The notes: generated from the sequence alone by a model not told the origin. A stretch of 64,000 bases of DNA from an uncultured Methylocystaceae bacterium (GCA_903870245.1 CAIQCB010000009.1:1-64000), one strand, 5' to 3'; shown: positions 1 to 64,000, numbered from the stretch's first letter. A program made the numbers and translations.

Positions 1-1
1 C

Positions 2-118
2 GCCGCCGCAGGATACAACTTCCGGCGCCTGCTCAAATGGCTGGCGCTTTTGTGCGCCTTATTGCTGGGCGTCTTCCGTCTAGCCGAAAGGTCAGAAAAT
101 CATCCCATCGTGGCGTGA
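2..118 (+). CDS. IS5-family transposase, C-terminal fragment (cut by window edge)
   Basis: Reading frame 2 runs from the window edge to a TGA and encodes about 38 residues beginning AAGYNFRRLLKWLALLCALL. This is the typical C-terminal end of IS5-type DDE transposases, with the GYN start of the last helix followed by a leucine-rich tail. The catalytic residues lie outside the window, so activity cannot be judged. The sequence just after the stop (GTTCTTCACGGACGACTAAT) could be the terminal inverted repeat, but its partner is not visible. The assignment rests on pattern recognition of a short tail. Confidence 0.6.
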   Translation, partial: AAAGYNFRRLLKWLALLCALLLGVFRLAERSENHPIVA

Positions 119-397
119 AATGCGTTCTTCACGGACGACTAATTAACGTCATGATTTACGGTTAAGCATTATCTTCAGGCTTCGCTCAAACTCTTTGGCT
201 CTTGATGTTCGAATGATGCAAGTTCCGAGGTTTTTTGGTTTTTAACGCTACTGCCACGACGTTTTAAGATGACGTCCAACACACGTGTTTGTATGACGCG
301 CGAGCGTTCCAGTCTGAACAATTCTGTATCTCTACAGTCTATAGTCGCACGATTAGATCATCCCTTCGACAGATATTCCTGTTCCCGGGAACCGCTC

Positions 398-2824
398 TCA
401 CGATTCTGGCTCGGTGAGCGGTTCCTCATGATTCGTGGAGTCACTGTCTGAATCCTTTTTGGCTTCGGAGTCGTCGTTCTCGCTGCGTTTTTTGCCAGCT
501 TCGACGATGTCGCGCTCAGGGCGCGGCAATACAGGCCCTTCAGGATACACAAAGCCGAGAGTCTTGCCGCCCTGGTCGTCGCCGACAACAACAACCCGAA
601 CTGCGCCGCCATTTTTCAGCCGACCGAACAAAACCTCATCGGCCAGAGGCGTTTTGATATGTTGATGGATCACGCGCGACATCGGACGGGCGCCCATCGA
701 TTCATCATAACCATGTTCCACGAGCCAGTTGCGCGCCTCGTCGGAGAGTTCGATTGTAACGTTGCGGTCGGCGAGCTGAGCTTCGAGTTGCATAACGAAC
801 TTGTCGACGACGCGTTTGATGATCTCGACCGGTAGATGGCCAAAGGGAACAATGGCGTCGAGACGATTGCGGAATTCCGGCGCGAACAGGCGATTGATCG
901 CTTCGCTGTCGTCGAGATCGCGGCGGGAGCGGGTGAATCCGATCGGCGCCCGCGCGAGATCGGCGGCGCCGGCGTTCGTCGTCATGATCAGGATGACGTT
1001 CCGGAAATCAATCGTCTTGCCATTGTGATCGGTGAGCTTGCCGTGATCCATCACCTGCAACAGGATGTTGTAAAGGTCAGGATGGGCCTTCTCGATTTCG
1101 TCCAGCAACAAAACGCAATGCGGATGCTGGTCGATGGCGTCGGTCAGAAGGCCGCCCTGATCGAAACCGACATAACCGGGAGGGGCGCCGATCAGACGGC
1201 TTACTGTATGGCGCTCCATATATTCCGACATGTCGAAGCGTACGAGTTCGATGCCAAGCGAACTGGCGAGTTGACGCGCCGCCTCCGTCTTGCCGACGCC
1301 GGTCGGGCCGGAAAAGAGGTAGCAGCCGATTGGCTTTTCATGATCACGCAGCCCCGCGCGCGCCAGTTTGATGGCTGAGGACAGCGCACTGATGGCTTTG
1401 TCCTGACCATAGACGACGCGTTTTAGGGTTTCGTCGAGGTGCGCAAGCACTTCAACGTCATCCCTTGAAACGGTTTTGGGAGGGATGCGCGCCATCGTGG
1501 CGATAGTTGTTTCAATCTCTTTGAGGCCGATGACTTTTTTGCGCTTGCCTTCCGGCGCCAACATTTGCGCCGCGCCGCACTCGTCGATAACGTCGATGGC
1601 CTTGTCGGGCAATTTGCGGTCATGAATGTATTTTGCTGAGAGTTCGACCGCCGCTTTCAGGGCGTCGCCGGTGTAGCGTATTTTATGAAACTCTTCGAAA
1701 TAGGGCTTCAGCCCCTTAACGATTTCAATAGCGTCGGGAATCGATGGCTCGTTAACGTCAATCTTCTGGAATCGCCGCACAAGCGCGCGGTCCTTCTCAA
1801 AATATTGCCGATATTCCTTATAAGTGGTTGAGCCTATGCAACGCAGCACGCCCTGAGCCAAGGCCGGTTTCAGGAGGTTCGAGGCGTCCATGGCGCCGCC
1901 AGAGGTAGCGCCGGCGCCGATCACGGTGTGAATTTCGTCAATAAACAGAATAGCGTCCTTGTGGTGTTCGATTTCCTTGACGACCTGTTTGAGACGTTCT
2001 TCGAAATCGCCGCGATAGCGAGTCCCGGCAAGCAGCGCACCCATATCGAGGGCGAAGACAGTGGCCTCGGCGAGAACTTCGGGCACCTCATGATTTTCTA
2101 TCTTGCGTGCGAGTCCCTCGGCGATGGCGGTTTTGCCGACGCCCGGATCTCCGACCAACAAGGGATTGTTTTTGGCGCGGCGGCAAAGAACCTGAATAGT
2201 CCGAAGCACTTCCGCATCCCGGCCGATTAACGGATCGATCCGTCCTTCCCTGGCTTTTTTGTTGAGATTGACGCAATAGGCGTCGAGTGCGCCATCCTTT
2301 TTGCGGTTCTCGCCGTCCCGGTTATCGCCGCGTTCGGTCTCCTCATCCGCCCCGCGGGGTCCTCGGCTTGCGTCGGAGAGGCCCGGGCGTTTGGCAATGC
2401 CGTGACTGATATAATTTACTGCGTCGTAGCGAGTCATGTCCTGCTCTTGCAGGAAATAAACGGCATGACTCTCGCGTTCCGCGAAGAGAGCGACCAGCAC
2501 ATTGGCGCCGGTGACGTCCTCACGTCCGGAAGACTGAACGCTGATGATTGCTCGTTGGACCACACGCTGAAAGCCCGCTGTTGGCTTGCAGTCGTCGGCG
2601 TCATCGTTGATCAGATTTTCGAGTTCATTGTCGAGGTAGTCACGCAGATTTTTCGTCAGCAACTCCAGATCGACCGAACAGGCCCTCAGGACAGCCGACG
2701 CATCAACGTCCTCAACCAAACTCAGGAGAAGATGTTCCAGCGTCGCATATTCGTGGCGGCGTTCACGCGCGGCGGCGAGTGCGCGGTCAAGGGATTGTTT
2801 TAGGTTGCGCGAAAAGGCCGGCAT
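398..2824 (-). CDS. clpA: ATP-dependent Clp protease ATP-binding subunit ClpA
   Basis: This is the AAA+ unfoldase that delivers ClpS-selected and SsrA-type substrates to ClpP in the cytoplasm. The 808 residues show the double Clp-N repeat (about 1-145) and an acidic, charged linker (about 150-180). AAA-1 has Walker A GDPGVGKT near residue 225, and AAA-2 has Walker A GPTGVGKT near residue 510 followed by the Clp D2-small domain. No long ClpB-type coiled-coil insertion is present, which separates it from the disaggregase. The tail is charged and low in complexity ([20 protein letters not shown]). It starts 12 nt downstream of clpS and is almost certainly cotranscribed with it. Confidence 0.97.
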
Positions 2825-2836
2825 CGTCTGGGTTCC

Positions 2837-3214
2837 CTATTTTTTTTCCATGATGCATTGCAGCGGATGCTGATGTTTCCGGGCGAAATCCATCACCTGG
2901 GTGACCTTGGTTTCTGCGACTTCATATGTATACACACCGCATTCACCGACCCCGTGGTTATGAACATGGAGCATGATACGGGTCGCTTCTTCGACAGACT
3001 TGTTGAAATATTTTCGCAGCACGATCACGACGAACTCCTGTGTCGTGTAATCGTCGTTGAGCAAAAGGACCCGATACATGTTCGGTTTTCGGGTCTGCGG
3101 CTTGGTGCGGGTGACCAGGGCCGTGCCCGAACCGGGACCGTCGCCGGATTTCTCAGGCTCCTGACCGGCGCGCGGAATTCTCGATCCATCTGCCCGATGT
3201 CGCTCTTTAATCAT
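2837..3214 (-). CDS. clpS: ATP-dependent Clp protease adaptor ClpS
   Basis: ClpS binds the ClpA N-domain and presents N-degron substrates. The core [20 protein letters not shown] and the later [20 protein letters not shown] match the family, including the Asn-Asp pair of the N-degron pocket. The open frame extends to 3430 (197 aa), but the upstream part is unlike ClpS. The internal ATG at 3214 gives 125 aa, close to family length. No start has a strong ribosome binding site, so an ATG at 3274 remains possible. The stop lies 12 nt before clpA in the same direction. Confidence 0.93.
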
Positions 3215-3480
3215 TGTTTTTTCATAATTTTCTATCAGAGACGCCACTTGCGGCCTTTCCTTGCGTCCTGTCATTTGGGGAGTCGAACTCCAAAAATTTA
3301 GGGGCTGAACGCAGGAGCTGACCTGGCCAGACACTAGACTTCTGTCTCCAGCGCGTATTGGCAAGAGCCTTTTTCCCAAACGGCTCAAAAAAATAGCTTT
3401 GTGAACGGGATGTTTACCTGCGCCGTTCATGCTGCGCGGGAGGGAATTATTCTCAATTGGCCATAATAGTGGGCAGATAG

Positions 3481-3795
3481 TTGGAAGACAGCTCGGAAAA
3501 CTCGCCGGAGCATCGGCAGAGACGGTTACTGGTTGATGCGCCGGGCAGTTCGCCCTTGCCGGGCCTCGCCGCTCTAACCGCCCTTATGTTGCTGTGCAGC
3601 GTGCTCCTCGCCAAAACGCTCGCCTACATGGTCGAAAGTCTTGAAAGTCCTCAGGCGGTCCCGGAGACGCAGGCTTTGTCCCAACAAATACCCGCGCCGC
3701 CATTCCATCGCCGGGCCCTCTCGGACAAGTTTCTGCGCATGGGGGTGGATGACATCGCAACGGGTTCAATACGCCAATCGCCAGACAAGCGATGA
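3481..3795 (+). CDS. Hypothetical single-pass membrane protein, 104 aa
   Basis: I do not recognise a family. The frame begins with TTG directly after an in-frame stop. It encodes a charged N-terminus, one hydrophobic segment (about 27-52, [22 protein letters not shown]) and a soluble Pro/Gln-rich tail ending [15 protein letters not shown]. Short proteins with one membrane span and an ATGSI-like tail are common orphans in Hyphomicrobiales. It is divergent from clpS and followed by a terminator-like hairpin, which supports a real transcription unit. The TTG start and lack of homologues that I can name keep confidence moderate. Confidence 0.45.
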
Positions 3796-3830
3796 TAGCT
3801 CTCATTCCCTTAAAACAACGCCCGACGCAG

Positions 3831-3871
3831 ACGCCGATTTGCAGATATTATTGACATTCGGCGTTTTTTTT
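3831..3871 (+). terminator. Terminator-like hairpin after the 104-aa ORF
   Basis: ACGCCGA (3831-3837) pairs with TCGGCGT (3858-3864) and runs straight into eight T residues. The 20-nt loop is longer than usual. The loop contains TTGACA (3851-3856), so the same stretch could alternatively hold the -35 box of a helicase promoter. Confidence 0.45.
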
Positions 3872-4024
3872 GCATTAGTGAACAATATGGTCTTGACGTT
3901 ATCGAGATGACTGCCGTCCTGACCGCCCTGCGCCCATGCGTTTAATCGGCGATCCCCCGATAAGCGGCGCATCATTCGACCAGCGCCCATGTGCTGGAAG
4001 ATCCCAATAAAATCAGGAATTTTA

Positions 4025-5548
4025 ATGACATTCGATGAACTGGGCCTTTCTGAAAAGGTTCTCGCGGCCGTTCAAGCATCGGGATATACGACGCCTACGC
4101 CGATCCAGGCCCAGGCAATCCCGCCGGCGCTTCAAGGCCGGGATATTCTGGGCATCGCCCAAACAGGCACAGGCAAAACAGCCGCCTTCACTCTGCCCAT
4201 GCTCAGCCGACTGGAACAGGGGCGCGCCCGAGCCAGAGTGCCGCGAACCCTGATACTCGAACCGACGCGAGAACTTGCCGCTCAGGTTGAGGAAAGCTTC
4301 GCCAAATACGGCATAAATCAAAAACTGAATGTCGCCTTGCTGATCGGCGGCGTTGCTTTTGGCGACCAGGAAGCCCGGATCATGCGCGGCGCAGACGTGC
4401 TCATCGCGACCCCCGGACGCTTGCTGGATTTTTTCGATCGTGGTAAATTGTTGCTTACCGGCATCGAAATCCTCGTCATCGATGAAGCCGACCGCATGCT
4501 CGACATGGGCTTCATTCCGGACATAGAACGCGTCTGCAAGCTGGTTCCATTCACCCGCCAGACCTTATTTTTCTCCGCAACCATGCCGCCGGAGATCACC
4601 CGGCTTACCGAAGCCTTCCTGCACAATCCGGTTCGGGTGGAGGTCGCGCGCGCTGCGACGACGGCCTCCACGATCCGCCAGGCTTTGGTGGCGACGCATG
4701 GTCATGGCGAAAAACGCGAGTCATTGCGGCGATTGATCCGCGGCGCGGAAAACCTCAAAAACGCGATCATTTTCTGCAATCGTAAACGCGATGTCGCCAT
4801 CCTGCACCGGTCGCTGGTCAAGCACGGTTTCGCCGCCGGCGCCCTGCACGGCGATATGGATCAGCTTGCGCGCATGGCCTCGCTCGACGCATTCAAAAAC
4901 GGCGATATGACATTGCTAGTCTGTTCCGACGTCGCGGCGCGTGGGCTCGATATTCCGGACGTCAGCCATGTCTTCAATTTCGACGTGCCGACCCACAGCG
5001 AGGATTATGTTCATCGCATCGGCCGCACGGGCCGGGCAGGCAGATCCGGCGTCGCTTATACGCTGGTGACCACAGATGACGGCAAATATATCGACCAAAT
5101 CGAAAAACTGATTGGCAAGACAATCGATTGGGAAGGGCCCGGACTGAACGATTTGCCGCCATCAGACGAAACGTCCCAACCTTCTGACCGTCGTCGGGAA
5201 AGGGGCGGGCGCAACGCCGGTCGACGGGAACCAAATGGCGATCGCAGGCGTTCCGGCCGCAGCGAGGAACGAGCGACAGTCCCGGCGGAGGCTCCGGTGT
5301 CGATGGCGCGCGATCCCATGGAGGGGGCGCCGCTCGCCCGCCAGCCCATTGCCGCCCGTCGCCCCGAAAATGACGCCTTTGGTCACCGCCGCACGCAGGT
5401 CGGGGACGAACATCGTCGGCGCCGTCCACGCGATCGCTTCGACGACAATGGACCTCCTGTGATCGGTCTTGGCGATCATGTGCCATCGTTTCTTCTGCGA
5501 CCCGTCGCCCCGCGTCAGGCCAAAGTCGTTGAAGAGTTCGAAGAATAA
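4025..5548 (+). CDS. rhlE: DEAD-box ATP-dependent RNA helicase (RhlE type)
   Basis: This is a cytoplasmic RNA helicase that remodels rRNA or mRNA structure. The helicase motifs appear in order: Q motif near PTPIQAQAI, Walker A QTGTGKT, PTRELAAQ, the DEAD box in VIDEADRMLDMGF, SAT in FFSATMP, and HRIGRTGRAGR in domain 2. After about residue 375 comes a disordered Arg/Gly-rich tail with many RRR clusters, typical of RhlE-like proteins and probably RNA-binding. The ORF track opens 12 codons earlier. I chose the ATG at 4025 because AGGA lies 9 nt upstream and MTFDELGLSEKVLAAV is the family N-terminus. Confidence 0.93.
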   Translation: MTFDELGLSEKVLAAVQASGYTTPTPIQAQAIPPALQGRDILGIAQTGTGKTAAFTLPMLSRLEQGRARARVPRTLILEPTRELAAQVEESFAKYGINQKLNVALLIGGVAFGDQEARIMRGADVLIATPGRLLDFFDRGKLLLTGIEILVIDEADRMLDMGFIPDIERVCKLVPFTRQTLFFSATMPPEITRLTEAFLHNPVRVEVARAATTASTIRQALVATHGHGEKRESLRRLIRGAENLKNAIIFCNRKRDVAILHRSLVKHGFAAGALHGDMDQLARMASLDAFKNGDMTLLVCSDVAARGLDIPDVSHVFNFDVPTHSEDYVHRIGRTGRAGRSGVAYTLVTTDDGKYIDQIEKLIGKTIDWEGPGLNDLPPSDETSQPSDRRRERGGRNAGRREPNGDRRRSGRSEERATVPAEAPVSMARDPMEGAPLARQPIAARRPENDAFGHRRTQVGDEHRRRRPRDRFDDNGPPVIGLGDHVPSFLLRPVAPRQAKVVEEFEE

Positions 5549-5558
5549 TTTGTTCTGA

Positions 5559-5993
5559 TCAACCTGCGAGGGGCGTCATCGAAGCCCTGATTTTTTCCGC
5601 CTGTGCGGCAAGAATAGAATCGTCCGCCATCACGCCGGGGGGGCGAAGGGCGACGCCCTCCCAACGCGGCAAAAGATGGAAATGCAGGTGGAAAATCACC
5701 TGGCCGCCGGCGCTTTCGCTGAATTGATGAAGTGTCATGCCGTCCGCCTCAAGAGCTGTCTTGACGACGCGGGCGACATGTTGAACGCGTCTGATCAATT
5801 CCGAGAGTGTATGAGGCGACACGTCGAGGAGATCCCGGGCCCCTTCCTTCGGAATAACGAGAACATGGCCTTCGGCGCGCGGCATGATATCCATGAAGGC
5901 AAGTGAGATGTCGTCTTCATAAACCTTGTGCGCAGGTATTTCGCCTCGCAGGATTTTGCCAAAAATATTATTGGGATCGTAAAGAGCGGCCAT
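5559..5993 (-). CDS. HIT-family nucleotide hydrolase/transferase (HinT-like)
   Basis: HIT proteins hydrolyse purine nucleoside phosphoramidates and related nucleotides. The 144-residue protein carries the histidine triad as HLHFHLLP (about 102-109) and the N-terminal IFGKILRGEIPAHKVYEDD segment of the HinT branch. GGAG precedes the ATG by 9 nt (gcaGGAGtaatcaagcATG). It follows the pheA stop by 6 nt, so it is probably the last gene of the lipoprotein-kdsB-pheA operon. The exact physiological substrate cannot be read from the sequence. Confidence 0.92.
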   Translation of the reverse strand: MAALYDPNNIFGKILRGEIPAHKVYEDDISLAFMDIMPRAEGHVLVIPKEGARDLLDVSPHTLSELIRRVQHVARVVKTALEADGMTLHQFSESAGGQVIFHLHFHLLPRWEGVALRPPGVMADDSILAAQAEKIRASMTPLAG

Positions 5994-5999
5994 GCTTGA

Positions 6000-6878
6000 T
6001 TACTCCTGCTGCGCTCGTTCTTCGAACGCAAAGGCGCGAATGTTTGTTATGCGAAAAGCCGCTGCCGGGTAAACGCCCAGGACTTCGACTTCCCTGGAAA
6101 AAAATGTCAATTCTTCGAAAGCTCTTGCCAGCGCCGGTTGATCGGGATGACCGTCGACATCGGCGAGGAATCTCGTCGCAGCAAATTCCCCGTCGACCAT
6201 GTAACTTTCCAGTTTGGTCATGTTGACGCCGTTTGTCGCAAATCCGCCCAACGCCTTGTAAAGCGCCGCAGGAACGTTTCTGACTCTGAAGATGAATGTA
6301 GTCATCGTCGGGCCGTTGTCGAGCGCGGCCCATCGCCGCGTTTTCGAGAGTACAACGAAACGGGTGGTGTTGTGCGCCTCGTCCTCTACATCTTCCGCGA
6401 GTATGTCCAACCCGTAAATTTCGGCGGCGAGTCTGGGAGCCAGCGCCGCCCTGGACGGGTCCTTCCATTCTGCAATTTCGCGGGCTGCGCCGGCGGTGTC
6501 GCCTGATGTGAAGGGGACGAGGCCGAAATCGCGGATGATCCGTCGGCATTGGCCAAGAGCGTGAACATGGCTGAATACGCTCTTGAGCCCCTCGCGGACG
6601 GCCCCTCTTGTGGCCATAAGCTGAAAATGGATCGGAAGAAAATATTCCCCGACTATGTGCAATCCTGAATGCGGCAGAAAATGATGAATGTCGGCGACGC
6701 GACCGGCGATGGAGTTTTCGATGGGTATCATGGCCAGAACGGCCCGACCCTCAGACACGGCAGCGAAAGCGTCTTCAAAACTGGCGCAGGGCAGGGGAGT
6801 CATCTGAGGATAGGCGTCCCGACATGCGATGTCGGAATTGGCGCCGGGTTCCCCCTGATAGGCGATGTATTGGGTCAC
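6000..6878 (-). CDS. pheA: Prephenate dehydratase
   Basis: The enzyme converts prephenate to phenylpyruvate in phenylalanine synthesis. The N-terminal periplasmic-binding-like catalytic lobes contain YQGEPGANSD and PIENSIAGRV, and NTTRFVVLS carries the catalytic Thr-Arg-Phe. A C-terminal ACT domain follows (FIFRVRNVPAALYKALGGF, then KLESYMVDGEFAATRFLADV), which gives feedback control by phenylalanine. At 292 aa it is the monofunctional form, with no chorismate mutase domain. Its ATG overlaps the kdsB stop by 4 nt (ATGA), indicating translational coupling. Confidence 0.96.
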   Translation of the reverse strand: MTQYIAYQGEPGANSDIACRDAYPQMTPLPCASFEDAFAAVSEGRAVLAMIPIENSIAGRVADIHHFLPHSGLHIVGEYFLPIHFQLMATRGAVREGLKSVFSHVHALGQCRRIIRDFGLVPFTSGDTAGAAREIAEWKDPSRAALAPRLAAEIYGLDILAEDVEDEAHNTTRFVVLSKTRRWAALDNGPTMTTFIFRVRNVPAALYKALGGFATNGVNMTKLESYMVDGEFAATRFLADVDGHPDQPALARAFEELTFFSREVEVLGVYPAAAFRITNIRAFAFEERAQQE

Positions 6879-7618
6879 GAATGGTCCTGGGCAATGGCTG
6901 CTAGGGACGCCATGGCGAGATCGCGCCAGGTATCGACCGAAGACGCGCCGTTGTCCAGCACGGCGGCGTCAATCCTGATGCCCGCCTCCAGCGCACGCAA
7001 CTGCTCCAGCCGTTCCCGCTTTTCGAGCGGCGACGGCGGCAGGGCGACGAACTGTTCGAGCGCCGATCTTCGAAACGCATAAACTCCCACGTGTTTGTAG
7101 ATTGGTCCATCTCCCCACGGCGCGCGGGCGCGGGTAAAATAAAGCGCTCGTAAACGGCGCGCGTCAGTTTCAGCGCCAATGATTTTGACGGCGTTGGGGT
7201 CGTCAGACTCCTCCGCCGAGGCGAGGCAGGCGAGCGTGCCGATCCCGGTTTCCGGGGTCTCAAGCAAATTGATCGCCGAGGCGAGCGCACCGACAGGCAA
7301 GAAGGGATTATCCCCTTGCATGTTGACGACTATGTTGTGACGCCTGTCCGGATCGATTTTAGCGATTGCTTCTCCAACCCGCGCCGTTCCGCAATTGCAA
7401 TCCTGACGGGTCATGGCAATGGCGCCGCCGGCGGCCTGAATGACGGAAGCGATTTCCCCGCAATCGGTCGCAACGACGACGGGTCCGATCGCCTCGCCGA
7501 TTGCCGTTTCCCACGCCCTTAGAATCAAAGGTTTGCCGCCAATATCAATGAGCATTTTTCCCGGCAAACGGCTCGAACCGAGTCTTGCCGGGATCAGTAT
7601 GATTGGCGCAGTCGGCAA
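6875..7618 (-). CDS. kdsB: 3-deoxy-manno-octulosonate cytidylyltransferase
   Basis: This enzyme makes CMP-Kdo from CTP and Kdo for lipopolysaccharide inner-core assembly. The nucleotide-binding start IPARLGSSRLPGK, then VVNMQGDNPFL and the later YKHVGVYAFRRSALEQF, are KdsB hallmarks. The 247-residue length fits the family. The frame opens with TTG at 7618, only 8 nt after the lipoprotein stop. An in-frame ATG start is not available before the essential glycine-rich region. It overlaps pheA by 4 nt, the usual alphaproteobacterial arrangement. Confidence 0.95.
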   Translation of the reverse strand: MPTAPIILIPARLGSSRLPGKMLIDIGGKPLILRAWETAIGEAIGPVVVATDCGEIASVIQAAGGAIAMTRQDCNCGTARVGEAIAKIDPDRRHNIVVNMQGDNPFLPVGALASAINLLETPETGIGTLACLASAEESDDPNAVKIIGAETDARRLRALYFTRARAPWGDGPIYKHVGVYAFRRSALEQFVALPPSPLEKRERLEQLRALEAGIRIDAAVLDNGASSVDTWRDLAMASLAAIAQDHS

Positions 7619-7626
7619 TTGTCTGA

Positions 7627-8031
7627 TTAATAAGCGTTATTGTCCTCGGCGACCCAGCCCTTGTCGGATTTCACGAAATGCAGAGTGCCTTCGCTGGTTG
7701 CGACCTCGCTCTTGGCGAAAGTGCGATCTTCATTGACCCCAAGGAAGGCGCAGATCCCGCGCTCTTTCTCCTCGTGGCATTTTGCTTCGTATCCATCGGG
7801 GAATTGAACTTCGGCCTCATACATCAGCTCGTAAGCTTCAGTATTGCCGTGCTTGACCTCGCGACCCTGAACTTTCTTAAAGGAAACGATTTTGGCGGAT
7901 AGCCCGTTCTTCTGAATGATGTTGCTCAAAACTTTTGCGCCCGTCGCATCGCCGGGCTGATGATCGCCGCACCCGGCGAGGCCCAATAATGCCGCAATCG
8001 CAACCACATACCGGGCGTTGTTGATGACCAT
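7627..8031 (-). CDS. Hypothetical lipoprotein, 134 aa
   Basis: No family is recognised with certainty. The signal sequence ends in a lipobox (LLGLAGC at about 16-22), so the protein should be lipidated and sit in the periplasm-facing membrane. The mature part has two cysteines near the middle (KCHEEKERGIC) that could form a disulfide. GGAGGG precedes the ATG by about 6 nt, a strong ribosome binding site. It lies 8 nt upstream of kdsB and heads the kdsB-pheA-HIT operon. This position is often taken by a cytochrome c gene in related genomes, but no haem motif is present here. Confidence 0.75.
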   Translation of the reverse strand: MVINNARYVVAIAALLGLAGCGDHQPGDATGAKVLSNIIQKNGLSAKIVSFKKVQGREVKHGNTEAYELMYEAEVQFPDGYEAKCHEEKERGICAFLGVNEDRTFAKSEVATSEGTLHFVKSDKGWVAEDNNAY

Positions 8032-8526
8032 GTTTCCCTCCGAAGACTTACGCCGGCGTGGCGAAGATTGATGCGTAAATAGCGCAAGGGGCTGGAAAAT
8101 CCATAACCGGCGATGTTCGTCCGGATATGAAATTCTTCCACAGGCGCGATATGTGTGAAATTTTAGGCTGTCTGGTTGCTTTTTTATGCAGGAGCAGTAA
8201 CCTGACGAAGGTCAAGAGTTCCAGAGTTCCCTAATTCCAGAACAGTCGGGGCGCACGCCAGATAATTTTGGGCATTCGGCGCTCCATGGATGCCGAAAAC
8301 TATGCGAACACCCTGCGGAGTGCTCAGGTCCGCCGCATCTCCTGGGTCCGTGGGGTTGGCCGGCTGGCGATGGTTGGAGTGGCCTCCTTGAAGCCATCGT
8401 CAGTCGGCCGCCTTTATCGATGGAAATTCTGCAGACACAAGTCTACCATAAACCAAAATCAACGCTTTATTAACCACGCGGCGCAATGCAGATTTATTTC
8501 TGCACGCTTTGCTTGCCGAGAGCCTA
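8032..8526. other. 495-nt gap without a recognised gene
   Basis: This gap lies between the lipoprotein start and the end of rpmG. Only weak ORF fragments without ribosome binding sites are seen on both strands. A small inverted repeat, TTCGGC (8275-8280) with GCCGAA (8292-8297), lies in its GC-rich middle. I compared the GC-rich part mentally with SRP and 6S RNA signatures and saw no match. The promoter for the operon starting at 8031 should lie in its left part. Confidence 0.6.
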
Positions 8527-8694
8527 TTACTTGATCTTGGTTTCCTTGAACTCAACGTGTTTTCGCACGACCGGATCGTATTTTTTAAAGACGAATTTCT
8601 CGGTCTTTGTGCGTGCGTTCTTCTTGGTCACGTAGAAATAGCCCGTATCCGCCGTGGACAGGAGCTTGATCTTGATCATGGCGGATTTGGCCAT
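8527..8694 (-). CDS. rpmG: 50S ribosomal protein L33
   Basis: This is a 55-residue basic protein of the large ribosomal subunit. [20 protein letters not shown] followed by the [10 protein letters not shown] and [15 protein letters not shown] segments is the standard Gram-negative L33. It is the form without the zinc cysteines. The ORF track begins 22 codons upstream, but the ATG at 8694 is the family start. It is preceded by CGGAAAAAAACA as a weak ribosome binding site. The gene is downstream of rnr on the same strand, with its own predicted promoter and a leader hairpin. Confidence 0.97.
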
Positions 8695-8720
8695 TGTTTT
8701 TTTCCGGTTTGTTATTGAAC

Positions 8721-8755
8721 AAAAAATCATCCCCGCCGCAGAATCCACGACGGGG
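8721..8755 (-). terminator. Hairpin plus U6 in the rpmG leader
   Basis: On the minus strand CCCCGTCG pairs with CGGCGGGG (8 bp, one G-U pair, 9-nt loop). Four bases later comes TTTTTT (8721-8726 on the plus strand). It can terminate transcripts leaving rnr. It lies between the predicted rpmG promoter and the rpmG start, so it may also act as an attenuator. Confidence 0.5.
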
Positions 8756-8769
8756 CTCAATTGCTGCGC

Positions 8770-8797
8770 AAGATACGGATGCGCGGCTGGATGTCAA
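8770..8797 (-). promoter_or_regulatory. Sigma-70-type promoter for rpmG
   Basis: On the minus strand TTGACA (8792-8797) is separated by 16 bp from TATCTT (8770-8775). It lies about 75 nt upstream of the rpmG start and about 40 nt downstream of the rnr stop. Confidence 0.5.
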
Positions 8798-8836
8798 GCC
8801 AATGAAGACGATCAAAGACGTCGCTGGGCCTGATGT

Positions 8837-11119
8837 TTAGCGACGCCCCCTAAATTTCTTGGGGGAGGCGCTGGTCCTGCTAGGCCCGCCCTTGCGAGGC
8901 GCGGGCGGCGGTCGCCTGGCGCTGCCGCCTACCACTTCGAAACGCAGTGCGCCGGCGATCGGAGCCGCCTCGATCAGACGCACTTCGATCATATCTGCGA
9001 GGCGATAGCTGACGCCCGAACGGGAGGTCAGGGCGTGCGCGGCTTCATCATAGGCATAATACTCGCGTCCCAGCGTCGCCGCCGGGACGAAACCGTCGGC
9101 CCCTGTGTCGCTGAGCCGCACGAACAGACCTGATTTTGTCACCCCGGAAATACGCGCCTCGAACCGGGCGCCGATCTGGTCAGCCAGGTGATGAGCAATC
9201 AAACGATCGACCGTTTCGCGTTCGGCGGCCATGGCCCGACGCTCGGCGGCGGAAATCCGTGCAGCGATTTCCGCCAATTCGCCGGCCGGCGTCTCGGGCA
9301 GCGCGCCCTCGCCGAGTTTCAGGGCCCGGATCAGCGCCCGGTGGACAATCAGGTCGGCGTAGCGCCGGATTGGCGAGGTGAAATGCGCATAACGTCGTAG
9401 GTTCAGGCCGAAATGACCGTAGTTCTCGTGGGTGTATTCCGCCTGCGCTTGCGTGCGCAGAATGATTTCATTGACGATGTTTTCGTGCTCATGCCCTTTC
9501 ATCTGGCCCAGGATCGCGTTGAAGTTCGCTGGACGCAGAACCTGTCCCTTGGCGAGTTTGACGCCAATTGTTCCCAGAAATTCGGAGAGCGCCGTCACCT
9601 TTTCGCGCGAGGGCTCGTCATGGGCGCGGTAAATCAGCTGTTGACGGCGCTCTTCGAGCGTTTCCGCCGCCGCGACATTGGCGAGGATCATAAATTCCTC
9701 GATGAGCCGATGCGCTTCAAGGCGCGGCGGGAAAACCACGCGATCGAAGGAGCCATCCGGTTTCAGTAAGATTTTGCGCTCCGGCAAGTCGAGTTCAAGC
9801 GGCGCGCGCAGGTTGCGGGCGTGTTGCAAAGCTTCATGAGCCGCATAGAGCGGCCGCAATACGCTATTGAGCAAGGGAGCCGTCGTCTCATCCGGTTCGC
9901 CGTCGATGGCGGCCTGCGCCTGTTGATAAGAGAGTTTGGCGCAGGAGCGCATCATGATGCGATGAAAACTTTGATCGAGTTTTTTGCCCTTTGCAGTGAT
10001 GCGCATGCGAACTGCGAGCGCCGGGCGATCTTCCCGGGCACGCAGCGAGCAAAGATCGTTGGAAATTCTTTCCGGCAACATCGGCACCACGCGATCCGGA
10101 AAATACACCGAATTGCCGCGCTCCAGCGCGTCGCGATCGAGGGGCGCGTGTGGTTTCACGTAATGTGCGACATCGGCGATAGCGACGGTGAGAACGAACC
10201 CATCAATATTATCTGGCGCGGCGTCGGGCGCTGCATGAACGGCGTCGTCATGATCCTTGGCGTCCGGCGGATCAATCGTGACGAGGGGCAGTTCGCGCCA
10301 GTCTTCTCGACCTCGAAGCGTTGCGGGGTTGGCGCGTTCGGCTTCCTCCAACGCCTCAGCACGAAACGCCTCCGGGATATCATGCGCACGCAGGGCGATG
10401 AGGCTGATCGCCTTTTCATTGGTCACGGAGCCAAGCGTTTCGCGAATTCTGGCGCGCGGAGCGCCAAAGCGGGTCTTGCCGACAAGATCGACGCTGATCA
10501 GATCGCCGTGTCGCGCCTCGCCGATGTCGGCCGCGGCGACGGCGAGTTCGCGACCGGCCTGTTTTTTGTCGATTGGGACAATGCGTCCGGCGCCATGGGC
10601 TTCGATGTGCAAAACGCCCAGAACGCGATGGCGGGCGCGTAACAGGAGTTTGATGACCCGGCCCGAGTAGGGCGGGTCGTTTGGACCGGCGTCCCGGTCG
10701 GGTTCGGCGCGGACCAGCGCCCTGTCGCCGACCCCCGGCAGAGGCTCGCCCGGCCGGGCTCGACGCGGCGCGCGGACATGGATGCGCGGCGGCGGACCGG
10801 ACTCGGCTTCATTCCACTCGACCGGAATGGCGACCAGTTCGCCGTCGCGGTCTCTATCCACGATATCAACAAGAGCAACTGGCGGCAGAGCGCCCTTGCG
10901 CGTCAGACGTTTGCCCCGCTTCTCCAGCACGCCCTCTGCGGCGAGTTCTGCAAGCCTTTGTTTAAGCGCCAGGCGATGTTCGCCCTTGAGGCCGAAAGCG
11001 CGGGCGATTTCCCGCACGCCAATCTTGCCGTCCGACCGCTCTTCGCGTTCGCGGGCGAGAAAGGCGAGTAGAGCATCGCGATCAGGCAGTTCGGCGTTTT
11101 TTTTGGAAGACAAATTCAC
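8837..11119 (-). CDS. rnr: Ribonuclease R
   Basis: This is a processive 3'-5' exoribonuclease of the RNB/RNase II family that degrades structured RNA. In order the 760 residues show an N-terminal winged helix (REIARAFGLKGEHR), cold-shock domains and the RNB catalytic domain with the aspartate cluster in IDPPDAKDHDDAVHA. The S1 domain (ISGVTKSGLFVRLSDTGADG) and a basic Pro/Arg/Lys-rich tail follow. The frame starts with GTG at 11119. It lies downstream of topA on the same strand, a common alphaproteobacterial pair. Confidence 0.96.
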   Translation of the reverse strand: MNLSSKKNAELPDRDALLAFLAREREERSDGKIGVREIARAFGLKGEHRLALKQRLAELAAEGVLEKRGKRLTRKGALPPVALVDIVDRDRDGELVAIPVEWNEAESGPPPRIHVRAPRRARPGEPLPGVGDRALVRAEPDRDAGPNDPPYSGRVIKLLLRARHRVLGVLHIEAHGAGRIVPIDKKQAGRELAVAAADIGEARHGDLISVDLVGKTRFGAPRARIRETLGSVTNEKAISLIALRAHDIPEAFRAEALEEAERANPATLRGREDWRELPLVTIDPPDAKDHDDAVHAAPDAAPDNIDGFVLTVAIADVAHYVKPHAPLDRDALERGNSVYFPDRVVPMLPERISNDLCSLRAREDRPALAVRMRITAKGKKLDQSFHRIMMRSCAKLSYQQAQAAIDGEPDETTAPLLNSVLRPLYAAHEALQHARNLRAPLELDLPERKILLKPDGSFDRVVFPPRLEAHRLIEEFMILANVAAAETLEERRQQLIYRAHDEPSREKVTALSEFLGTIGVKLAKGQVLRPANFNAILGQMKGHEHENIVNEIILRTQAQAEYTHENYGHFGLNLRRYAHFTSPIRRYADLIVHRALIRALKLGEGALPETPAGELAEIAARISAAERRAMAAERETVDRLIAHHLADQIGARFEARISGVTKSGLFVRLSDTGADGFVPAATLGREYYAYDEAAHALTSRSGVSYRLADMIEVRLIEAAPIAGALRFEVVGGSARRPPPAPRKGGPSRTSASPKKFRGRR

Positions 11120-11370
11120 TCTCTGTCGCCGACGTTTCTCGCGGCTCTTTGCAATATAGGAATGGGTTGCGATCTACGCCAATGGTCGCGTCCACCCCAG
11201 AGCGCTTTGCAATGGATTGGAAACCGCTATGGCGAGATAAAGCGCTACAAAACAATAGCCCAGAAATCCGGCCTGATTAAAGCAGACCGGAAAATGTTCT
11301 GGCGGACGCAGCGAGACGTGTGGCAGCAAGACGTGTGAAAGAAATACAAATCGAGGATAGGACCGGCGAA

Positions 11371-14307
11371 TCACCTGGCGGTTTTTGCGGTCGCCTTCTT
11401 CGTCGCAGCTTTCTTTGTCGCAGCTTTCTTCGTTGCGGCCTTTTTCGCCGGCGACTTTTTGGTTGCAGCCTTTTTTATGAGCTTCCCGTCGGCGAAAGGG
11501 GGTTCGTCGCTGTCTTCGACCGCCTTTTTAATTTTGGACGGCGACTTCCCGGCGACAGATTTTGTCGCGGGCGCTTTTTTTGCCGCCGTTTTCTTTTTTG
11601 GAGGACCGCCCTTGTCGTCGATCAACTTGATTGCGTCCTCAAGCGTCACATCGTCGGCGCCCATGCTTTTCGGCAAGGTGGCGTTGATTTTTCCAAGATT
11701 GACGTAGGGTCCGTAGCGTCCAGCCCGGACGGTGATGACCCCGCCATCGGGATGCTCGCCCAGCACTTTGCCACCGCCGCCGCCGCCGCCGGAGGCCTTG
11801 GCGGCGATGATCTCCAGCGCCTGCTCCAGCGTTAAACTGGCCGGATCGACCGTTCGGGGGAGAGTGGCGTTGACCTTGCCCCAACTGACGTAGGGGCCAA
11901 AGCGTCCGGATTTCACCGTCACGGCCCCGCCATCGGGGTGATCCCCGAGCGCACGACCGGGATCGGCGGCGCGGCCAAAACGCGATCCGCCGCCGCCAGA
12001 CTCTTTCTGGACAATCAGATCGATGGCGCGATTGGCGCCTATGGTCAGCACATCATCGTCGGAGCCGACGTTTGCATAGGTTTTACCGTGCTGCACATAG
12101 GGACCATAACGGCCGATGTTGGCGAGGATAGGCTCGCCGGTGGTCGGATGTTTCGCCACTTCGCGCGGTAAGGAAAGCAGGGCGAGCGCCTGCTCCAGCG
12201 TCAGCTCGTCGGCCCGGATGGTTTTGGGCAGGGAGGCGCGTTTGGGTTTCTCGCCGCCTTCCTCCTGTTCGCCCGCCTGCACATAGGCGCCGAAACGGCC
12301 GTCACGAAGAGTGATTTGCGCGCCTGTATCAGGATCCTGGCCCAGAACCCGAACGCCTGGCTGCGCGCCTTCCGCGGCATCGCCGCTCGGCGGCGACAAC
12401 GTCCGGGTGAATCGACATTCTGGATAATTCGAACAGCCAATGAAGGCGCCAAACTTGCCGACCTTCAGCGACAATTGCCCGGCGCTACACGCCGGGCACG
12501 CGCGCGGATCGGAGCCATCTTCCTTGGGCGGAAAGATGTGCGGACCCAGCAATTCATTGAGGCTGTCGAGGACCTGTGTGGTGCGCAGATCCTTCGTTTC
12601 GTTCACTGCAGCGGAAAAATCCCGCCAGAAATCGCGCAGCACCTGTTTCCAGTCGATCTCGTTGTTGGAGACCAGATCGAGCTTTTCCTCAAGACTGGCG
12701 GTAAAGTCGAATTCGACATAGCGCGAAAAGAAGCTTTCAAGAAAAGCGACGACGAGACGTCCTTTATCCTCTGGCACGAGCCGCTTTTTATCGAGGCGCA
12801 CATATTCGCGGTCGCGCAGAACGGCGAGAGTCGAGGCGTAGGTCGAGGGACGGCCTATGCCCAGTTCCTCCATCCGCTTGACCAGCGTCGCCTCAGAAAA
12901 GCGCGGCGGCGGCTGGGTGAAATGTTGGGTAGCGTCGATCTTGTCGCGCGCCAGCGCTTCCCCCTCTTTCATGAACGGGAGGCGGCCGCCGTCTTCGTCC
13001 TCTTCGTCGTCGCGGCCTTCCTGATAGAGTTCGAGGAAGCCCGAAAAGCGCATGACCTGACCGTTGGCCCGGAGTTCGAGGTGGCGCGCGCCGACCCTCG
13101 CGTCAATGTCAACCGTGGTGCGCTCGAACTCCGCGGACTCCATCTGACTGGCGACCGTGCGGTTCCAGATGAGTTCGTAAAGCTTCGCCTGTTCTGGCTC
13201 CAGATATTTGGCCATCTGACGTGGCAATCGGGACGCATCGGTCGGGCGGATCGCCTCATGCGCCTCCTGGGCGTTTTTGGCTTTCGCCGTGTATTTACGC
13301 GGCGCCTTGGGAACAAAGCGGTCGCCATATTCCTTGCCAATCACGCGGCGCACGCTGGCGACGGCTTCAGGGGCCATGTCGACGCCGTCGGTTCGCATAT
13401 AAGTAATCAGACCGGCGGTCTCGCCGCCAATATCCACCCCCTCGTAGAGGCGTTGGGCGATTCTCATGGTGATTGCGGGCGCCAGACCCAGCTTGCGCGA
13501 TGCCTCTTGCTGTAAGGTCGAGGTGGTGAAAGGCGCGTAGGGATGTCGCCTAGCGGGTTTCGCCTCGACCGAGCGCACCGAGAAAGCTGCGGAGTCGAGA
13601 GCTTTCTTGAAAGCCTCGGCTTCTGCGCCTGCGCCAATATCGAGTTGTGAGATCTTCTTGCCGTCGGCGCCAACCAGTCGCGCCGTGAAAGCTTCACCCG
13701 CCTCGGTTTTCAGATGCGCGACCAGAGACCAGTATTCGCGAGCGACGAATTTCTCGATTTCGAGTTCCCGGTCGCACACCAACCGCAACGCTACCGACTG
13801 AACGCGTCCCGCAGATCGAGCGCCGGGCAGCTTGCGCCACAACACCGGAGAGAGCGTGAAGCCGACAAGATAATCGAGCGCGCGACGGGCGAGGTAGGCG
13901 TCGACCAGCGCCTGATCGATCTGGCGCGGATGCGCCATCGCTTCCCGAATGGCGTCCTTTGTGACGGCGTTGAAAACAACGCGCTCGATCTTTTTGTCCT
14001 TCAGCACCCGCTTCTTGTTGAGGATATCGAGAAGATGCCAGGAGATCGCCTCGCCTTCGCGATCCGGGTCGGTGGCGAGGATAACCTTGTCAGCGCCTCT
14101 CACCGCGTCGGCGATGGCGGAGACGCGTTTTGCGCCTTTGGCGTCCATCTCCCAGATCATGGCGAAGTCGTTGTCGGGGTCGACCGAACCGTCCTTGGGC
14201 GGCAGGTCGCGCACGTGGCCGTAACACGCGATGACATTGAAATCACGGCCCAAATACTTATTGATCGTTTGCGCTTTAGCCGCCGACTCGACGATAACGA
14301 CATTCAT
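11371..14307 (-). CDS. topA: DNA topoisomerase I
   Basis: Type IA topoisomerase that relaxes negative supercoils. The N-terminal TOPRIM domain (VVIVESAAKAQTINKYLG, then DPDREGEAISWHL) is followed by the catalytic domain with the active-site tyrosine in GLITYMRTDGVDM. One four-Cys zinc ribbon follows (CPAC...CSNYPEC), then several RYGPYV-type C-terminal repeats and a Lys/Ala-rich tail built of KKAAT units. The 978-residue length is normal for alphaproteobacteria, where the repeats replace extra zinc fingers. A run of Gly codons (GGGGGGG) sits between two repeats. Confidence 0.97.
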   Translation of the reverse strand: MNVVIVESAAKAQTINKYLGRDFNVIACYGHVRDLPPKDGSVDPDNDFAMIWEMDAKGAKRVSAIADAVRGADKVILATDPDREGEAISWHLLDILNKKRVLKDKKIERVVFNAVTKDAIREAMAHPRQIDQALVDAYLARRALDYLVGFTLSPVLWRKLPGARSAGRVQSVALRLVCDRELEIEKFVAREYWSLVAHLKTEAGEAFTARLVGADGKKISQLDIGAGAEAEAFKKALDSAAFSVRSVEAKPARRHPYAPFTTSTLQQEASRKLGLAPAITMRIAQRLYEGVDIGGETAGLITYMRTDGVDMAPEAVASVRRVIGKEYGDRFVPKAPRKYTAKAKNAQEAHEAIRPTDASRLPRQMAKYLEPEQAKLYELIWNRTVASQMESAEFERTTVDIDARVGARHLELRANGQVMRFSGFLELYQEGRDDEEDEDGGRLPFMKEGEALARDKIDATQHFTQPPPRFSEATLVKRMEELGIGRPSTYASTLAVLRDREYVRLDKKRLVPEDKGRLVVAFLESFFSRYVEFDFTASLEEKLDLVSNNEIDWKQVLRDFWRDFSAAVNETKDLRTTQVLDSLNELLGPHIFPPKEDGSDPRACPACSAGQLSLKVGKFGAFIGCSNYPECRFTRTLSPPSGDAAEGAQPGVRVLGQDPDTGAQITLRDGRFGAYVQAGEQEEGGEKPKRASLPKTIRADELTLEQALALLSLPREVAKHPTTGEPILANIGRYGPYVQHGKTYANVGSDDDVLTIGANRAIDLIVQKESGGGGSRFGRAADPGRALGDHPDGGAVTVKSGRFGPYVSWGKVNATLPRTVDPASLTLEQALEIIAAKASGGGGGGGKVLGEHPDGGVITVRAGRYGPYVNLGKINATLPKSMGADDVTLEDAIKLIDDKGGPPKKKTAAKKAPATKSVAGKSPSKIKKAVEDSDEPPFADGKLIKKAATKKSPAKKAATKKAATKKAATKKATAKTAR
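11401..11445 (-). repeat. 15-bp tandem repeat coding the TopA tail
   Basis: Three 15-bp units (CGTCGCAGCTTTCTT, TGTCGCAGCTTTCTT, CGTTGCGGCCTTTTT) encode successive KKAAT pentapeptides at the topA C-terminus. The unit length keeps the frame, so copy number can vary without disrupting the gene. Confidence 0.7.
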
Positions 14308-14467
14308 TGCATGCTATATCCCAGATGCGCCGCCCGAACCCGCCGGCGGCGGCTAGATGGGCGAAAGCGGCCTTGACTGTCAAATCGGCCCTTTTCCGGC
14401 CGGGGAGGCGAGAGGTCCGTCTCCCGCTCTTGATCGATACTTGTTCACGCTGACAAGGCGCTGATAA

Positions 14468-15199
14468 ATGATGCTTTTTGATAAACTGGCCGCGACCCAG
14501 CAATTTTCGGACATCGAATTTCTGAACACGCTGGTTTCCCTGACCGTGGCGCTGGTTCTGGGGACCGTCATTGGCGCAGAGCGCCAGTATCGCCAGCGCA
14601 CCGCTGGCTTGCGCACCAATGCGCTGGTGGCCTTGGGCGCGGCGGCTTTTGTCGATCTGGCGATGCAACTGGCCGGTAATGACGGCGCTACCCGCGTCCT
14701 AGCCTATATCGCCTCCGGCGTCGGATTTCTGGGCGCCGGCGTCATTATGAAGGACGGGGCGAATGTGCGTGGACTGAACACCGCCGCCACGATCTGGTGC
14801 TCCGCCGTCACGGGCGCCTATGCCGGCGCAGACCATCCGCTCGGCGCGCTGGCGATGTGCGCTTTCGTTCTGATCGGAAACACATTTTTGCGGCCCTTGG
14901 TGAATTACATTGAACGCGCTCCGATCGATGAGAGCGTGACCGAACTGACCATCGAGGTGCGCGTCTGGACGACAGAGGCGCGCCGGATCGATGTGCGGGA
15001 GACATTGCTGGACGCGCTGGAAACCGCCAACTATCCGCTTCGCGACATAAGCGAAGTCAATCGTGAAAATCAGGTCGAGATCAGCGCGACGTTGGCGACC
15101 ACCAGCGTAAGCGCACCTGATCTCGACCTCTTGACTTCGGCGCTGATGCGGTCGCCCGGAGTTATGCATGCGACATGGACGTCAAGGGCCGAGGAATAG
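14468..15199 (+). CDS. MgtC/SapB-family membrane protein
   Basis: A 243-residue inner-membrane protein. The N-terminal half has several hydrophobic segments and the family signature GAERQYRQRTAGLRTNALVALGAAAF, followed by ASGVGFLGAGVIMKDGANVRGLNTAATIWCSAVTGAYAGAD. The soluble C-terminal half (about 160-243) resembles the ACT-like domain of the group. Members are linked to magnesium limitation and acid survival, but chromosomal versions often have unknown roles. It is divergent from topA and lies upstream of tRNA-Cys. Confidence 0.9.
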   Translation: MMLFDKLAATQQFSDIEFLNTLVSLTVALVLGTVIGAERQYRQRTAGLRTNALVALGAAAFVDLAMQLAGNDGATRVLAYIASGVGFLGAGVIMKDGANVRGLNTAATIWCSAVTGAYAGADHPLGALAMCAFVLIGNTFLRPLVNYIERAPIDESVTELTIEVRVWTTEARRIDVRETLLDALETANYPLRDISEVNRENQVEISATLATTSVSAPDLDLLTSALMRSPGVMHATWTSRAEE

Positions 15200-15214
15200 A
15201 AGCTTTGCCCGGAC

Positions 15215-15243
15215 TTGCCGGGCGAGCCCCCCTCCTGTATGAG
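15215..15243 (+). promoter_or_regulatory. Candidate promoter for tRNA-Cys
   Basis: TTGCCG (15215-15220) and TATGAG (15238-15243) are spaced by 17 bp. They end about 38 nt before the tRNA. The -35 half lies in the loop and arm of a small GC-rich hairpin (GCCCGG...CCGGGC) just after the mgtC-like gene. Confidence 0.35.
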
Positions 15244-15280
15244 CATGGCCAGCCGAACGCATTGCGTTATGCGCAGATAT

Positions 15281-15354
15281 GGCCTCGTGGCGGAGTGGCT
15301 ACGCAGAGGACTGCAAATCCTTGTACTCCGGTTCGAATCCGGACGAGGCCTCCA
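15281..15354 (+). tRNA. tRNA-Cys (GCA)
   Basis: The 74-nt sequence folds as a standard cloverleaf. The acceptor stem GGCCTCG pairs with CGAGGCC. The anticodon arm AGGA-CTGCAAA-TCCT has GCA at 15313-15315. The T arm is CTCCGGTTCGAATCCGGAC, and the discriminator base is T. The CCA end is encoded (15352-15354). It stands alone between the MgtC-type gene and two small hypothetical genes. Confidence 0.97.
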
Positions 15355-15450
15355 CCAGCCTGTCGATCAGCCCGGCGTTGCGACAGGCGATAATCGACGA
15401 GGGATCGTTAGAGTCTTTCGTCGCCAGCAACTCCACCTCGGGAGATAATT

Positions 15451-15657
15451 ATGTTGCATGCCCAGATCGCCGAGGCCCAGAAAACACTCGACACCGCGCG
15501 GCGCGAACTGAAAAACGCGGCGATCAACTTCGATGTGTCGGATGAGGAACTCCTTGAAGCCCGCGCTAATGTGCGCCGTATCTACGATGAGTTGAAGGCG
15601 CTGGACGCCAAAAAACTCAGCCGACAGGGTTTGTTTGGTTTTCTTAAATTCTGGTGA
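15451..15657 (+). CDS. Small coiled-coil protein, 68 aa
   Basis: No named family. The protein is almost wholly helical and charged (AQIAEAQKTLDTARRELKNA, later EARANVRRIYDELKALDAKK) with heptad-like leucine and alanine spacing. It ends in a short hydrophobic GLFGFLKFW tail that could touch a membrane. GGGAG lies about 7 nt upstream of the ATG, a good ribosome binding site. It follows tRNA-Cys by about 100 nt. Small conserved proteins in this place next to tRNA-Cys are common in Hyphomicrobiales. Confidence 0.7.
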   Translation: MLHAQIAEAQKTLDTARRELKNAAINFDVSDEELLEARANVRRIYDELKALDAKKLSRQGLFGFLKFW

Positions 15658-15708
15658 ACCCGTTCGGGCGGACGCGCGTCGCCCTTAGCCTTGCGCCGGG
15701 ACGTCCGA

Positions 15709-16005
15709 ATGATCTCTCCCGATACGCCTCCAGGAACCGAGGTTATCTGTATCGACGCTTCTGCAGGTCCCTATGGAACCGGCGGCTTGGCTCCGGGAGA
15801 GATCTATACTGTCCGCCGCATCGAGACGGCGCTTGAAAAACGCTATGCCGTTTTGTTGGATGAGTTGCCGCCCGTTGAGGTTTGCATGCCGCCGTGGGGT
15901 ATGGTGACGATTGGTTTCGAATTGAAGCGATTTCGTTACCTCGATATTCCCGAGACGCTCACCGAACTTTTGGGGCAAAAAAAGGCGTCTCCGGAATGTG
16001 TTTGA
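15709..16005 (+). CDS. Hypothetical protein, 98 aa
   Basis: The sequence starts MISPDTPPGTEVICIDASAG and continues with YTVRRIETALEKRYAVLLDE and an RFRYLDIPETLTELL segment. This reads like a small beta-rich fold followed by a helix. No membrane span or signal peptide is visible. The ORF track starts six codons earlier at 15691. The ATG at 15709 has a GGGA about 8 nt upstream and gives a cleaner N-terminus. It follows the coiled-coil gene by about 50 nt in the same direction and is probably cotranscribed. Function unknown. Confidence 0.6.
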   Translation: MISPDTPPGTEVICIDASAGPYGTGGLAPGEIYTVRRIETALEKRYAVLLDELPPVEVCMPPWGMVTIGFELKRFRYLDIPETLTELLGQKKASPECV

Positions 16006-16031
16006 GGCCGCCGGTGACCGACCGCACCCTC

Positions 16032-17993
16032 TCATGGCAAGGGCGGGGAGGACGTCTCGGCCTGTGGCAATAATTTCGCGGCTGCGCCAGAACGAAGAAT
16101 GAAACTTTGCGGGTCTGGCCGCCAATCCGGATCGTCCCATGCTCCTGTGAGATCGAAGACGATGCGGCGACCCGGAGCCTCAGGAGCGCTCGGCGTGGGT
16201 TGAGTTTCCGACGCAATGGTTTTCAGCGACAAAGCGCGTTCCGTTACATTGATGTCGCCCGTCAGAGACAAATTGTAGTCCTCGCCTTTTCCGAGTCCCG
16301 TTGTTAAGACCCCCAGACCATTTTCGATATTAATGGAGACGTTGGCCGTCTTCACTCGTGAGCGTCCCGTTCGTGCGGCGTGGGCGCTGGCGAGAGGATT
16401 TGTCGCAAGTAATTTCAACGCGCGCGGGAAATCCACGCCTTCAATGTCGCCGCCGGCCAAAGAGAAACTTGCCTGACCAGCCAGATTTCGCATCAACGCG
16501 TCGGCGTCCTCGCCTTGCGCATCGAGAGTGATGTCCACGTCGAGCGCGCCGCCAACTCTATGCTGTCCAAAAGCGTCCCATAATAATGCGCCGGCGTCGA
16601 CTTTTTCCGCCCTGGCGAGGCCATGGATCGCGACTGCGGGAGCGCCCGAGCCCTGCTGTTTGAGGCGGGCTTGCGCAGTCATATGACCCCCGTAGGCCGT
16701 CGCCTTCGTCAAAGCCAGATCAAGGGCCCCATCGTGCGCCAGAACCGCAAAGGAGCCATGATCTACGCTCAGCCGCCCCAGTCGCGCATGCTCCGCGTCG
16801 AGGCGGAGGTCGATGTCAACGCCAGTCAGGTCAGGCAAATCAAGCGGTTCATGGCTCCATTGGCCATCCGAGGTCACCGTCGCCGGCAGGTCGGCGAGTA
16901 TGGGCTCAAACGACATGAAGGCGCTGGATAAGGCGCCTGAAAGCTCCAGTTTTTCGTGCGAACGCCGAAGCGCGACGGCGCCATCGAGAACGTTGCCGTC
17001 GACCCGCATGCGCAGATTAGCGAGACGCGCCTCATTATCATCCAGGATCGCTTCAGCGGAGAATTCCGCGTCTCGCAAGGGACCAGGCATGTGGAGATTT
17101 ACATCGAATAATTGCAGCGCTTCACGCGCCGCCGCCGCCCGACCGGCAAGACGACCGGAAAAATGAGGAACATCCCCCAGGGCAGCAAAACCTTGCGCCT
17201 CGAAATTGAGATTTTTTCCATCGATCCGGGCCGCCACAAAGGATTGCTCGTTGCGCAGGAGCAAACCAGGACGGGCAATCCATACCATGGCCTCGTGCCG
17301 TTCTCCGCGCCAGTCCACGCCGCCGGCGATCAGGGCCGGCTGACCAATCCGTGGCCAATCCAGAGAGACCGTCATTCTTTCGAAGATTTGGGCGCCGCTA
17401 TGGCGCTTGATGGTGAGCGCGCCGTCGAGAATATTGACGACGCCCAGGCGTGCGGCGTCCGCCTGTTGCGCCTCGGGCGTCTCCGATCGCGTCAGCGACG
17501 CGCGCATGGCGGCGCCAGGAGCAACGATTGATCCCTTATCAACATCAATGATCGCCCTTGGCCTCACAAGCGTGAGCGTTGTGACCTGGACGCGGCCGGC
17601 GAGCAGGCGTCCGAGGTTAAGCGCGCAATTCAGCTCCGGGCTTTCGATCACGAGTGCGCCATTCAGGTCGGCGAAGGCGACATCATTCATGACGATGTGG
17701 GGCCGAGGCGTCAGCGCCAGCCGCGCGGGACCGCGCGCAACGACATAGAGTCCCGAGGAAGATTGTAACTGGCCGGTGGCCGACCGGCTGAGGGCGTCGG
17801 CCGAAAAGAGCCAGGGGGCGATCGCCGCGCCGCCAGAAACAATAATAAAAACAAATATAACAAAGGTCAGGAGAAGACCCGGCGTCCTGCCGCGTCTGTT
17901 CTCACGCGCCAAACGACGCGGCGCTTCCGGCGAGGCCTCTGGCGGCCGATGATCGGTAAACGGCGTCACACGCTTTACTCCCAACCCCGGCAT
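16032..17993 (-). CDS. AsmA-family protein
   Basis: A 653-residue protein with a basic N-terminus, one membrane anchor (about 38-65, LLLTFVIFVFIIVSGGAAIAPWLF) and a long periplasmic beta-rich region. The AsmA C-terminal segment is recognisable (LAGQASFSLAGGDIEGVDFPRAL, then NVSINIENGLGVLTT). AsmA-like proteins belong to the bridge-like lipid-transfer group and influence outer-membrane composition. It is convergent with the 98-aa gene. No operon partner is seen. Confidence 0.88.
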   Translation of the reverse strand: MPGLGVKRVTPFTDHRPPEASPEAPRRLARENRRGRTPGLLLTFVIFVFIIVSGGAAIAPWLFSADALSRSATGQLQSSSGLYVVARGPARLALTPRPHIVMNDVAFADLNGALVIESPELNCALNLGRLLAGRVQVTTLTLVRPRAIIDVDKGSIVAPGAAMRASLTRSETPEAQQADAARLGVVNILDGALTIKRHSGAQIFERMTVSLDWPRIGQPALIAGGVDWRGERHEAMVWIARPGLLLRNEQSFVAARIDGKNLNFEAQGFAALGDVPHFSGRLAGRAAAAREALQLFDVNLHMPGPLRDAEFSAEAILDDNEARLANLRMRVDGNVLDGAVALRRSHEKLELSGALSSAFMSFEPILADLPATVTSDGQWSHEPLDLPDLTGVDIDLRLDAEHARLGRLSVDHGSFAVLAHDGALDLALTKATAYGGHMTAQARLKQQGSGAPAVAIHGLARAEKVDAGALLWDAFGQHRVGGALDVDITLDAQGEDADALMRNLAGQASFSLAGGDIEGVDFPRALKLLATNPLASAHAARTGRSRVKTANVSINIENGLGVLTTGLGKGEDYNLSLTGDINVTERALSLKTIASETQPTPSAPEAPGRRIVFDLTGAWDDPDWRPDPQSFILRSGAAAKLLPQAETSSPPLP

Positions 17994-18243
17994 ATTCAGG
18001 GGAAAGCGCGGCGATAAAGAGGCGAGAAGCGAGTTTCAGGGCGCAAGGGCTGGGAAACGGCGATTATCTGGCGGGCTTCCCAGGCCACGTTACGCCAAGG
18101 TCAGATTGACGAGGCCCTCAGTTCCGCAGACCCAAACGGGTTGAACGACAGCAGGAAATCCCTCAGTTCAAAAGTCAAACTTGTTGGAGTGGTCTTGAAA
18201 CCCCTTTGAATTTAAGTTCAGCGCAAGTCCCTGAGCGTTCGAC

Positions 18244-18930
18244 TTATGAGCTTTCATTGCAGGCATGGTTCTGCAAAGCCTGTAGCGCTTCTCGACCGCC
18301 GATAGCTCGATCCGGCGGCCAGACATAGAAATTCCCTTGTGTCATCAGCGCCTGCTCCAGTGCCGAATGATAGGCTTCGCGGGTTATCTCGATTGCGCCC
18401 AGCGAGGCGAGGTGAGTAGTCATGAATTGGGTGTCGAGAAGACGAAATCCCCCCGCGCGCAGGCGTGCAACAAGATGAGTCAGCGCGACCTTAGAGGCGT
18501 CGCGTTCGCGATGAAACATGCTCTCGCCGAAAAAGGCTCCGCCCATAGCGACACCGTAGAGCCCGCCAACCAACCGCCCTTCGCGTCGACATTCGATCGT
18601 GTGAACAAAACCCAGATCGAACAATTCGCGATATAATCGACGAATTTCCTTATTGATCCAGGTTTTTTCCCGTTCCGGCGCCGGCGCGGCGCAACCGGCG
18701 ATGACAGCGTCGAAATCGTGATCGATCATTACCTCGAAACGCTCGCTGCGAACCGTCTTTGAGAGCGAGCGAGAGACGATAAAAGAGTCCAGGGGAAAAA
18801 CGGCGCGTTGTTCCGGGTCGACCCAGAACAATTCCTTGTCACCAGCGCTCTCGGCCATGGGAAAAAGGCCGAGAGTATAGGCGCGCAGGACATGATCGGG
18901 GGTGATGGTCCTCAACTCGCGTCGCGACAT
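18244..18930 (-). CDS. aat: Leucyl/phenylalanyl-tRNA-protein transferase
   Basis: Adds Leu or Phe to N-terminal Lys or Arg, creating N-degrons for ClpS-ClpA, which are also encoded in this window. Family segments are ITPDHVLRAYTLGLFPMAES, VDPEQRAVFPLD and LVGGLYGVAMGGAFFGESMF. HLASLGAIEITREAY follows near the end. The frame extends to 19035, but the ATG at 18930 gives the usual length (228 aa) with GAGGATGA upstream. It also avoids overlap with accC. It follows accC, the standard alphaproteobacterial order. Confidence 0.94.
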   Translation of the reverse strand: MSRRELRTITPDHVLRAYTLGLFPMAESAGDKELFWVDPEQRAVFPLDSFIVSRSLSKTVRSERFEVMIDHDFDAVIAGCAAPAPEREKTWINKEIRRLYRELFDLGFVHTIECRREGRLVGGLYGVAMGGAFFGESMFHRERDASKVALTHLVARLRAGGFRLLDTQFMTTHLASLGAIEITREAYHSALEQALMTQGNFYVWPPDRAIGGREALQALQNHACNESS

Positions 18931-18986
18931 GACATCATCCTCGGCGAGGCGACATTCCAGATGAGGTTTTCTTGCCGGTTTGTGGA

Positions 18987-20345
18987 TCAGAAACCCGGTT
19001 CTATGCCGCCGGTCGCCAGAAAATGCTCCAGCCAATGAATATCGTAAACGCCATTTTGAACGTCAGCGTTCCGCACCAGCGTGCGGAAGAGCGGCAGGGT
19101 GGTGTCGATGCCGTCGACGATGAATTCGTCCAGCGCCCGGCGAAGGCGCATCAGCGCTTCAGTGCGGTTACGGCCGTGCACGATCAGCTTGCCGATGAGC
19201 GAGTCGTAATTGGGCGGGATGGCGTAGCCCTGATAGACAGCCGAGTCGACGCGCACGCCAACGCCGCCGGGCGGGTGATAATAGGAAATACGTCCCGGCG
19301 AGGGACGGAATGTCGAGGGATGTTCGGCATTGACGCGGCATTCGATCGCGTGGCCATAAAACAAGATGTCTTCCTGCTTGAGCGATAACGGCGAACCGGC
19401 GGCGACGCGGATCTGCTCGCAAACCAGATCGACTCCCGTGATGGATTCCGTCACCGGATGCTCGACCTGAATGCGCGTATTCATTTCGATGAAATAAAAT
19501 TCGCCGTTTTCATAGAGGAATTCGATGGTGCCGGCCCCGGCATATTGAAGATCGCGCATCGCTTTGGCGCAGACTTCGCCGATCTCCTTGCGTTGCGTAT
19601 CGTTGAGGGCAGGCGAGGGGCTTTCTTCGAAAACTTTCTGATGACGTCGCTGTAGAGAACAATCGCGCTCGCCCAGATGAACAGCCTGTCCCTTGCCATC
19701 GCCAAAAATCTGGATTTCGATATGGCGCGGCTTGCCGAGATATTTTTCGATATAGACCGTATCGTCGCCAAACGCGGCTTTGGCTTCAGTGCGCGCCGTG
19801 GCGATGGCGTTGGCGAGTTCGTTTCGGTCATGCGCGACCTTCATGCCGCGACCGCCGCCGCCGGATGCGGCTTTCACCAATACCGGGAAGCCAATTTTTT
19901 CCGCAACTTTGAGGGCTTCCTTTTCGCTCAGAATCGGTCCGTCTGATCCGGGCACGCAAGGAATGCCGAGGCGTTTGGCTGTCGTCTTCGCTTCAATTTT
20001 GTCGCCCATCAAACGAATATGTTCGGATTTTGGGCCGATGAAAGTGATGTTGTGCTCTTCGAGAATTTCGGCGAAACGCGCGTTTTCGGAGAGAAAACCG
20101 TAGCCCGGATGCACTGCGTCGGCGCCGGTGATTTCGCACGCCGAGAGCAGGGATGGGATGTTGAGATAGGAGTCGCGCGCTGAGGGGGGGCCGATGCAAA
20201 CGGACTCATCAGCGAGTTTCACATGCATGGCCTCGGCGTCGGCGGTGGAGTGAACCGCGACTGTTGCGATCCCCAGCTCCTTGGCGGCGCGAAGAATACG
20301 AAGCGCGATTTCGCCGCGATTGGCGATGAGAATCTTGTCGAACAT
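18987..20345 (-). CDS. accC: Acetyl-CoA carboxylase, biotin carboxylase subunit
   Basis: Carboxylates the biotin on AccB using ATP and bicarbonate, the first step of fatty acid synthesis. The 452 residues cover the N-terminal domain ([22 protein letters not shown]), the ATP-grasp region with [14 protein letters not shown] and the catalytic stretch [14 protein letters not shown]. The C-terminal [20 protein letters not shown] segment follows. The length is full. It begins 8 nt after accB and is cotranscribed with it. Confidence 0.98.
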
Positions 20346-20353
20346 CCAGCGCC

Positions 20354-20884
20354 CTATTCGATCACGAGAAGCGGTTCACCGTATTCTACGGGCTGACCGT
20401 CGTCGACCATGATGGCGGTGACGACTCCCGCTTTGGGCGCGATGATGTCGTTGAAGGTTTTCATCGCCTCGATCAACAGCAGCTTGTCGCCGACCGAGAC
20501 GCGCGTCCCAATTTCGATGAACGGTTTCGAATCAGGATTAGGTCTCAGGTAGGCCGTTCCGACCATTGGCGATTTAACGGCGTTGGCGTCTGCGTAATCT
20601 GGTTTCGCCGGCTCGGGGGCTGGACGTGGCGTCGCCGATACGGGCGCAGGGGCATGCAGGATGCTAGCGGTCGTCGGGACGGCGATCGTGGCGGCGGCCG
20701 GAGCAGACGGCGCGCGGACGGCGCGTATGCGCAGATCGCCCTTCTCAACCTCGAATTCGGTCAGATCGCTATCGGCGACAAGAGCGGCAATCGTTTTCAG
20801 AAGGCCAAAGTCTATAACCGATTGACTTTGTCCCGCCGCCGGACGGAGCGGAGCTTTTGGAGGCGTTGGAGTTTTGCGCGCCAT
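20354..20884 (-). CDS. accB: Acetyl-CoA carboxylase, biotin carboxyl carrier protein
   Basis: Carries biotin between AccC and the carboxyltransferase. The C-terminal biotinyl domain contains the EAMKTFNDI motif with the modified lysine and the thumb [20 protein letters not shown]. The middle is an Ala/Pro-rich flexible linker (about 65-100), and the N-terminal part begins [17 protein letters not shown]. The ORF track starts 68 codons earlier inside aroQ. The ATG at 20884 gives 176 aa, typical for the group. Confidence 0.96.
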
Positions 20885-20903
20885 GGATGTGTTCCGGTCT
20901 TTC

Positions 20904-21335
20904 TCAGAGTTTCTCGAAAATCGCGTCGAGCGCGAGAAGGTAGGAGGAGGGTCCAAATCCAGCGATAACTCCCCGCGCAGCCGGTGAGATATAGGAATGG
21001 CGTCGGAAGCTTTCCCGCGCATGAACGTTGGACAAATGCACTTCAATAACCTCGGCGTTCGATCCCTTGATGGCGTCGTAAAGGGCAATCGAGGTGTGGG
21101 TCAGCGCGCCCGGGTTCAGAATAACGGGCGCTCTGGCCTCGCCTGCCTCTTGAATCCATGTCACGAGGTCGCCTTCGTGGTTGGATTGCTTGAACACAAG
21201 CGTCGCGCCTCGGGACGCGCAGCGGGACTGCAATAGCTCGCGAATATCTTCGAGGCTTGAAGAACCATAAATCTCCGGCTCCCGTTTGCCGAGAAGATTC
21301 AGGTTAGGGCCGTTGAGCACATGAATGGCGGTCAT
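20904..21335 (-). CDS. aroQ: 3-dehydroquinate dehydratase, type II
   Basis: Dehydrates 3-dehydroquinate in the shikimate pathway. The type II signatures are present: [20 protein letters not shown] with the catalytic Tyr, [31 protein letters not shown] and the His-bearing [15 protein letters not shown] took the ATG at 21335 (143 aa). The track start at 21356 adds only seven unfamiliar residues. It is the first gene of the aroQ-accB-accC-aat series. Confidence 0.96.
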
Positions 21336-21446
21336 GGCGGTGTTGAACGATCCCATTTGTCCGAATGATGCGTTCGCATCATTTGATTGTTGTTTTTCGA
21401 GTTTTCTCGGTCAGATCGCAAAGGTCAACCGCAGATCGTTGCAGTT

Positions 21447-22226
21447 TCAACAGACTGTTTTGCCGCACTGATGCATATTTTCGATTTTCTTTTTGAGTTC
21501 GTCGTAGGGCACGCCGCCGACCAAAGCCTCGCCGCCGACGACCCAGGCAGGCGTTCCGTCGAAATGCAGGGCGTCGGCAAGTCCGCTGACTTCTTGAAGA
21601 GCCGCTTTTGTCTGGGGTTTGTCGAAATCTTTTTCCAGACGGGTCATGTCTGCGCCGACCTCTTTGGCGACGGCCATGGCCTGCTGCTTGCCGATGTGGC
21701 CCTTGGTTTCGAGGACTTTGCGATGGAACTCCCAGAATTTATCAGGTGAAAACTGCATGCGGGCAGCGTTTGCGACCAGCGCAGCCTCTACGGAGTCCGG
21801 ACCCAAAATAGCGAAGTCCTTCAACACGACCCGCAGTTTGGGGTCGCCTTCGATCAGTTTGGCGACGGTGTTGACCGAGCGCTTGCAGTAGCCGCAATTG
21901 TAGTCGAAGAACTCGACCAGCGTCACGTCGCCTTGCGGATTGCCCACGACTGCCTGATTGACCGAGTTAAAAAGCGTCGAGGCCTTGTCGGCGACCACCT
22001 TGCCGCGCTGATTGGCTTCCTCGGCCTTCTGACGCTTCTCCAGTTCCTCGATCGCTTCCCGAACGACTTCCGGATTGGCGATGAGGTAATCGTGGACGAT
22101 TTTCTCGACCGCCGTCTTCTGGCCGGCGGAGAATTCGCCAGCAGCCAGAGCGACCTCGGATCGGGCGACGCCGGCAATCGAGCCGGTGAGAATAATGCCG
22201 GCGGCGAGCCAAATCGGAAGACGCAT
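21447..22226 (-). CDS. DsbA-family thiol:disulfide oxidoreductase
   Basis: A periplasmic thioredoxin-fold protein with a signal peptide (MRLPIWLAAGIILTGSIAGV) and a helical N-terminal extension rich in Glu and Lys (about 30-75). The active site is CGYC in EFFDYNCGYCKRSV, and the cis-Pro loop is GTPAWVVGG. This Com1/ScsC-like branch often works in disulfide formation or isomerisation. The ATG at 22226 has GGAG 8 nt upstream and directly opens the signal peptide, so I preferred it to the track start at 22280. An extra Cys pair lies at the C-terminus (MHQCGKTVC). Confidence 0.9.
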   Translation of the reverse strand: MRLPIWLAAGIILTGSIAGVARSEVALAAGEFSAGQKTAVEKIVHDYLIANPEVVREAIEELEKRQKAEEANQRGKVVADKASTLFNSVNQAVVGNPQGDVTLVEFFDYNCGYCKRSVNTVAKLIEGDPKLRVVLKDFAILGPDSVEAALVANAARMQFSPDKFWEFHRKVLETKGHIGKQQAMAVAKEVGADMTRLEKDFDKPQTKAALQEVSGLADALHFDGTPAWVVGGEALVGGVPYDELKKKIENMHQCGKTVC

Positions 22227-22292
22227 AATTTTCTCCATGTTTGCGGCGCGAAAAGCAACACGCCGCTCAAAACGGGCCAAACGCCGGTGTGG

Positions 22293-23378
22293 CTATCCAT
22301 CCTCTTGATAAAGCAGGATGAGCGCGCCGATCATGACGCCGACGATTGCGGGTGACCAAGCAGCCACGACGGGACTGATCAGACCCGCGCCGCCAAGATC
22401 CGACAGGACTTTTGTGCCGATATAAAGCACGAAGCCCGCCGCCACGCCATAGGAAAGGGTGACGCCGACGCCGCCCATACGTGAAAATCGCAGGGAGAAT
22501 GACGCCGCCAGCAAGACCATTGCGACCAGCAGGATCGGGCGAGACAAAAGCCCTTGATATTGAATGCGATAGGCGGTTGCGTCCAGGCCGGCCTCGGCAG
22601 TATGGTCGGCAACCTCCGGCAGGCTCCAGAAGGGCGTTGATTGTGGCGGGGTGTTGACCGCCGCCGCCTGTTCAGGCGTCAGACTGGTCGCCAACATGTA
22701 ACTCTTGATGTTTCTGGTCGGTTGCCCTGGCGCGCTGATCACGCCGTCGCTCAAGACCCAGACGCCCGGCTCGAGATGTCCCCGCGCCGCCTCGACGCGT
22801 TCGATAAAGCCGCCCTGGGGCGAGTAAACATTGACGCTGACCTCGAATAACTCCGTGCCCTTGCGCGCCGAGCCCGTCGCGTGGATGACGGCCAGTCCGT
22901 CGACGCCATGCTGCCGCAACCAGACGCCATGATCGATGCGAACGCTGCCCTGAACGCCAAACAGTTCAACCTCCATCTGATCGGCTTGCTGCTTCAGTGT
23001 TGCGGCCAGCGGATTGTAGGCGGCGATGGAGATCACGCCGATCACAAACGCAGTCATGACCGGGGCGAACAGGAACTGCCAGACCGACATTCCTGCGGCG
23101 CGCGCCACGATCAGTTCGAGTTTTCGGGTGAGGTCGACGAAGGCGGCCATGGAGCCGAACAGGACCGCGAAAGGCAGGATCGCCTCGGCGGCGGCCGGAA
23201 CCTTCATGAGGGTGATCAGGGCTACGATTTTTGCGCTAGCGTCCGGACTGTCGCTGGCCCGCCGAAGCATTTCAACAAACACCACGACGAACATCAGGCA
23301 GAAGATTGTGAAGAAGATCGAAAGGATCATCTTTGCAAAGCGCGCCGCCAGGTAGCGGGTGATCGTGACGCCGATCAT
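22293..23378 (-). CDS. lptG: LPS export permease LptG
   Basis: Inner-membrane component of the Lpt machine that extracts lipopolysaccharide. The 361 residues show three N-terminal spans with RKLELIVARAAGMSVWQFL, a periplasmic beta-jellyroll (about 120-270) and three C-terminal spans. The sequence is closest to LptG, not LptF, in the first helices (MIGVTITRYLAARFAKMILS). The usual lptF partner, often directly beside pepA, is missing here. The gene is divergent from pepA and 67 nt upstream of the DsbA-type gene. Confidence 0.88.
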   Translation of the reverse strand: MIGVTITRYLAARFAKMILSIFFTIFCLMFVVVFVEMLRRASDSPDASAKIVALITLMKVPAAAEAILPFAVLFGSMAAFVDLTRKLELIVARAAGMSVWQFLFAPVMTAFVIGVISIAAYNPLAATLKQQADQMEVELFGVQGSVRIDHGVWLRQHGVDGLAVIHATGSARKGTELFEVSVNVYSPQGGFIERVEAARGHLEPGVWVLSDGVISAPGQPTRNIKSYMLATSLTPEQAAAVNTPPQSTPFWSLPEVADHTAEAGLDATAYRIQYQGLLSRPILLVAMVLLAASFSLRFSRMGGVGVTLSYGVAAGFVLYIGTKVLSDLGGAGLISPVVAAWSPAIVGVMIGALILLYQEDG

Positions 23379-23494
23379 GAGAGCGCCACAGGCCTCAAGC
23401 GTCGGCTGAACGACGGGCCGGCAAATCGGAAATTGGGCTTTGGCGCGGTCACGCCCGGCTTTTGGGAGTCGATCACGGCCTTTTCGCGGCGCGA

Positions 23495-23523
23495 TTGACC
23501 CCGCGACACGAGCGGGATATTGC
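23495..23523 (+). promoter_or_regulatory. Candidate promoter for pepA
   Basis: TTGACC (23495-23500) and TATTGC (23518-23523) are 17 bp apart. They end about 58 nt before the pepA ATG. The spacer contains a CCGC...GCGG inverted repeat. Confidence 0.4.
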
Positions 23524-23581
23524 GCCCCCAGGATCCTTTTGACCGACGCCCGGCGCGTCGACTCCCCGGAATGAGGCGGAT

Positions 23582-25138
23582 ATGACGCTCAATGTGAAAT
23601 TCGACGCTGTCGCTCTTGACGCCGTCGCCGCCCGCCTTGGGGTCGCCGAGGACGCGGGTCGGTCGCGCACCCTTGTGGTTTTCGCCGGCAAAGATCTGGC
23701 TATAGCCGATGCCGCCAAGTCCCTTTTATCCGGCGTTCAGGAGCAAATCTCCCGCGCCGCCGGCGTCGCCAAATTCAAGGGCAAGGTCGGTTCTTCGCTG
23801 GAGCTCCTTGCTCCAGGAGGGCTGGGGGTCAGTCGACTGGTGATTGTCGGCGCCGGCGCTGCAGATGGCGACGAGTCCGAGGGCAGTAAGTCCGAAACGG
23901 ATACGAAATCAAATGATTTCCTGAACCTTGGCGGACAAACGGCGGCGCGGCTGACGCCGGGTGGCGAGATAATCGTGGTTCTGGATCTTCCGGACCGATC
24001 GTTCGACCCTGCGGCGGCGGCTCAATTCGCTTTGGGCGCCTGGCTGCGGAGTTACAAATTCGATCACTACAAGACGAGGAAAAAAGACGACAGCGAGAAG
24101 CAAGAGCCGATTGAGGTCCTTCTCGGCGTCGCAAACGCCGCGGCGGCCGGCGCGGCCATCGCCGAGAGCGCCGCTCTTGCCGAGGGGGTAGTCCTCGCTC
24201 GCACGCTCGTGAATGAGCCGGCAAATGTCCTATCGCCCACTGAATTCGCCCGCCGAGCCTCTGAGTTGATGAAATTGGGGGTCGAGGTCGAGATTCTTGA
24301 CGAAAAAGCCATGGCTGAACTCGGCATGAGGGCGCTGCTCGGAGTCGGACAGGGCTCTGAGGCGGAGAGCAAGCTGGCCGTTCTGCGCTGGAACGGCGGC
24401 GGCGACGCCCCCCCCGTCGCCTTTGTCGGGAAAGGCGTCGTCTTCGACTCTGGCGGCGTCTCGATCAAGCCTGCCGCCTCCATGGAGGACATGAAGGGCG
24501 ATATGGCCGGCGCCGCCGCCGTGACCGGCGCGCTGCACGCCATCGCCGCGCGTAAGGCCAAGGCAAATGTCATTGGCGTGCTCGGTCTCGTCGAGAACAT
24601 GCCCGACGGCAAGGCGCAGCGTCCCGGCGACATTGTGAAATCCATGTCCGGCCAGACCATCGAGATTATCAACACCGATGCGGAGGGTCGGCTCGTGCTG
24701 GCCGACGCCCTGACCTATGTAGTCGATAAATATAAACCTGCGGCGATCGTCGATCTGGCGACATTGACCGGCGCCATACTGGTCGCCCTCGGGCAGGAAT
24801 ATGGCGGGCTGTTCTCGAACAATGACGAACTTGCCGAACGCCTGAGCAAGGCCGGCGTCACAACGGGCGAAAAATTGTGGCGGCTCCCGATGGGGCCGGC
24901 TTACGACAAGCTCATCGACTCGAAATTCGCCGATATGAAAAACACCGGAGGCCGTCACGCCGGTTCGATCACTGCAGCGCAATTCTTGCAACGTTTTGTC
25001 GGCAAAACGCCGTGGGCGCATCTCGACATCGCCGGCACTGGCATGGGGTCTCCCTCTAGCGACATCAACCAAAGCTGGGGATCTGGCTGGGGCGTGCGGC
25101 TTCTCGACCGGCTGGTGCGCGACAATTACGAGTCCTGA
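23582..25138 (+). CDS. pepA: Leucyl aminopeptidase (M17)
   Basis: A cytosolic metallo-aminopeptidase that trims peptides. The C-terminal catalytic half (from about residue 190) holds the two-metal motifs: [18 protein letters not shown] with the metal Asp and Lys, and the signature [14 protein letters not shown]. The N-terminal half is the variable macro-like domain, with an insert rich in Ser, Asp and Lys near residue 105. GAGGCG lies 5-6 nt before the ATG. It is divergent from lptG and upstream of the methyltransferase gene. Confidence 0.97.
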
Positions 25139-25172
25139 TTTCTGATCGCCAGCGCTAAAGTCTATCCGTCCC

Positions 25173-26384
25173 GTGGCGCGCGCAGCCGAAAAATGTCCTC
25201 AAAGGGATAATTTCGAAGACTGCGTACGCCTCTTTGACGCTTTTGGCGCCCCGACGATCGTTCAAGAAGAAAGTGGTCTTCGCTATTTCTTCAATGAATT
25301 CTGGACGGCCGGACAGCGCCAGGGGCATGCGCTTCACGAGGTCAGCTACCGCGCGTGTTTCAAGCCGCAATTGCCCGAATTTTTTATTGACCGCCTGACG
25401 AGCGAAGGCGAGAGCGTTTACGATCCGTTCATGGGTCGCGGCACAACCCCCTTGCAGGCGGCGTTGCAGGCGCGCCGACCTATGGGCAACGATATCAGTC
25501 CGGTCAGTCTTTTATTGACTCGTCCGCGACTGAATCCACCGACACTCGATACGATCGCAGACCGACTGGCTGGCGTCGACTGGTCGAGAGGCGCGAGTGA
25601 GCGCGATGACCTTCTGGCGTTTTATCACCCCGAAACGCTGCGACAGATTTGCGCCTTGCGACGTCATCTATTACGCCACGCGCCCCCGAACGCTGCAGTC
25701 GATCCCGCTCTCGACTGGATCAGAATGATAGCGCTAAACAGGCTTACTGGACATTCGCCAGGATTTTTTTCGGTCTATTCCTTGCCACCAAATCAGGCGG
25801 TTAGCGTCGAGGCGCAGCGCAAAATCAACGAAAAGCGCAGGCAGATCCCGCCAATGCGCGATGTGGCGGGGCTGATCGTAAAAAAATCGCGCGCCCTTTT
25901 GTCCCAAGGCACCCCGCCGTCGCATCCCGCCCCGTTGCTCTCGACAGCTCCAGCCTGGCGTACGCCGTTGGTTGCGGACTCTTCCGTCGATCTGATCGTC
26001 ACGTCGCCTCCCTTTCTTGATGTTGTGGACTACGCCCAGGATAATTGGCTGCGAAACTGGTTCGCCGGGGTTGACGCCAAAACAGTTGAGATTTCCGCGC
26101 ATCGCAGTGTCGAAGCATGGATGCAAATGGTTCGCGACTGTTTCTGCGCCTTTGCTCGCATTGTGCGGCCGGGGGGGCATGTCGCCTTTGAAGTCGGTGA
26201 GGTGCGTCGGGGAGCCGTGCTGCTCGAACGACAGGTCTGGGAGGCGGTCGAGGGGCTGCCGTTCGAGCGTTTGTTCGTTCTGGTCAATCGACAGGAATTC
26301 ACCAAAACCAGCAATTGCTGGGGCGTCGACAATAATCGCAAAGGCACCAACTCGAACAGGATCGTTGTTTTTCGGCGGCGTTGA
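25173..26384 (+). CDS. Orphan DNA methyltransferase (N6-adenine/N4-cytosine type)
   Basis: An S-adenosylmethionine-dependent DNA methylase. The SAM-binding motif I appears as DPFMGRGTT (about 84-92), followed by the acidic NDISP of motif II. The catalytic motif IV appears as TSPPF (about 277-281). Motif I before motif IV is the reverse of the order in most pfam01555-type (beta class) enzymes. The Phe in place of Tyr suits several N4-cytosine enzymes but does not settle base specificity. It starts with GTG 34 nt after pepA and its stop abuts holC. No restriction gene is nearby, so it acts alone or regulates. Confidence 0.8.
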   Translation: MARAAEKCPQRDNFEDCVRLFDAFGAPTIVQEESGLRYFFNEFWTAGQRQGHALHEVSYRACFKPQLPEFFIDRLTSEGESVYDPFMGRGTTPLQAALQARRPMGNDISPVSLLLTRPRLNPPTLDTIADRLAGVDWSRGASERDDLLAFYHPETLRQICALRRHLLRHAPPNAAVDPALDWIRMIALNRLTGHSPGFFSVYSLPPNQAVSVEAQRKINEKRRQIPPMRDVAGLIVKKSRALLSQGTPPSHPAPLLSTAPAWRTPLVADSSVDLIVTSPPFLDVVDYAQDNWLRNWFAGVDAKTVEISAHRSVEAWMQMVRDCFCAFARIVRPGGHVAFEVGEVRRGAVLLERQVWEAVEGLPFERLFVLVNRQEFTKTSNCWGVDNNRKGTNSNRIVVFRRR

Positions 26385-26455
26385 TCCAACCCGGAAACTT
26401 GCGCGCCGTCGACGAATTGGTCATCAAAGGCATGGTCACATTACCCGGCGCCGTC

Positions 26456-26938
26456 ATGATCGAAGTGTCCTTCTACCATCTGTCTGAAAGAAAGGTGGAA
26501 TCCGCCCTTCAGCTTTTGCTGGAGCGCGCGCGGGGCCGGGGCTGGCGGGCGGTGGTTCAGGCGGCGAGCGCCGCGCGCCTAAAAAAAATCGATGCTTTTC
26601 TGTGGTCTTACAGCCGCGACAGTTTTTTGCCGCATGGCGGCGCGGCCGATCCCGATCCGAAATCGCAGCCCATCTATCTCACTTGCGACGATAACGATAA
26701 TCCCAACAACGCGGAGATCCGTTTTTTTATCGAGAGCGTTGCGATTGCCCCAGTTCTGGATGGCGTGTCGGCGCCGTCGATTCGCGCCGCGCTTCTTTTC
26801 GATGGCGCCGATGCGGCCGAACTTGAGGACGCCCGCGCGCAATGGCGCGAATTACGTGATGCTGGCTATCCGCTTGTCTATTACCAACAGACCGACGACG
26901 GCAAATGGATCGAAAAAGCACGGGAACCGAAGTCATGA
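26456..26938 (+). CDS. holC: DNA polymerase III chi subunit
   Basis: The chi subunit ties the clamp loader to single-strand-binding protein. MIEVSFYHLSERKVESALQL, then RGRGWRAVVQAAS, the LWSYSRDSFLPHG loop and PIYLTCDDNDNPN are the HolC signature. The frame opens at 26381, but the ATG at 26456 is the family start (160 aa). Its stop overlaps the start of the ABC-transporter ATPase (ATGA), so the two are translationally coupled. The coupling to a transporter is unusual for holC. Confidence 0.93.
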   Translation: MIEVSFYHLSERKVESALQLLLERARGRGWRAVVQAASAARLKKIDAFLWSYSRDSFLPHGGAADPDPKSQPIYLTCDDNDNPNNAEIRFFIESVAIAPVLDGVSAPSIRAALLFDGADAAELEDARAQWRELRDAGYPLVYYQQTDDGKWIEKAREPKS

Positions 26939-28011
26939 GTCTCACGACAGTTTCTGGCTCCGGGAGCGCCCCGCTACTCTCTATTCAGCGCGTCTCCAGG
27001 CGTTATGGACCGGTGATCGCGCTCGACGACGTCTCTCTCGACATCGCGCGTGGAGAATTCTTTGCATTGCTCGGTCCATCCGGCTGTGGAAAGACAACGC
27101 TAATGCGCTGTGTCGCCGGATTCGAGACTCCCGATAGCGGAGAACTTCTTCTTGATGGCGAGGATCTGGCTGGCATGCCGCCTTATCGGCGTCCGGTAAA
27201 CATGATGTTCCAGTCCTATGCGCTTTTTCCCCATCTCGACGTTTTCGAGAATGTCGCATTTGGCCTTCGGCGCCAGGGTTTAAACAAGGAGACAATCGCA
27301 GGCCGCGTTCGCGCCTTGTTGCAGCTCACGCAACTCGATTCGTATGGTTCAAGAAAGATCAATGAATTATCAGGGGGCCAACGCCAGCGAGTGGCTCTCG
27401 CTCGCGCGCTGGCGCCAGGTCCGCGACTATTGCTCCTAGACGAACCATTGGGAGCGCTCGACAGAAAACTGCGTGAGGAGACTCAATTTCATCTCAAGAA
27501 AATACAGCGGGAGACCGGCACAAGCTTTATGATTGTCACCCATGATCAGGATGAGGCGCTGGCGTTGGCCGATCGCGTCGCCGTTATGCGCGCCGGACGG
27601 ATCGAGCAGGTGGCGAGTCCGAATGACATTTACGAGCGCCCTGCGTCCCGGTTCGTTGCAGGATTTGTCGGAGATACAAATTTTATCGATGGAGTCGTTG
27701 TTTTTGACAGCGCTCCTTACCTGTTAACGGATTTCGGTCGGATCGCCCTTTCAACATGCTGTTTGCCAGATGGTAGACGCGCGACGCTTAGCGTTCGACC
27801 GGAGGATATCCATGCGCGCCATGACGGCCCCGGGATCTCCGGTATTGTAGAAGAGTTCGTTTTTCGCGGCGACAATACGCTCCTGCGCGTTAGGGTCGGA
27901 AATGACGTTATACTGCGCGTTGCGACATGGGATATGCGCTTTTCGGTTGGCGAGAGCGTTATGTTGCAATTTCCGCTGGATACGCCCGCTCTCTTTGCGG
28001 AGGAAATATGA
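26935..28011 (+). CDS. potA: Polyamine-type ABC transporter ATPase (PotA-like)
   Basis: The ATPase of a spermidine/putrescine-type importer. Walker A is GPSGCGKTT, the signature LSGGQRQRVALARAL, Walker B LLLLDEPLGALD, and the switch His sits in IVTHDQDEA. A TOBE-type domain follows (about 275-358) with SVRPEDIHARHDGPGISG. The start at 26935 (358 aa) overlaps the holC stop by 4 nt. It is the first of three coupled genes. Sulfate or iron substrates are also possible for this subfamily. Confidence 0.88.
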   Translation: MSLTTVSGSGSAPLLSIQRVSRRYGPVIALDDVSLDIARGEFFALLGPSGCGKTTLMRCVAGFETPDSGELLLDGEDLAGMPPYRRPVNMMFQSYALFPHLDVFENVAFGLRRQGLNKETIAGRVRALLQLTQLDSYGSRKINELSGGQRQRVALARALAPGPRLLLLDEPLGALDRKLREETQFHLKKIQRETGTSFMIVTHDQDEALALADRVAVMRAGRIEQVASPNDIYERPASRFVAGFVGDTNFIDGVVVFDSAPYLLTDFGRIALSTCCLPDGRRATLSVRPEDIHARHDGPGISGIVEEFVFRGDNTLLRVRVGNDVILRVATWDMRFSVGESVMLQFPLDTPALFAEEI

Positions 28012-28922
28012 AAAAAGCCCAAACTCTTTCGCGAGGCCAACGGCTTGTTCTGCTCGCGCCATATCTCTGGATTGTCGCCTTTTTGCTGGCGCCGTTGATC
28101 CTGATCCTGAAAATTTCTTTCTCGCACACTGTATTGGCGCGTCCTCCCTACCGGCCAATTTTCGAACTCTCCGAGGGCCTTGCCGGATTTTGGACCAAAG
28201 CGCAGACGTTTACTTTTGACGCCTACAGAGTGTTGTTCACGGACAGTCTTTACATCAACGCCTATATCTCCTCGCTGACCATCGCCGCTGTTGCGACGCT
28301 GGTGACTTTGCTGGTCGCCTATCCTTTCGCCCTTGCGATGGCGCGAGCTCCTGAAAAGTGGCGACCATTTCTTATCGGACTCGCCGCCGCGCCCTTCTGG
28401 ACGAGTTTTCTAATCAGGGTCTACGCCTGGATTGCGCTTCTCAAGGATGAGGGATTGATCAATAAGGGCCTGATCGCCCTGGGCCTGATAGATGCGCCGA
28501 TCCAGATGTTCGCGACACGTTTCGCCGTGGTGATCGGGATCGTTTATTCCTATCTTCCCTTCATGCTCTTGCCGCTTTATGCGGCGCTGGAGCGCCAGAA
28601 TCCTGCGCTCCGGGAGGCGTCGGCTGATCTGGGAGCAACTCCAATGCAAACATTTCTTCGTGTGACCTTGCCGCTGTCGCGCGAAGGGATAATCGCTGGC
28701 GTGTTGCTTGTCTTTATTCCGGCGGTCGGCGAATTCGTGATTCCCGATTTGCTCGGGGGGTCAGACACCTTGATGATCGGACGCACGTTGTGGAATGATT
28801 TCTTCGCCAATCATGACTGGCCCACGGCCTCGGCCGCCGCCGTTTTGCTGCTGGTCCTGTTAATCGCTCCCCTGGCGGCGCTGGAGCGTATGCGCTTTGG
28901 TCAAAAAGATTTGCGGCCATGA
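28008..28922 (+). CDS. potB: ABC transporter permease (PotB-like)
   Basis: Inner-membrane permease with six predicted spans (304 aa). The cytoplasmic EAA loop is REASADLGATPMQTFLRVTLP (about 202-222). It pairs with the ATPase and the second permease. The N-terminus (LLAPYLWIVAFLLAPLILIL) matches PotB-type proteins. The start overlaps the ATPase stop by 4 nt (ATGA). The track start at 27927 lies inside the ATPase gene and is not used. Confidence 0.88.
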   Translation: MKKAQTLSRGQRLVLLAPYLWIVAFLLAPLILILKISFSHTVLARPPYRPIFELSEGLAGFWTKAQTFTFDAYRVLFTDSLYINAYISSLTIAAVATLVTLLVAYPFALAMARAPEKWRPFLIGLAAAPFWTSFLIRVYAWIALLKDEGLINKGLIALGLIDAPIQMFATRFAVVIGIVYSYLPFMLLPLYAALERQNPALREASADLGATPMQTFLRVTLPLSREGIIAGVLLVFIPAVGEFVIPDLLGGSDTLMIGRTLWNDFFANHDWPTASAAAVLLLVLLIAPLAALERMRFGQKDLRP

Positions 28923-29725
28923 ACGGACAGTTTCGTATCCTGCAAGCATTGATGCTGACGGCAGGTTTTATTTTTCTTTATGCGCCCATCGTTATTCTGG
29001 CCGCGATGAGCTTCAACGCTTCCCGTCTGGTGTCGGTTTGGGGCGGGTTTTCGACACGATGGTATGCTGCTCTCATTGAAAACGAGCAGTTGATGCATTC
29101 CGCATGGATCAGTCTTGCCGATGCGACTCTCTCAGCCCTGTTTGCTACTATTCTGGGATTGCTCGCCGCGGTCTCCCTTGCGCGCTTCGGGGCTTTTCCT
29201 TCACGTCTTCTTTTTTTTGGCGCCATCCATGCGCCTCTTGTTTTGCCTGAGGTTGTGATGGGATTGGCTTTGTTAAGTTGCTTTGTGGCCCTCGGGGTCG
29301 GTCGCGGCTTCACGACCCTTGTGATCGGGCACGTCACCTTCACGATGTGTTTTACTACTGTCGCATTGCTGGCTTCGTTGAGGGAATGCGATCCAGCGCT
29401 TGAGGAGGCGGCGATGGATCTTGGGGCAACGCCTTTCACGGCCTTTTTGCTGGTGGCCTTGCCGCAGATCGCTCCCGCCATGGCGAGCGCCTTTCTTCTC
29501 GCCTTCACTCTGGCGCTCGATGACCTGGTGATCGCCAGCTTCGCCACCGGACCGGGCGCCACGACCTTGCCGATGCGAATCTATTCTCAGGTGCGTCTCG
29601 GCGTCTCGCCGCAGATCAACGCTATGTCGACGCTTCTGCTCGGTATGGTCGCCGTGGCGATGGGCGCCGGCGCGTTGATCCTGCGGCGAGGCGCCCGACG
29701 CAGTCGCAGGGTATCCGTAACTTGA
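28919..29725 (+). CDS. potC: ABC transporter permease (PotC-like)
   Basis: Second permease of the polyamine-type importer, 268 aa, about six spans. The EAA loop is EEAAMDLGATPFTAFLLVALPQIAPAM. VASFATGPGATTLPMRIYSQ matches the region after it in PotC. The ATG overlaps the potB stop by 4 nt. No substrate-binding protein gene (PotD) follows within the window, so the binding protein must be encoded elsewhere. Confidence 0.88.
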   Translation: MNGQFRILQALMLTAGFIFLYAPIVILAAMSFNASRLVSVWGGFSTRWYAALIENEQLMHSAWISLADATLSALFATILGLLAAVSLARFGAFPSRLLFFGAIHAPLVLPEVVMGLALLSCFVALGVGRGFTTLVIGHVTFTMCFTTVALLASLRECDPALEEAAMDLGATPFTAFLLVALPQIAPAMASAFLLAFTLALDDLVIASFATGPGATTLPMRIYSQVRLGVSPQINAMSTLLLGMVAVAMGAGALILRRGARRSRRVSVT

Positions 29726-29806
29726 TGAAAATGAAGTATTTGCATTAATCATTGACCCTGGCTCGCCAGCCCGTCTATCACAGGTTTCGACCGGGAATGA
29801 CAACGT

Positions 29807-31078
29807 ATGGCGAAACAAGCGCGAACGACGAGACGAAAGACCGGCGGCCCAAATTCTTCAGCTGTCGCCGCCATAGCTCCTGCGCCCTCGTCGCCGCCTG
29901 GAGCCGTCGTCATTTCAAAATCGGCTGAACCCTCTGGCCACGCGCCAAGCGGCGTGAAATGGGCCGGGCTCAGTCTTGAGCGTCAGCTAATGTTTTGGGG
30001 ACTCTCGCTGCTCTTGCTGGCGGCAATCCTCTACCTGCTCAGTCCGGTGTTGGCGCCCTTCGTCGCCGGAACGGCCCTGGGATATTTGCTCGATCCTGTA
30101 GCCGACAGGTTGCAGCGTATGGGCATGTCGCGATTGGGGGCGGCGCTTGTGCTGCTGGTTTTTTTTATTGCATTTGTCGTGACAGTCCTGATTGTTCTTC
30201 TTCCCATCCTGTCGAGACAATTCGCTGGATTGATTACAGCCATGCCTGGATATCTACAAACCCTCAGCGGTTTGATTTCCGGGTGGCAAACGCGTTTCAC
30301 AAGCGAGTATTTTAATGAATGGTTGCAGAGTTTGGGGCTGGGTCCGGCGGGAACCATCGACACCCAGAAGTATATCGATGATCTCGCCAATCAGGGCGCC
30401 GTGCTGATTGGCGATTTTCTAAAATCTCTGGTCTGGCGCGGTTACGCCTTGATCAACGTAGCCGCGCTCGTGGTGATTACCCCGGTCGTCGCTTTTTATA
30501 TGATGCTGGATTGGGATCACATGATCCATATTCTCGATAGTCTGGTGCCGCCCCGACACCGTGACGACGTCCGTTTTCTGGCTGGAGAAATAGATCGGGC
30601 GCTTGCCGGTTTCGTTCGGGGACAGTCGCTGGTTTGCATATTTCTGGGCGTTTGGTACGCCGTCGGGCTTTCAGCGATTGGTTTAAACTTCGGTTTTCTG
30701 ATCGGCGTTATCGCTGGCGTGCTGAGTTTCATTCCCTATGTCGGCTCGATTACGGCGTTTGTATTTTCGATCATCATCGCGATCGTCCAGGGATGGCCGC
30801 ATGTCAGTTTGCCCGTCGAGGCGATCGCTATCGTCAGCTTCGGGCTGATCATGGACGGGTATGTGTTGTCGCCCCGACTGGTCGGCGCTTCGGTGGGCTT
30901 GCATCCGGTCTGGATCATGTTCGCTCTGTTGGCTTTTGGAGCGCTTTTTGGTTTTACTGGAATGATTATCGCCGTGCCGACGGCCGCCGCACTGGGCGCG
31001 GTCATGCGGTTTCTGGCGGCGCGTTACCGCCGCAGCGCGCTGTTTCGTGAAAGCGGCCCAGCGTCGCACAGGGCCTGA
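29807..31078 (+). CDS. AI-2E/PerM-family permease
   Basis: A 423-residue polytopic membrane protein. A soluble N-terminal tail of about 50 residues rich in Ala, Pro and Ser is followed by six to eight spans. Family landmarks are PVLAPFVAGTALGYLLDPVADRLQR, YMMLDWDHM, FIPYVGSITAF and VGLHPVWIMFALLAFGALFG. The family includes peptide- or Na+/H+-linked transporters, so the cargo is unknown. Its stop overlaps the start of hdaA by one base (TGATG), the normal order in Hyphomicrobiales. Confidence 0.88.
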   Translation: MAKQARTTRRKTGGPNSSAVAAIAPAPSSPPGAVVISKSAEPSGHAPSGVKWAGLSLERQLMFWGLSLLLLAAILYLLSPVLAPFVAGTALGYLLDPVADRLQRMGMSRLGAALVLLVFFIAFVVTVLIVLLPILSRQFAGLITAMPGYLQTLSGLISGWQTRFTSEYFNEWLQSLGLGPAGTIDTQKYIDDLANQGAVLIGDFLKSLVWRGYALINVAALVVITPVVAFYMMLDWDHMIHILDSLVPPRHRDDVRFLAGEIDRALAGFVRGQSLVCIFLGVWYAVGLSAIGLNFGFLIGVIAGVLSFIPYVGSITAFVFSIIIAIVQGWPHVSLPVEAIAIVSFGLIMDGYVLSPRLVGASVGLHPVWIMFALLAFGALFGFTGMIIAVPTAAALGAVMRFLAARYRRSALFRESGPASHRA

Positions 31079-31797
31079 TGCCGGTGGCGACGAACATGCG
31101 CGCCGAAGACGAAGCGCAGCTCACGCTCGATTTTCCAATCAAAACCCGGCTCGGTCCCGATGACTTCCTGCCGGCGCCCGCGAATGAAGCAGCGCTCGCC
31201 CTTATTCGCCGCTGGCCAGCGGACTGGCCAGACCGCATTGTTACGCTGGTTGGTCCCGCCGGTTGCGGGAAAAGCCATCTCGCGGCGATTTGGGCGGCGC
31301 AGGCTGGGGCGCGCGAGATTGATCCGCGCGCCTTGCCGTCCATCAATGTGCTGACGGAGACGATCCCGGCCGCTTTACTGATCGACGACGCAGATCGGGT
31401 TGTCGATGAAACCGGATTCTTCCATCTCCTGAATTTTGTAATCGAGAATCGATTATGGCTGTTAATGACTCGCCAGCGCGCGCCTCTGCCCGCGGAAGTA
31501 GCGTTGCCGGACCTTTTGTCACGCCTGCGTCGTGCACCGGCGATAGAGATTGGATCGCCGGATGAAGCGCTGGTTCTTGCCGTTCTGGAAAAGCTTTGCC
31601 GAGATCGTCAATTGAGCGTGGATGCCCAAACGCTGGCCTTTATCGCTCTGCGTCTTGAACGCTCGCTCGACGCTGCCCGAGCCTTCGTGGCGGCTCTGGA
31701 TCGCGCTGCGCTGGCGCAGGGCAGGGCGGCGACGCGGGCGTTGGCGGCAGATGTTCTCGCCCGGCTTTACAGCGACGCGAACGAGGCGGAGAATTAA
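31078..31797 (+). CDS. hdaA: DnaA-related regulator of replication initiation (Hda-like)
   Basis: A DnaA AAA+ domain protein without the DNA-binding domain. Hda proteins bind the DNA polymerase sliding clamp and promote hydrolysis of DnaA-bound ATP. The clamp-binding sequence QLTLDF lies at about residues 14-19. The nucleotide-binding loop is GPAGCGKS, and LIDDADRV stands at the Walker B place. The start may be this ATG or the next ATG (MRAEDEAQL) six codons on. It is translationally coupled to the upstream permease and is followed by ppk. Confidence 0.88.
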
Positions 31798-31834
31798 ACC
31801 ATGGGCATCGTCGCTTGCTTCCAGGGAAAGTGAT

Positions 31835-34099
31835 ATGAGTCAATCTTCAGGCGTCGAGAACAGGAAAACGGGTGTGACAGAAAACGTGGTTGCAACTGGC
31901 GATACGAGCAGCGAGGCTGCTGGCATTGAGGTAATGGACCCCGCCGGTGAACTGCTAGCGTATCCAGACGCGCTTGTTGACTCCCCCAAACGATTTATCA
32001 ATCGTGAATTATCTTGGCTGGAGTTCAACCGGCGTGTGTTGCAGGAGGCCTCCAATCGCAACCATCCATTGCTTGAACAATTACGCTTCCTATCGATATC
32101 GGCCAATAATCTTGATGAATTTTTTATGGTCCGTGTCGCGGGTCTGCGCGGACAGATGCGCTCGGGGATGACTGCGCTCTCTCAGGATGGGCTGACGCCC
32201 GCCGAGCAGCTTGTCAAAATCACCGAGCGCTCAACCCGTCTGACAAATGAGCAGTTAAGACGCTGGCGCGATCTGCGTCGCGAACTCCACGAGGCGGGAA
32301 TCAGCATTATCGAACCCGCCGATCTCTCGAAGCCCGAATTGCTTTGGCTGGAAGAGCACTTCCTTAATCGCATTTTTCCGGTTTTAACGCCGCTCGCCGT
32401 CGATCCGGCGCATCCGTTTCCTTTCATTCCAAATCTTGGGTCGACGCTGGCGCTGGAGCTGGTGCGGCCCGGCGATCGCAAAACGCTACAGGCGCTTGTG
32501 CGTCTTCCTGCGAAAATCGAGCGTTTTGTTAAATTACCCGAAAGCGGCGACGGGCGTGAGCGTTTCATCCTGCTTGAAACGCTGATCGCGATTAACGCAC
32601 AGCGGCTTTTTCCCGGTTATCTCTTGCGTGGGCAGGGGTTATTTCGTGTAATTCGCGACAGCGATCTTGAAGTCGAGGAAGAGGCCGAAGATCTCGTTCT
32701 GTTGTTTGAAACCGCGCTCAAGCGTCGACGACGCGGGTCAGTGATCCGTCTTGAGGTCGCCGCGGACATGCCGGAAAGTCTTCGTGCGCTGGTCGCAGAC
32801 GAACTCGATGTGGCTCCGACGGAGACCTTCGAGATTGACGGCATGCTAGCCTTGATTGATCTATCCGAACTTGTGGCGCGGGACCGCCCTGATCTCAAAT
32901 TCAAACCCTACAATCCCCGCTTTCCCGAGCGCGTTCGTGATAATGGCGGCGATTGCTTTCCGGCTATCAAACAGAAAGACCTCGCGGTCCACCACCCCTA
33001 TGAGTCCTTTGACGTTGTCGTGCAGTTTCTTCAACAGGCGGCGCGAGATCCCAATGTCATTGCCATCAAACAGACTCTCTATCGAACCTCCAACAACAGT
33101 CCGATCGTGCGCGCGCTGGTCGAGGCGGCGGAGGCTGGCAAGTCCGTCACCGCACTTGTCGAACTGAAAGCGCGCTTTGATGAGGAAGCGAACATCCGTT
33201 GGGCGCGCGATCTGGAACGCGCCGGCGCGCAGGTCGTCTTCGGTTTTATCGAACTCAAAACCCATGCCAAACTCTCGTTGGTAGTGCGGCGTGAAGGCGC
33301 CGGTCTTGTTACCTACTGCCATGTCGGTACGGGAAATTACCACCCGGTCACGGCGCGTGTTTATACCGATATTTCGGTGTTCACCGCCGATCCGGTGATT
33401 GGTCGCGATGTGTCGAGGATTTTTAATTATATCACAGGTTACGCCGAGCCTGCCGGCCTGGAGCGGATGGCGGTGTCGCCGATATCTCTCAAAAAAAAAT
33501 TGCTGGAGCATATCGAACAGGAAATTGCACATGTTAAAGCCGGCAAAACCGGTTCGATATGGGCGAAGTGCAATGCGCTTGTCGATCCGGAAATCATTGA
33601 CGCTTTTTATACAGCTTCGCGTGCTGGAGTCTCTATTGATCTGGTTGTGCGCGGCATCTGCTGCCTGAGACCGGGTGTTCCAGGCTTATCGGAGAATATT
33701 CGCGTCAAGTCCATTGTTGGCCGGTTTCTTGAGCATGCGCGCGTATACGCCTTTGGCGGCGGTTACCCATTGCCGCACACACGGGCTCATGTCTATATCT
33801 CCTCGGCTGATCTGATGACGCGAAATCTCGACCGGCGCGTCGAATCTCTCCTCCCGATCGTCAATCCCACTGTGCATCAGCAATTACTCGACCAGATCAT
33901 GGTCGCCAATCTGATGGATAACCAGCAAAGCTACCGGGTAATGCCTGATGGCTCGTCGCAGCGTATGTCGCCTGCGGAAGGCGAAGAGCCATTTAACGCA
34001 CACCAGTATTTTATGACGCACCCCAGCCTTTCAGGTCGAGGCAAGTCGCTGAAGGATTGGCGACCGCGCTCTCTCGTGAAGAAATCCAAAAATGCTTAA
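31835..34099 (+). CDS. ppk: Polyphosphate kinase 1
   Basis: Makes polyphosphate from ATP reversibly. The 754-residue protein begins with a variable Ser/Thr/Val-rich lead, then [20 protein letters not shown]. The phosphorylated histidine region is [18 protein letters not shown], and the second catalytic His sits in [20 protein letters not shown]. The track opens at 31622 inside hdaA. I use the ATG at 31835, which has AGGGAAAG 4 nt upstream. It is followed directly by ppx, a common pair. Confidence 0.97.
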
Positions 34100-35627
34100 A
34101 TCATTTTTGCGCGCGCGGCCGGCGCCAACCTCGACGGAAGCGCCATCGATCAAGCCGGTCGCTATAGTCGATATCGGCTCCAATTCTGTACGCCTTGTCG
34201 TGTACCAATCCCTGTCTCGCGCACCGACGCCGATTTTCAACGAGAAAGCAATGTGCGGTCTCGGCCGGGGGGTGTTGACCACGGGTCGCTTACCGGAGGA
34301 AGGCGTTGACAAGGCGATGAAGGCCCTGCGACGTTATCGAGCGTTGTGCGACATGATGAACGTCAGCCGGGTCGAAGCCATCGCCACCGCCGCTGCGCGG
34401 GACGCTGAAAATGGCGCCGCCTTTCTCGATGCGGCAAGCAAGGTGATCGGCTGCGATATTCAACTCTTGTCCGGTCGCCGCGAAGCGGAGCTTTCGGCTC
34501 TGGGCGTGGTGTCCGCCATCCACAATCCTGACGGCGTTGTCGGCGATCTCGGCGGAGGTTCGCTTGAATTGATCGATGTGAAGGAAGAAGAGATTGGCAA
34601 GGGCATGACCCTGCCGCTCGGCGGCCTCGCCTTGATGGACGCTTCACGCCGTTCGCCCCGTGACGCCATCAAAATCGCCCGAAAGGCAATCGCCACCGCC
34701 AAGCCGCTCGAACATCTCAAGGGGCGCACCTTTTACGCAGTCGGCGGCACCTGGCGCTCGCTGGCAAAGCTACATATGAAACAGCGCCATTATCCGCTTG
34801 GCGTGATGCATAACTATCGCATCCAGACAAGCGAGGCGGCCGACTTCGCCGAACTCGTCGAATATATCGATAGCGACGCGATTGAGGATATCGATGTCGT
34901 TTCGGCGGCCCGTCGTCCCTTGCTCGCCTATGGCGCAATTGTGCTCGACGAAATCATCCGCCGCGCCCGGCCGCGCGAGATTGTGATTTCCGCCGCTGGC
35001 GTACGCGAGGGTCTGATTTACGACAGGCTTACGCCTGTTGAACGCGCCGTAGATCCCTTGTTGTTCGCTTCGAGAGAGGTGGAGTCGATCTTCGCGCGTG
35101 CGCCCGGTTACGGCGACGAATTGATTGGTTGGGTTGATGACTTCATGCGCTCCGGCCTCATCGACGAAACTGTTGAGGAAAAACGGCTGCGTCATGCCGC
35201 CTGCCTGCTCTCCGATATCGCGTGGCGGGCGCATCCCGAATATCGCGCCCAGCGCGCCTTGAATGTGGTGACCCAGGGACCCTTTTTGTCGATCGATCAC
35301 CCTGGCAGGGCTTTTTTGTCGATGGCCATTGTTTTGCGTCACGAAGGACCGGAGGGCGACGACGCCATTGCGGAACTACGAAGTATATTGACGACCCGAC
35401 TGTTTTTGCGCGCCCGCGTCCTCGGCGCAGCGATGCGCGTCGCCTATCTGCTCTCAGCGTCGATGCCTGGGGTATTGCCGCGCACCACGATGCGTTTGGC
35501 CGAAGCTAGCCTGAAGCTTTCCCTGCCGTCCGAACTCGCTGATCTTGCCAGTGACAGGGTGCTTAATCGCCTTAAATCTTTGGGTCGACTGCTCGGCGTT
35601 GAAGCGGAACTGACCATACAGGGATAA
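34092..35627 (+). CDS. ppx: Exopolyphosphatase (Ppx/GppA family)
   Basis: Removes terminal phosphate from polyphosphate, and many members also hydrolyse pppGpp. ASKHA-fold motifs are [17 protein letters not shown] (about 28-44), [12 protein letters not shown] and RGAIVLDEI-like helices further on. A C-terminal HD-like region follows with [11 protein letters not shown]. The ATG overlaps the ppk stop by 8 nt, so expression is coupled. The 511 residues are normal length. Confidence 0.96.
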
Positions 35628-35642
35628 ATCTTGCCATTCGGA

Positions 35643-35816
35643 CTACTGACGTCTTGATTGGTGGTTCCGTCCCTCAATGGTTTTGCCAGAATAGGCTAGC
35701 GGCTCACGACTGTTCTGAAAATAGGGCGAGCCAATTAAAGCAGCAAGCGCCAGTGTAAGGACCCAAATGGCCGAAGGAACCATCGTTTCCTTCATCGATT
35801 TATCCAAACGAGACAT
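35643..35816 (-). CDS. Small membrane protein, 57 aa
   Basis: No family recognised. MSRLDKSMKETMVPSAIWVL leads into a single hydrophobic helix (about 12-33, VPSAIWVLTLALAALIGSP) with a polar tail rich in Arg and Gln. A strong GGGGAG lies 4 nt before the ATG at 35816, so I chose it over the track start at 35831. The gene is convergent with ppx. It opens the accessory region. Confidence 0.55.
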   Translation of the reverse strand: MSRLDKSMKETMVPSAIWVLTLALAALIGSPYFQNSREPLAYSGKTIEGRNHQSRRQ

Positions 35817-35903
35817 GTTTCTCCCCGTCAATTAAACAACCTTGCATTACAAGGGTAATGGATGCGATGCTGGTTGTTCCCGGCATCGCTCCTGTCGCGA
35901 TTA

Positions 35904-36197
35904 TCAGAACAGATGAGGTTCTTGATTATAATATTGTTTAAAATCGAAGGGTTTTAGCTGCGCGCGACACGCTTTGCTGATTTGCGCGCCATGCTGGCGA
36001 AGGCAATCCTCCATCTCGTGCTGCCACATGATGTCGTCATTGCAATATTTGGCTGCGTCTTTGGCGCAGGCGTCGATCTCAGCTGCCCCGCCTTCGCCGG
36101 CGCTGTAATCTCTTGCAGAGGCATGATCGCCGAATAACGCCAGCGTCATAAGACCGAGGAATACGGCCACAAGCCGGCCAAGCCTGGATAATGTCAT
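35904..36197 (-). CDS. Secreted Cys-rich repeat protein, copy 1
   Basis: A 97-residue protein with a signal peptide (MTLSRLGRLVAVFLGLMTLALFG). The mature part has four cysteines in the pattern C-x7-C-x14-C-x11-C (CAKDAAKYC...EDCLRQHGAQISKAC), ending FDFKQYYNQEPHLF. This pattern resembles the Cys-rich repeat of Golgi GLG1-type proteins (pfam00839). The start at 36197 has AGAAGGAA about 7 nt upstream. It is a paralogue of the genes at 36224 and 40991. Exported, probably periplasmic or surface, function unknown. Confidence 0.75.
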   Translation of the reverse strand: MTLSRLGRLVAVFLGLMTLALFGDHASARDYSAGEGGAAEIDACAKDAAKYCNDDIMWQHEMEDCLRQHGAQISKACRAQLKPFDFKQYYNQEPHLF

Positions 36198-36223
36198 CGT
36201 CTGTTCCTTCTCTGGGTTTAGAA

Positions 36224-36574
36224 TCAAGAGTTTGTTCCTGATTTGCGGGAGATCCCTGAAACCTGGACATCGGGCGAAAGCCATTTTTTGCTGTGATATT
36301 TACGAAAGTCTGTATTCTCCATGTGAGAACGACAAGCCGGCGTTAGATGCGCAATATGGCTTTGCAGACAATTTTCAAGCTCGAAGAGAAGCGGCGCCCA
36401 AGCTCTGCAATATTTGTTAATATCCTTGAGGCAATCGCCAAATTGCTGCCCATCATCATTATCTGTGTTGGGATCGTAGGAATGTTGCTGCGCCAGTGCA
36501 GATTCTGGGTTCGAGATAATTAACGTAGAACAAAGAATCATAATAAAGGAAATGGCCGCGAAACATTTCGACAT
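36224..36574 (-). CDS. Secreted Cys-rich repeat protein, copy 2
   Basis: A 116-residue protein from the ATG at 36574. The signal peptide (MSKCFAAISFIMILCSTLII...ALAQQ) is followed by HSYDPNTDNDDGQQFGD and the repeat CLKDINKYC...ENCLQSHIAHLTPAC ending NTDFRKYHSKKW. The frame reaches back to 36865, but that part has no recognisable sequence. The repeat matches copy 1 and copy 3 in spacing. It lies 27 nt upstream of copy 1 in the same direction. The DNA around it is visibly more AT-rich than region 1. Confidence 0.72.
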   Translation of the reverse strand: MSKCFAAISFIMILCSTLIISNPESALAQQHSYDPNTDNDDGQQFGDCLKDINKYCRAWAPLLFELENCLQSHIAHLTPACRSHMENTDFRKYHSKKWLSPDVQVSGISRKSGTNS

Positions 36575-36877
36575 TTTGGAAAATCCAGATAATGAGGAAA
36601 AGTAATTTGGTTTATTGAGCGTTTCTTGGAATAAATGGCATTTGCGTCTCCATTTTAAGGAGATTTTTAACAAATCCAAATAATAACTAGGAATAGAGTT
36701 TGTGGATGATGCCATGAGAGAATGCCCATGGTCCGTATTATTATTCGAGGTATTATTAAATGTAATTGAAAGATCTAAACTTATTACAGATTTGTCTCTG
36801 ACAGGACCCGAGAGAGTCGGAGACAAACAGTAAAAATATCTGATTGGTTTCGGGATGATCATCATAAGCCTGCTTCT

Positions 36878-37591
36878 TTAGCAATCTTTGAGATTGCTCT
36901 CTCGACATTTCTTTGACATTTCATTGACCTTTGTAAACTCTTCCTTATTTAGAGTTTTAAAAGACAATTCCCGCAAACTTGATTTTTCAGATGGTGAATA
37001 TGACGGAGAGTCTGTTGCGATAAAGGTCCACATCGCACCTTTTAGCACGTCCCTGTTCGTCCCCTGGCCAAAAGCATACATGGTTCCCAAATTTAGCTGA
37101 GCTTCTGGATCACCATTTGACGCAGCGATTTTCATCCATTTGAAGGCTTCCCTGAAATCTTGGGGGACGCCGTTTCCCTCATAAAACATGGCTGCAACGC
37201 CAGCCTGCGCGGGCGGGACGCCTTGTCCGGCAGCGGATAGCAACCACTTCATTGCTTCATGGTAATTTTGAGTAACAACTTCACCATCCATATACATTGA
37301 ACCGAGATTGAATTGCGCGGAAGCCAGCCCCTTTTTTGCTGCTTCAGTTGTCCAGTGAACGCCCAGTTTTATATCGCGCGGCGTGCCTCGTCCAAAGAGG
37401 TATAACGCCCCGAGTTCGCCCTGCGCCCGGACATCGCCTTTTTCGGCAAGGGGTTTCAATAATTTGAATGCATTTGTGAAATCGTTTTTCTTGGAGGCCT
37501 CCAAGGCGGAGATATAGTCGTCACATTTCGCCTCGATGGAGTAAAGGCAAACAAAAATTTGTAATGCAAAAAACCAATATCTGTCGATCAT
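36878..37591 (-). CDS. Sel1-repeat (TPR-like) protein
   Basis: A 237-residue protein with a signal peptide (MIDRYWFFALQIFVCLYSIEA) followed by about four Sel1 repeats. Repeat units such as GDVRAQGELGALYLFGRGTP, GLASAQFNLGSMYMDGEVVT and GVPPAQAGVAAMFYEGNGVP are clear. Sel1 proteins act as scaffolds and often occur in envelope or stress regulation. The ATG at 37591 has GGAG about 6 nt upstream, so I chose it over 37696. Four Cys residues lie outside the repeats, two of them at the C-terminus (CRESNLKDC). Confidence 0.85.
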   Translation of the reverse strand: MIDRYWFFALQIFVCLYSIEAKCDDYISALEASKKNDFTNAFKLLKPLAEKGDVRAQGELGALYLFGRGTPRDIKLGVHWTTEAAKKGLASAQFNLGSMYMDGEVVTQNYHEAMKWLLSAAGQGVPPAQAGVAAMFYEGNGVPQDFREAFKWMKIAASNGDPEAQLNLGTMYAFGQGTNRDVLKGAMWTFIATDSPSYSPSEKSSLRELSFKTLNKEEFTKVNEMSKKCRESNLKDC

Positions 37592-37654
37592 GTAAAGCTC
37601 CACAATCGTATTATTCGTCCGTTTAGCTGACGGAACGAAGATTTGTATATTATC

Positions 37655-37682
37655 GACTCCGGGCAAGTCCATGCCCGGAGTC
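37655..37682 (-). terminator. Strong hairpin after the Omp25-type gene
   Basis: GACTCCGGGCA and TGCCCGGAGTC form a perfect 11-bp stem with a 6-nt loop. It lies 38 nt downstream of the stop of the outer-membrane gene and before the Sel1 gene. No T-run follows, so it may stabilise the transcript end instead of terminating by itself. Confidence 0.5.
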
Positions 37683-37719
37683 GGTATGTTGGACATTGAT
37701 CTATCGCGACACTGTCGCT

Positions 37720-38646
37720 TCAGTATTTGGCGACCACAGCTGCGGGAGCCGAATAAAAGTGATAATTGACGCCGGCTCTAACAAGATTGCCTGTTAAGCG
37801 CGGATTGATCGTTGATGAAGTCCAAAGCGCCGTCGAAGTTCCGACAGCAGCGCCTGCCCCCAGTGGTCCGGCATAGGAATTGAGGTTCAAATCGGCGCTG
37901 CCAAGGTCGTAATAAAGATATTCAACTTTGGCCGACCAGTTCTGCATGAACATCCATTCGGCTCCACCGCCTGCGGTCCAGCCAACCTGAACCTCAGAGA
38001 TATTTGCGTTGGCGAAGGCGGACTGGTTCAGCGCACCTGCGGTATTAAAGCCAAATTGAGCAAGATCGACGCTATAGGTGACATTGCCATAAGCAAGACC
38101 GCCCGTGCCGAAAACGAGCAGGTTCGGCATTGCGAGATAGCCAACGCGCCCACGAACTGTTCCAAGAAAGTTCATGTTGCCATTGCCGCTGAGTGAATTC
38201 CAGACTGAGCCGCCCGTAGAGACTGGCCAGATGTTATTGACGACGCGCGTGGTGTTTCCCGTCGGGACAACGCCCTGTATGTCGGCTTCGAAGCCCGCGA
38301 CAAGATTGCCGTTCAAGTATCCCGGTTGCCAATTGTAGCCGAGTTGCAGGCCACCGATAAAGCCGTTGGTGCTGCCGACATTCAGCGGACCATTCAATGA
38401 GGTCCAGAAAATGTCTCGATCCGGATGAGCTGCCTGAAACCGCGATGAGACCGGGTAAGTTGTCACCTGGGTGGAGCCGCCATTGGACCAGGTTCCGCCT
38501 GCGTTGACGCCGACATAAAACCCTTTCCACATGGGCGCCGGCGGCGGTGGCGGCGGCGCTTTTGTTGTGGGCAGGTCGGCTGCGAAGCCGATGCTCGGTA
38601 GCAGCAGCGCCGTTACGCAGAGCACGGATTTGAGTTGCTTGTTCAT
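37720..38646 (-). CDS. Outer-membrane beta-barrel protein (Omp25/Omp31 type)
   Basis: A 308-residue outer-membrane protein. Signal peptide MNKQLKSVLCVTALLLPSIGFA is followed by a Pro-rich segment (APPPPPPAPM) and WKGFYVGVNAGGTW, the standard opening of the Omp25/Omp31 family of Hyphomicrobiales. VRGRVGYLAMPNLLVFGTGG, GGGAEWMFMQNWSAKVEYLY and VRAGVNYHF at the end are further barrel strands. The ATG at 38646 has GGAG 8 nt upstream. It follows the porin gene with only about 90 nt between. Confidence 0.88.
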   Translation of the reverse strand: MNKQLKSVLCVTALLLPSIGFAADLPTTKAPPPPPPAPMWKGFYVGVNAGGTWSNGGSTQVTTYPVSSRFQAAHPDRDIFWTSLNGPLNVGSTNGFIGGLQLGYNWQPGYLNGNLVAGFEADIQGVVPTGNTTRVVNNIWPVSTGGSVWNSLSGNGNMNFLGTVRGRVGYLAMPNLLVFGTGGLAYGNVTYSVDLAQFGFNTAGALNQSAFANANISEVQVGWTAGGGAEWMFMQNWSAKVEYLYYDLGSADLNLNSYAGPLGAGAAVGTSTALWTSSTINPRLTGNLVRAGVNYHFYSAPAAVVAKY

Positions 38647-38738
38647 TGTCATTCTCCAAACTTGTAAATTTTTGTTGTTACGCAGTTACGATTTGACTTG
38701 TGCTTCGGGCGCCTGCGCGCTTGATATGCCATGCAGCT

Positions 38739-40535
38739 TTAGTAGTTCCACTGCAGCTGCCAGCGCAGAGTGTCGGCCTGGAACTGGCGATAGGGCGCAG
38801 CAGTAATATTCGTGCGATCAGATTTGTTGTAGCTTGCCGTAATCTCAACCTCGGGCAGCGGCTGGTATTCGATACCGACATCCCACTCATTCACACGATT
38901 CTGGGGCGCATTGACTTCATATTTGCTGAAGCCGTTGAAGTATTGATACTGGACATAGGGGAAGAAGGTGCCGAGACCAAAGTCCTTATCCTCATATTTG
39001 TAGTTGACGAGCACGTAACCGCCGTTAATCTTTTGTGAAGTGATCGCTGTCTGGGTGGCGTTTAGACCCGGGCTGACGCCCCAGTTCCACTCGGCCTGTA
39101 CGCCGAAGGGCTGGGGGTAAACCACGCCGGTGAGCGCAACGCGAGAGTCCTGAATTCCCTGACAGCCATTGGCGCAGGCCGGCGACCAACCCGTTGTGCG
39201 GGGCCAGTAGCCCAGATTGAAATTGCCCGGCACATCGTATCCCGGCGCAACAACTACAGGCAGGTAGGAATTACCGCCCGGCTGGAAGGCTGGCAGCATC
39301 ACATTGCCAGCCCAGTTGGTTCCCATGCCGAGAGAGGGACGAATAGCGCCGGTTATTGGGGAAACTCGCCCGGTATAACCCTGAATGGAGGCTTCAACGA
39401 CCTGCCCGCTTTCAAAAACGTAGGGGTAGGTCATGCGCGCAACGAGATGAGTGTTCTTATTCAGCTCGACGCGGTTTGCGCCCTGGCCGTTATAAACGCC
39501 GAACGCGAACATGCCGTAATCGCCTGAACCTTTAAGATTGTTTTTCACAAGATCGCGGAAGAGATGACGCATATCTTTCGGGGTATAGTAGAAGAACAGG
39601 CCGAGATCGCGTTCATCACGTGTTGCTGTGTTCAGCGCATCCGGACGATCGAGAGTCAGACGGTTTTGTGACGACTGCATGTTTGTAAAGCCGTAGGGAA
39701 CCTTTGACTGACCGGCGCGGACACGGAACTCCTTGTCATGATCAAAGTAAATATCGGCATAGGCGTCGCGAAGCTGAGCGAAGTTGCCGCCAGTAGCTGC
39801 GGCGTTGGTTCCGATCATTCCTTGATAATAGGCGTTTACTGGCTGATAGGGACCCTGAAAGACGCCGTAGTAGCCCGGCGCGATACCGCCGGCGCCGATG
39901 GGTCCTGAGGCCGGAGAGTTGACGGCCCCGAAAAATGTTGCCGCGTTCGAGTATCCGCCGGGAGGCGTGCTCGCGAAATCCGGCTGGATGTAGATATAGA
40001 GGTGATCAGAGACGTCGCCAGAGAAGATCAGACGCATCCGGCGGATCAGGAAGTTCGATCGGGGCCGCGCCGAGTTATCCGCCCAGTAGACATCGTTATT
40101 GGCGAATTCCGAATTCTGCAGGAAATTGGTGTAACGCATCTGGGTATAACCACGAATGCTGATGCGGTTATACCACTGCTGCAATGACGCCGACGGATCT
40201 GGCGCCGAGCCGCCCGCATAGCGTCCATCGGCGGAGGGGGCTGAGGGCGCGCCACGGGCGGTGCCAACTTCGCCCGGATTGCTGCCCGAGGTTCCCGTGC
40301 CAAGTATGCCCTGGCCTGTGCCCCGGGGATTATTCATGATCGGGTTTGCGTGGTGGCTATGGCTTCCGCCGCCCCGGGACTCGAGCTGTTGAATACGCTT
40401 TTGCTGCTGCAGCAGCAGAGCCTTCAATTCTTTCACATCGTCTTCGGTGCTGGCGTAGGCAAGATTATTGGCGCCGAAGGCGCAGATGCTGAACGCCGCC
40501 ACGATCAGGGCTCTGTGAGCAACGGAATGTTTCAT
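38739..40535 (-). CDS. Phosphate-selective porin O/P-type outer-membrane protein
   Basis: A 598-residue porin. The signal peptide (MKHSVAHRALIVAAFSICAFGANNLAYA) is followed by a short coiled coil (DDVKELKALLLQQQKRIQQLES) as in OprP-type trimeric porins. A Gly/Ser-rich spacer and a beta-barrel with RRMRLIFSGDVSDHLYIYIQ and AGQSKVPYGFTNMQSSQ follow. The family (pfam07396) includes phosphate-selective OprP and OprO, but many members are unspecific, so selectivity is inferred only from family. The ATG at 40535 has AAGGAAGG about 9 nt upstream. Confidence 0.85.
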   Translation of the reverse strand: MKHSVAHRALIVAAFSICAFGANNLAYASTEDDVKELKALLLQQQKRIQQLESRGGGSHSHHANPIMNNPRGTGQGILGTGTSGSNPGEVGTARGAPSAPSADGRYAGGSAPDPSASLQQWYNRISIRGYTQMRYTNFLQNSEFANNDVYWADNSARPRSNFLIRRMRLIFSGDVSDHLYIYIQPDFASTPPGGYSNAATFFGAVNSPASGPIGAGGIAPGYYGVFQGPYQPVNAYYQGMIGTNAAATGGNFAQLRDAYADIYFDHDKEFRVRAGQSKVPYGFTNMQSSQNRLTLDRPDALNTATRDERDLGLFFYYTPKDMRHLFRDLVKNNLKGSGDYGMFAFGVYNGQGANRVELNKNTHLVARMTYPYVFESGQVVEASIQGYTGRVSPITGAIRPSLGMGTNWAGNVMLPAFQPGGNSYLPVVVAPGYDVPGNFNLGYWPRTTGWSPACANGCQGIQDSRVALTGVVYPQPFGVQAEWNWGVSPGLNATQTAITSQKINGGYVLVNYKYEDKDFGLGTFFPYVQYQYFNGFSKYEVNAPQNRVNEWDVGIEYQPLPEVEITASYNKSDRTNITAAPYRQFQADTLRWQLQWNY

Positions 40536-40990
40536 TGTCCAAACCTTCCTTTTTTTGTGGAGGTTGGTCCCCCACATGTTCATGGACGGATTACTCGGCG
40601 CGCTCTGTGACGATTAGATTACAAAACAGTCGAGCGGTATGTGACTGGACGAGCGCGTTGAGAGTTGTTGTCCGATGACAACAGCAGTGGCCCTTGAATG
40701 TTGTTTAAGACATTGTAAATAATGAATAAAAATAAACAGTGAGAAACGGCGACAAAACCCATGACAGGAGGCTTGTGTCATGAATTTCGCTAAATCATTG
40801 TAAGTATGAAGTCAGTCGAGGCCGTTCTCGCTTGTAAAGCTTGTCAGGCTGACGGATCGAGCATGTTTGGGGGATCATTGCCGCCGTCAGAGACAACGCA
40901 TGAGTTCTGCGGCGAGCAAAATCACTTCGCTCAACCCGTGTAATTTACTAGTTGCGGAGAGAAGAGTCAGTTTTCGAATCACTCAATCCA
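40536..40990. other. 455-nt intergenic region upstream of the porin
   Basis: No convincing gene. It holds the porin promoter region on the minus strand and an inverted repeat at 40666-40683. It also has a perfect AGGAGG followed by two tiny frames on the plus strand (40780-40803, 7 aa; 40806-40943, 45 aa). The longer of these has a CKACQ motif but nothing else to support it. Confidence 0.55.
40666..40683. promoter_or_regulatory. Inverted repeat upstream of the porin gene
   Basis: TGTTGTC-CGAT-GACAACA is a 7-bp perfect inverted repeat with a 4-bp centre, 131 bp upstream of the porin ATG. The size fits a dimeric repressor or activator site. No T-run follows, so it is not an intrinsic terminator. 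Confidence 0.3.
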
Positions 40991-41281
40991 CTAATCGAAG
41001 AGATTATCCGCCTCATTATGATACTTGCGGAAGTCGGTTGGCGCGATTTGATCCTTGCAGGCGGGAGTGAGCTGCCGCGTGTGTCGGGACAGGCATAACT
41101 CCATTTCGAAAATAGCCATCACATTTCCGCCACAAAATCGGGCGGCGTCACTGGCGCAGGCTTCCTGTTCCTCGGTGATGTTCTCGGCAATGACCCCGGA
41201 ATAGGAATGTTGCTGGGCATGAGAGGGAAAGACAGCAAAAATCACGCCCGCACACAGACAGAAGAGATAAAACCTACGCAT
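40991..41281 (-). CDS. Secreted Cys-rich repeat protein, copy 3
   Basis: A 96-residue paralogue of the proteins at 35904 and 36224. The signal peptide MRRFYLFCLCAGVIFAVFPSHAQ is followed by QHSYSGVIAENITEEQEA. The repeat is CASDAARFC...ELCLSRHTRQLTPAC, ending PTDFRKYHNEADNLFD. Copies 2 and 3 even share the AQQHSY at the mature N-terminus. GGGAG precedes the ATG by 8 nt. It lies 63 nt downstream of the regulator at 41345 on the same strand and may be cotranscribed with it. Confidence 0.75.
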   Translation of the reverse strand: MRRFYLFCLCAGVIFAVFPSHAQQHSYSGVIAENITEEQEACASDAARFCGGNVMAIFEMELCLSRHTRQLTPACKDQIAPTDFRKYHNEADNLFD

Positions 41282-41344
41282 TGACAGGACTCCCGGGGGC
41301 GGCGGCGCACAATCTCGAATAACTGAACGCCCGCGATCTCTTGA

Positions 41345-42199
41345 TTATATGGACGCGTGATTTTCCGGCGCTGGAACTTTGGGCGGCGACGCGGGACGTC
41401 TGCTTTTTCTTTTGGCGATCAATGGGTCGTCAATGCTCAGACCATAGCCAATTCCTCTCACCGCACGAACGGCGTCTGTTCTGTTGGGGACAGTGAGCGC
41501 CTTGCGAAGTCTTCCCATCATGACGTCAATGGTGCGATAATCAATTTTATCCGGTTGTTCCCACAAGTGATTGATCAGTTCCTGCCGCGTAAAAATCTTT
41601 TTCGGCTCTCTTAGTAAAATCGCCAGCAACCTGAATTCGGCGTCGCGCAATTTTACAGGGGCGCCATGTCGGCGGACATCCCTCGCCTCAATGAGCATTT
41701 CAATGCCATTGTGCTTTAAGGCATTGCTGATTTCTTGTCCGTTGAGCACGAAATCGACCGGGGCGACTCTTCTGATAGTTTTCTTGCCTCCCGAGAAAAA
41801 GCTTTTTGTTCGAAGGAAACGCAGTTGGGCCCAGGCGCGCGTTACAAGTTCGACATCTGAAATGGGACGACCAAGGTAATCATCCGCTCCGACGGTAAGG
41901 ACACGGATTGCGTCAATTTCATTATGGGTATCGGAAATAACGATCACTCTGGTCTCATTGAGGGAAGCGTCAGACCTGATGCGGAGGCACAAATCCAGAC
42001 CGCTCAGGCCAACCGTTCCCCAGCTAACGATAATGATATTGGGAACGAATTGTTCGATCATGGAATAGGCTTCGGCGCTGTCCGCAGACCATTTGACCAG
42101 ATAGCCTTCATTTTCGAAACGCCGAAGCAGAGGCTCTGCGACCTCCTGGTTGTTCTCGATGAGCATTAATCTTGGCGCAAAACTCTGAAAACTATCCAT
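41345..42199 (-). CDS. OmpR/PhoB-family regulator with degenerate receiver domain
   Basis: A 284-residue protein with an N-terminal receiver fold and a C-terminal winged helix (LRDAEFRLLAILLREPKKIFTRQELINHLW, then RTIDVMMGRLRKAL). In the receiver, the usual phosphoacceptor Asp is Ser (IIIVSWG, about residue 59). The acidic pair near residue 16 is ENN, and the conserved Lys is Arg (LGRPIS, about residue 111). It therefore cannot be phosphorylated in the normal way. No histidine kinase is nearby. GGAGG lies 9 nt before the ATG at 42199. The track start is a GTG two codons earlier. Confidence 0.88.
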   Translation of the reverse strand: MDSFQSFAPRLMLIENNQEVAEPLLRRFENEGYLVKWSADSAEAYSMIEQFVPNIIIVSWGTVGLSGLDLCLRIRSDASLNETRVIVISDTHNEIDAIRVLTVGADDYLGRPISDVELVTRAWAQLRFLRTKSFFSGGKKTIRRVAPVDFVLNGQEISNALKHNGIEMLIEARDVRRHGAPVKLRDAEFRLLAILLREPKKIFTRQELINHLWEQPDKIDYRTIDVMMGRLRKALTVPNRTDAVRAVRGIGYGLSIDDPLIAKRKSRRPASPPKVPAPENHASI

Positions 42200-42282
42200 A
42201 ATCACGAACCTCCGCCAATCGCTATGTCTATCAGGAGCGATATCGGACGAAACTGCCCGATGTCGCCGCTTCGGAACGTGAG

Positions 42283-42987
42283 CTAGTTTTTCAGGAAGCC
42301 TGGAAGCCAGCTCGTTAACGACGAAGAGCTTTGAGTGTCCCTGGGCGCTGTTTCGGGTTTTCGAATCGTTTCATTCACCCCGGCCGTCTGGGCGACAGGA
42401 TCGGCTTCATTCCCCTGGCCGCCAAAAAATCTTCCAAGAAACCCGTTTTTGGCGGAAGTGTCCTTAACCTCTTTCAGAGGTATCGACGAGTGTCGGTATC
42501 CATCCGGCGGTTCGGAGAGAAGCTGACGTAGCGGCTCATCTGGTTCCGATTCGGCGGCACTTTGCTTTCTGTTGATGATCTTTTGCAACAAACCCGGCTC
42601 GTCATCCGCGCCGGCAGCAGTCCCTGTCGCGGGTCCGCGAACCCGCTCCATCAATCCCGGTTTTGGCTTTTCCGGCTCGGCGCCGGGAGCGCGCGCATAA
42701 CGATCCGTGCGACGATGTTCTTTCGTTGCGTCTTGCGGCCATCCCTCCGGTTTTGGCTGCGGCTCGCGGGGCGCCGGCAAAACCTTGGAGTCCTTCGGCA
42801 TGACCAATTTGGCGCGTTCATTGTAGTTGATTTTGTCGATGCCCTCGTCCCCAGTCAGCCCGACCATGTCGGAAACCGCCTTGAAGGTAGACTTGTCGTC
42901 GCCGGCCCGGACTGCGCCGGAGGATATTAGCGTCGCCCCAAGCAGAATCAGATAAGCGGCGCCGGAATTACGTGTCGATTTCCTCAT
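42283..42987 (-). CDS. Hypothetical exported protein, 234 aa
   Basis: A signal peptide (GAAYLILLGATLISSGAVRA) precedes a Pro-, Glu- and Lys-rich mature part of low complexity with INYNERAKLVMPKDSKVLPAP and WPQDATKEHRR. Proteins with such an INYxERxKLVxP opening are widespread in Hyphomicrobiales but uncharacterised. No domain with known activity is seen. AAGGG lies about 9 nt before the ATG. It has a good Pho-box match about 43 nt upstream, so it may be under phosphate control. Confidence 0.7.
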   Translation of the reverse strand: MRKSTRNSGAAYLILLGATLISSGAVRAGDDKSTFKAVSDMVGLTGDEGIDKINYNERAKLVMPKDSKVLPAPREPQPKPEGWPQDATKEHRRTDRYARAPGAEPEKPKPGLMERVRGPATGTAAGADDEPGLLQKIINRKQSAAESEPDEPLRQLLSEPPDGYRHSSIPLKEVKDTSAKNGFLGRFFGGQGNEADPVAQTAGVNETIRKPETAPRDTQSSSSLTSWLPGFLKN

Positions 42988-43306
42988 GATGACGCACCCT
43001 TGTCATGTCATATCCCGATCATCGAGTTGATTAATGACGTCTTAATGACAGTAGGCGGACCGTCAAGATTTCGTTGTAAGCATTTGATCCTTATGATTTA
43101 GTCAAATTCATATATTCATCATATATAACCAGGGCGCGGAATATGCGCTGCGATTCGCGGCAAAGAAAAGGACAAAGGCGCCGCGCAGGATGAATTTTCT
43201 AGCCATGGCGGAGGCTTCACGGCAGACGCAAATCGCCGTATTTTGACATCATCAGCCTCTTCGTAGGCGATAAATTATAAGCACAAGCATCACCAGAGGG
43301 ATTTTC
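42988..43306. other. 319-nt divergent intergenic region
   Basis: Lies between the exported-protein gene (minus) and the SWIM gene (plus). It contains the Pho-box-like repeat at 43030-43051. It also has an AT-rich stretch near 43105 (catatattcatcatatataac) and a TTGACA at 43243-43248 without a clear -10 at the normal distance. No gene is recognised. Confidence 0.6.
43030..43051 (-). promoter_or_regulatory. Pho-box-like direct repeat
   Basis: On the minus strand the sequence reads CTGTCATTAAG-ACGTCATTAAT. These are two 11-bp units spaced as PhoB sites are (consensus CTGTCAT plus four AT-rich bases, repeated). The first unit matches 7 of 7 and the second 5 of 7. It ends about 43 nt before the ATG of the exported-protein gene. 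Confidence 0.5.
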
Positions 43307-43639
43307 ATGCGTCAGATCGAATTCACTGTGCGTGGCATGAAGGGTGATCTTTACACCTGCACCTTCGAGCGCGAAGGGGATAACCTCAATGCCTTCTGCA
43401 CCTGCCCTGACGGACGCTCTGGTAATTATTGCAAGCATAGATTTGCGCTGATTGATGGCAACCATGATATTGTTGTCAGCAACAATGCACAGGAGGTCGA
43501 CGAGCTGCTCGAGATGGTTTCGGGCACCGACGTGGAAACGGCGCTGGTTGCCCTATCGGAGGCGATCGAAACCTACCAGCAGGCTGAAGAGCGATTGATC
43601 GAGGCCCAAAATGGGCTTGCTATGGCAATGCGTAAGTGA
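43307..43639 (+). CDS. SWIM zinc-finger domain protein, 110 aa
   Basis: The N-terminal half carries a SWIM-type zinc finger, C-x-C-x(n)-C-x-H, as CTCPDGRSGNYCKH (about 31-44). It sits in the typical beta context EFTVRGMKGDLYTCTFEREG. The C-terminal half is helical and coiled-coil-like (ALSEAIETYQQAEERLIEAQ). SWIM domains bind DNA or proteins. Standing alone, this could be a small DNA-associated regulator. GAGGG lies 6 nt before the ATG. It is followed by a clear terminator. Confidence 0.75.
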   Translation: MRQIEFTVRGMKGDLYTCTFEREGDNLNAFCTCPDGRSGNYCKHRFALIDGNHDIVVSNNAQEVDELLEMVSGTDVETALVALSEAIETYQQAEERLIEAQNGLAMAMRK

Positions 43640-43673
43640 ACTGCAAAAGTGAACTGCGCAAGTAAACACGGTG

Positions 43674-43712
43674 TGTCGGTCAGTATAATACAACTGGCCG
43701 ACAGCTTTTAAT
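43674..43712 (+). terminator. Rho-independent terminator after the SWIM gene
   Basis: TGTCGGTCAG (43674-43683) pairs with CTGGCCGACA (43694-43703), 10 bp with one G-U pair and a 10-nt loop. GCTTTTAATT follows. It stands between two convergent genes. Confidence 0.7.
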
Positions 43713-43739
43713 TCATGCGATAGTCTTTGGCAGTTACTT

Positions 43740-45527
43740 TCATCTGGAAAATTTCTGCGTGCCTGCAACCCAGGTTTCGCTAACCTTGATATTGCCGATT
43801 TTGCGCGGATCGGTTTTATGTGGATCGTCTTCGAGAATAACGAAATCGGCTTCTTTCCCCTTCTCTAGCGATCCAATCCTGTCGCCCAACCCGATCTGTC
43901 TGGCCGCATCAATCGTGACGGCGCGCAAAGCCTGATCAATTGATACTGCCTGATCTGGACCAATTACAGAGCCATCAATCTCGCACCGCCGACTCACAGC
44001 GGTGCTAACCAAACTCAATGCGCCTGCAGGAGAGCAGGGGGAATCTGAATGAAGCGTGAAGGGTAGTTTTTCTCTGACGCACCATCCTGCAGGATCAGTA
44101 TTTTCGGCGCGCCTAGCGCCAAAGATATCATCGCGATAGGCAGCGCCATAGAAGCGTACGTGGTTCATTAAAAAACTGGGCTGAACATTAAGCTTTTTCA
44201 TGCGCTGAATTTGATCGAGACGAACAATTGTCGAATGTTCAATTCTGTTTATTCCGTATTCGGTAGAGCCGGAATATGAAGCCTCAATGGCATCCAGGGC
44301 GATATCTATGGTGTAATCACCGTTACAATGAATCAGGACTGGAAGCCGCGCTTTATTGACATTTTTGACCATATCCTTCAATTGATCGGCGTCGAAGTTT
44401 GTTTTGCCCTTATTGTCGGAGTTCAAATAAGGTTCGGTTTGGGCGCCTGTCCGAGTTTGATTGGAGCCGTCTCCAACAATTTTAACGCCATAGAGAGAGA
44501 AAAGACTATTCGGTAATTGCGCCCCTTTGGGGCCCAGGCCAAGATGACGGTAAGCTTCGTATCCTTGCATATCCTCATACATGAGGCTTGCGCTTGTGCG
44601 GCACATCATCCGTGGCGATAGTTTCGAGAAAGGCTCAATCCATTCAGATTTTAAAGTTCCGGGTTCATGCACCGCAGTGTTGCCCGAAGCCGCAGCTGTT
44701 TTCAGATAATCTGAAATAGCTTTAGCAGCTAATTGAGGCGTTAATTTCGGTATAAAAAGATGAGCAAATTTCATCATAGCGCTTTCTTCGTAAACTAATC
44801 CGTCAAGAGCGCCCGAGTCAGTGCGGCCAAAATGTCCTCCACCGGGTAACGGACCGATATCTTCTGGAATGTTCGCAAGCTTGAGCGCCATGCTATTCAC
44901 ACAAGCATCGTGTCCATTTGTATACCATACAAAGATTGGATGCTTTGTTGAGATAGCGTCCAATTCTTGACGGGAGAGATCGCCACCTTGCAAGAGATTG
45001 TCAAAATTGGAGCAGCTAATCCAATGTCCCGGAGGCGTTCGAGCTGCAAGAGCATGCAACTCTGAAATTAATTTGCCTCTGGTTGGATAATTTACATACC
45101 CTACATCTTCAAGCAATTCCAGAATCAACGCCGATAACACTGTGTGGTTATGAGGATCGATAAATCCCGGCAACATGACCCTGCCGTCGAGTTCAACAAT
45201 TCTGGTACTATTCGACCTATAATGCGCAACGGAGCTTTCGTTTCCGAGAGCAATTATTTTTCCTGATGCAACGGCAAGAGAGTTCACGGGAGTGGAGCCG
45301 GGTAAGGGTATAATCTTACCTCCCCTGAAAATGACCTCGGCGCTCGTATCTTCTGCGAAGACTTCATTGTTTTTGCTGCCAGCGACGAGTGCTGCGGCCG
45401 TGCCGACCGATGTCGCCATAAAGTTTCTTCGGGATGGCTTTAGCGGCAGTCTCTCGAAGAGTTTTCCGCCTGCGTGTGACAGGTAATCATTGTTTAAAAA
45501 AAATGATGAGAAACAAGAGCGACACAT
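43740..45527 (-). CDS. Tat-exported amidohydrolase (YtcJ type)
   Basis: A 595-residue metal-dependent hydrolase of the amidohydrolase superfamily. The N-terminal Tat signal contains SRRNFMATSVGTAAALVAG (about 33-51). The metal-binding start is GFIDPHNHTVLSALIL. Later parts include HEPGTLKSEW, INRIEHSTIVRLDQI, TLHSDSPCSPAGALSL and the C-terminal GSLEKGKEADFVILEDDP. YtcJ-like enzymes cleave amides or formamide-type bonds, and the substrate is unknown. GGAG lies 8 nt before the ATG, which fits the long signal N-region. Confidence 0.88.
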   Translation of the reverse strand: MCRSCFSSFFLNNDYLSHAGGKLFERLPLKPSRRNFMATSVGTAAALVAGSKNNEVFAEDTSAEVIFRGGKIIPLPGSTPVNSLAVASGKIIALGNESSVAHYRSNSTRIVELDGRVMLPGFIDPHNHTVLSALILELLEDVGYVNYPTRGKLISELHALAARTPPGHWISCSNFDNLLQGGDLSRQELDAISTKHPIFVWYTNGHDACVNSMALKLANIPEDIGPLPGGGHFGRTDSGALDGLVYEESAMMKFAHLFIPKLTPQLAAKAISDYLKTAAASGNTAVHEPGTLKSEWIEPFSKLSPRMMCRTSASLMYEDMQGYEAYRHLGLGPKGAQLPNSLFSLYGVKIVGDGSNQTRTGAQTEPYLNSDNKGKTNFDADQLKDMVKNVNKARLPVLIHCNGDYTIDIALDAIEASYSGSTEYGINRIEHSTIVRLDQIQRMKKLNVQPSFLMNHVRFYGAAYRDDIFGARRAENTDPAGWCVREKLPFTLHSDSPCSPAGALSLVSTAVSRRCEIDGSVIGPDQAVSIDQALRAVTIDAARQIGLGDRIGSLEKGKEADFVILEDDPHKTDPRKIGNIKVSETWVAGTQKFSR

Positions 45528-45832
45528 TTTTAATCTCCATCTCGATGACGCAGGTGTCTACATTTGGTTTGTTTTGAATTCTTTTTGCTATTTCAATTAA
45601 ATGATATCTGTTGACGAAGGCCTTGAAAAGCCATTTGTTGTAATATAAGAATAATCAATAATGACTTGGAAAAACGATTAATGTCTCGTAATCAGTTTGA
45701 CGCGGCGCCATATTCACTGCGCCAGGTTAAATCTGTCCATGTTTAAGCCGGTCATGTTAAAGCTGCGCCATGTTCAATATGTGATTATAGACCGAAACTG
45801 TCTTGTATTAATGAAAAAGGGAATGTAGATTT
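45528..45832. other. 305-nt divergent intergenic region
   Basis: AT-rich sequence between the amidohydrolase (minus) and the small exported-protein gene (plus). Its main content is the degenerate 15-bp tandem repeat at 45708-45782. No gene is recognised. Confidence 0.6.
45708..45782 (+). repeat. Degenerate 15-bp tandem array (five units)
   Basis: Units begin at 45708, 45722, 45737, 45752 and 45768: CCATATTCACT, CCAGGTTAAAT, CCATGTTTAAG, TCATGTTAAAG and CCATGTTCAAT. Spacers of 3-5 bp separate them. The period is 14-16 bp. It lies 50-125 bp upstream of the gene at 45833 and could be a set of protein-binding sites. Confidence 0.5.
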
Positions 45833-46240
45833 TTGAGTAGATCTGTATGGACCCGAATTATTTTTTACCTTTTCGCTTTCGTGAGCATGAGTCTTTTGCC
45901 ATTGATTAGCGAAGCTTCCCAAAGTTCGCATGTAAAACAAACGCATAAAAAAAAGTTTTCACGGGCGCCGGGCGCACCGCGTTTGGGGCCATGGATTGAA
46001 GAAGGCTGGCGCCGAGAGGATTGGTCTCGCGCGCCCTCCGAGAGAAACTGGGGTGACTCAGCACCAAGCGGCTCAGATCCTGAAAGTGGTCATCCGTCAA
46101 TTACAGCAGAATACCCATGGGGTTATGTCTCGCCCTATATTCGCGTTCGCGGCAAATGCATTGTTAATGAGCTCAATGAAAGTCCGGGCGGTCTTGTGGT
46201 TCGTTATCAGCGGATTTTACCTGCATATTACTGTCGTTAA
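45833..46240 (+). CDS. Small exported protein, 135 aa
   Basis: No family recognised. The signal peptide (RIIFYLFAFVSMSLLPLISEA) is followed by a basic, low-complexity stretch (QTHKKKFSRAPGAPRLGPW). The tail is YIRVRGKCIVNELNESPGGL...YYCR with two Cys that could pair. The frame starts with TTG. AAGGGA lies 10 nt upstream and no better start is in frame. It is convergent with the T2SS C-like gene. Confidence 0.55.
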   Translation: MSRSVWTRIIFYLFAFVSMSLLPLISEASQSSHVKQTHKKKFSRAPGAPRLGPWIEEGWRREDWSRAPSERNWGDSAPSGSDPESGHPSITAEYPWGYVSPYIRVRGKCIVNELNESPGGLVVRYQRILPAYYCR

Positions 46241-46268
46241 TATTGGTTTTGATGATGGATGACCATGA

Positions 46269-46308
46269 CATCGTGATTTATAATTGGTCATCGTGATTTA
46301 TAATTGTT
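46269..46308. repeat. Perfect 18-bp direct repeat, 20-bp period
   Basis: CATCGTGATTTATAATTG occurs twice in tandem (46269-46286 and 46289-46306), each followed by GT or TT. It lies between two convergent genes. Confidence 0.8.
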
Positions 46309-46351
46309 CTCTGTCTCGTTTCGGAAACACTAGCTTTTTATTGTTCATATT

Positions 46352-46951
46352 TTATGGGGGCTGTATTGGAGTCAGTCCAGTCGAGTTGACTGGTTGATCC
46401 GTAACATTTGCGTATAGAGGCAAAGTTCTTCTTTGTCCGCCGTTTTGAATAACGACTTCTTTCGGAGCGATTGATGCAATATTCCATGAATCGACCGTGT
46501 CGCCAATTTTGCGCCATGCGCCTTCTGGCGCGTCGGATGATATAATATAAGCCTGCAGAATTTTCTTGTTAAGCACGATAGCAGTTACCGAAATCCCGCC
46601 GGACTCGGTCGTTCCGTTTGACGGAGAGACTGCATTGGCGGCTTTTGGCGATGGCTTGCGAGACTTTGAGAAGATTGGTCTTGAGATACTCTCGATATCG
46701 ACATTCGCTGGCTTCGGGGGATCAAGGCTCACAATGGCAAGAGATGGTGGTTTCCATTCTTGCGCGGCAATCTCATCCTCCTGGCCCCCATTGCCAAGGA
46801 AGGATTTAAACGCAAAAACGCCCATCGCTAGAGTCAAAATGGAGAGAGTCATCAGCCCCACAGCCCATAATGGCGATATCCGTAAATACTTCATTCTTTG
46901 CGAAGGTTCCGAGGCTTTAGAACTCTTCCACTTACGGCCAAAATTTCTCAT
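46352..46951 (-). CDS. Type II secretion GspC/GspN-like inner-membrane protein
   Basis: A 199-residue protein with a basic N-terminus, one span (about 28-51, PLWAVGLMTLSILTLAMGVFAF) and a periplasmic part. The latter has ESISRPIFSKSRKP and a small beta domain (SVTAIVLNKKILQAYI...IGDTVDSWNIASIAPKEVVI), as in the GspC homology region. No PDZ domain is present, so it is shorter than classic GspC. It overlaps the gspM stop by one base (TGATG), which supports cotranscription and a role in the inner-membrane platform. Confidence 0.72.
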   Translation of the reverse strand: MRNFGRKWKSSKASEPSQRMKYLRISPLWAVGLMTLSILTLAMGVFAFKSFLGNGGQEDEIAAQEWKPPSLAIVSLDPPKPANVDIESISRPIFSKSRKPSPKAANAVSPSNGTTESGGISVTAIVLNKKILQAYIISSDAPEGAWRKIGDTVDSWNIASIAPKEVVIQNGGQRRTLPLYANVTDQPVNSTGLTPIQPP

Positions 46952-47547
46952 CAGCGACTCATCTTTGGCGCTCCGCCAAATACGTCGAATTGCGCCTCGA
47001 CTTCATCAGTTTGCTGCCCTTGGGGGGCGCCCCAAAATACTGTCTGACTACGCAAAGTGGCTGCCGTGATCAGGAGAAGCGGCGGGTCTCCCTCAAGCGC
47101 TCGCGCCAGGGCGTGGATATTTTCGTTCGGACCGGCAACGTCAATACGCGCACCGACAAGTGTAACCCCCTGTAAGTCCTTGTTTGGCAACATTTGAATC
47201 GAACGTACTGTAACCTGGGTCGTCTCGGCGATCGCTTTTAGACGAGCTTGCAAATTGGCGTTAATGACGCCGTCACTGTCTCCCTGAAAAAGCTCTCCTT
47301 GCGCATTGATGTCGGAGACTTGATGAGCATAATCTTGTATCTGTCCCTCGTGCACAACGACCGACTCGTATCGTGAGAGTGTCTGATTTCGCTCAGCGAT
47401 CTCACGCGAACCATCCGCGATCATTCGACGTATGGGATCGACGAATATAGAGTAAAGAACGATAAGCATTAGAAAATTAAACCCGACGAAAATCCAACGA
47501 CGCGATTTTCTATTGCGAAAAATTGTCATTTTGGCTCTGGAGTTCAT
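46951..47547 (-). CDS. gspM: Type II secretion GspM-like protein
   Basis: A 198-residue inner-membrane protein. One span lies near the start (RRWIFVGFNFLMLIVLYSIFV). A coiled coil and a ferredoxin-like periplasmic domain follow, with QARLKAIAETTQVTVRSIQM and PNENIHALARALEGDPPLLL. This is the GspM_b type found with alphaproteobacterial T2SS. It stabilises GspL and the platform. It overlaps gspL and the C-like gene by 4 and 1 nt. Confidence 0.78.
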   Translation of the reverse strand: MNSRAKMTIFRNRKSRRWIFVGFNFLMLIVLYSIFVDPIRRMIADGSREIAERNQTLSRYESVVVHEGQIQDYAHQVSDINAQGELFQGDSDGVINANLQARLKAIAETTQVTVRSIQMLPNKDLQGVTLVGARIDVAGPNENIHALARALEGDPPLLLITAATLRSQTVFWGAPQGQQTDEVEAQFDVFGGAPKMSR

Positions 47548-48668
47548 TGATTGCTCTCCGGAGGTCGGGGTTCAATTTTTGCCTGGAGTGAAAAACTTTC
47601 ACGTTTCTCATGAGGATCGGGGGTGATCGGCGCTGTAAGCGTGGCTTCATTGAAAAGTAAAGATTTATTAAATTGAGCCGGTAATCCTACGGCTGAGTTG
47701 GCGAATCCGATAATGTCTACGACACGCTCATTGGGTTTGTTTTCTGAAAGCCTTAGCTCGGTGAGGAATGCACTATCGGGTAAAATTTTAGCGACTTCTT
47801 CCCAGACATCTGCGAAGAGTGGCTCGCGTCGCGCAGAGCGTAAAACCGTTAAAAGTCGGCTTTCAGCCGATGCCTTATCGATAACCTGCCGTAAACGGGC
47901 GGCGCGCGCAGCCATTTCGTTTATTTTTGTGTCCAATTCATTGTTCAATGTGGCTTGGCGCCATAGCGTTCCGCCAATGCCGATAAGGCCGAGCAAGATT
48001 GTCATCGTACACAATGCGAGTGTGATCCTGCTGGGGATTTTTGAACTCTTTTTTCGATCGCCCAGTTCGATAATCGGTTTGATTTCGGAGGGGGCGCCGC
48101 CCACGGGTCGGATAAAGGAGACCTTCTGGGTATTAAGTCCACTAAATTGAGCCGCTTCGGCGGCGATATCTTTTCTGATAATCCATAGAGAGATGTGCGT
48201 TTTGTCGGCCGCTCCCTCATGGCGCGCAGTGGTATAACCAAAGATAATATCATCCAGTTTAAATGGCGTTTTACGCTCAATGTCGGAGATCAGGAGTTTT
48301 GGCAGACTAGCCAAGGCCACGCTTGGGATATCGAAACGACGCACAAAGAAAGCCCCGGCATCAATCTCGATTCCGATCCGAACAGCGGTGGGCGCCAGAC
48401 CATGGCGGGTGAGAGCCTCTTCCAGTGACGATGAAGAGATTTCATCAGCTGTCAGTCTCCAGGTTCTTACGCCACGCCTGTCCGTGCACCAGAGGTCACG
48501 CTCGCCAGCTCTCAGAATGAGCTGACGATCGCCCTGGTCGGTGAGCCATTCAAGCATCTCGGGAGGAAAGAGGTTAAAGAATTCCCTGCGATACCAGTTA
48601 AGAAAACTGTCGGTGGCAGCCGAGAATGAACCTGGCAGTATATGGCGCGTCCAGAACTCGCTTGACAC
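47544..48668 (-). CDS. gspL: Type II secretion GspL-like protein
   Basis: A 374-residue bitopic inner-membrane protein that links the cytoplasmic ATPase GspE to the platform. The cytoplasmic actin-like part (about 60-200) shows RLTADEISSSSLEEALTRHG and SLPKLLISDIERKTPFKLDDI. The span is ITLALCTMTILLGLIGIGGTLW (about 217-240). A coiled coil (ELDTKINEMAARAARLRQVI) and a PilN-like domain (LRSARREPLFADVWEEVAKI) follow. The DNA of this gene block is more AT-rich by eye than region 1. It is divergent from gspE. Confidence 0.8.
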   Translation of the reverse strand: MSSEFWTRHILPGSFSAATDSFLNWYRREFFNLFPPEMLEWLTDQGDRQLILRAGERDLWCTDRRGVRTWRLTADEISSSSLEEALTRHGLAPTAVRIGIEIDAGAFFVRRFDIPSVALASLPKLLISDIERKTPFKLDDIIFGYTTARHEGAADKTHISLWIIRKDIAAEAAQFSGLNTQKVSFIRPVGGAPSEIKPIIELGDRKKSSKIPSRITLALCTMTILLGLIGIGGTLWRQATLNNELDTKINEMAARAARLRQVIDKASAESRLLTVLRSARREPLFADVWEEVAKILPDSAFLTELRLSENKPNERVVDIIGFANSAVGLPAQFNKSLLFNEATLTAPITPDPHEKRESFSLQAKIEPRPPESNQ

Positions 48669-48776
48669 GGATAAGAAACCTCAACTCATTGGGGATGAGC
48701 CACGCATTCTTAGGATTGTGTTGAGACCATAACTTTCAGACTTAAAAATGGCAATTAACATGTTGAGTTATTGCTT

Positions 48777-48809
48777 TTGAGCAATAAAAACCGCTCAAAT
48801 ACCAGCGGT
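48777..48809 (-). terminator. Terminator-like hairpin with overlapping alternative hairpin
   Basis: On the minus strand ACCGCT-GGTATTTG-AGCGGT is followed by TTTTATT, a weak intrinsic terminator. Its 3' arm overlaps a second possible stem, TTGAGC with GCTCAA (48777-48782 and 48793-48798). The two cannot form together. It sits about 110 nt upstream of the gspL start. Confidence 0.4.
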
Positions 48810-49130
48810 ACACAGCTGCATCTGACGATGTTAAGTTCGATCAAAATCTCAGAAATGAGGGTGTCAGTGTGTTCGCTGAAACCTTGGCCTTAACCTTTAA
48901 ATGAAAAAATTTAATTTTGTTATTACAACTGATTTAGCCTTTAAGGCTGGAAAACCGGGAACTCAAGCCGCTATCCTGATATGTGCCCGGTCGATCGGGA
49001 CTACTGAATTGGAAATGAGCAGGACGAGGGCAGTTATTTTTTTGATCCCGAGGCCCTAGCCAGGCCCCGATTTATTGGGTTTCAATGTGTGGAGGTAGCG
49101 ACAGAGTATACTATATAGTCATCCTAGCCA

Positions 49131-49158
49131 AAGATCGTAATCGATCTTGTCTGACAAG
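49131..49158. promoter_or_regulatory. Two adjacent dyads upstream of gspE
   Basis: AAGATCG-TAAT-CGATCTT (49131-49148) is a 7-bp inverted repeat. It overlaps CTTGTC-T-GACAAG (49146-49158), a 6-bp dyad whose core TTGTCTGACAA fits the TNGTNNNACNA pattern of FadR-type GntR operators. They lie about 160-190 bp upstream of gspE. Confidence 0.35.
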
Positions 49159-49319
49159 CTAGTTGTAAAAAAATTCAGATAGATGAAACGACCGTATCAT
49201 AAATATTTTTTTTGTGCTGCAAGGTTAGACAGGAGCTTATTAATTGGGTGCTATCTAACGTCTGGGTAATCTATAATTAAAATAACGCCAACCAGGCGGA
49301 CATCGGCAAGGGTATGCTT

Positions 49320-51074
49320 ATGAGGCTTAACGTCGGATCATCTGTGCTGAGTCCAGGAATTGAGACAATGGCGTGGCCCGACGCCAGAAGCACAGACTTT
49401 GTCGAGAGTTTCGGAGAGTTTCTGTTACAGGAAAAGGCGACGGACTCACTTGCCCTACAACGATCACAGCGGGCCGCGACTCAGAGCGGGGAGCGGTTCG
49501 ACCATGTTTTGACAAAACTCGGCCTTGTTTCCGAGGCTGATCTCTGTGACCATTTGGGAAAGTTTCTCAATATTGCCAAAATAGACTCCAGCGAAACGCC
49601 ACTTGAACCACTGCTGAGAGATGAGATACCTGAGAAATTTATCCATGCGAACCGCATGTTGCCCCTTTCGGTTGATGGTCAGCGTCTCAAACTTGCGATC
49701 GTTGATCCGCTGGATATGGAGCCAGTGAGAGCGCTTGCCTATTCGACGGGATATGAAATAGAGCTTAGGCTTCTTTTCCCTGCGCAATTCGAGAAATTAT
49801 GGTCATCTCTATATGGCGAACGGCAATCAGGCTTCTCTTTTGTTGAGACTGACCAGCGCGCACAGAATGCGAGCGAATTTGATTTGCAACGCCTGCGCGA
49901 TATCGCCAATGAAGCTCCAGTGGTACGTCGCGTTAACCAGATTATTGTTGAGGCGATTGAGGCGCGCGCTTCGGACATTCATATAGAACCCTCACTCGAA
50001 GCAGTGCATGTCCGTCACAGGATAGATGGAGCGCTTCGTAGTGTTCAATCAATGCCTCCGGGGTTGAAGGCCGCTATAGCCTCACGCATCAAGATCATGG
50101 CTCGTCTGGACATCGCCGAGCGCCGTCTGCCTCAGGACGGGCGTATCAAACTCGCCATTCGTGGAGTCGATATTGATTTTCGTGTTTCAACTTTACCTAC
50201 CGCTCATGGTGAGAGCATTGTCTTGCGTATTCTTGATCGCAGCCAGATTGCACTCGATTTCGATAAACTCGGTTTTGAACAAGTAACAACCTCCGAGTTC
50301 CGTCATGTGATGCGTAATCCAAACGGAATCGTGCTGGTCACGGGCCCAACCGGCAGTGGAAAGACAACCACACTATACACGGCCCTAAAGGAATTAACGA
50401 CTCCAGACGTTAAGGTGTTCACAGTTGAGGACCCTATAGAATATCAGCTTACCGGCGTTAATCAGGTACAGGTGCAACCAGCGATCGGGCTGGATTTTCC
50501 GAATACCCTTCGCGCTATACTCCGGCAGGACCCGGATATTATCATGATTGGCGAAATCAGGGACTCAGAAACGGCGCGTATTGCTATTCAGTCATCATTG
50601 ACCGGCCATCTCGTTTTCTCAACTCTTCACACCAATAGCGCCGCAAGTTCTATAACCCGGCTCATTGACATGGGAGTTGAAAATTATCTTATCGCATCCT
50701 CGGTAAAAGCCGTGCTGGCGCAACGTCTGGTGCGACGGCTCTGTACGTTTTGCGCCATTCCGATGGATAACCGAACAGTTGTTCGCGCACAGTTTTCAGG
50801 CGAGCCTTTCGCAACTCCGGATGATCGTCTGTCTTCTCCATCTGGCTGCTCGCATTGCAACAATACCGGCTATTCAGGACGCTCCACTATCGCAGAATTG
50901 TTAATCATGAATAAGCGCATCCAAAGGCTTGTTTGTGAAAGTGCGTCAGATGACCAACTCGAGGCTGCTGCGCGCGACAGTGGGATGACGACAATGTATC
51001 AATGCGGCATGGCCAAAGCATGGCGAGGCGAGACCACTATAGAAGAAGTCGCGCGCGTGACGCGCATGGATTGA
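49320..51074 (+). CDS. gspE: Type II secretion ATPase GspE
   Basis: Hexameric ATPase that drives pseudopilus growth. The N-terminal domain (about 1-150) has LTKLGLVSEADLCDHLGKFL. Walker A is GPTGSGKTTTLY, the Asp box follows in TVEDPIEYQL, Walker B is IMIGEIRDSETA, and the His box is FSTLHTNSAASS. A four-Cys zinc site is present (CTFC, then GCSHCNNTGYSGR). AAGGG lies 7 nt before the ATG at 49320, better than the ATG at 49314. It starts the E-F-H-I-J operon. Confidence 0.94.
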   Translation: MRLNVGSSVLSPGIETMAWPDARSTDFVESFGEFLLQEKATDSLALQRSQRAATQSGERFDHVLTKLGLVSEADLCDHLGKFLNIAKIDSSETPLEPLLRDEIPEKFIHANRMLPLSVDGQRLKLAIVDPLDMEPVRALAYSTGYEIELRLLFPAQFEKLWSSLYGERQSGFSFVETDQRAQNASEFDLQRLRDIANEAPVVRRVNQIIVEAIEARASDIHIEPSLEAVHVRHRIDGALRSVQSMPPGLKAAIASRIKIMARLDIAERRLPQDGRIKLAIRGVDIDFRVSTLPTAHGESIVLRILDRSQIALDFDKLGFEQVTTSEFRHVMRNPNGIVLVTGPTGSGKTTTLYTALKELTTPDVKVFTVEDPIEYQLTGVNQVQVQPAIGLDFPNTLRAILRQDPDIIMIGEIRDSETARIAIQSSLTGHLVFSTLHTNSAASSITRLIDMGVENYLIASSVKAVLAQRLVRRLCTFCAIPMDNRTVVRAQFSGEPFATPDDRLSSPSGCSHCNNTGYSGRSTIAELLIMNKRIQRLVCESASDDQLEAAARDSGMTTMYQCGMAKAWRGETTIEEVARVTRMD

Positions 51075-51078
51075 GTCG

Positions 51079-52287
51079 ATGCCAAAATTTAAATATCGAG
51101 CTTACAGCGACGCAGGTGATCTTCTTGAGGGAGAAATAGAAGCGCGTAGCAGCAACGAAGCTGAGGATAGCCTCCTCAAGCGTGGACTAACGCCTTTTCA
51201 GACGACCGAGGTGAAATCCGGGGCAAACCCCTTTCTTCTAGGCAAGCGCAGGGTTTCTGCAACACAGATCGCTGGTTTTACTCGCGAATTAGCCGCGCTG
51301 GAACTGGCTGATATTCCTCTGGACCAGAGTCTGCGAATCCTTGCTACGCAGAGCTCTGCACCCGCTCTGCTTGAATTGGTGCAAGACATTCTTGGGCGTG
51401 TCGTTGACGGGGAGTCTTTGTCTGACGCTCTTTCCCGGCGTCAGGAAATCTTTGGCTCAGAATATATCAATATGGTCCGAGAAGGTGAGACGGTCGGTCG
51501 TGTCGGGATAGCTTTATCAAATCTTGCGGACATGCTGGAGAGAAGACTCGAAATACGCGCCAAGGTTCAAAGCGCGCTCATCTATCCAATAATCCTAATT
51601 GTTCTCGCGATTGTTTCGACTGGCGTGGTATTAGGAACGCTTCTTCCCAGTATAGCACCAATCTTCGCAGATAATGGCAAAGAAATGCCGGGAGGCCTCC
51701 AGCTCATGCTGGATTTAGAGGATAATGCCGGGGTTATTGGATTTTTACTTGCAATACTTTGCCTTGCAGCCTTGTTTGCTTACATCATGGCTCGTTCACG
51801 TCCCGCATGGCAGGTAGCCTTCGCCCGTTTCGTTCTGAAAATTCCTGTTGCTGGAGGAATGGCGGCGCAATTTGCTACAGCGCGCTTTTCGCGTACTCTT
51901 GGTTCTATGCTGAAAGCCGGCGTCCCGCTTTTGCAAGCTCTCGAAAGTGCACGTGCTGGTGTGTCCAATGCTTTTTTTCATCAGGCGTTCGCGCAGGTTG
52001 TAGAGGCAGTGCGGAGCGGTTCCAATCTCAGCAATGCTCTTGCTCTCGTTCCATTCATGCCGCCGATCGCGATGCAGATGATCGCCATCGGCGAGGAGAC
52101 GGCCCAATTGGGCGATATGCTGCTCCGGGTCGCTGGCATGTTCGAACGTCAGACCCAGCGATCTATCGAACGCGCCATGGGACTGCTGACGCCCGTTCTT
52201 ACCATTTTGATTTCTGTCGTCGTCGGAGGACTGATAATGACGGTAATGGACGCCGTGCTCAGCATCAATGATATTGCAGCGCAATGA
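51079..52287 (+). CDS. gspF: Type II secretion inner-membrane protein GspF
   Basis: A 402-residue platform protein with three spans and two homologous cytoplasmic domains. The opening MPKFKYRAYSDAGDLLEGEI and the repeats (AGFTRELAALELADIPLDQS and ATARFSRTLGSMLKAGVPLLQAL) are the GspF/PilC pattern. The C-terminal LLTPVLTILISVVVGGLIMTVMDAVL is the last span. It begins 4 nt after gspE and overlaps gspH by 4 nt. Confidence 0.94.
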   Translation: MPKFKYRAYSDAGDLLEGEIEARSSNEAEDSLLKRGLTPFQTTEVKSGANPFLLGKRRVSATQIAGFTRELAALELADIPLDQSLRILATQSSAPALLELVQDILGRVVDGESLSDALSRRQEIFGSEYINMVREGETVGRVGIALSNLADMLERRLEIRAKVQSALIYPIILIVLAIVSTGVVLGTLLPSIAPIFADNGKEMPGGLQLMLDLEDNAGVIGFLLAILCLAALFAYIMARSRPAWQVAFARFVLKIPVAGGMAAQFATARFSRTLGSMLKAGVPLLQALESARAGVSNAFFHQAFAQVVEAVRSGSNLSNALALVPFMPPIAMQMIAIGEETAQLGDMLLRVAGMFERQTQRSIERAMGLLTPVLTILISVVVGGLIMTVMDAVLSINDIAAQ

Positions 52288-52745
52288 GACGTTTCTCCAG
52301 ACTTCATCAGCCTCGCGCTGGCTTTACATTGCTGGAAACTCTTGTCGTTCTTTCGCTTATTGGTCTTCTTGCCGGGATGGCTTCTCCATTATTGCATTCC
52401 CCCGCAGAACGTTTGAGACTCGAGAGCGCGACCCGTTCCTTTTGTGCCGTGCTTAGAGCCTCGCGTGCTCGTTCTATAGCGAACAATCAAGAGACGATTG
52501 TCGTTATCGACGTTGTCAATAAAACCTATGCATCGCCCGTGATCAATAACGGCAGATTTCCCTCTGACGCATCGATCCAAATCGAAGTGGCGAATACCCG
52601 GTATCTTGGCGAGAATCTCGGAACGATTGTATTCTTTCCTGACGGCGCCTCGACTGGGGGCAATATTACTTTGAAGCTTTCCAAAACAAATGCCAGAATC
52701 AGCGTAAACTGGCTTACTGGCGGGGCGAAATGCGTGTTCGGCTAA
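52284..52745 (+). CDS. gspH: Type II secretion minor pseudopilin GspH
   Basis: A 153-residue prepilin. The short basic leader ends at G before the cleavage site in GFTLLETLVVLSLIGLLAGM, with the Glu at +5. The rest is a beta-rich head (LRASRARSIANNQETIVVID) ending in an unpaired-looking Cys (GAKCVFG). It overlaps gspF by 4 nt and gspI by 16 nt. It forms the pseudopilus tip complex with I, J and K. Confidence 0.87.
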   Translation: MRRFSRLHQPRAGFTLLETLVVLSLIGLLAGMASPLLHSPAERLRLESATRSFCAVLRASRARSIANNQETIVVIDVVNKTYASPVINNGRFPSDASIQIEVANTRYLGENLGTIVFFPDGASTGGNITLKLSKTNARISVNWLTGGAKCVFG

Positions 52746-53140
52746 AATGGCGTAAGGGGTTTACGCTGATTGAGGCTTTGGGCGCTTTTGCCATTCTTGC
52801 GATTACATTAGGGCAGCTCTTAAATGGCGTGAGCGGAGGCGTCAGAAATGAGGCTCGCGCAGATTTTCTCCTACGTGCATCCCGGGAAGGTGCATCACAA
52901 ATTGATGCGCTTGGCGTCGATGGAACGGTTCAATCTGGCGAGACAAGCGGCAAATATCCAGACGGTCTCAATTGGATTCTTACGGTCAGCCCGGGACCGG
53001 TTGTCCCAATTGTTGGCGGAGGACAGACAATATCGAGTTTCCATGTGAAACTTATTATTATGAAGCCATCGGGTTATGGTGAGCGTTTCACGCTTTCTAC
53101 AGTGAAGTTAAAAGTCGATCAAACCAGGTTTACACCATGA
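52730..53140 (+). CDS. gspI: Type II secretion minor pseudopilin GspI
   Basis: A 136-residue prepilin with leader MRVRLKWRKG and the cleavage motif GFTLIEALGAFAILAITLGQLL. The small head has TVSPGPVVPI and a basic end. It overlaps gspH and gspJ. The assignment to I follows its place between H and J and its size. Confidence 0.82.
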   Translation: MRVRLKWRKGFTLIEALGAFAILAITLGQLLNGVSGGVRNEARADFLLRASREGASQIDALGVDGTVQSGETSGKYPDGLNWILTVSPGPVVPIVGGGQTISSFHVKLIIMKPSGYGERFTLSTVKLKVDQTRFTP

Positions 53141-53781
53141 AATTTCGTCATGCTGACGGGTTCACGCTGATTGAGCTCTTGTTGGCGGTGACCCTCCTGT
53201 CTTTGATTACTGCGTCAATCATGGGTGGCGTTCATCTTGGCCGGCGTAGTTGGGAAACGAGTCGTGTCAGCGAGTCCTTGGATGAGCTCGAGACCGCTGT
53301 TCATGCCATTAGGGATCTTCTGGGGCGAAGTTTTATCATTACCCCTGATCAGACGACGCCTGGTTTGAAGGAAAAGCCCTTAACGTTTATGGGCGCTCCT
53401 AATGGCTGTCGTTTTGTTGTCCTAAGCGAGGGTGGCGCGCAATGGGGCGGGCTCATCATAACTGAAGTTGGAGTCGAGAATGGCCCTGATGGCGCAGCGC
53501 TCCTCGTTTGGACAAAGCCCTATCGTCCGCAATCAGGTCTAATGATAGATCGTGCAGATATGCAGAAAACAATTCTCGCTGAGGGACTAGTTTCAATCCG
53601 GTTTGATTATTTCGGAGCTGTAGAGCCTGTGCCTGGTCAAGAAAGGATATCGCAGCCCGTATGGATCGGAAATTGGCGTAGCGTCACCAGTCTTCCATCA
53701 TTGGTTTCTGTAACAATCGTTTTGCGGCGACTTGGACGCGATGTTAGAGCTAACGCGGTCATGGCTTTACGCCAGCAATAA
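53137..53781 (+). CDS. gspJ: Type II secretion minor pseudopilin GspJ
   Basis: A 214-residue prepilin, the largest of the H-I-J set, with leader MKFRHADG and the motif GFTLIELLLAVTLLSLITAS. The head has DELETAVHAIRDLLGRSFII and WTKPYRPQ. ATGA overlap with gspI shows coupling. It is the last gene of the plus-strand block. A 160-nt gap without terminator signs separates it from the convergent peptidase gene. Confidence 0.83.
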   Translation: MKFRHADGFTLIELLLAVTLLSLITASIMGGVHLGRRSWETSRVSESLDELETAVHAIRDLLGRSFIITPDQTTPGLKEKPLTFMGAPNGCRFVVLSEGGAQWGGLIITEVGVENGPDGAALLVWTKPYRPQSGLMIDRADMQKTILAEGLVSIRFDYFGAVEPVPGQERISQPVWIGNWRSVTSLPSLVSVTIVLRRLGRDVRANAVMALRQQ

Positions 53782-53941
53782 AAATATAGTTCTGATTTTT
53801 CAGGATTTTGTCAATTTATACAAGCTCCTGAGCGCAAGTTCGGCACCGCGTCGAGAGCGACGCCCGACCCAGGGGTAAGATTTCAATCATACGGTGTGAT
53901 GTCTTGCGCGTCTGCAGCATCATATATCAGTTACGCTATCA

Positions 53942-54586
53942 TCAGCCGAATTGAAGCGGACCCAAAACATATGACAGCCAGAGTCCCAGCGCCAGATGTG
54001 GTCCGAATGGCATAGGTTGCCGCAGATCGGTATGTTCGCCGACGCGTAGCGCGATAACCGTCCATATCAGCGCTGACAGCGTCGCATAGATAAGGCAACT
54101 CGGAAGGCCTGCGAATCCTAGCCACAGACCTGCGACAGCATAGAGCCTTGCGTCTCCCGATCCGACGCCGGCCTGCCCGCGCGCCGCTTCAAAGGCACAG
54201 GCGATCAGGCGCAAAGAAGAATACGCGATAGCCCCAGCTGCGAGCCGGAGTATTGCTTCCCTAAGATCAAGATTGTTCCAGGAGAGCGGCGCAATGACGC
54301 AAAGGAAGATCAGTGGGCCGTCAGGAATGATGAAATAGCGGATATCGAACAGTGAAATCACGCAAAGGCCGATGAAGAGTCCAATTCCTGAAGCGATTAC
54401 CAGGGCTGGCGACGCTCTCTGGTCCATGAGCATGAACAGAGCCAGGAAGGCGATCCATACTGTTGGAGACAGCGCCCTGGATCCTCTTTGGAACAGGATC
54501 GCGTCGGCCCCAAGATGTGCGAGCGTACGCCATCTGCGGCGGCAGGAAGGCCTCAATAATCTCATCCGGATTAACTGCTGGAGCAT
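53942..54586 (-). CDS. Prepilin peptidase (A24 family), methylase-less
   Basis: A membrane aspartyl protease that cleaves the leaders of the pseudopilins. The two catalytic aspartates are seen in SLFDIRYFIIPDG and GSGDARLYAVAGLW, the GxGD motif. It has about six spans and only about 214 residues. The N-terminal Cys-rich cytoplasmic methylase domain of bifunctional GspO is absent, as in CpaA-like short forms. The start is uncertain: the track uses a TTG at 54622, and I prefer the ATG at 54586 with AAGGG about 10 nt upstream. Confidence 0.82.
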   Translation of the reverse strand: MLQQLIRMRLLRPSCRRRWRTLAHLGADAILFQRGSRALSPTVWIAFLALFMLMDQRASPALVIASGIGLFIGLCVISLFDIRYFIIPDGPLIFLCVIAPLSWNNLDLREAILRLAAGAIAYSSLRLIACAFEAARGQAGVGSGDARLYAVAGLWLGFAGLPSCLIYATLSALIWTVIALRVGEHTDLRQPMPFGPHLALGLWLSYVLGPLQFG

Positions 54587-54742
54587 TAAAGATGAGCCCT
54601 TACTGTAGCTTGGCTGTTTCAAACTGCTACATAATGATGGAAAAACAGAGTTCTGATTATAAATCGTGGCAAAAAACCACTAGATATGTTAGTTGTCTTT
54701 TTGTAGCCAGAGTTCACGGTTGGCCTAGCTGGGTTTGTAGTA

Positions 54743-57127
54743 TTGCGTATCGCCCATTTATTCAGTGCGCTGGCTTTTGCGGTTCTTGCGCTTGCGGCCT
54801 GTAACTCGTCCGTTTCGGGCGGGCCTCCCGTCGCCGAGTGGAATGTCGAGCCTGTCAGCCGCGGTTATCGCTCAGGGGCTCAAATCGGCGACAATGGATC
54901 GAAGGGTCTTCTCGGGCGCAGAGGATCTGGCGCCAAGGCGATAGTGTCCACTGGCACCGGTAAAATGATCGGACCGGGTCGATCGCGACCGGCGCAGGAG
55001 CCCGTCGGCGAGGATGGTGTGACCCTTAATCTGGTCGGTCTACCAATTGCGCAAGCGGCCAAAATCGTAATCGGCGACATCATGGGCGCTGATTTCGTTG
55101 TCGATCCCAAACTTGATGGCAAGGTGACGGTCCATACCGCCAATCCGGTCAGCAAGAAGACTGCGCTTGATCTTTTTCAATCGGCTTTGAAGGTCTCTGG
55201 CGCCTCCGTTGTTAAAGCCGGGGACATATTCAAAATCGTTCCCAACGATCAGGCGTTAGTGTCCGGGGAGATCATTTCCGGCGACTCCCTGCCGCCGGAT
55301 GCGACACCCCTGGGCGAGACCGCGCGGGTGGTTTCCTTGCGATATGTGTCTGCGTCCGAGATGAAACGCGTGCTCGAACCCATTGCCGAGCGAGGCAGCG
55401 TCGTCCGCGCCGACGACGCGCGCAATACGCTTACCATCAATGGCACGGCTTCCAATCTTTCCACGCTGATGGACGCCATCAGCATGTTCGACGTCGACAC
55501 CATGAGAGGCATGTCTTTCGCGCTTGTGCCGGTACGAAGCGGCGACGCCGATGTGATCGCCGATGACCTGAAAAATATCTTCGGGTCGGAAAAGGAAGGC
55601 CCGATGGGCGGCATGATCCGTTTTGTTGGCAACAAGCGTCTTGCCTCAATCCTGGTGATTTCACCGCAGCCGCAGTATATCGGACGCGCCCGGGCATGGA
55701 TCGAGAAGCTCGATGCCCGCGCCGAAAACAATGAAAAACAATTTTTTACATACCGCGTTCAGAACAGGCCGGCGCGGGAGCTGATGTCTGTGCTCGCTTC
55801 AATCTTTGGGGCCAATAAAGGTGCTTCGGGAGCGGGCGTATCACCCCGCTTCGGTCAATCCTCCTTGTCATCGTCAGGCGGTATGAACGGTTCAGCGACG
55901 CCGCCGATCGGCGGAATATCAACATCGGCAGGAGGAGGGCCGGGCGGCCTGGGTGCTGGCGGCGGCGGCGCTCCCGGATCCGCATCGGCTTCCGGCGGAG
56001 GGTTTGGCTCCGCTCTTGGAGGCTCAACGGGCACGCCGAGCGGCATTTCCGGATTCAGCGTCCCGGGCGGGCCGTCGGGTGGTCCGGAACTCGATCAAAC
56101 GCCGTCTGTAAGTCTCGATAACGATCGCTACAAAATTGGAGTCGACGACGCCAAAAACGCCCTTATTGTTATGTCAACGCCAGAGGATTACCGACGGGTT
56201 CGGCAGGTCATCGAGTCTCTCGACGTTTTGCCCAATCAGATCTACCTCGAAGCCACAATCGCCGAAGTTCGCCTGAACGACGCTTTGAGATTTGGCGTGA
56301 GGTTCTTCTTGCAAAAGAACGCCAGCATCGTCGCCGGCAGTAGCGGTCTGGCCAATCAACCCGCTGTCAATGATTTACTTGGGAACAACCTTCTGGGCGC
56401 CCCGGTCGGCGCATTATTTCCGGGATTTGCCTATGCCTATCGCGCCCTTAACCAGCAGGCGACCATTAACGCGCTCAACGCAATTTCCGAAGTAAATATC
56501 ATTTCAACGCCGTCCTTGACCGTCCTCGACAATCGCGAAGCTCTGTTGCAGGTCGGCGACCAGATCCCGGTGCAGACCCTGACCAGCGTTTCGGCGATCG
56601 GGAACACCTTCAATTCAGTCAATTACACCAACACCGGCGTCATCCTTAAGTTGACTCCGCACATCAGCGAGAGTGGACGCGTGATGCTGGAGATCGAGCA
56701 GGAGGTGTCCAATGTCGATCCTGCTACGCCTGTGGGCAGCACGACGCCCACCATCCAGCAGCGGCGCGTGAAGACTCAGGTCGTTGTCAATGATAGCGAG
56801 TCGCTGATGCTTGGCGGTATGGTAAAGGATCAGACCGGCCGAAGCGCTGCGCAGGTGCCTGTGGTCGGCGATATCCCGATCTTTGGAACCGCCTTCAAGG
56901 ACAAGAATGATGCAATCGACAAGCAGGAACTGATCATCATGATCACGCCGCATGTGGTTCGCTCTTTGAGCGAAGGTCGTGAAATTACTGAAGAATATAA
57001 AAGAAAATTGCTCAATATTTCTTCGCGGGCCATCGGTCGACAACATGATATCGAACAATCGGCGCGGCGAACGATACTTGACCCATGGTCGAAAAGTCCA
57101 TGGCGCGCAGATAAGGAAACGCGATAG
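54743..57127 (+). CDS. gspD: Type II secretion outer-membrane secretin GspD
   Basis: A 794-residue secretin that forms the outer-membrane exit pore. The TTG start opens a lipoprotein signal with lipobox ALAAC (about 16-20), so the secretin may reach the outer membrane as a lipoprotein without a separate pilotin. N0-N3 domains follow (DGVTLNLVGLPIAQAAKIVI, KTALDLFQSALKVSGASVV). A long Gly/Ser insert (about 355-440) and the secretin core (NREALLQVGDQIPVQTL, GVILKLTPHISESGRVMLEI, VVGDIPIFGTAFK) come next. It is more GC-rich by eye than gspE-J. It is convergent with gspK. Confidence 0.93.
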   Translation: MRIAHLFSALAFAVLALAACNSSVSGGPPVAEWNVEPVSRGYRSGAQIGDNGSKGLLGRRGSGAKAIVSTGTGKMIGPGRSRPAQEPVGEDGVTLNLVGLPIAQAAKIVIGDIMGADFVVDPKLDGKVTVHTANPVSKKTALDLFQSALKVSGASVVKAGDIFKIVPNDQALVSGEIISGDSLPPDATPLGETARVVSLRYVSASEMKRVLEPIAERGSVVRADDARNTLTINGTASNLSTLMDAISMFDVDTMRGMSFALVPVRSGDADVIADDLKNIFGSEKEGPMGGMIRFVGNKRLASILVISPQPQYIGRARAWIEKLDARAENNEKQFFTYRVQNRPARELMSVLASIFGANKGASGAGVSPRFGQSSLSSSGGMNGSATPPIGGISTSAGGGPGGLGAGGGGAPGSASASGGGFGSALGGSTGTPSGISGFSVPGGPSGGPELDQTPSVSLDNDRYKIGVDDAKNALIVMSTPEDYRRVRQVIESLDVLPNQIYLEATIAEVRLNDALRFGVRFFLQKNASIVAGSSGLANQPAVNDLLGNNLLGAPVGALFPGFAYAYRALNQQATINALNAISEVNIISTPSLTVLDNREALLQVGDQIPVQTLTSVSAIGNTFNSVNYTNTGVILKLTPHISESGRVMLEIEQEVSNVDPATPVGSTTPTIQQRRVKTQVVVNDSESLMLGGMVKDQTGRSAAQVPVVGDIPIFGTAFKDKNDAIDKQELIIMITPHVVRSLSEGREITEEYKRKLLNISSRAIGRQHDIEQSARRTILDPWSKSPWRADKETR

Positions 57128-57139
57128 GCGCGCAGCTTA

Positions 57140-58111
57140 TCAACAATCCGGTTCTCCCTTTACGCCCATCATTCTGAGTCTGCGCATCTCCTCCAGATGA
57201 ACAGGCTCGCTACGACGCCATTCCCTGAATGCAAAGGGCTTGCCATTCGCCGGCCGCAAATTCAGCAGAGCGTCGCGTCCCGATGTCTGTCCGCCGGGCA
57301 ACAAGGCTTCGGCATGGATCAGAAGAGTGGATCGATCGCTCATCTGGTTAAGGCCTGCCGGGAAACGGGGATCTTTTCGGTTTAGCGTGTTTGGAAAGGG
57401 CTCCGCCGTCAAATGGCGAATAATCTCCGCCGGATAGCCAGCGAGCGCCGCAAACAGAGCGGGTGGGGCAGCCCGCGCGTCGACGCCAGGGCTACGAGAA
57501 TTGACCGTGACGAAACGCATTAGAAGTCGATAAAGTTCTGGATCGACGCCATCGACTTGGTCGAGTTCCGTTATTGTCTCGAACAACGCCTGTTTGAGAG
57601 GAACAGGCTTTTTCTGCCTTGTCGACTCGAGCGCTATCCTCCCAGAACCTGTGGCGGACGGCGAGGCGCGGAAAGCCATTATTGAGCCAGATACCTCCTG
57701 CGCCTTCTTGTCGGAGACGCCAAGTCCGAGAAGAAGCGAACGAAGCGTCTCCGGAGATGAAGCATTAAGATCAATCTTGCCGCCTTCATCCTCTATGCTC
57801 ACAGTGACGATGGCGCCGTCAAATATACAGAATTGCGGTGCGCCATCGTAGGCGACGTCATTATCGGGATTTTCAACGGCGCTTTGCTTGCTGACGAGAG
57901 CCAGCGTCTTGAGGTTGATAGCAGCCTCTGCGACATAGCCAGCCGCGACGGCATTGGCGATATTGTTAGCCGCCTGCAAACGTTGTCGCCCGGATGTCAT
58001 GAATGCAACGACCATAGTGGCGATAAGGCCAATGCCCCATACCACGACGAGAAGCGCGAACCCTGAATTCCGTTTATGGCGGAGACGATGCCTGCCTTTG
58101 CAGACGGTCAC
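57140..58111 (-). CDS. gspK: Type II secretion minor pseudopilin GspK
   Basis: A 323-residue pseudopilin that caps the pseudopilus. The leader ends in RNSGFALLVVVWGIGLIATM. The +5 Glu is missing, which is normal for GspK. The large head has KIDLNASSPETLRSLLLGLG and QVDGVDPELYRLLMRFV helix-hairpin-helix-like segments. It overlaps the gspG stop by 4 nt, so G and K are coupled, and it is convergent with gspD (12 nt apart). Confidence 0.88.
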   Translation of the reverse strand: MTVCKGRHRLRHKRNSGFALLVVVWGIGLIATMVVAFMTSGRQRLQAANNIANAVAAGYVAEAAINLKTLALVSKQSAVENPDNDVAYDGAPQFCIFDGAIVTVSIEDEGGKIDLNASSPETLRSLLLGLGVSDKKAQEVSGSIMAFRASPSATGSGRIALESTRQKKPVPLKQALFETITELDQVDGVDPELYRLLMRFVTVNSRSPGVDARAAPPALFAALAGYPAEIIRHLTAEPFPNTLNRKDPRFPAGLNQMSDRSTLLIHAEALLPGGQTSGRDALLNLRPANGKPFAFREWRRSEPVHLEEMRRLRMMGVKGEPDC

Positions 58112-58572
58112 CTCGCCTGGGAGCCGCGCGTGAGGCCGCCTGCGCGACCATCAGGTCCGTTCGATGCGACATCATAGGGACCGCCGTTTTGTCCGGGCGA
58201 GCGATAGCTGTAGGGATGCCCCCAGGGATCCTTCGGAACCCCTGTCGATTTCAGATAGGGCCCATTCCAGGACGAAACCCCGGACGGACGCTGTATGAGT
58301 GCGACAAGACCTTCTTCGGTTGAAGGATAGCGACCGGCGTCAAGGTAAAACAGATCGAGCGCGCTGGCCAGATTTTGCATTTGTATTTCGGCGGTTTTGA
58401 CTTTCGAATCTGAAAGATAGTTCAAAACGCGCGGACCGACGAGACCAACAATCGATCCGATGATCGCGAGCACGACAAGCATTTCGACAAGGGTGAAGCC
58501 GGCGCGTCGGCTATAGGTTCTTCTGCGGCGCGAGAATAACGATCCGGCGAGCGCGATAGTCTGACTGGTCAT
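58108..58572 (-). CDS. gspG: Type II secretion major pseudopilin GspG
   Basis: A 154-residue major pseudopilin. After a long basic leader comes AGFTLVEMLVVLAIIGSIVG with the +5 Glu. The calcium-site region is typical: LDAGRYPSTEEGLVALIQRP, WNGPYLKSTGVPKDPWGHPYSYRSPGQ and YDVASNGPDG. The N-terminal leader of about 24 residues is longer than usual. It is followed by gspK with a 4-nt overlap. Confidence 0.94.
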   Translation of the reverse strand: MTSQTIALAGSLFSRRRRTYSRRAGFTLVEMLVVLAIIGSIVGLVGPRVLNYLSDSKVKTAEIQMQNLASALDLFYLDAGRYPSTEEGLVALIQRPSGVSSWNGPYLKSTGVPKDPWGHPYSYRSPGQNGGPYDVASNGPDGRAGGLTRGSQAR

Positions 58573-58595
58573 TTTATTTTTCCTGTAATCAGCGC

Positions 58596-58955
58596 CTAGA
58601 GTTCAACATATATGTCGCATCCGTAGATTGACATGGGATTTCCTTCTGCGTCCTCGATCTTGTTCCAGCATTTTCCGACACCGGAAATCATGCGGTAGAT
58701 GAAGACGCCTTCCGCTTCGGTTACGCGCTTTTCAGGAACCCGCTGGCGGCCCAGATAATTGAAATAGGCCGTAGCGATATCGTCGCCGCAACGGTACATT
58801 GTTCCGCGATCGAGCAGAAAGACGTTGCTGCGATCCTTCGCATGGCTGATGCAATAAGAGTAGTGGGTAAGCCCTTCGGGCTTGACGCTGATTTGCGCCG
58901 TGGCCGAGCCTGATGCGAGAAAGAACCCAAGCAGGAAAGAGAAAAAATAAGCCAT
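58596..58955 (-). CDS. Small exported protein, 119 aa
   Basis: No family recognised. Signal peptide MAYFFSFLLGFFLASGSATA, then a mature part with four Cys (YCIS, YRCGDD, GKCWNK, YGCDIY) that could form two disulfides. GAGGG lies 5 nt before the ATG. It ends 23 nt before gspG on the same strand, so it may share a transcript with G and K. The product could be a secreted substrate or an accessory factor, but nothing in the sequence shows which. Confidence 0.65.
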   Translation of the reverse strand: MAYFFSFLLGFFLASGSATAQISVKPEGLTHYSYCISHAKDRSNVFLLDRGTMYRCGDDIATAYFNYLGRQRVPEKRVTEAEGVFIYRMISGVGKCWNKIEDAEGNPMSIYGCDIYVEL

Positions 58956-59134
58956 TCAACCCTCAAAGAGCGCCGATCAGCGCGCGTTTGTTATGATGTT
59001 TTTCACCAGATTATGCAATACTGGCCAATCCAGATGAACTCATCATCGAGTAATATTTCAGTAATATCAGGTTAATTTGATCAAGCCTGTATCTTAAACA
59101 AAATCTAATACAAAAAGAAATGTTTTACTATGGT

Positions 59135-59455
59135 TCAGAGTAGTCGTCGGCAGAGCCCTTTGAGAAGTTTCCAGTTCCCGTCTTCCCTCCATTCGACAAG
59201 CGCCACATCGAGATATACCTGGCCAGAATTCTGTTCGCTCCTGACAAAGTTTACCTGACAGGAATATTTTGGCGGGCTGTCGCTCAAGCATTCAAGTCCG
59301 GTGATCTTGATATCCTTGTCGTGTTTGCCATCGTTGGTCGTCGCCTCACGATCAAAGGCAGCTTGAATGTTTTCGATTGATGGCGGCTCCAATGTCGCCG
59401 CCCCCGAATGTCCGATCATGAGCGCGCAAAGGAATTTACCCAATAGACACGCCAT
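59135..59455 (-). CDS. Small exported protein, 106 aa
   Basis: No family recognised. The N-terminus (MACLLGKFLCALMIGHSGAA) is a short signal peptide. The mature part has DIKITGLECLSDSPPKYSCQVNF with a likely disulfide, and a C-terminal GNWKLLKGLCRRLL. The fold reads as a small NTF2- or cystatin-like beta domain, but that is a guess. The ribosome binding site is weak. It lies 84 nt downstream of the large multicopper oxidase gene on the same strand. Confidence 0.55.
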   Translation of the reverse strand: MACLLGKFLCALMIGHSGAATLEPPSIENIQAAFDREATTNDGKHDKDIKITGLECLSDSPPKYSCQVNFVRSEQNSGQVYLDVALVEWREDGNWKLLKGLCRRLL

Positions 59456-59539
59456 AAGTTAACCCCGTCAAAAGTATCCGTCGCCTCGAATACGGGAACG
59501 GCGTTCAACCGTTCCCGTATCTGTTTCGTCTCTGGAGAT

Positions 59540-61738
59540 TTATTCGATGTCCAGGGCGGAGATTTTAAGGGGCGACACCGTCGATCCCCATGGAACAACT
59601 CCGACAGCGCGCATCATGCCTCCATCTTCATGTTCAAGAATGTGGCAATGCATCACGAATTTACCCAGCTTGGCGAAGGGGATCTGCGTAGTAATAGTCG
59701 TCGCCTTGCATTTACCTGCCTTATAATCAGCGATACTGCCGCAATCGCTGACGCCAGTGTTGGTGGCGACTGGCAGCGGCACGCTATCCTGAAGCATGCC
59801 AGGATTGACCGCTGCTGCACTCAACAGGCTGCTGGCAGGGGTGGCGTTGTTTGGGTCGATCAAACGGAACCTTGTCTGGTGGATGTGAAAATTATGCAAT
59901 TCGGTCGCGAGATTGATAATTTCCCATGTTTCCACCACAGGCATCTGGTTCTTGGCCAAGGGCACGCAGATAACTTGTGTCGGATCGTATTTTGCAATCT
60001 CCTGGGTTTCCCGCACGACGCCAAGTGAGTCCACCAGCTCGTATCCAAGTCCAAATTCAGCTTGTCCGCTAGGACCAGTGGTGGCGAGATTGGCGAAGTA
60101 GACCCTACGCTTCCAGCCCGTCGGCAGAGCTTTGCAGTTTGAGGGCACAGGCGTATCGACGGCGCCCGGGACGGCGGCCTGGAAGATGCCGCCGGTAGAT
60201 CTTACTGATTCCGCCGCGCCATTGACCACATGAACCAACTCTTTAACTACAGTCGGCGAGCCGGCTGGTATGCTCACTGTGGCCAGCTGAATCGGCGGCC
60301 ACTGATCGCCATTGGCAGGTATTGCTCCGCCCGTGTTCAATCCCGCCGTTATCAGATTGCCTGCAAGGGCCGTCTTCAACCGATTGCCGTTGATGTCCCT
60401 TGCCGCGACATGCAATTCGACGCGGGTTCCGACCATCATGATGATCTCGGAAGCGCAGACTGGCTGGGTCTTGTAGGACTCGGACACCTTACCACAGCTC
60501 GCCAGAGTGAAGCGATTTTTGCCGAGTTGAATTACCTGACCCGCATTAGCTCCAGTCGGGAAAGAAACGGAAATACCGTCAATGGAGAGAATCTGGACAG
60601 GCATGGCGTAGCCGCTAGCCCCCATTTTCCATTGCAATCGATAGCTCGCCACGCTGGAGGAGTTTGTCAGACGCCATACTTCGCCTTCCGCCGTCGCGAC
60701 GGGAATGGAGGGGTAGAGTTGACCATTGATCGGAAAATTCCACTGTCCTCCAGCATAGGCGCCTATTCCGGGACAGGAACCATTCGGGGAAGGGGACGTA
60801 ATGAGGCCAGCGCCACAAAAGTCGGGATCTTCCTGCAGAAGGGGCGTAAATTTGCCTCCCGGCTGCGTAACCAACTGCATATCCTTGAGGATCAAATGAC
60901 GCACGTTTGTTTCTGTAATCGGCTTCGTGCAGGAGTCGTCACCGCATTCGTAACTAGAAGCCTTGCCGATAGTGATGATCGAGGAGAGACCGGACGAAAG
61001 ATGATTCAGGGTTAAACCGTGGGTGTGTGCGTGTATCCAGCCTGTGCCAAGCGGATGATTTTTGGGAATCAGAATGTCGTATTGAGCGACGCCAAAAGGA
61101 ACGACATCGCCATGCGAGTGGCCTGGATTTGTGGCGAGTGGATCAATCGCTGTGGGCGACCCGTTGGCCGGGTTGAAAATCGATGTGTAGATGAAGTCGC
61201 CGTATACCGGTATTCCGCTCAAGCTCGTGTTCGGTCTTGCGTCGACCACAAGTCCGTGAGTGTGCAGGTTCGTAGGATTCAGAACAAGAAGGGGGTCCTG
61301 ATAGAGATAGGCGATCTGCGTTGTGACCGCCGGCAGCCTGCTCTTCGGAAGACCAGCTATCGAGGTGTTAAGCGTCGGCAGGTTGTTTCTGAATTTGATT
61401 TTCAGCCGATCTCCCGGCGTAAGGGAGAGACGAACGCCGCCATATTGGGTCTGGGTGCTTTTGCCTGTGCAGGTTGGGACGACGGCAGAGCCTCCCGTCG
61501 GAAGAGTGACTTTCGTGTTGGTTGCGTCGACGCTAAAGCAGGTTGTGTAGGCCCAACCTTTAACGCCAGTATTTCCGCCCGCTCCCTGAACCTCCTGAGC
61601 GATCATGACGATGTCAAGAAGGCCATTGAGGCTTGAGAATACTGGAGGTTCAGCCAGCGGAGCAGCGGATGCGGAGTTGAAAGCCAGCGCCGCAGCAATC
61701 GCCGCCGTCGCAGTCATAAGACTGGACTTTATATTCAT
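59540..61738 (-). CDS. Exported multicopper oxidase, large form
   Basis: A 732-residue oxidase with signal peptide MNIKSSLMTATAAIAAALAFNSASA. The four copper-ligand clusters are present: NLHTHG (about 157-162), WIHAHTHG (about 234-241), HNFHIHQTRF (about 615-624) and HCHILEHEDGGMM (about 697-709) with the type 1 Met. Such enzymes oxidise metals or phenols with oxygen. Substrate is unknown. It is longer than CotA or CueO types, with a large middle insert. GGGAGG lies 9 nt before the ATG. It is the last of three copper genes in line. Confidence 0.9.
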   Translation of the reverse strand: MNIKSSLMTATAAIAAALAFNSASAAPLAEPPVFSSLNGLLDIVMIAQEVQGAGGNTGVKGWAYTTCFSVDATNTKVTLPTGGSAVVPTCTGKSTQTQYGGVRLSLTPGDRLKIKFRNNLPTLNTSIAGLPKSRLPAVTTQIAYLYQDPLLVLNPTNLHTHGLVVDARPNTSLSGIPVYGDFIYTSIFNPANGSPTAIDPLATNPGHSHGDVVPFGVAQYDILIPKNHPLGTGWIHAHTHGLTLNHLSSGLSSIITIGKASSYECGDDSCTKPITETNVRHLILKDMQLVTQPGGKFTPLLQEDPDFCGAGLITSPSPNGSCPGIGAYAGGQWNFPINGQLYPSIPVATAEGEVWRLTNSSSVASYRLQWKMGASGYAMPVQILSIDGISVSFPTGANAGQVIQLGKNRFTLASCGKVSESYKTQPVCASEIIMMVGTRVELHVAARDINGNRLKTALAGNLITAGLNTGGAIPANGDQWPPIQLATVSIPAGSPTVVKELVHVVNGAAESVRSTGGIFQAAVPGAVDTPVPSNCKALPTGWKRRVYFANLATTGPSGQAEFGLGYELVDSLGVVRETQEIAKYDPTQVICVPLAKNQMPVVETWEIINLATELHNFHIHQTRFRLIDPNNATPASSLLSAAAVNPGMLQDSVPLPVATNTGVSDCGSIADYKAGKCKATTITTQIPFAKLGKFVMHCHILEHEDGGMMRAVGVVPWGSTVSPLKISALDIE

Positions 61739-61878
61739 TATTTAACGCCTCCCAAGTTTATATTTATGAGATATAAAGCCAAGTTTGACCCGTTACGATC
61801 AGTAAATGATGAATGGATGCTTAAGGCAATTATAGAAGCCGGTGTAATAATTCCAAGCGTTGAAAATCCTCTTACGAA

Positions 61879-62787
61879 CTAAAACCTTTCAATGTAATCA
61901 ATAATGTCGGCAGCATCTTCTGGCCTCAAGCCAAGCGGCGGCATCAATACGCCCGGATACTTATCCTGCAGCGCCATTGTTTGCGGATCCTTGCGTTGCC
62001 GCATGCGATCCGGAAACATGATGAATTCCGTAAGCCATTCACGGGAGCGCCTTTTAGTGACGCCTGCCAGATCTGGGCCGACCCGATCGCCGCCGCCGAT
62101 GGCATGGCATGGCGCACAGAGCTTGGCGAACATCGCCTTGCCCGGCACGCCGCCGGAGTCATAGGCCTTATCGACCAAATCCTGATTGGCGGTCGTGTCG
62201 CTTTTTGGCCTCCAGGCAGGATCCATGCCCCTGATATCCATCTCGACGCTTGCCAGATCGCCCATCAGGGAGTTTCTGGCCCATACGCCGGTCGACTCGT
62301 TGCCAATAACGATCTCGTTGCGATGTTCGCTCAGATTGCGGCTGCGATCTCCAAGGGAATGGTTGATCTTTTTGATCGTTTCCGGATCGCCGGTCAGGAA
62401 GCGCCAGCCCGTTTTTGCGCCGAAGGCTTCGGCGAATTTCTTGAGTTCGGCGGGCGTATCGCGTTCCGGGTCTACGGTGATGGAATAGAAAAAGACATCT
62501 TTACCGAGCTTGTCGCCGAGACTCTGCTGGAGTTGGGACATGCGCGCCGTTGTCAGCGGACAGAGATCCGGGCAATGCGTGTAGATGAAATTGACGACGA
62601 CAATCTTGCCCTTGATCAGGTCGTCGTAGAACGCATAACGATTACCATCCTGATCGATAACGGGAAGGTTGGGGAAATAGCCGGCGCCATGGGAGTTATC
62701 CGATAACGCCGGCAGTAACGATTTCAGCAGAATAAGGGATACCGCAATCACTCGCTTGAAGTTTCTCATGACGATTGCGGTCTCCAT
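61879..62787 (-). CDS. Sco1/SenC copper chaperone fused to cytochrome c
   Basis: A membrane-anchored or exported fusion. The N-terminal Sco domain has the copper-binding CPDLCP (Cys 72 and 76) and a conserved His near 155 (LSEHRNEIVIG). The C-terminal class I cytochrome c has CAPCH (about 224-228) and the Met ligand in VLMPPLGL (about 282). Sco proteins deliver copper or reduce thiols during assembly of copper centres. The fused haem could take or give electrons. Starts at TTG 62790 or ATG 62769 are also possible. The upstream oxidase stops 5 nt earlier. Confidence 0.9.
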   Translation of the reverse strand: METAIVMRNFKRVIAVSLILLKSLLPALSDNSHGAGYFPNLPVIDQDGNRYAFYDDLIKGKIVVVNFIYTHCPDLCPLTTARMSQLQQSLGDKLGKDVFFYSITVDPERDTPAELKKFAEAFGAKTGWRFLTGDPETIKKINHSLGDRSRNLSEHRNEIVIGNESTGVWARNSLMGDLASVEMDIRGMDPAWRPKSDTTANQDLVDKAYDSGGVPGKAMFAKLCAPCHAIGGGDRVGPDLAGVTKRRSREWLTEFIMFPDRMRQRKDPQTMALQDKYPGVLMPPLGLRPEDAADIIDYIERF

Positions 62788-62791
62788 CAAC

Positions 62792-64000
62792 TCAAATTGC
62801 CTTGGCCATGATCTCCGGCGTTGTGAACACTACGCCATCGGGTGTCGGGTTGGGCGTTGGCGTCACTGTCGATTGAGGGGAACCCGCAATGCCGCTGATA
62901 AGTTGAACTCGCGCGGCCATCGCAAAATCCTCGTGAGCGGTGTTGTGGCAATGGGTAATGTAGGCTCCGGCGAATTCGCCGAATTGCACCTGGAAGGATA
63001 CGCTTCCGCCGCCAACCCGCCAGACATCCTTTCGCGCCATGTTTTCCGTAACGCTGAGCGACCCCTTGCCTGTGCGTTTGAAGGTGACGCCTTCCTCGAA
63101 ATGCAGGTGCATGGGGTGCGACCAGCCGCCGCTACTGCTGTTGACTGTCCAGTGCTCGACTTCTCCGGGTCTGGGGACGAGCATGGCGACCCGGTTGGCG
63201 TTGAGGCTATGTTCAAGCTGACCATTGACCGATATGACCCAGGGGAAGGGCATTGCGTCCGGACAATCCGGCGTACATTTGCCATTGGCGCCGCGAGATG
63301 TGCCAATGCCGCGTCCGAGATCAATTACGCGCGTGCGAACGGGCGTGACAATGGGGATCTGCTCGGTCAAGGCCAGAGGCACGATGCTCGTATCGGGCGT
63401 CGTAGACCTATGGATGACGCCGGGAACATCTACGCTCGCCACCTGGCCGACCACGCGAAATTCCAGGATCGGTCCTACCATCGGGTCCGGATCGAGCGGG
63501 AGTCCGGCAAGCGCCTCGGATAGTTTGACCGCCATTTTGGGTTCGCGGCCATCATTGTGCCAGTTGAGATTGACGACACGCAGTTTTTGACCGATCGCGA
63601 ATTTGGAGAAATCCACGATAATATCGAAGCGTTCGCCCGTTGCCTGATCTCCCAGTCCCGTCACAGTTACGGGTCTTGGAAGCAGGTTGCCGTCGGTCGC
63701 AATGACCTGGATCGGAACGGCGGCTCCCTGCGCGTTGGCAAGCACGAGATTCAAAAAACGCGCCTGGCAGCAATTCAGAATACGGAAGCGGTATTTCCGG
63801 GGCAGCACCTCGAAAAATGGCGCAAAAGCCAAGTTCACCATCGGGACGTCGCCAAGGGAGCCGTCCGTATCGAAGATATCGAAAAAGAGCTGGCCATCCG
63901 CCCGATACGACTGGTCGGAGATCATCAGGTTGACGTCGAAATCGAGATTACCCCAATCGAGCAGGCTTCCGCTCGGCAATCTCAGATTTACGCCATCCGT
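62792..64000 (-). CDS. Multicopper oxidase, second copy (N-terminal part outside window)
   Basis: The frame is open to the right edge, so at least 403 C-terminal residues are visible. Cupredoxin segments include FRILNCCQARFLNLVLANAQ and FDIIVDFSKFAIGQ. The copper-ligand clusters HPMHLHF and HCHNTAHEDFAM are present, the latter being the type 1 motif H-C-H-x3-H-x4-M. The tail is Pro/Thr-rich (TVTPTPNPTPD). The sequence differs clearly from the other oxidase, so this is not a simple duplication. Its stop is next to the Sco-cytochrome gene, indicating one operon. Confidence 0.88.
   Translation of the reverse strand, partial: TDGVNLRLPSGSLLDWGNLDFDVNLMISDQSYRADGQLFFDIFDTDGSLGDVPMVNLAFAPFFEVLPRKYRFRILNCCQARFLNLVLANAQGAAVPIQVIATDGNLLPRPVTVTGLGDQATGERFDIIVDFSKFAIGQKLRVVNLNWHNDGREPKMAVKLSEALAGLPLDPDPMVGPILEFRVVGQVASVDVPGVIHRSTTPDTSIVPLALTEQIPIVTPVRTRVIDLGRGIGTSRGANGKCTPDCPDAMPFPWVISVNGQLEHSLNANRVAMLVPRPGEVEHWTVNSSSGGWSHPMHLHFEEGVTFKRTGKGSLSVTENMARKDVWRVGGGSVSFQVQFGEFAGAYITHCHNTAHEDFAMAARVQLISGIAGSPQSTVTPTPNPTPDGVVFTTPEIMAKAI

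Follow-up and report, generated by a model that had tools for sequence, protein, structure and literature searches.

Multicopper oxidase genes beside a type II secretion system in an uncultured Methylocystaceae bacterium: a candidate unit for extracellular oxidation

Are the two multicopper oxidases (MCOs) encoded next to a type II secretion system (T2SS) in an uncultured Methylocystaceae bacterium secreted by that system, or do the two sets of genes adjoin by chance? For most T2SSs outside the model pathogens, we know of no cargo. We analyzed this locus in a window of 64,000 nt, that is, the whole stretch of DNA under study (G000:C9:1-64000), from a host genome of 3.2 Mb in 66 contigs that apparently belongs to the methane-oxidizing genus Methylocystis.

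The secretion block and the oxidase genes

Searches with Pfam and NCBIfam profiles show that the region from 46352 to 58572 encodes a complete T2SS, although the GspC-like component is weakly matched. The block begins on the minus strand with a GspC/XpsN-like inner-membrane protein (46352..46951), for which the matches to XpsN of NCBIfam (2.5e-6) and to T2SSC (0.034) are both below the cut-off, but which keeps its position in the congeners. GspM of subtype b (46951..47547; PF10741, 4.6e-12) and GspL with a PilN domain (47544..48668; PF05137, 1.4e-6) follow on the same strand. The plus strand then encodes the ATPase GspE (49314..51074; PF00437, 6.6e-139, and MshEN), GspF (51079..52287; PF00482, 2.3e-49), and the pseudopilins GspH (52284..52745; PF12019 and N_methyl), GspI (52730..53140), and GspJ (53137..53781). 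For the GspI-like and GspJ-like proteins, only the N-methylation motif (N_methyl) was matched by a profile, and they were named by gene order and homology, with identities to congeners of 57–69% and 45–56%, respectively. The block is completed by an A24 prepilin peptidase (53942..54622, minus strand; PF01478, 1.5e-11), the secretin GspD (54743..57127, plus strand; TIGR02517, 480 bits versus a cut-off of 351) and, on the minus strand, GspK (57140..58111; PF21687, 6.7e-8) and the major pseudopilin GspG (58108..58572; PF08334, 3.2e-36). With these matches, the near-full T2SS of the original prediction was borne out.

The genes sm119, sm106, MCO1, ScoC, and MCO2 follow gspG in this order. All five share the minus strand with gspG and gspK, so that MCO2 is transcribed first, and the intergenic gaps of MCO2-ScoC-MCO1-sm106-sm119 are 1, 140, 84, and 179 nt. 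Two different MCOs flanking a Sco1-cytochrome c fusion had been predicted, and Pfam indeed identified two Cu-oxidase_2 proteins and a fusion of SCO1/SenC and cytochrome c. MCO2 (62792..64000, minus strand; PF07731) is cut by the edge of the window; the gene continues to 65050, and the full protein on the contig has 752 aa. It carries a Tat-like motif, SRRELYKWG, which is conserved as (S/T)RREL-x-(K/R)WG. The copper ligands form four motifs (H245, H247, H318, H320, H645, H648, H650, H700-C701-H702, H706, and M711), and every one of them is invariant across 11 sequences. ScoC (61879..62790, minus strand; PF02630, 2.4e-25, and PF00034, 2.1e-11) contains CPDLC as the Sco CxxxC motif and CAPCH as the cytochrome c CxxCH motif. 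Both motifs are kept in all checked ScoC relatives of the MCO2 clade, and the Sco-heme fusion stays with MCO2 in all checked relatives of this clade.

MCO1 (59540..61738, minus strand; PF07731) is a three-domain, laccase-like oxidase that is apparently exported by Sec, as its signal is Sec-like when judged by eye. It has all four copper motifs (HxH, HxH, HxxHxH, and HCHxxxHxxxxM) and, in an AF2 model (pLDDT 78), a cupredoxin fold; in an alignment of 26 sequences every copper ligand and nine cysteines are invariant. One possibility is that both proteins are laccases that are released from the cell and attack phenolics or humics: the MCO1 model matched laccases at E 3e-27, and the nearest PDB matches of MCO2 were bilirubin oxidase and CotA. 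However, neither fold nor sequence similarity fixes the substrate, and the iodide oxidase IOX discussed below oxidizes phenolics as well as iodide. We regard a laccase function as rather unlikely.

Several small exported Cys-containing proteins had been predicted in between; such proteins exist, but their number is two, sm119 (58596..58955) and sm106 (59135..59455), both on the minus strand. Neither has a family in Pfam, NCBIfam, or PADLOC or a convincing match in the PDB. The former is the constant end gene of the T2SS block of the genus and lies by gspG in 12 congeners with 69–83% identity. The latter is a conserved partner gene of MCO1: its homologs adjoin MCO1 homologs in 10 related loci and in one congener, and this family of small exported proteins occurs next to MCO1 homologs across several lineages of the Alphaproteobacteria and in a single MAG of the Burkholderiales, with an invariant Cys and a GLC(K/R) end. 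The AF2 model of sm106, of moderate confidence (pLDDT 81), has one helix and four strands; an assignment of function by fold was rejected, as the model had no PDB match below E 0.03.

Linkage of oxidases and secretion genes in other genomes

The same T2SS is present in about half of 37 congeners, with GspD identities of 51–77%, and in most of these it forms one block with sm119 at its end. A close MCO1 homolog occurs in 7 of the 37 genomes of the genus, the window genome included. All seven have the T2SS, versus 12 of the 30 others (Fisher p 0.008, not corrected for kinship). However, the MCO1 homologs of the congeners are separated from the T2SS by 0.2–2.4 Mb or lie on different contigs. We therefore rejected the idea that the genus conserves this exact junction: the 12 congeners that keep T2SS-sm119 have other genes beyond it. 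As the MCO1 homologs are far from the T2SS and its flanks differ, the junction in the window is specific to this genome, and for the same reasons it could have arisen by chance.

Outside the genus, the picture is different. MCO2 is rare, being found in 1 of 289 genomes of a sample of the class and in 10 of 398 of a sample of the order, and all ten carriers of the order have a T2SS secretin. MCO2-ScoC adjoins a T2SS or is embedded in one in four further genomes of this order: MCO2 is located within the T2SS cluster in G037, about 280 bp from gspF in G476, next to gspD in G876, and between T2SS genes on both sides in G1063. Of the nine genomes of the order that carry MCO2 besides the window genome, the remaining five (G038, G879, G854, G949, and G1012) have a T2SS in the genome, with none seen by BLAST within the 20–44 kb read around MCO2. 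T2SS genes are also found near MCO2-ScoC on replicons of Fuscovulum ytuae, Limimaricola variabilis, and Paraburkholderia largidicola. The genome paper of Limimaricola OXR-209, consulted for clues to the habitat, contains neither manganese nor iodide.

MCO1 homologs are likewise neighbors of T2SS clusters in Roseiarcus fermentans, in four genomes of Bradyrhizobium, and in a MAG of the Rhodospirillales. In the unselected sample of the order, MCO1 has just two other carriers, G848 and G787, and these have the homolog about 100–150 bp from the secretin gene. Altogether, T2SS and oxidase genes are linked again in other families and orders and on plasmids, where the T2SSs belong to unrelated lineages; the exact adjacency of the window is not conserved among the congeners.

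The association was quantified in a 199-genome sample of the order. A T2SS secretin above the cut-off is present in 27 of the 199 genomes. With the window genome excluded, a T2SS was found in all 8 carriers of MCO1 or MCO2, which span six families, versus 18 of 190 non-carriers (one-sided p 3e-8, kinship ignored); for MCO2 alone, the numbers are 6 of 6 versus 20 of 192 (p 3e-6, kinship ignored).

A tree of GspD places the MCO-linked T2SSs in several supported clades, with some long-branched rows, and a single inherited T2SS-MCO unit was rejected on this basis. The T2SS in the window belongs to the genus's own lineage. In contrast, the MCO2 in the window is sister to that of G476 (98/97), the T2SS of which belongs to another clade. 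The simplest account of these trees would be a move of the oxidase genes, followed by a new pairing with another exporter that was already resident.

These results allow us to weigh the possibility of chance neighbors, i.e., that the T2SS has other enzymes as its cargo and the oxidases are periplasmic, serving, for example, copper tolerance like CueO or CopA. Within the genus, the junction is unique to the window genome, the T2SS block often occurs with no oxidases next to it and has variable flanks, and chance is indeed possible for any single junction. Yet the recurrence with unrelated T2SS lineages and the strong co-occurrence speak against it. CueO and CopA are three-domain copper oxidases as well, and CueO is exported by Tat, but both oxidases of the window are far below the family cut-offs: the CueO profile (cut-off 525) gave 42.5 bits for MCO1 and 89.5 bits for MCO2, and the CopA profile (cut-off 479) gave 16 bits for MCO1 and no match for MCO2. 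Taken together, chance adjacency with a periplasmic role appears distinctly improbable. As the pairing is repeated in relatives with unrelated T2SSs, both oxidases are probably secreted.

Comparison with described oxidation systems

The closest described system is the iox cluster of Iodidimonas, which comprises ioxA, encoding an MCO of 62 kDa, SCO genes, and ioxC (71 kDa), and is flanked by gsp genes; its product IOX is a biochemically studied extracellular iodide oxidase, and its authors called the need of the gsp genes for IOX secretion unclear (PMC9415286). The original prediction that no system with this layout has been described is therefore not tenable, also in view of the Gsp-dependent Mn oxidation of Pseudomonas putida that is cited in PMC3798386. 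The operon in the window can be regarded as a modified form of a layout known from iodide-oxidizing bacteria, of limited novelty, and represents a distinct clade without IoxC.

If the locus were an iox-type system, MCO2 would correspond to IoxA and ScoC to IoxB, MCO1 would replace IoxC, and I2 would be made outside the cell. Several features shared with iox of Iodidimonas and Roseovarius fit this reading: an MCO with SCO genes, an enzyme that acts outside the cell (presumably so for the window), an SCO gene directly after the IoxA-type MCO, as ScoC after MCO2, a Tat-like signal, and gsp neighbors, which flank the cluster in Iodidimonas. Furthermore, MCO2 is a distant homolog (31–33% identity) of the IoxA-like proteins (MCOs of 64–66 kDa) of two iox-shaped clusters, in G472 and G719, which were recognized by layout and size and not from the Iodidimonas record itself. 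However, MCO2 and its relatives group apart from the IoxA-like proteins with full support. With the IoxC-like proteins of G472 and G719 as tblastn queries, no IoxC homolog was detected in the window or in the other MCO2-clade loci. Equivalence of MCO1 to IoxC by homology was rejected, as the IoxC-like proteins show no similarity to MCO1; it belongs to a second, different MCO family with its own partner, sm106. Next to the IoxA-like oxidases of G472 and Skermanella, the Sco proteins have no heme motif, whereas ScoC is fused to cytochrome c. We consider an iox-type function unlikely.

Mn(II) is a further candidate substrate; the MCOs would then deposit Mn oxides like MnxG and McoA of P. putida GB-1. 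In that strain, Mn oxidation involves these two MCOs (PMC3798386, PMC11930936), with a heme peroxidase, MopA, as the third Mn-oxidation gene (PMC11930936), and uses a Gsp-related pathway, according to de Vrind 2003 as cited in PMC3798386. Shared with the window are thus two MCOs and the apparent need of extracellular MCO activity for a T2SS-like pathway; a large heme peroxidase is shared with relatives of the operon. A giant RTX animal-heme peroxidase gene lies near MCO2 relatives in six genomes, and where annotation is at hand, a type I exporter accompanies it; these neighbors hint at a wider set of tools for extracellular oxidation. No peroxidase gene is found beside the operon in the window itself, and we know of no MCO-Sco-T2SS cluster described for P. 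putida GB-1. We consider deposition of Mn oxides unlikely as well. The proposals for iodide, Mn(II), and phenolics differ at the level of the substrate, and the one for iodide is compatible with secretion by the T2SS.

A T2SS-secreted multicopper protein, OmpB (OxpG), is also known from Geobacter sulfurreducens, judging from the title of Mehta 2006 cited in PMC1974784; it differs in its role in the reduction of insoluble electron acceptors. By analogy, this protein and the Gsp-dependent Mn oxidation of P. putida may serve as functional precedents for the operon described here.

A proposed export route and its implications

We propose that the locus is probably a secreted copper-oxidase operon beside a resident T2SS, in which Tat would export MCO2 and Sec MCO1. 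Periplasmic ScoC would deliver copper to MCO2, and perhaps to MCO1, and its heme domain would probably set the redox state of the copper/thiol site. Once folded and loaded with copper, the oxidases could then leave via the adjacent T2SS and use O2 to oxidize an extracellular substrate, with iodide, Mn(II), and phenolics as candidates. The original prediction of a unit for export and copper loading is partly supported: the T2SS-oxidase linkage recurs with unrelated T2SSs, and the presence of a T2SS tracks that of MCO1 or MCO2. Its further proposal that the unit wires up the oxidases is unproven: wiring is not needed because multicopper oxidases reduce O2 directly, and a periplasmic role in redox or copper handling is more likely for the cytochrome domain of ScoC.

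In a more far-reaching interpretation, which we put forward tentatively, MCO2-ScoC and, separately, MCO1-sm106 could be mobile secreted-oxidase cassettes that were repeatedly re-paired with unrelated T2SSs, with a T1SS-linked giant heme peroxidase in some relatives. They might form a system for extracellular oxidation that has no name so far and is separate from iox; its two copper oxidases possibly cooperate.

The pairing of two oxidase families with several T2SS lineages provides a testable rule for the prediction of extracellular copper oxidases. Such oxidases are important in the cycling of iodine and manganese and in the breakdown of phenolics, and the pairing would also bear on whether the gsp genes neighboring iox secrete the oxidase.

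Genes near the multicopper oxidases

A gene resembling ApbE-type flavin transferases is a shared neighbour of the homologs of MCO1, one of the two multicopper oxidases, in Bradyrhizobium (loci L006–L009) and on one Methylocystis replicon (C2 of genome G024, locus L106), where the copy appears interrupted. In Bradyrhizobium sp. SRS-191 (L009), the MCO1 homolog is flanked on both sides by clusters for type II secretion systems (T2SS), and these two clusters are different. At two further loci (L206 in G848 and L207 in G787), a secretin gene lies about 100–150 bp from the MCO1 homolog; besides this secretin, no T2SS gene was detected by BLAST in the 20 kb read there.

Around the adjacent genes for MCO2, the second oxidase, and the Sco1/SenC-cytochrome c fusion, peroxidase-related genes (animal-heme, RTX) were found about 1–8 kb away in six loci, namely, L158 (G1012), L165 (G879), L168 (G854), L171 (G949), L178 (Limimaricola), and L179 (Fuscovulum). 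The reference for these genes is a 2,865-aa animal-heme peroxidase with RTX repeats, and in the two annotated plasmids among these loci, the gene for such a peroxidase adjoins a type I exporter.

Other genes of the window and the host genome

A gene adjoining the T2SS (43740–45527) encodes an Amidohydrolase_3 family protein with a weak match to a Tat signal, possibly a further exported enzyme. Adjacent genes for polyphosphate kinase and exopolyphosphatase (31622–35627) form an ordinary arrangement.

PF02461 (pmoA/AMO) had no match in the whole host genome (G000; 99.95% complete) and from one to four matches in each of the 12 congeners tested (12/12). Either the operon, which is repeated, fell into an assembly gap, or the host is a Methylocystis relative lacking particulate methane monooxygenase.

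The sm119 flank of the T2SS block

The sm119 gene (58596–58955, minus strand) encodes an exported, Cys-containing protein of unknown family, with 69–83% identity in 12 congeners (loci L124–L137). In the window and at these loci, sm119 is always the end gene of the T2SS block, and its product may serve the T2SS of this genus as an accessory component or be one of its substrates. Past sm119, the genes in the congeners vary from genome to genome, sometimes encoding long, exported-looking proteins (for example, 679 aa at L125 and 642 aa, Tat-like, at L135), as if this region were a variable cargo site.
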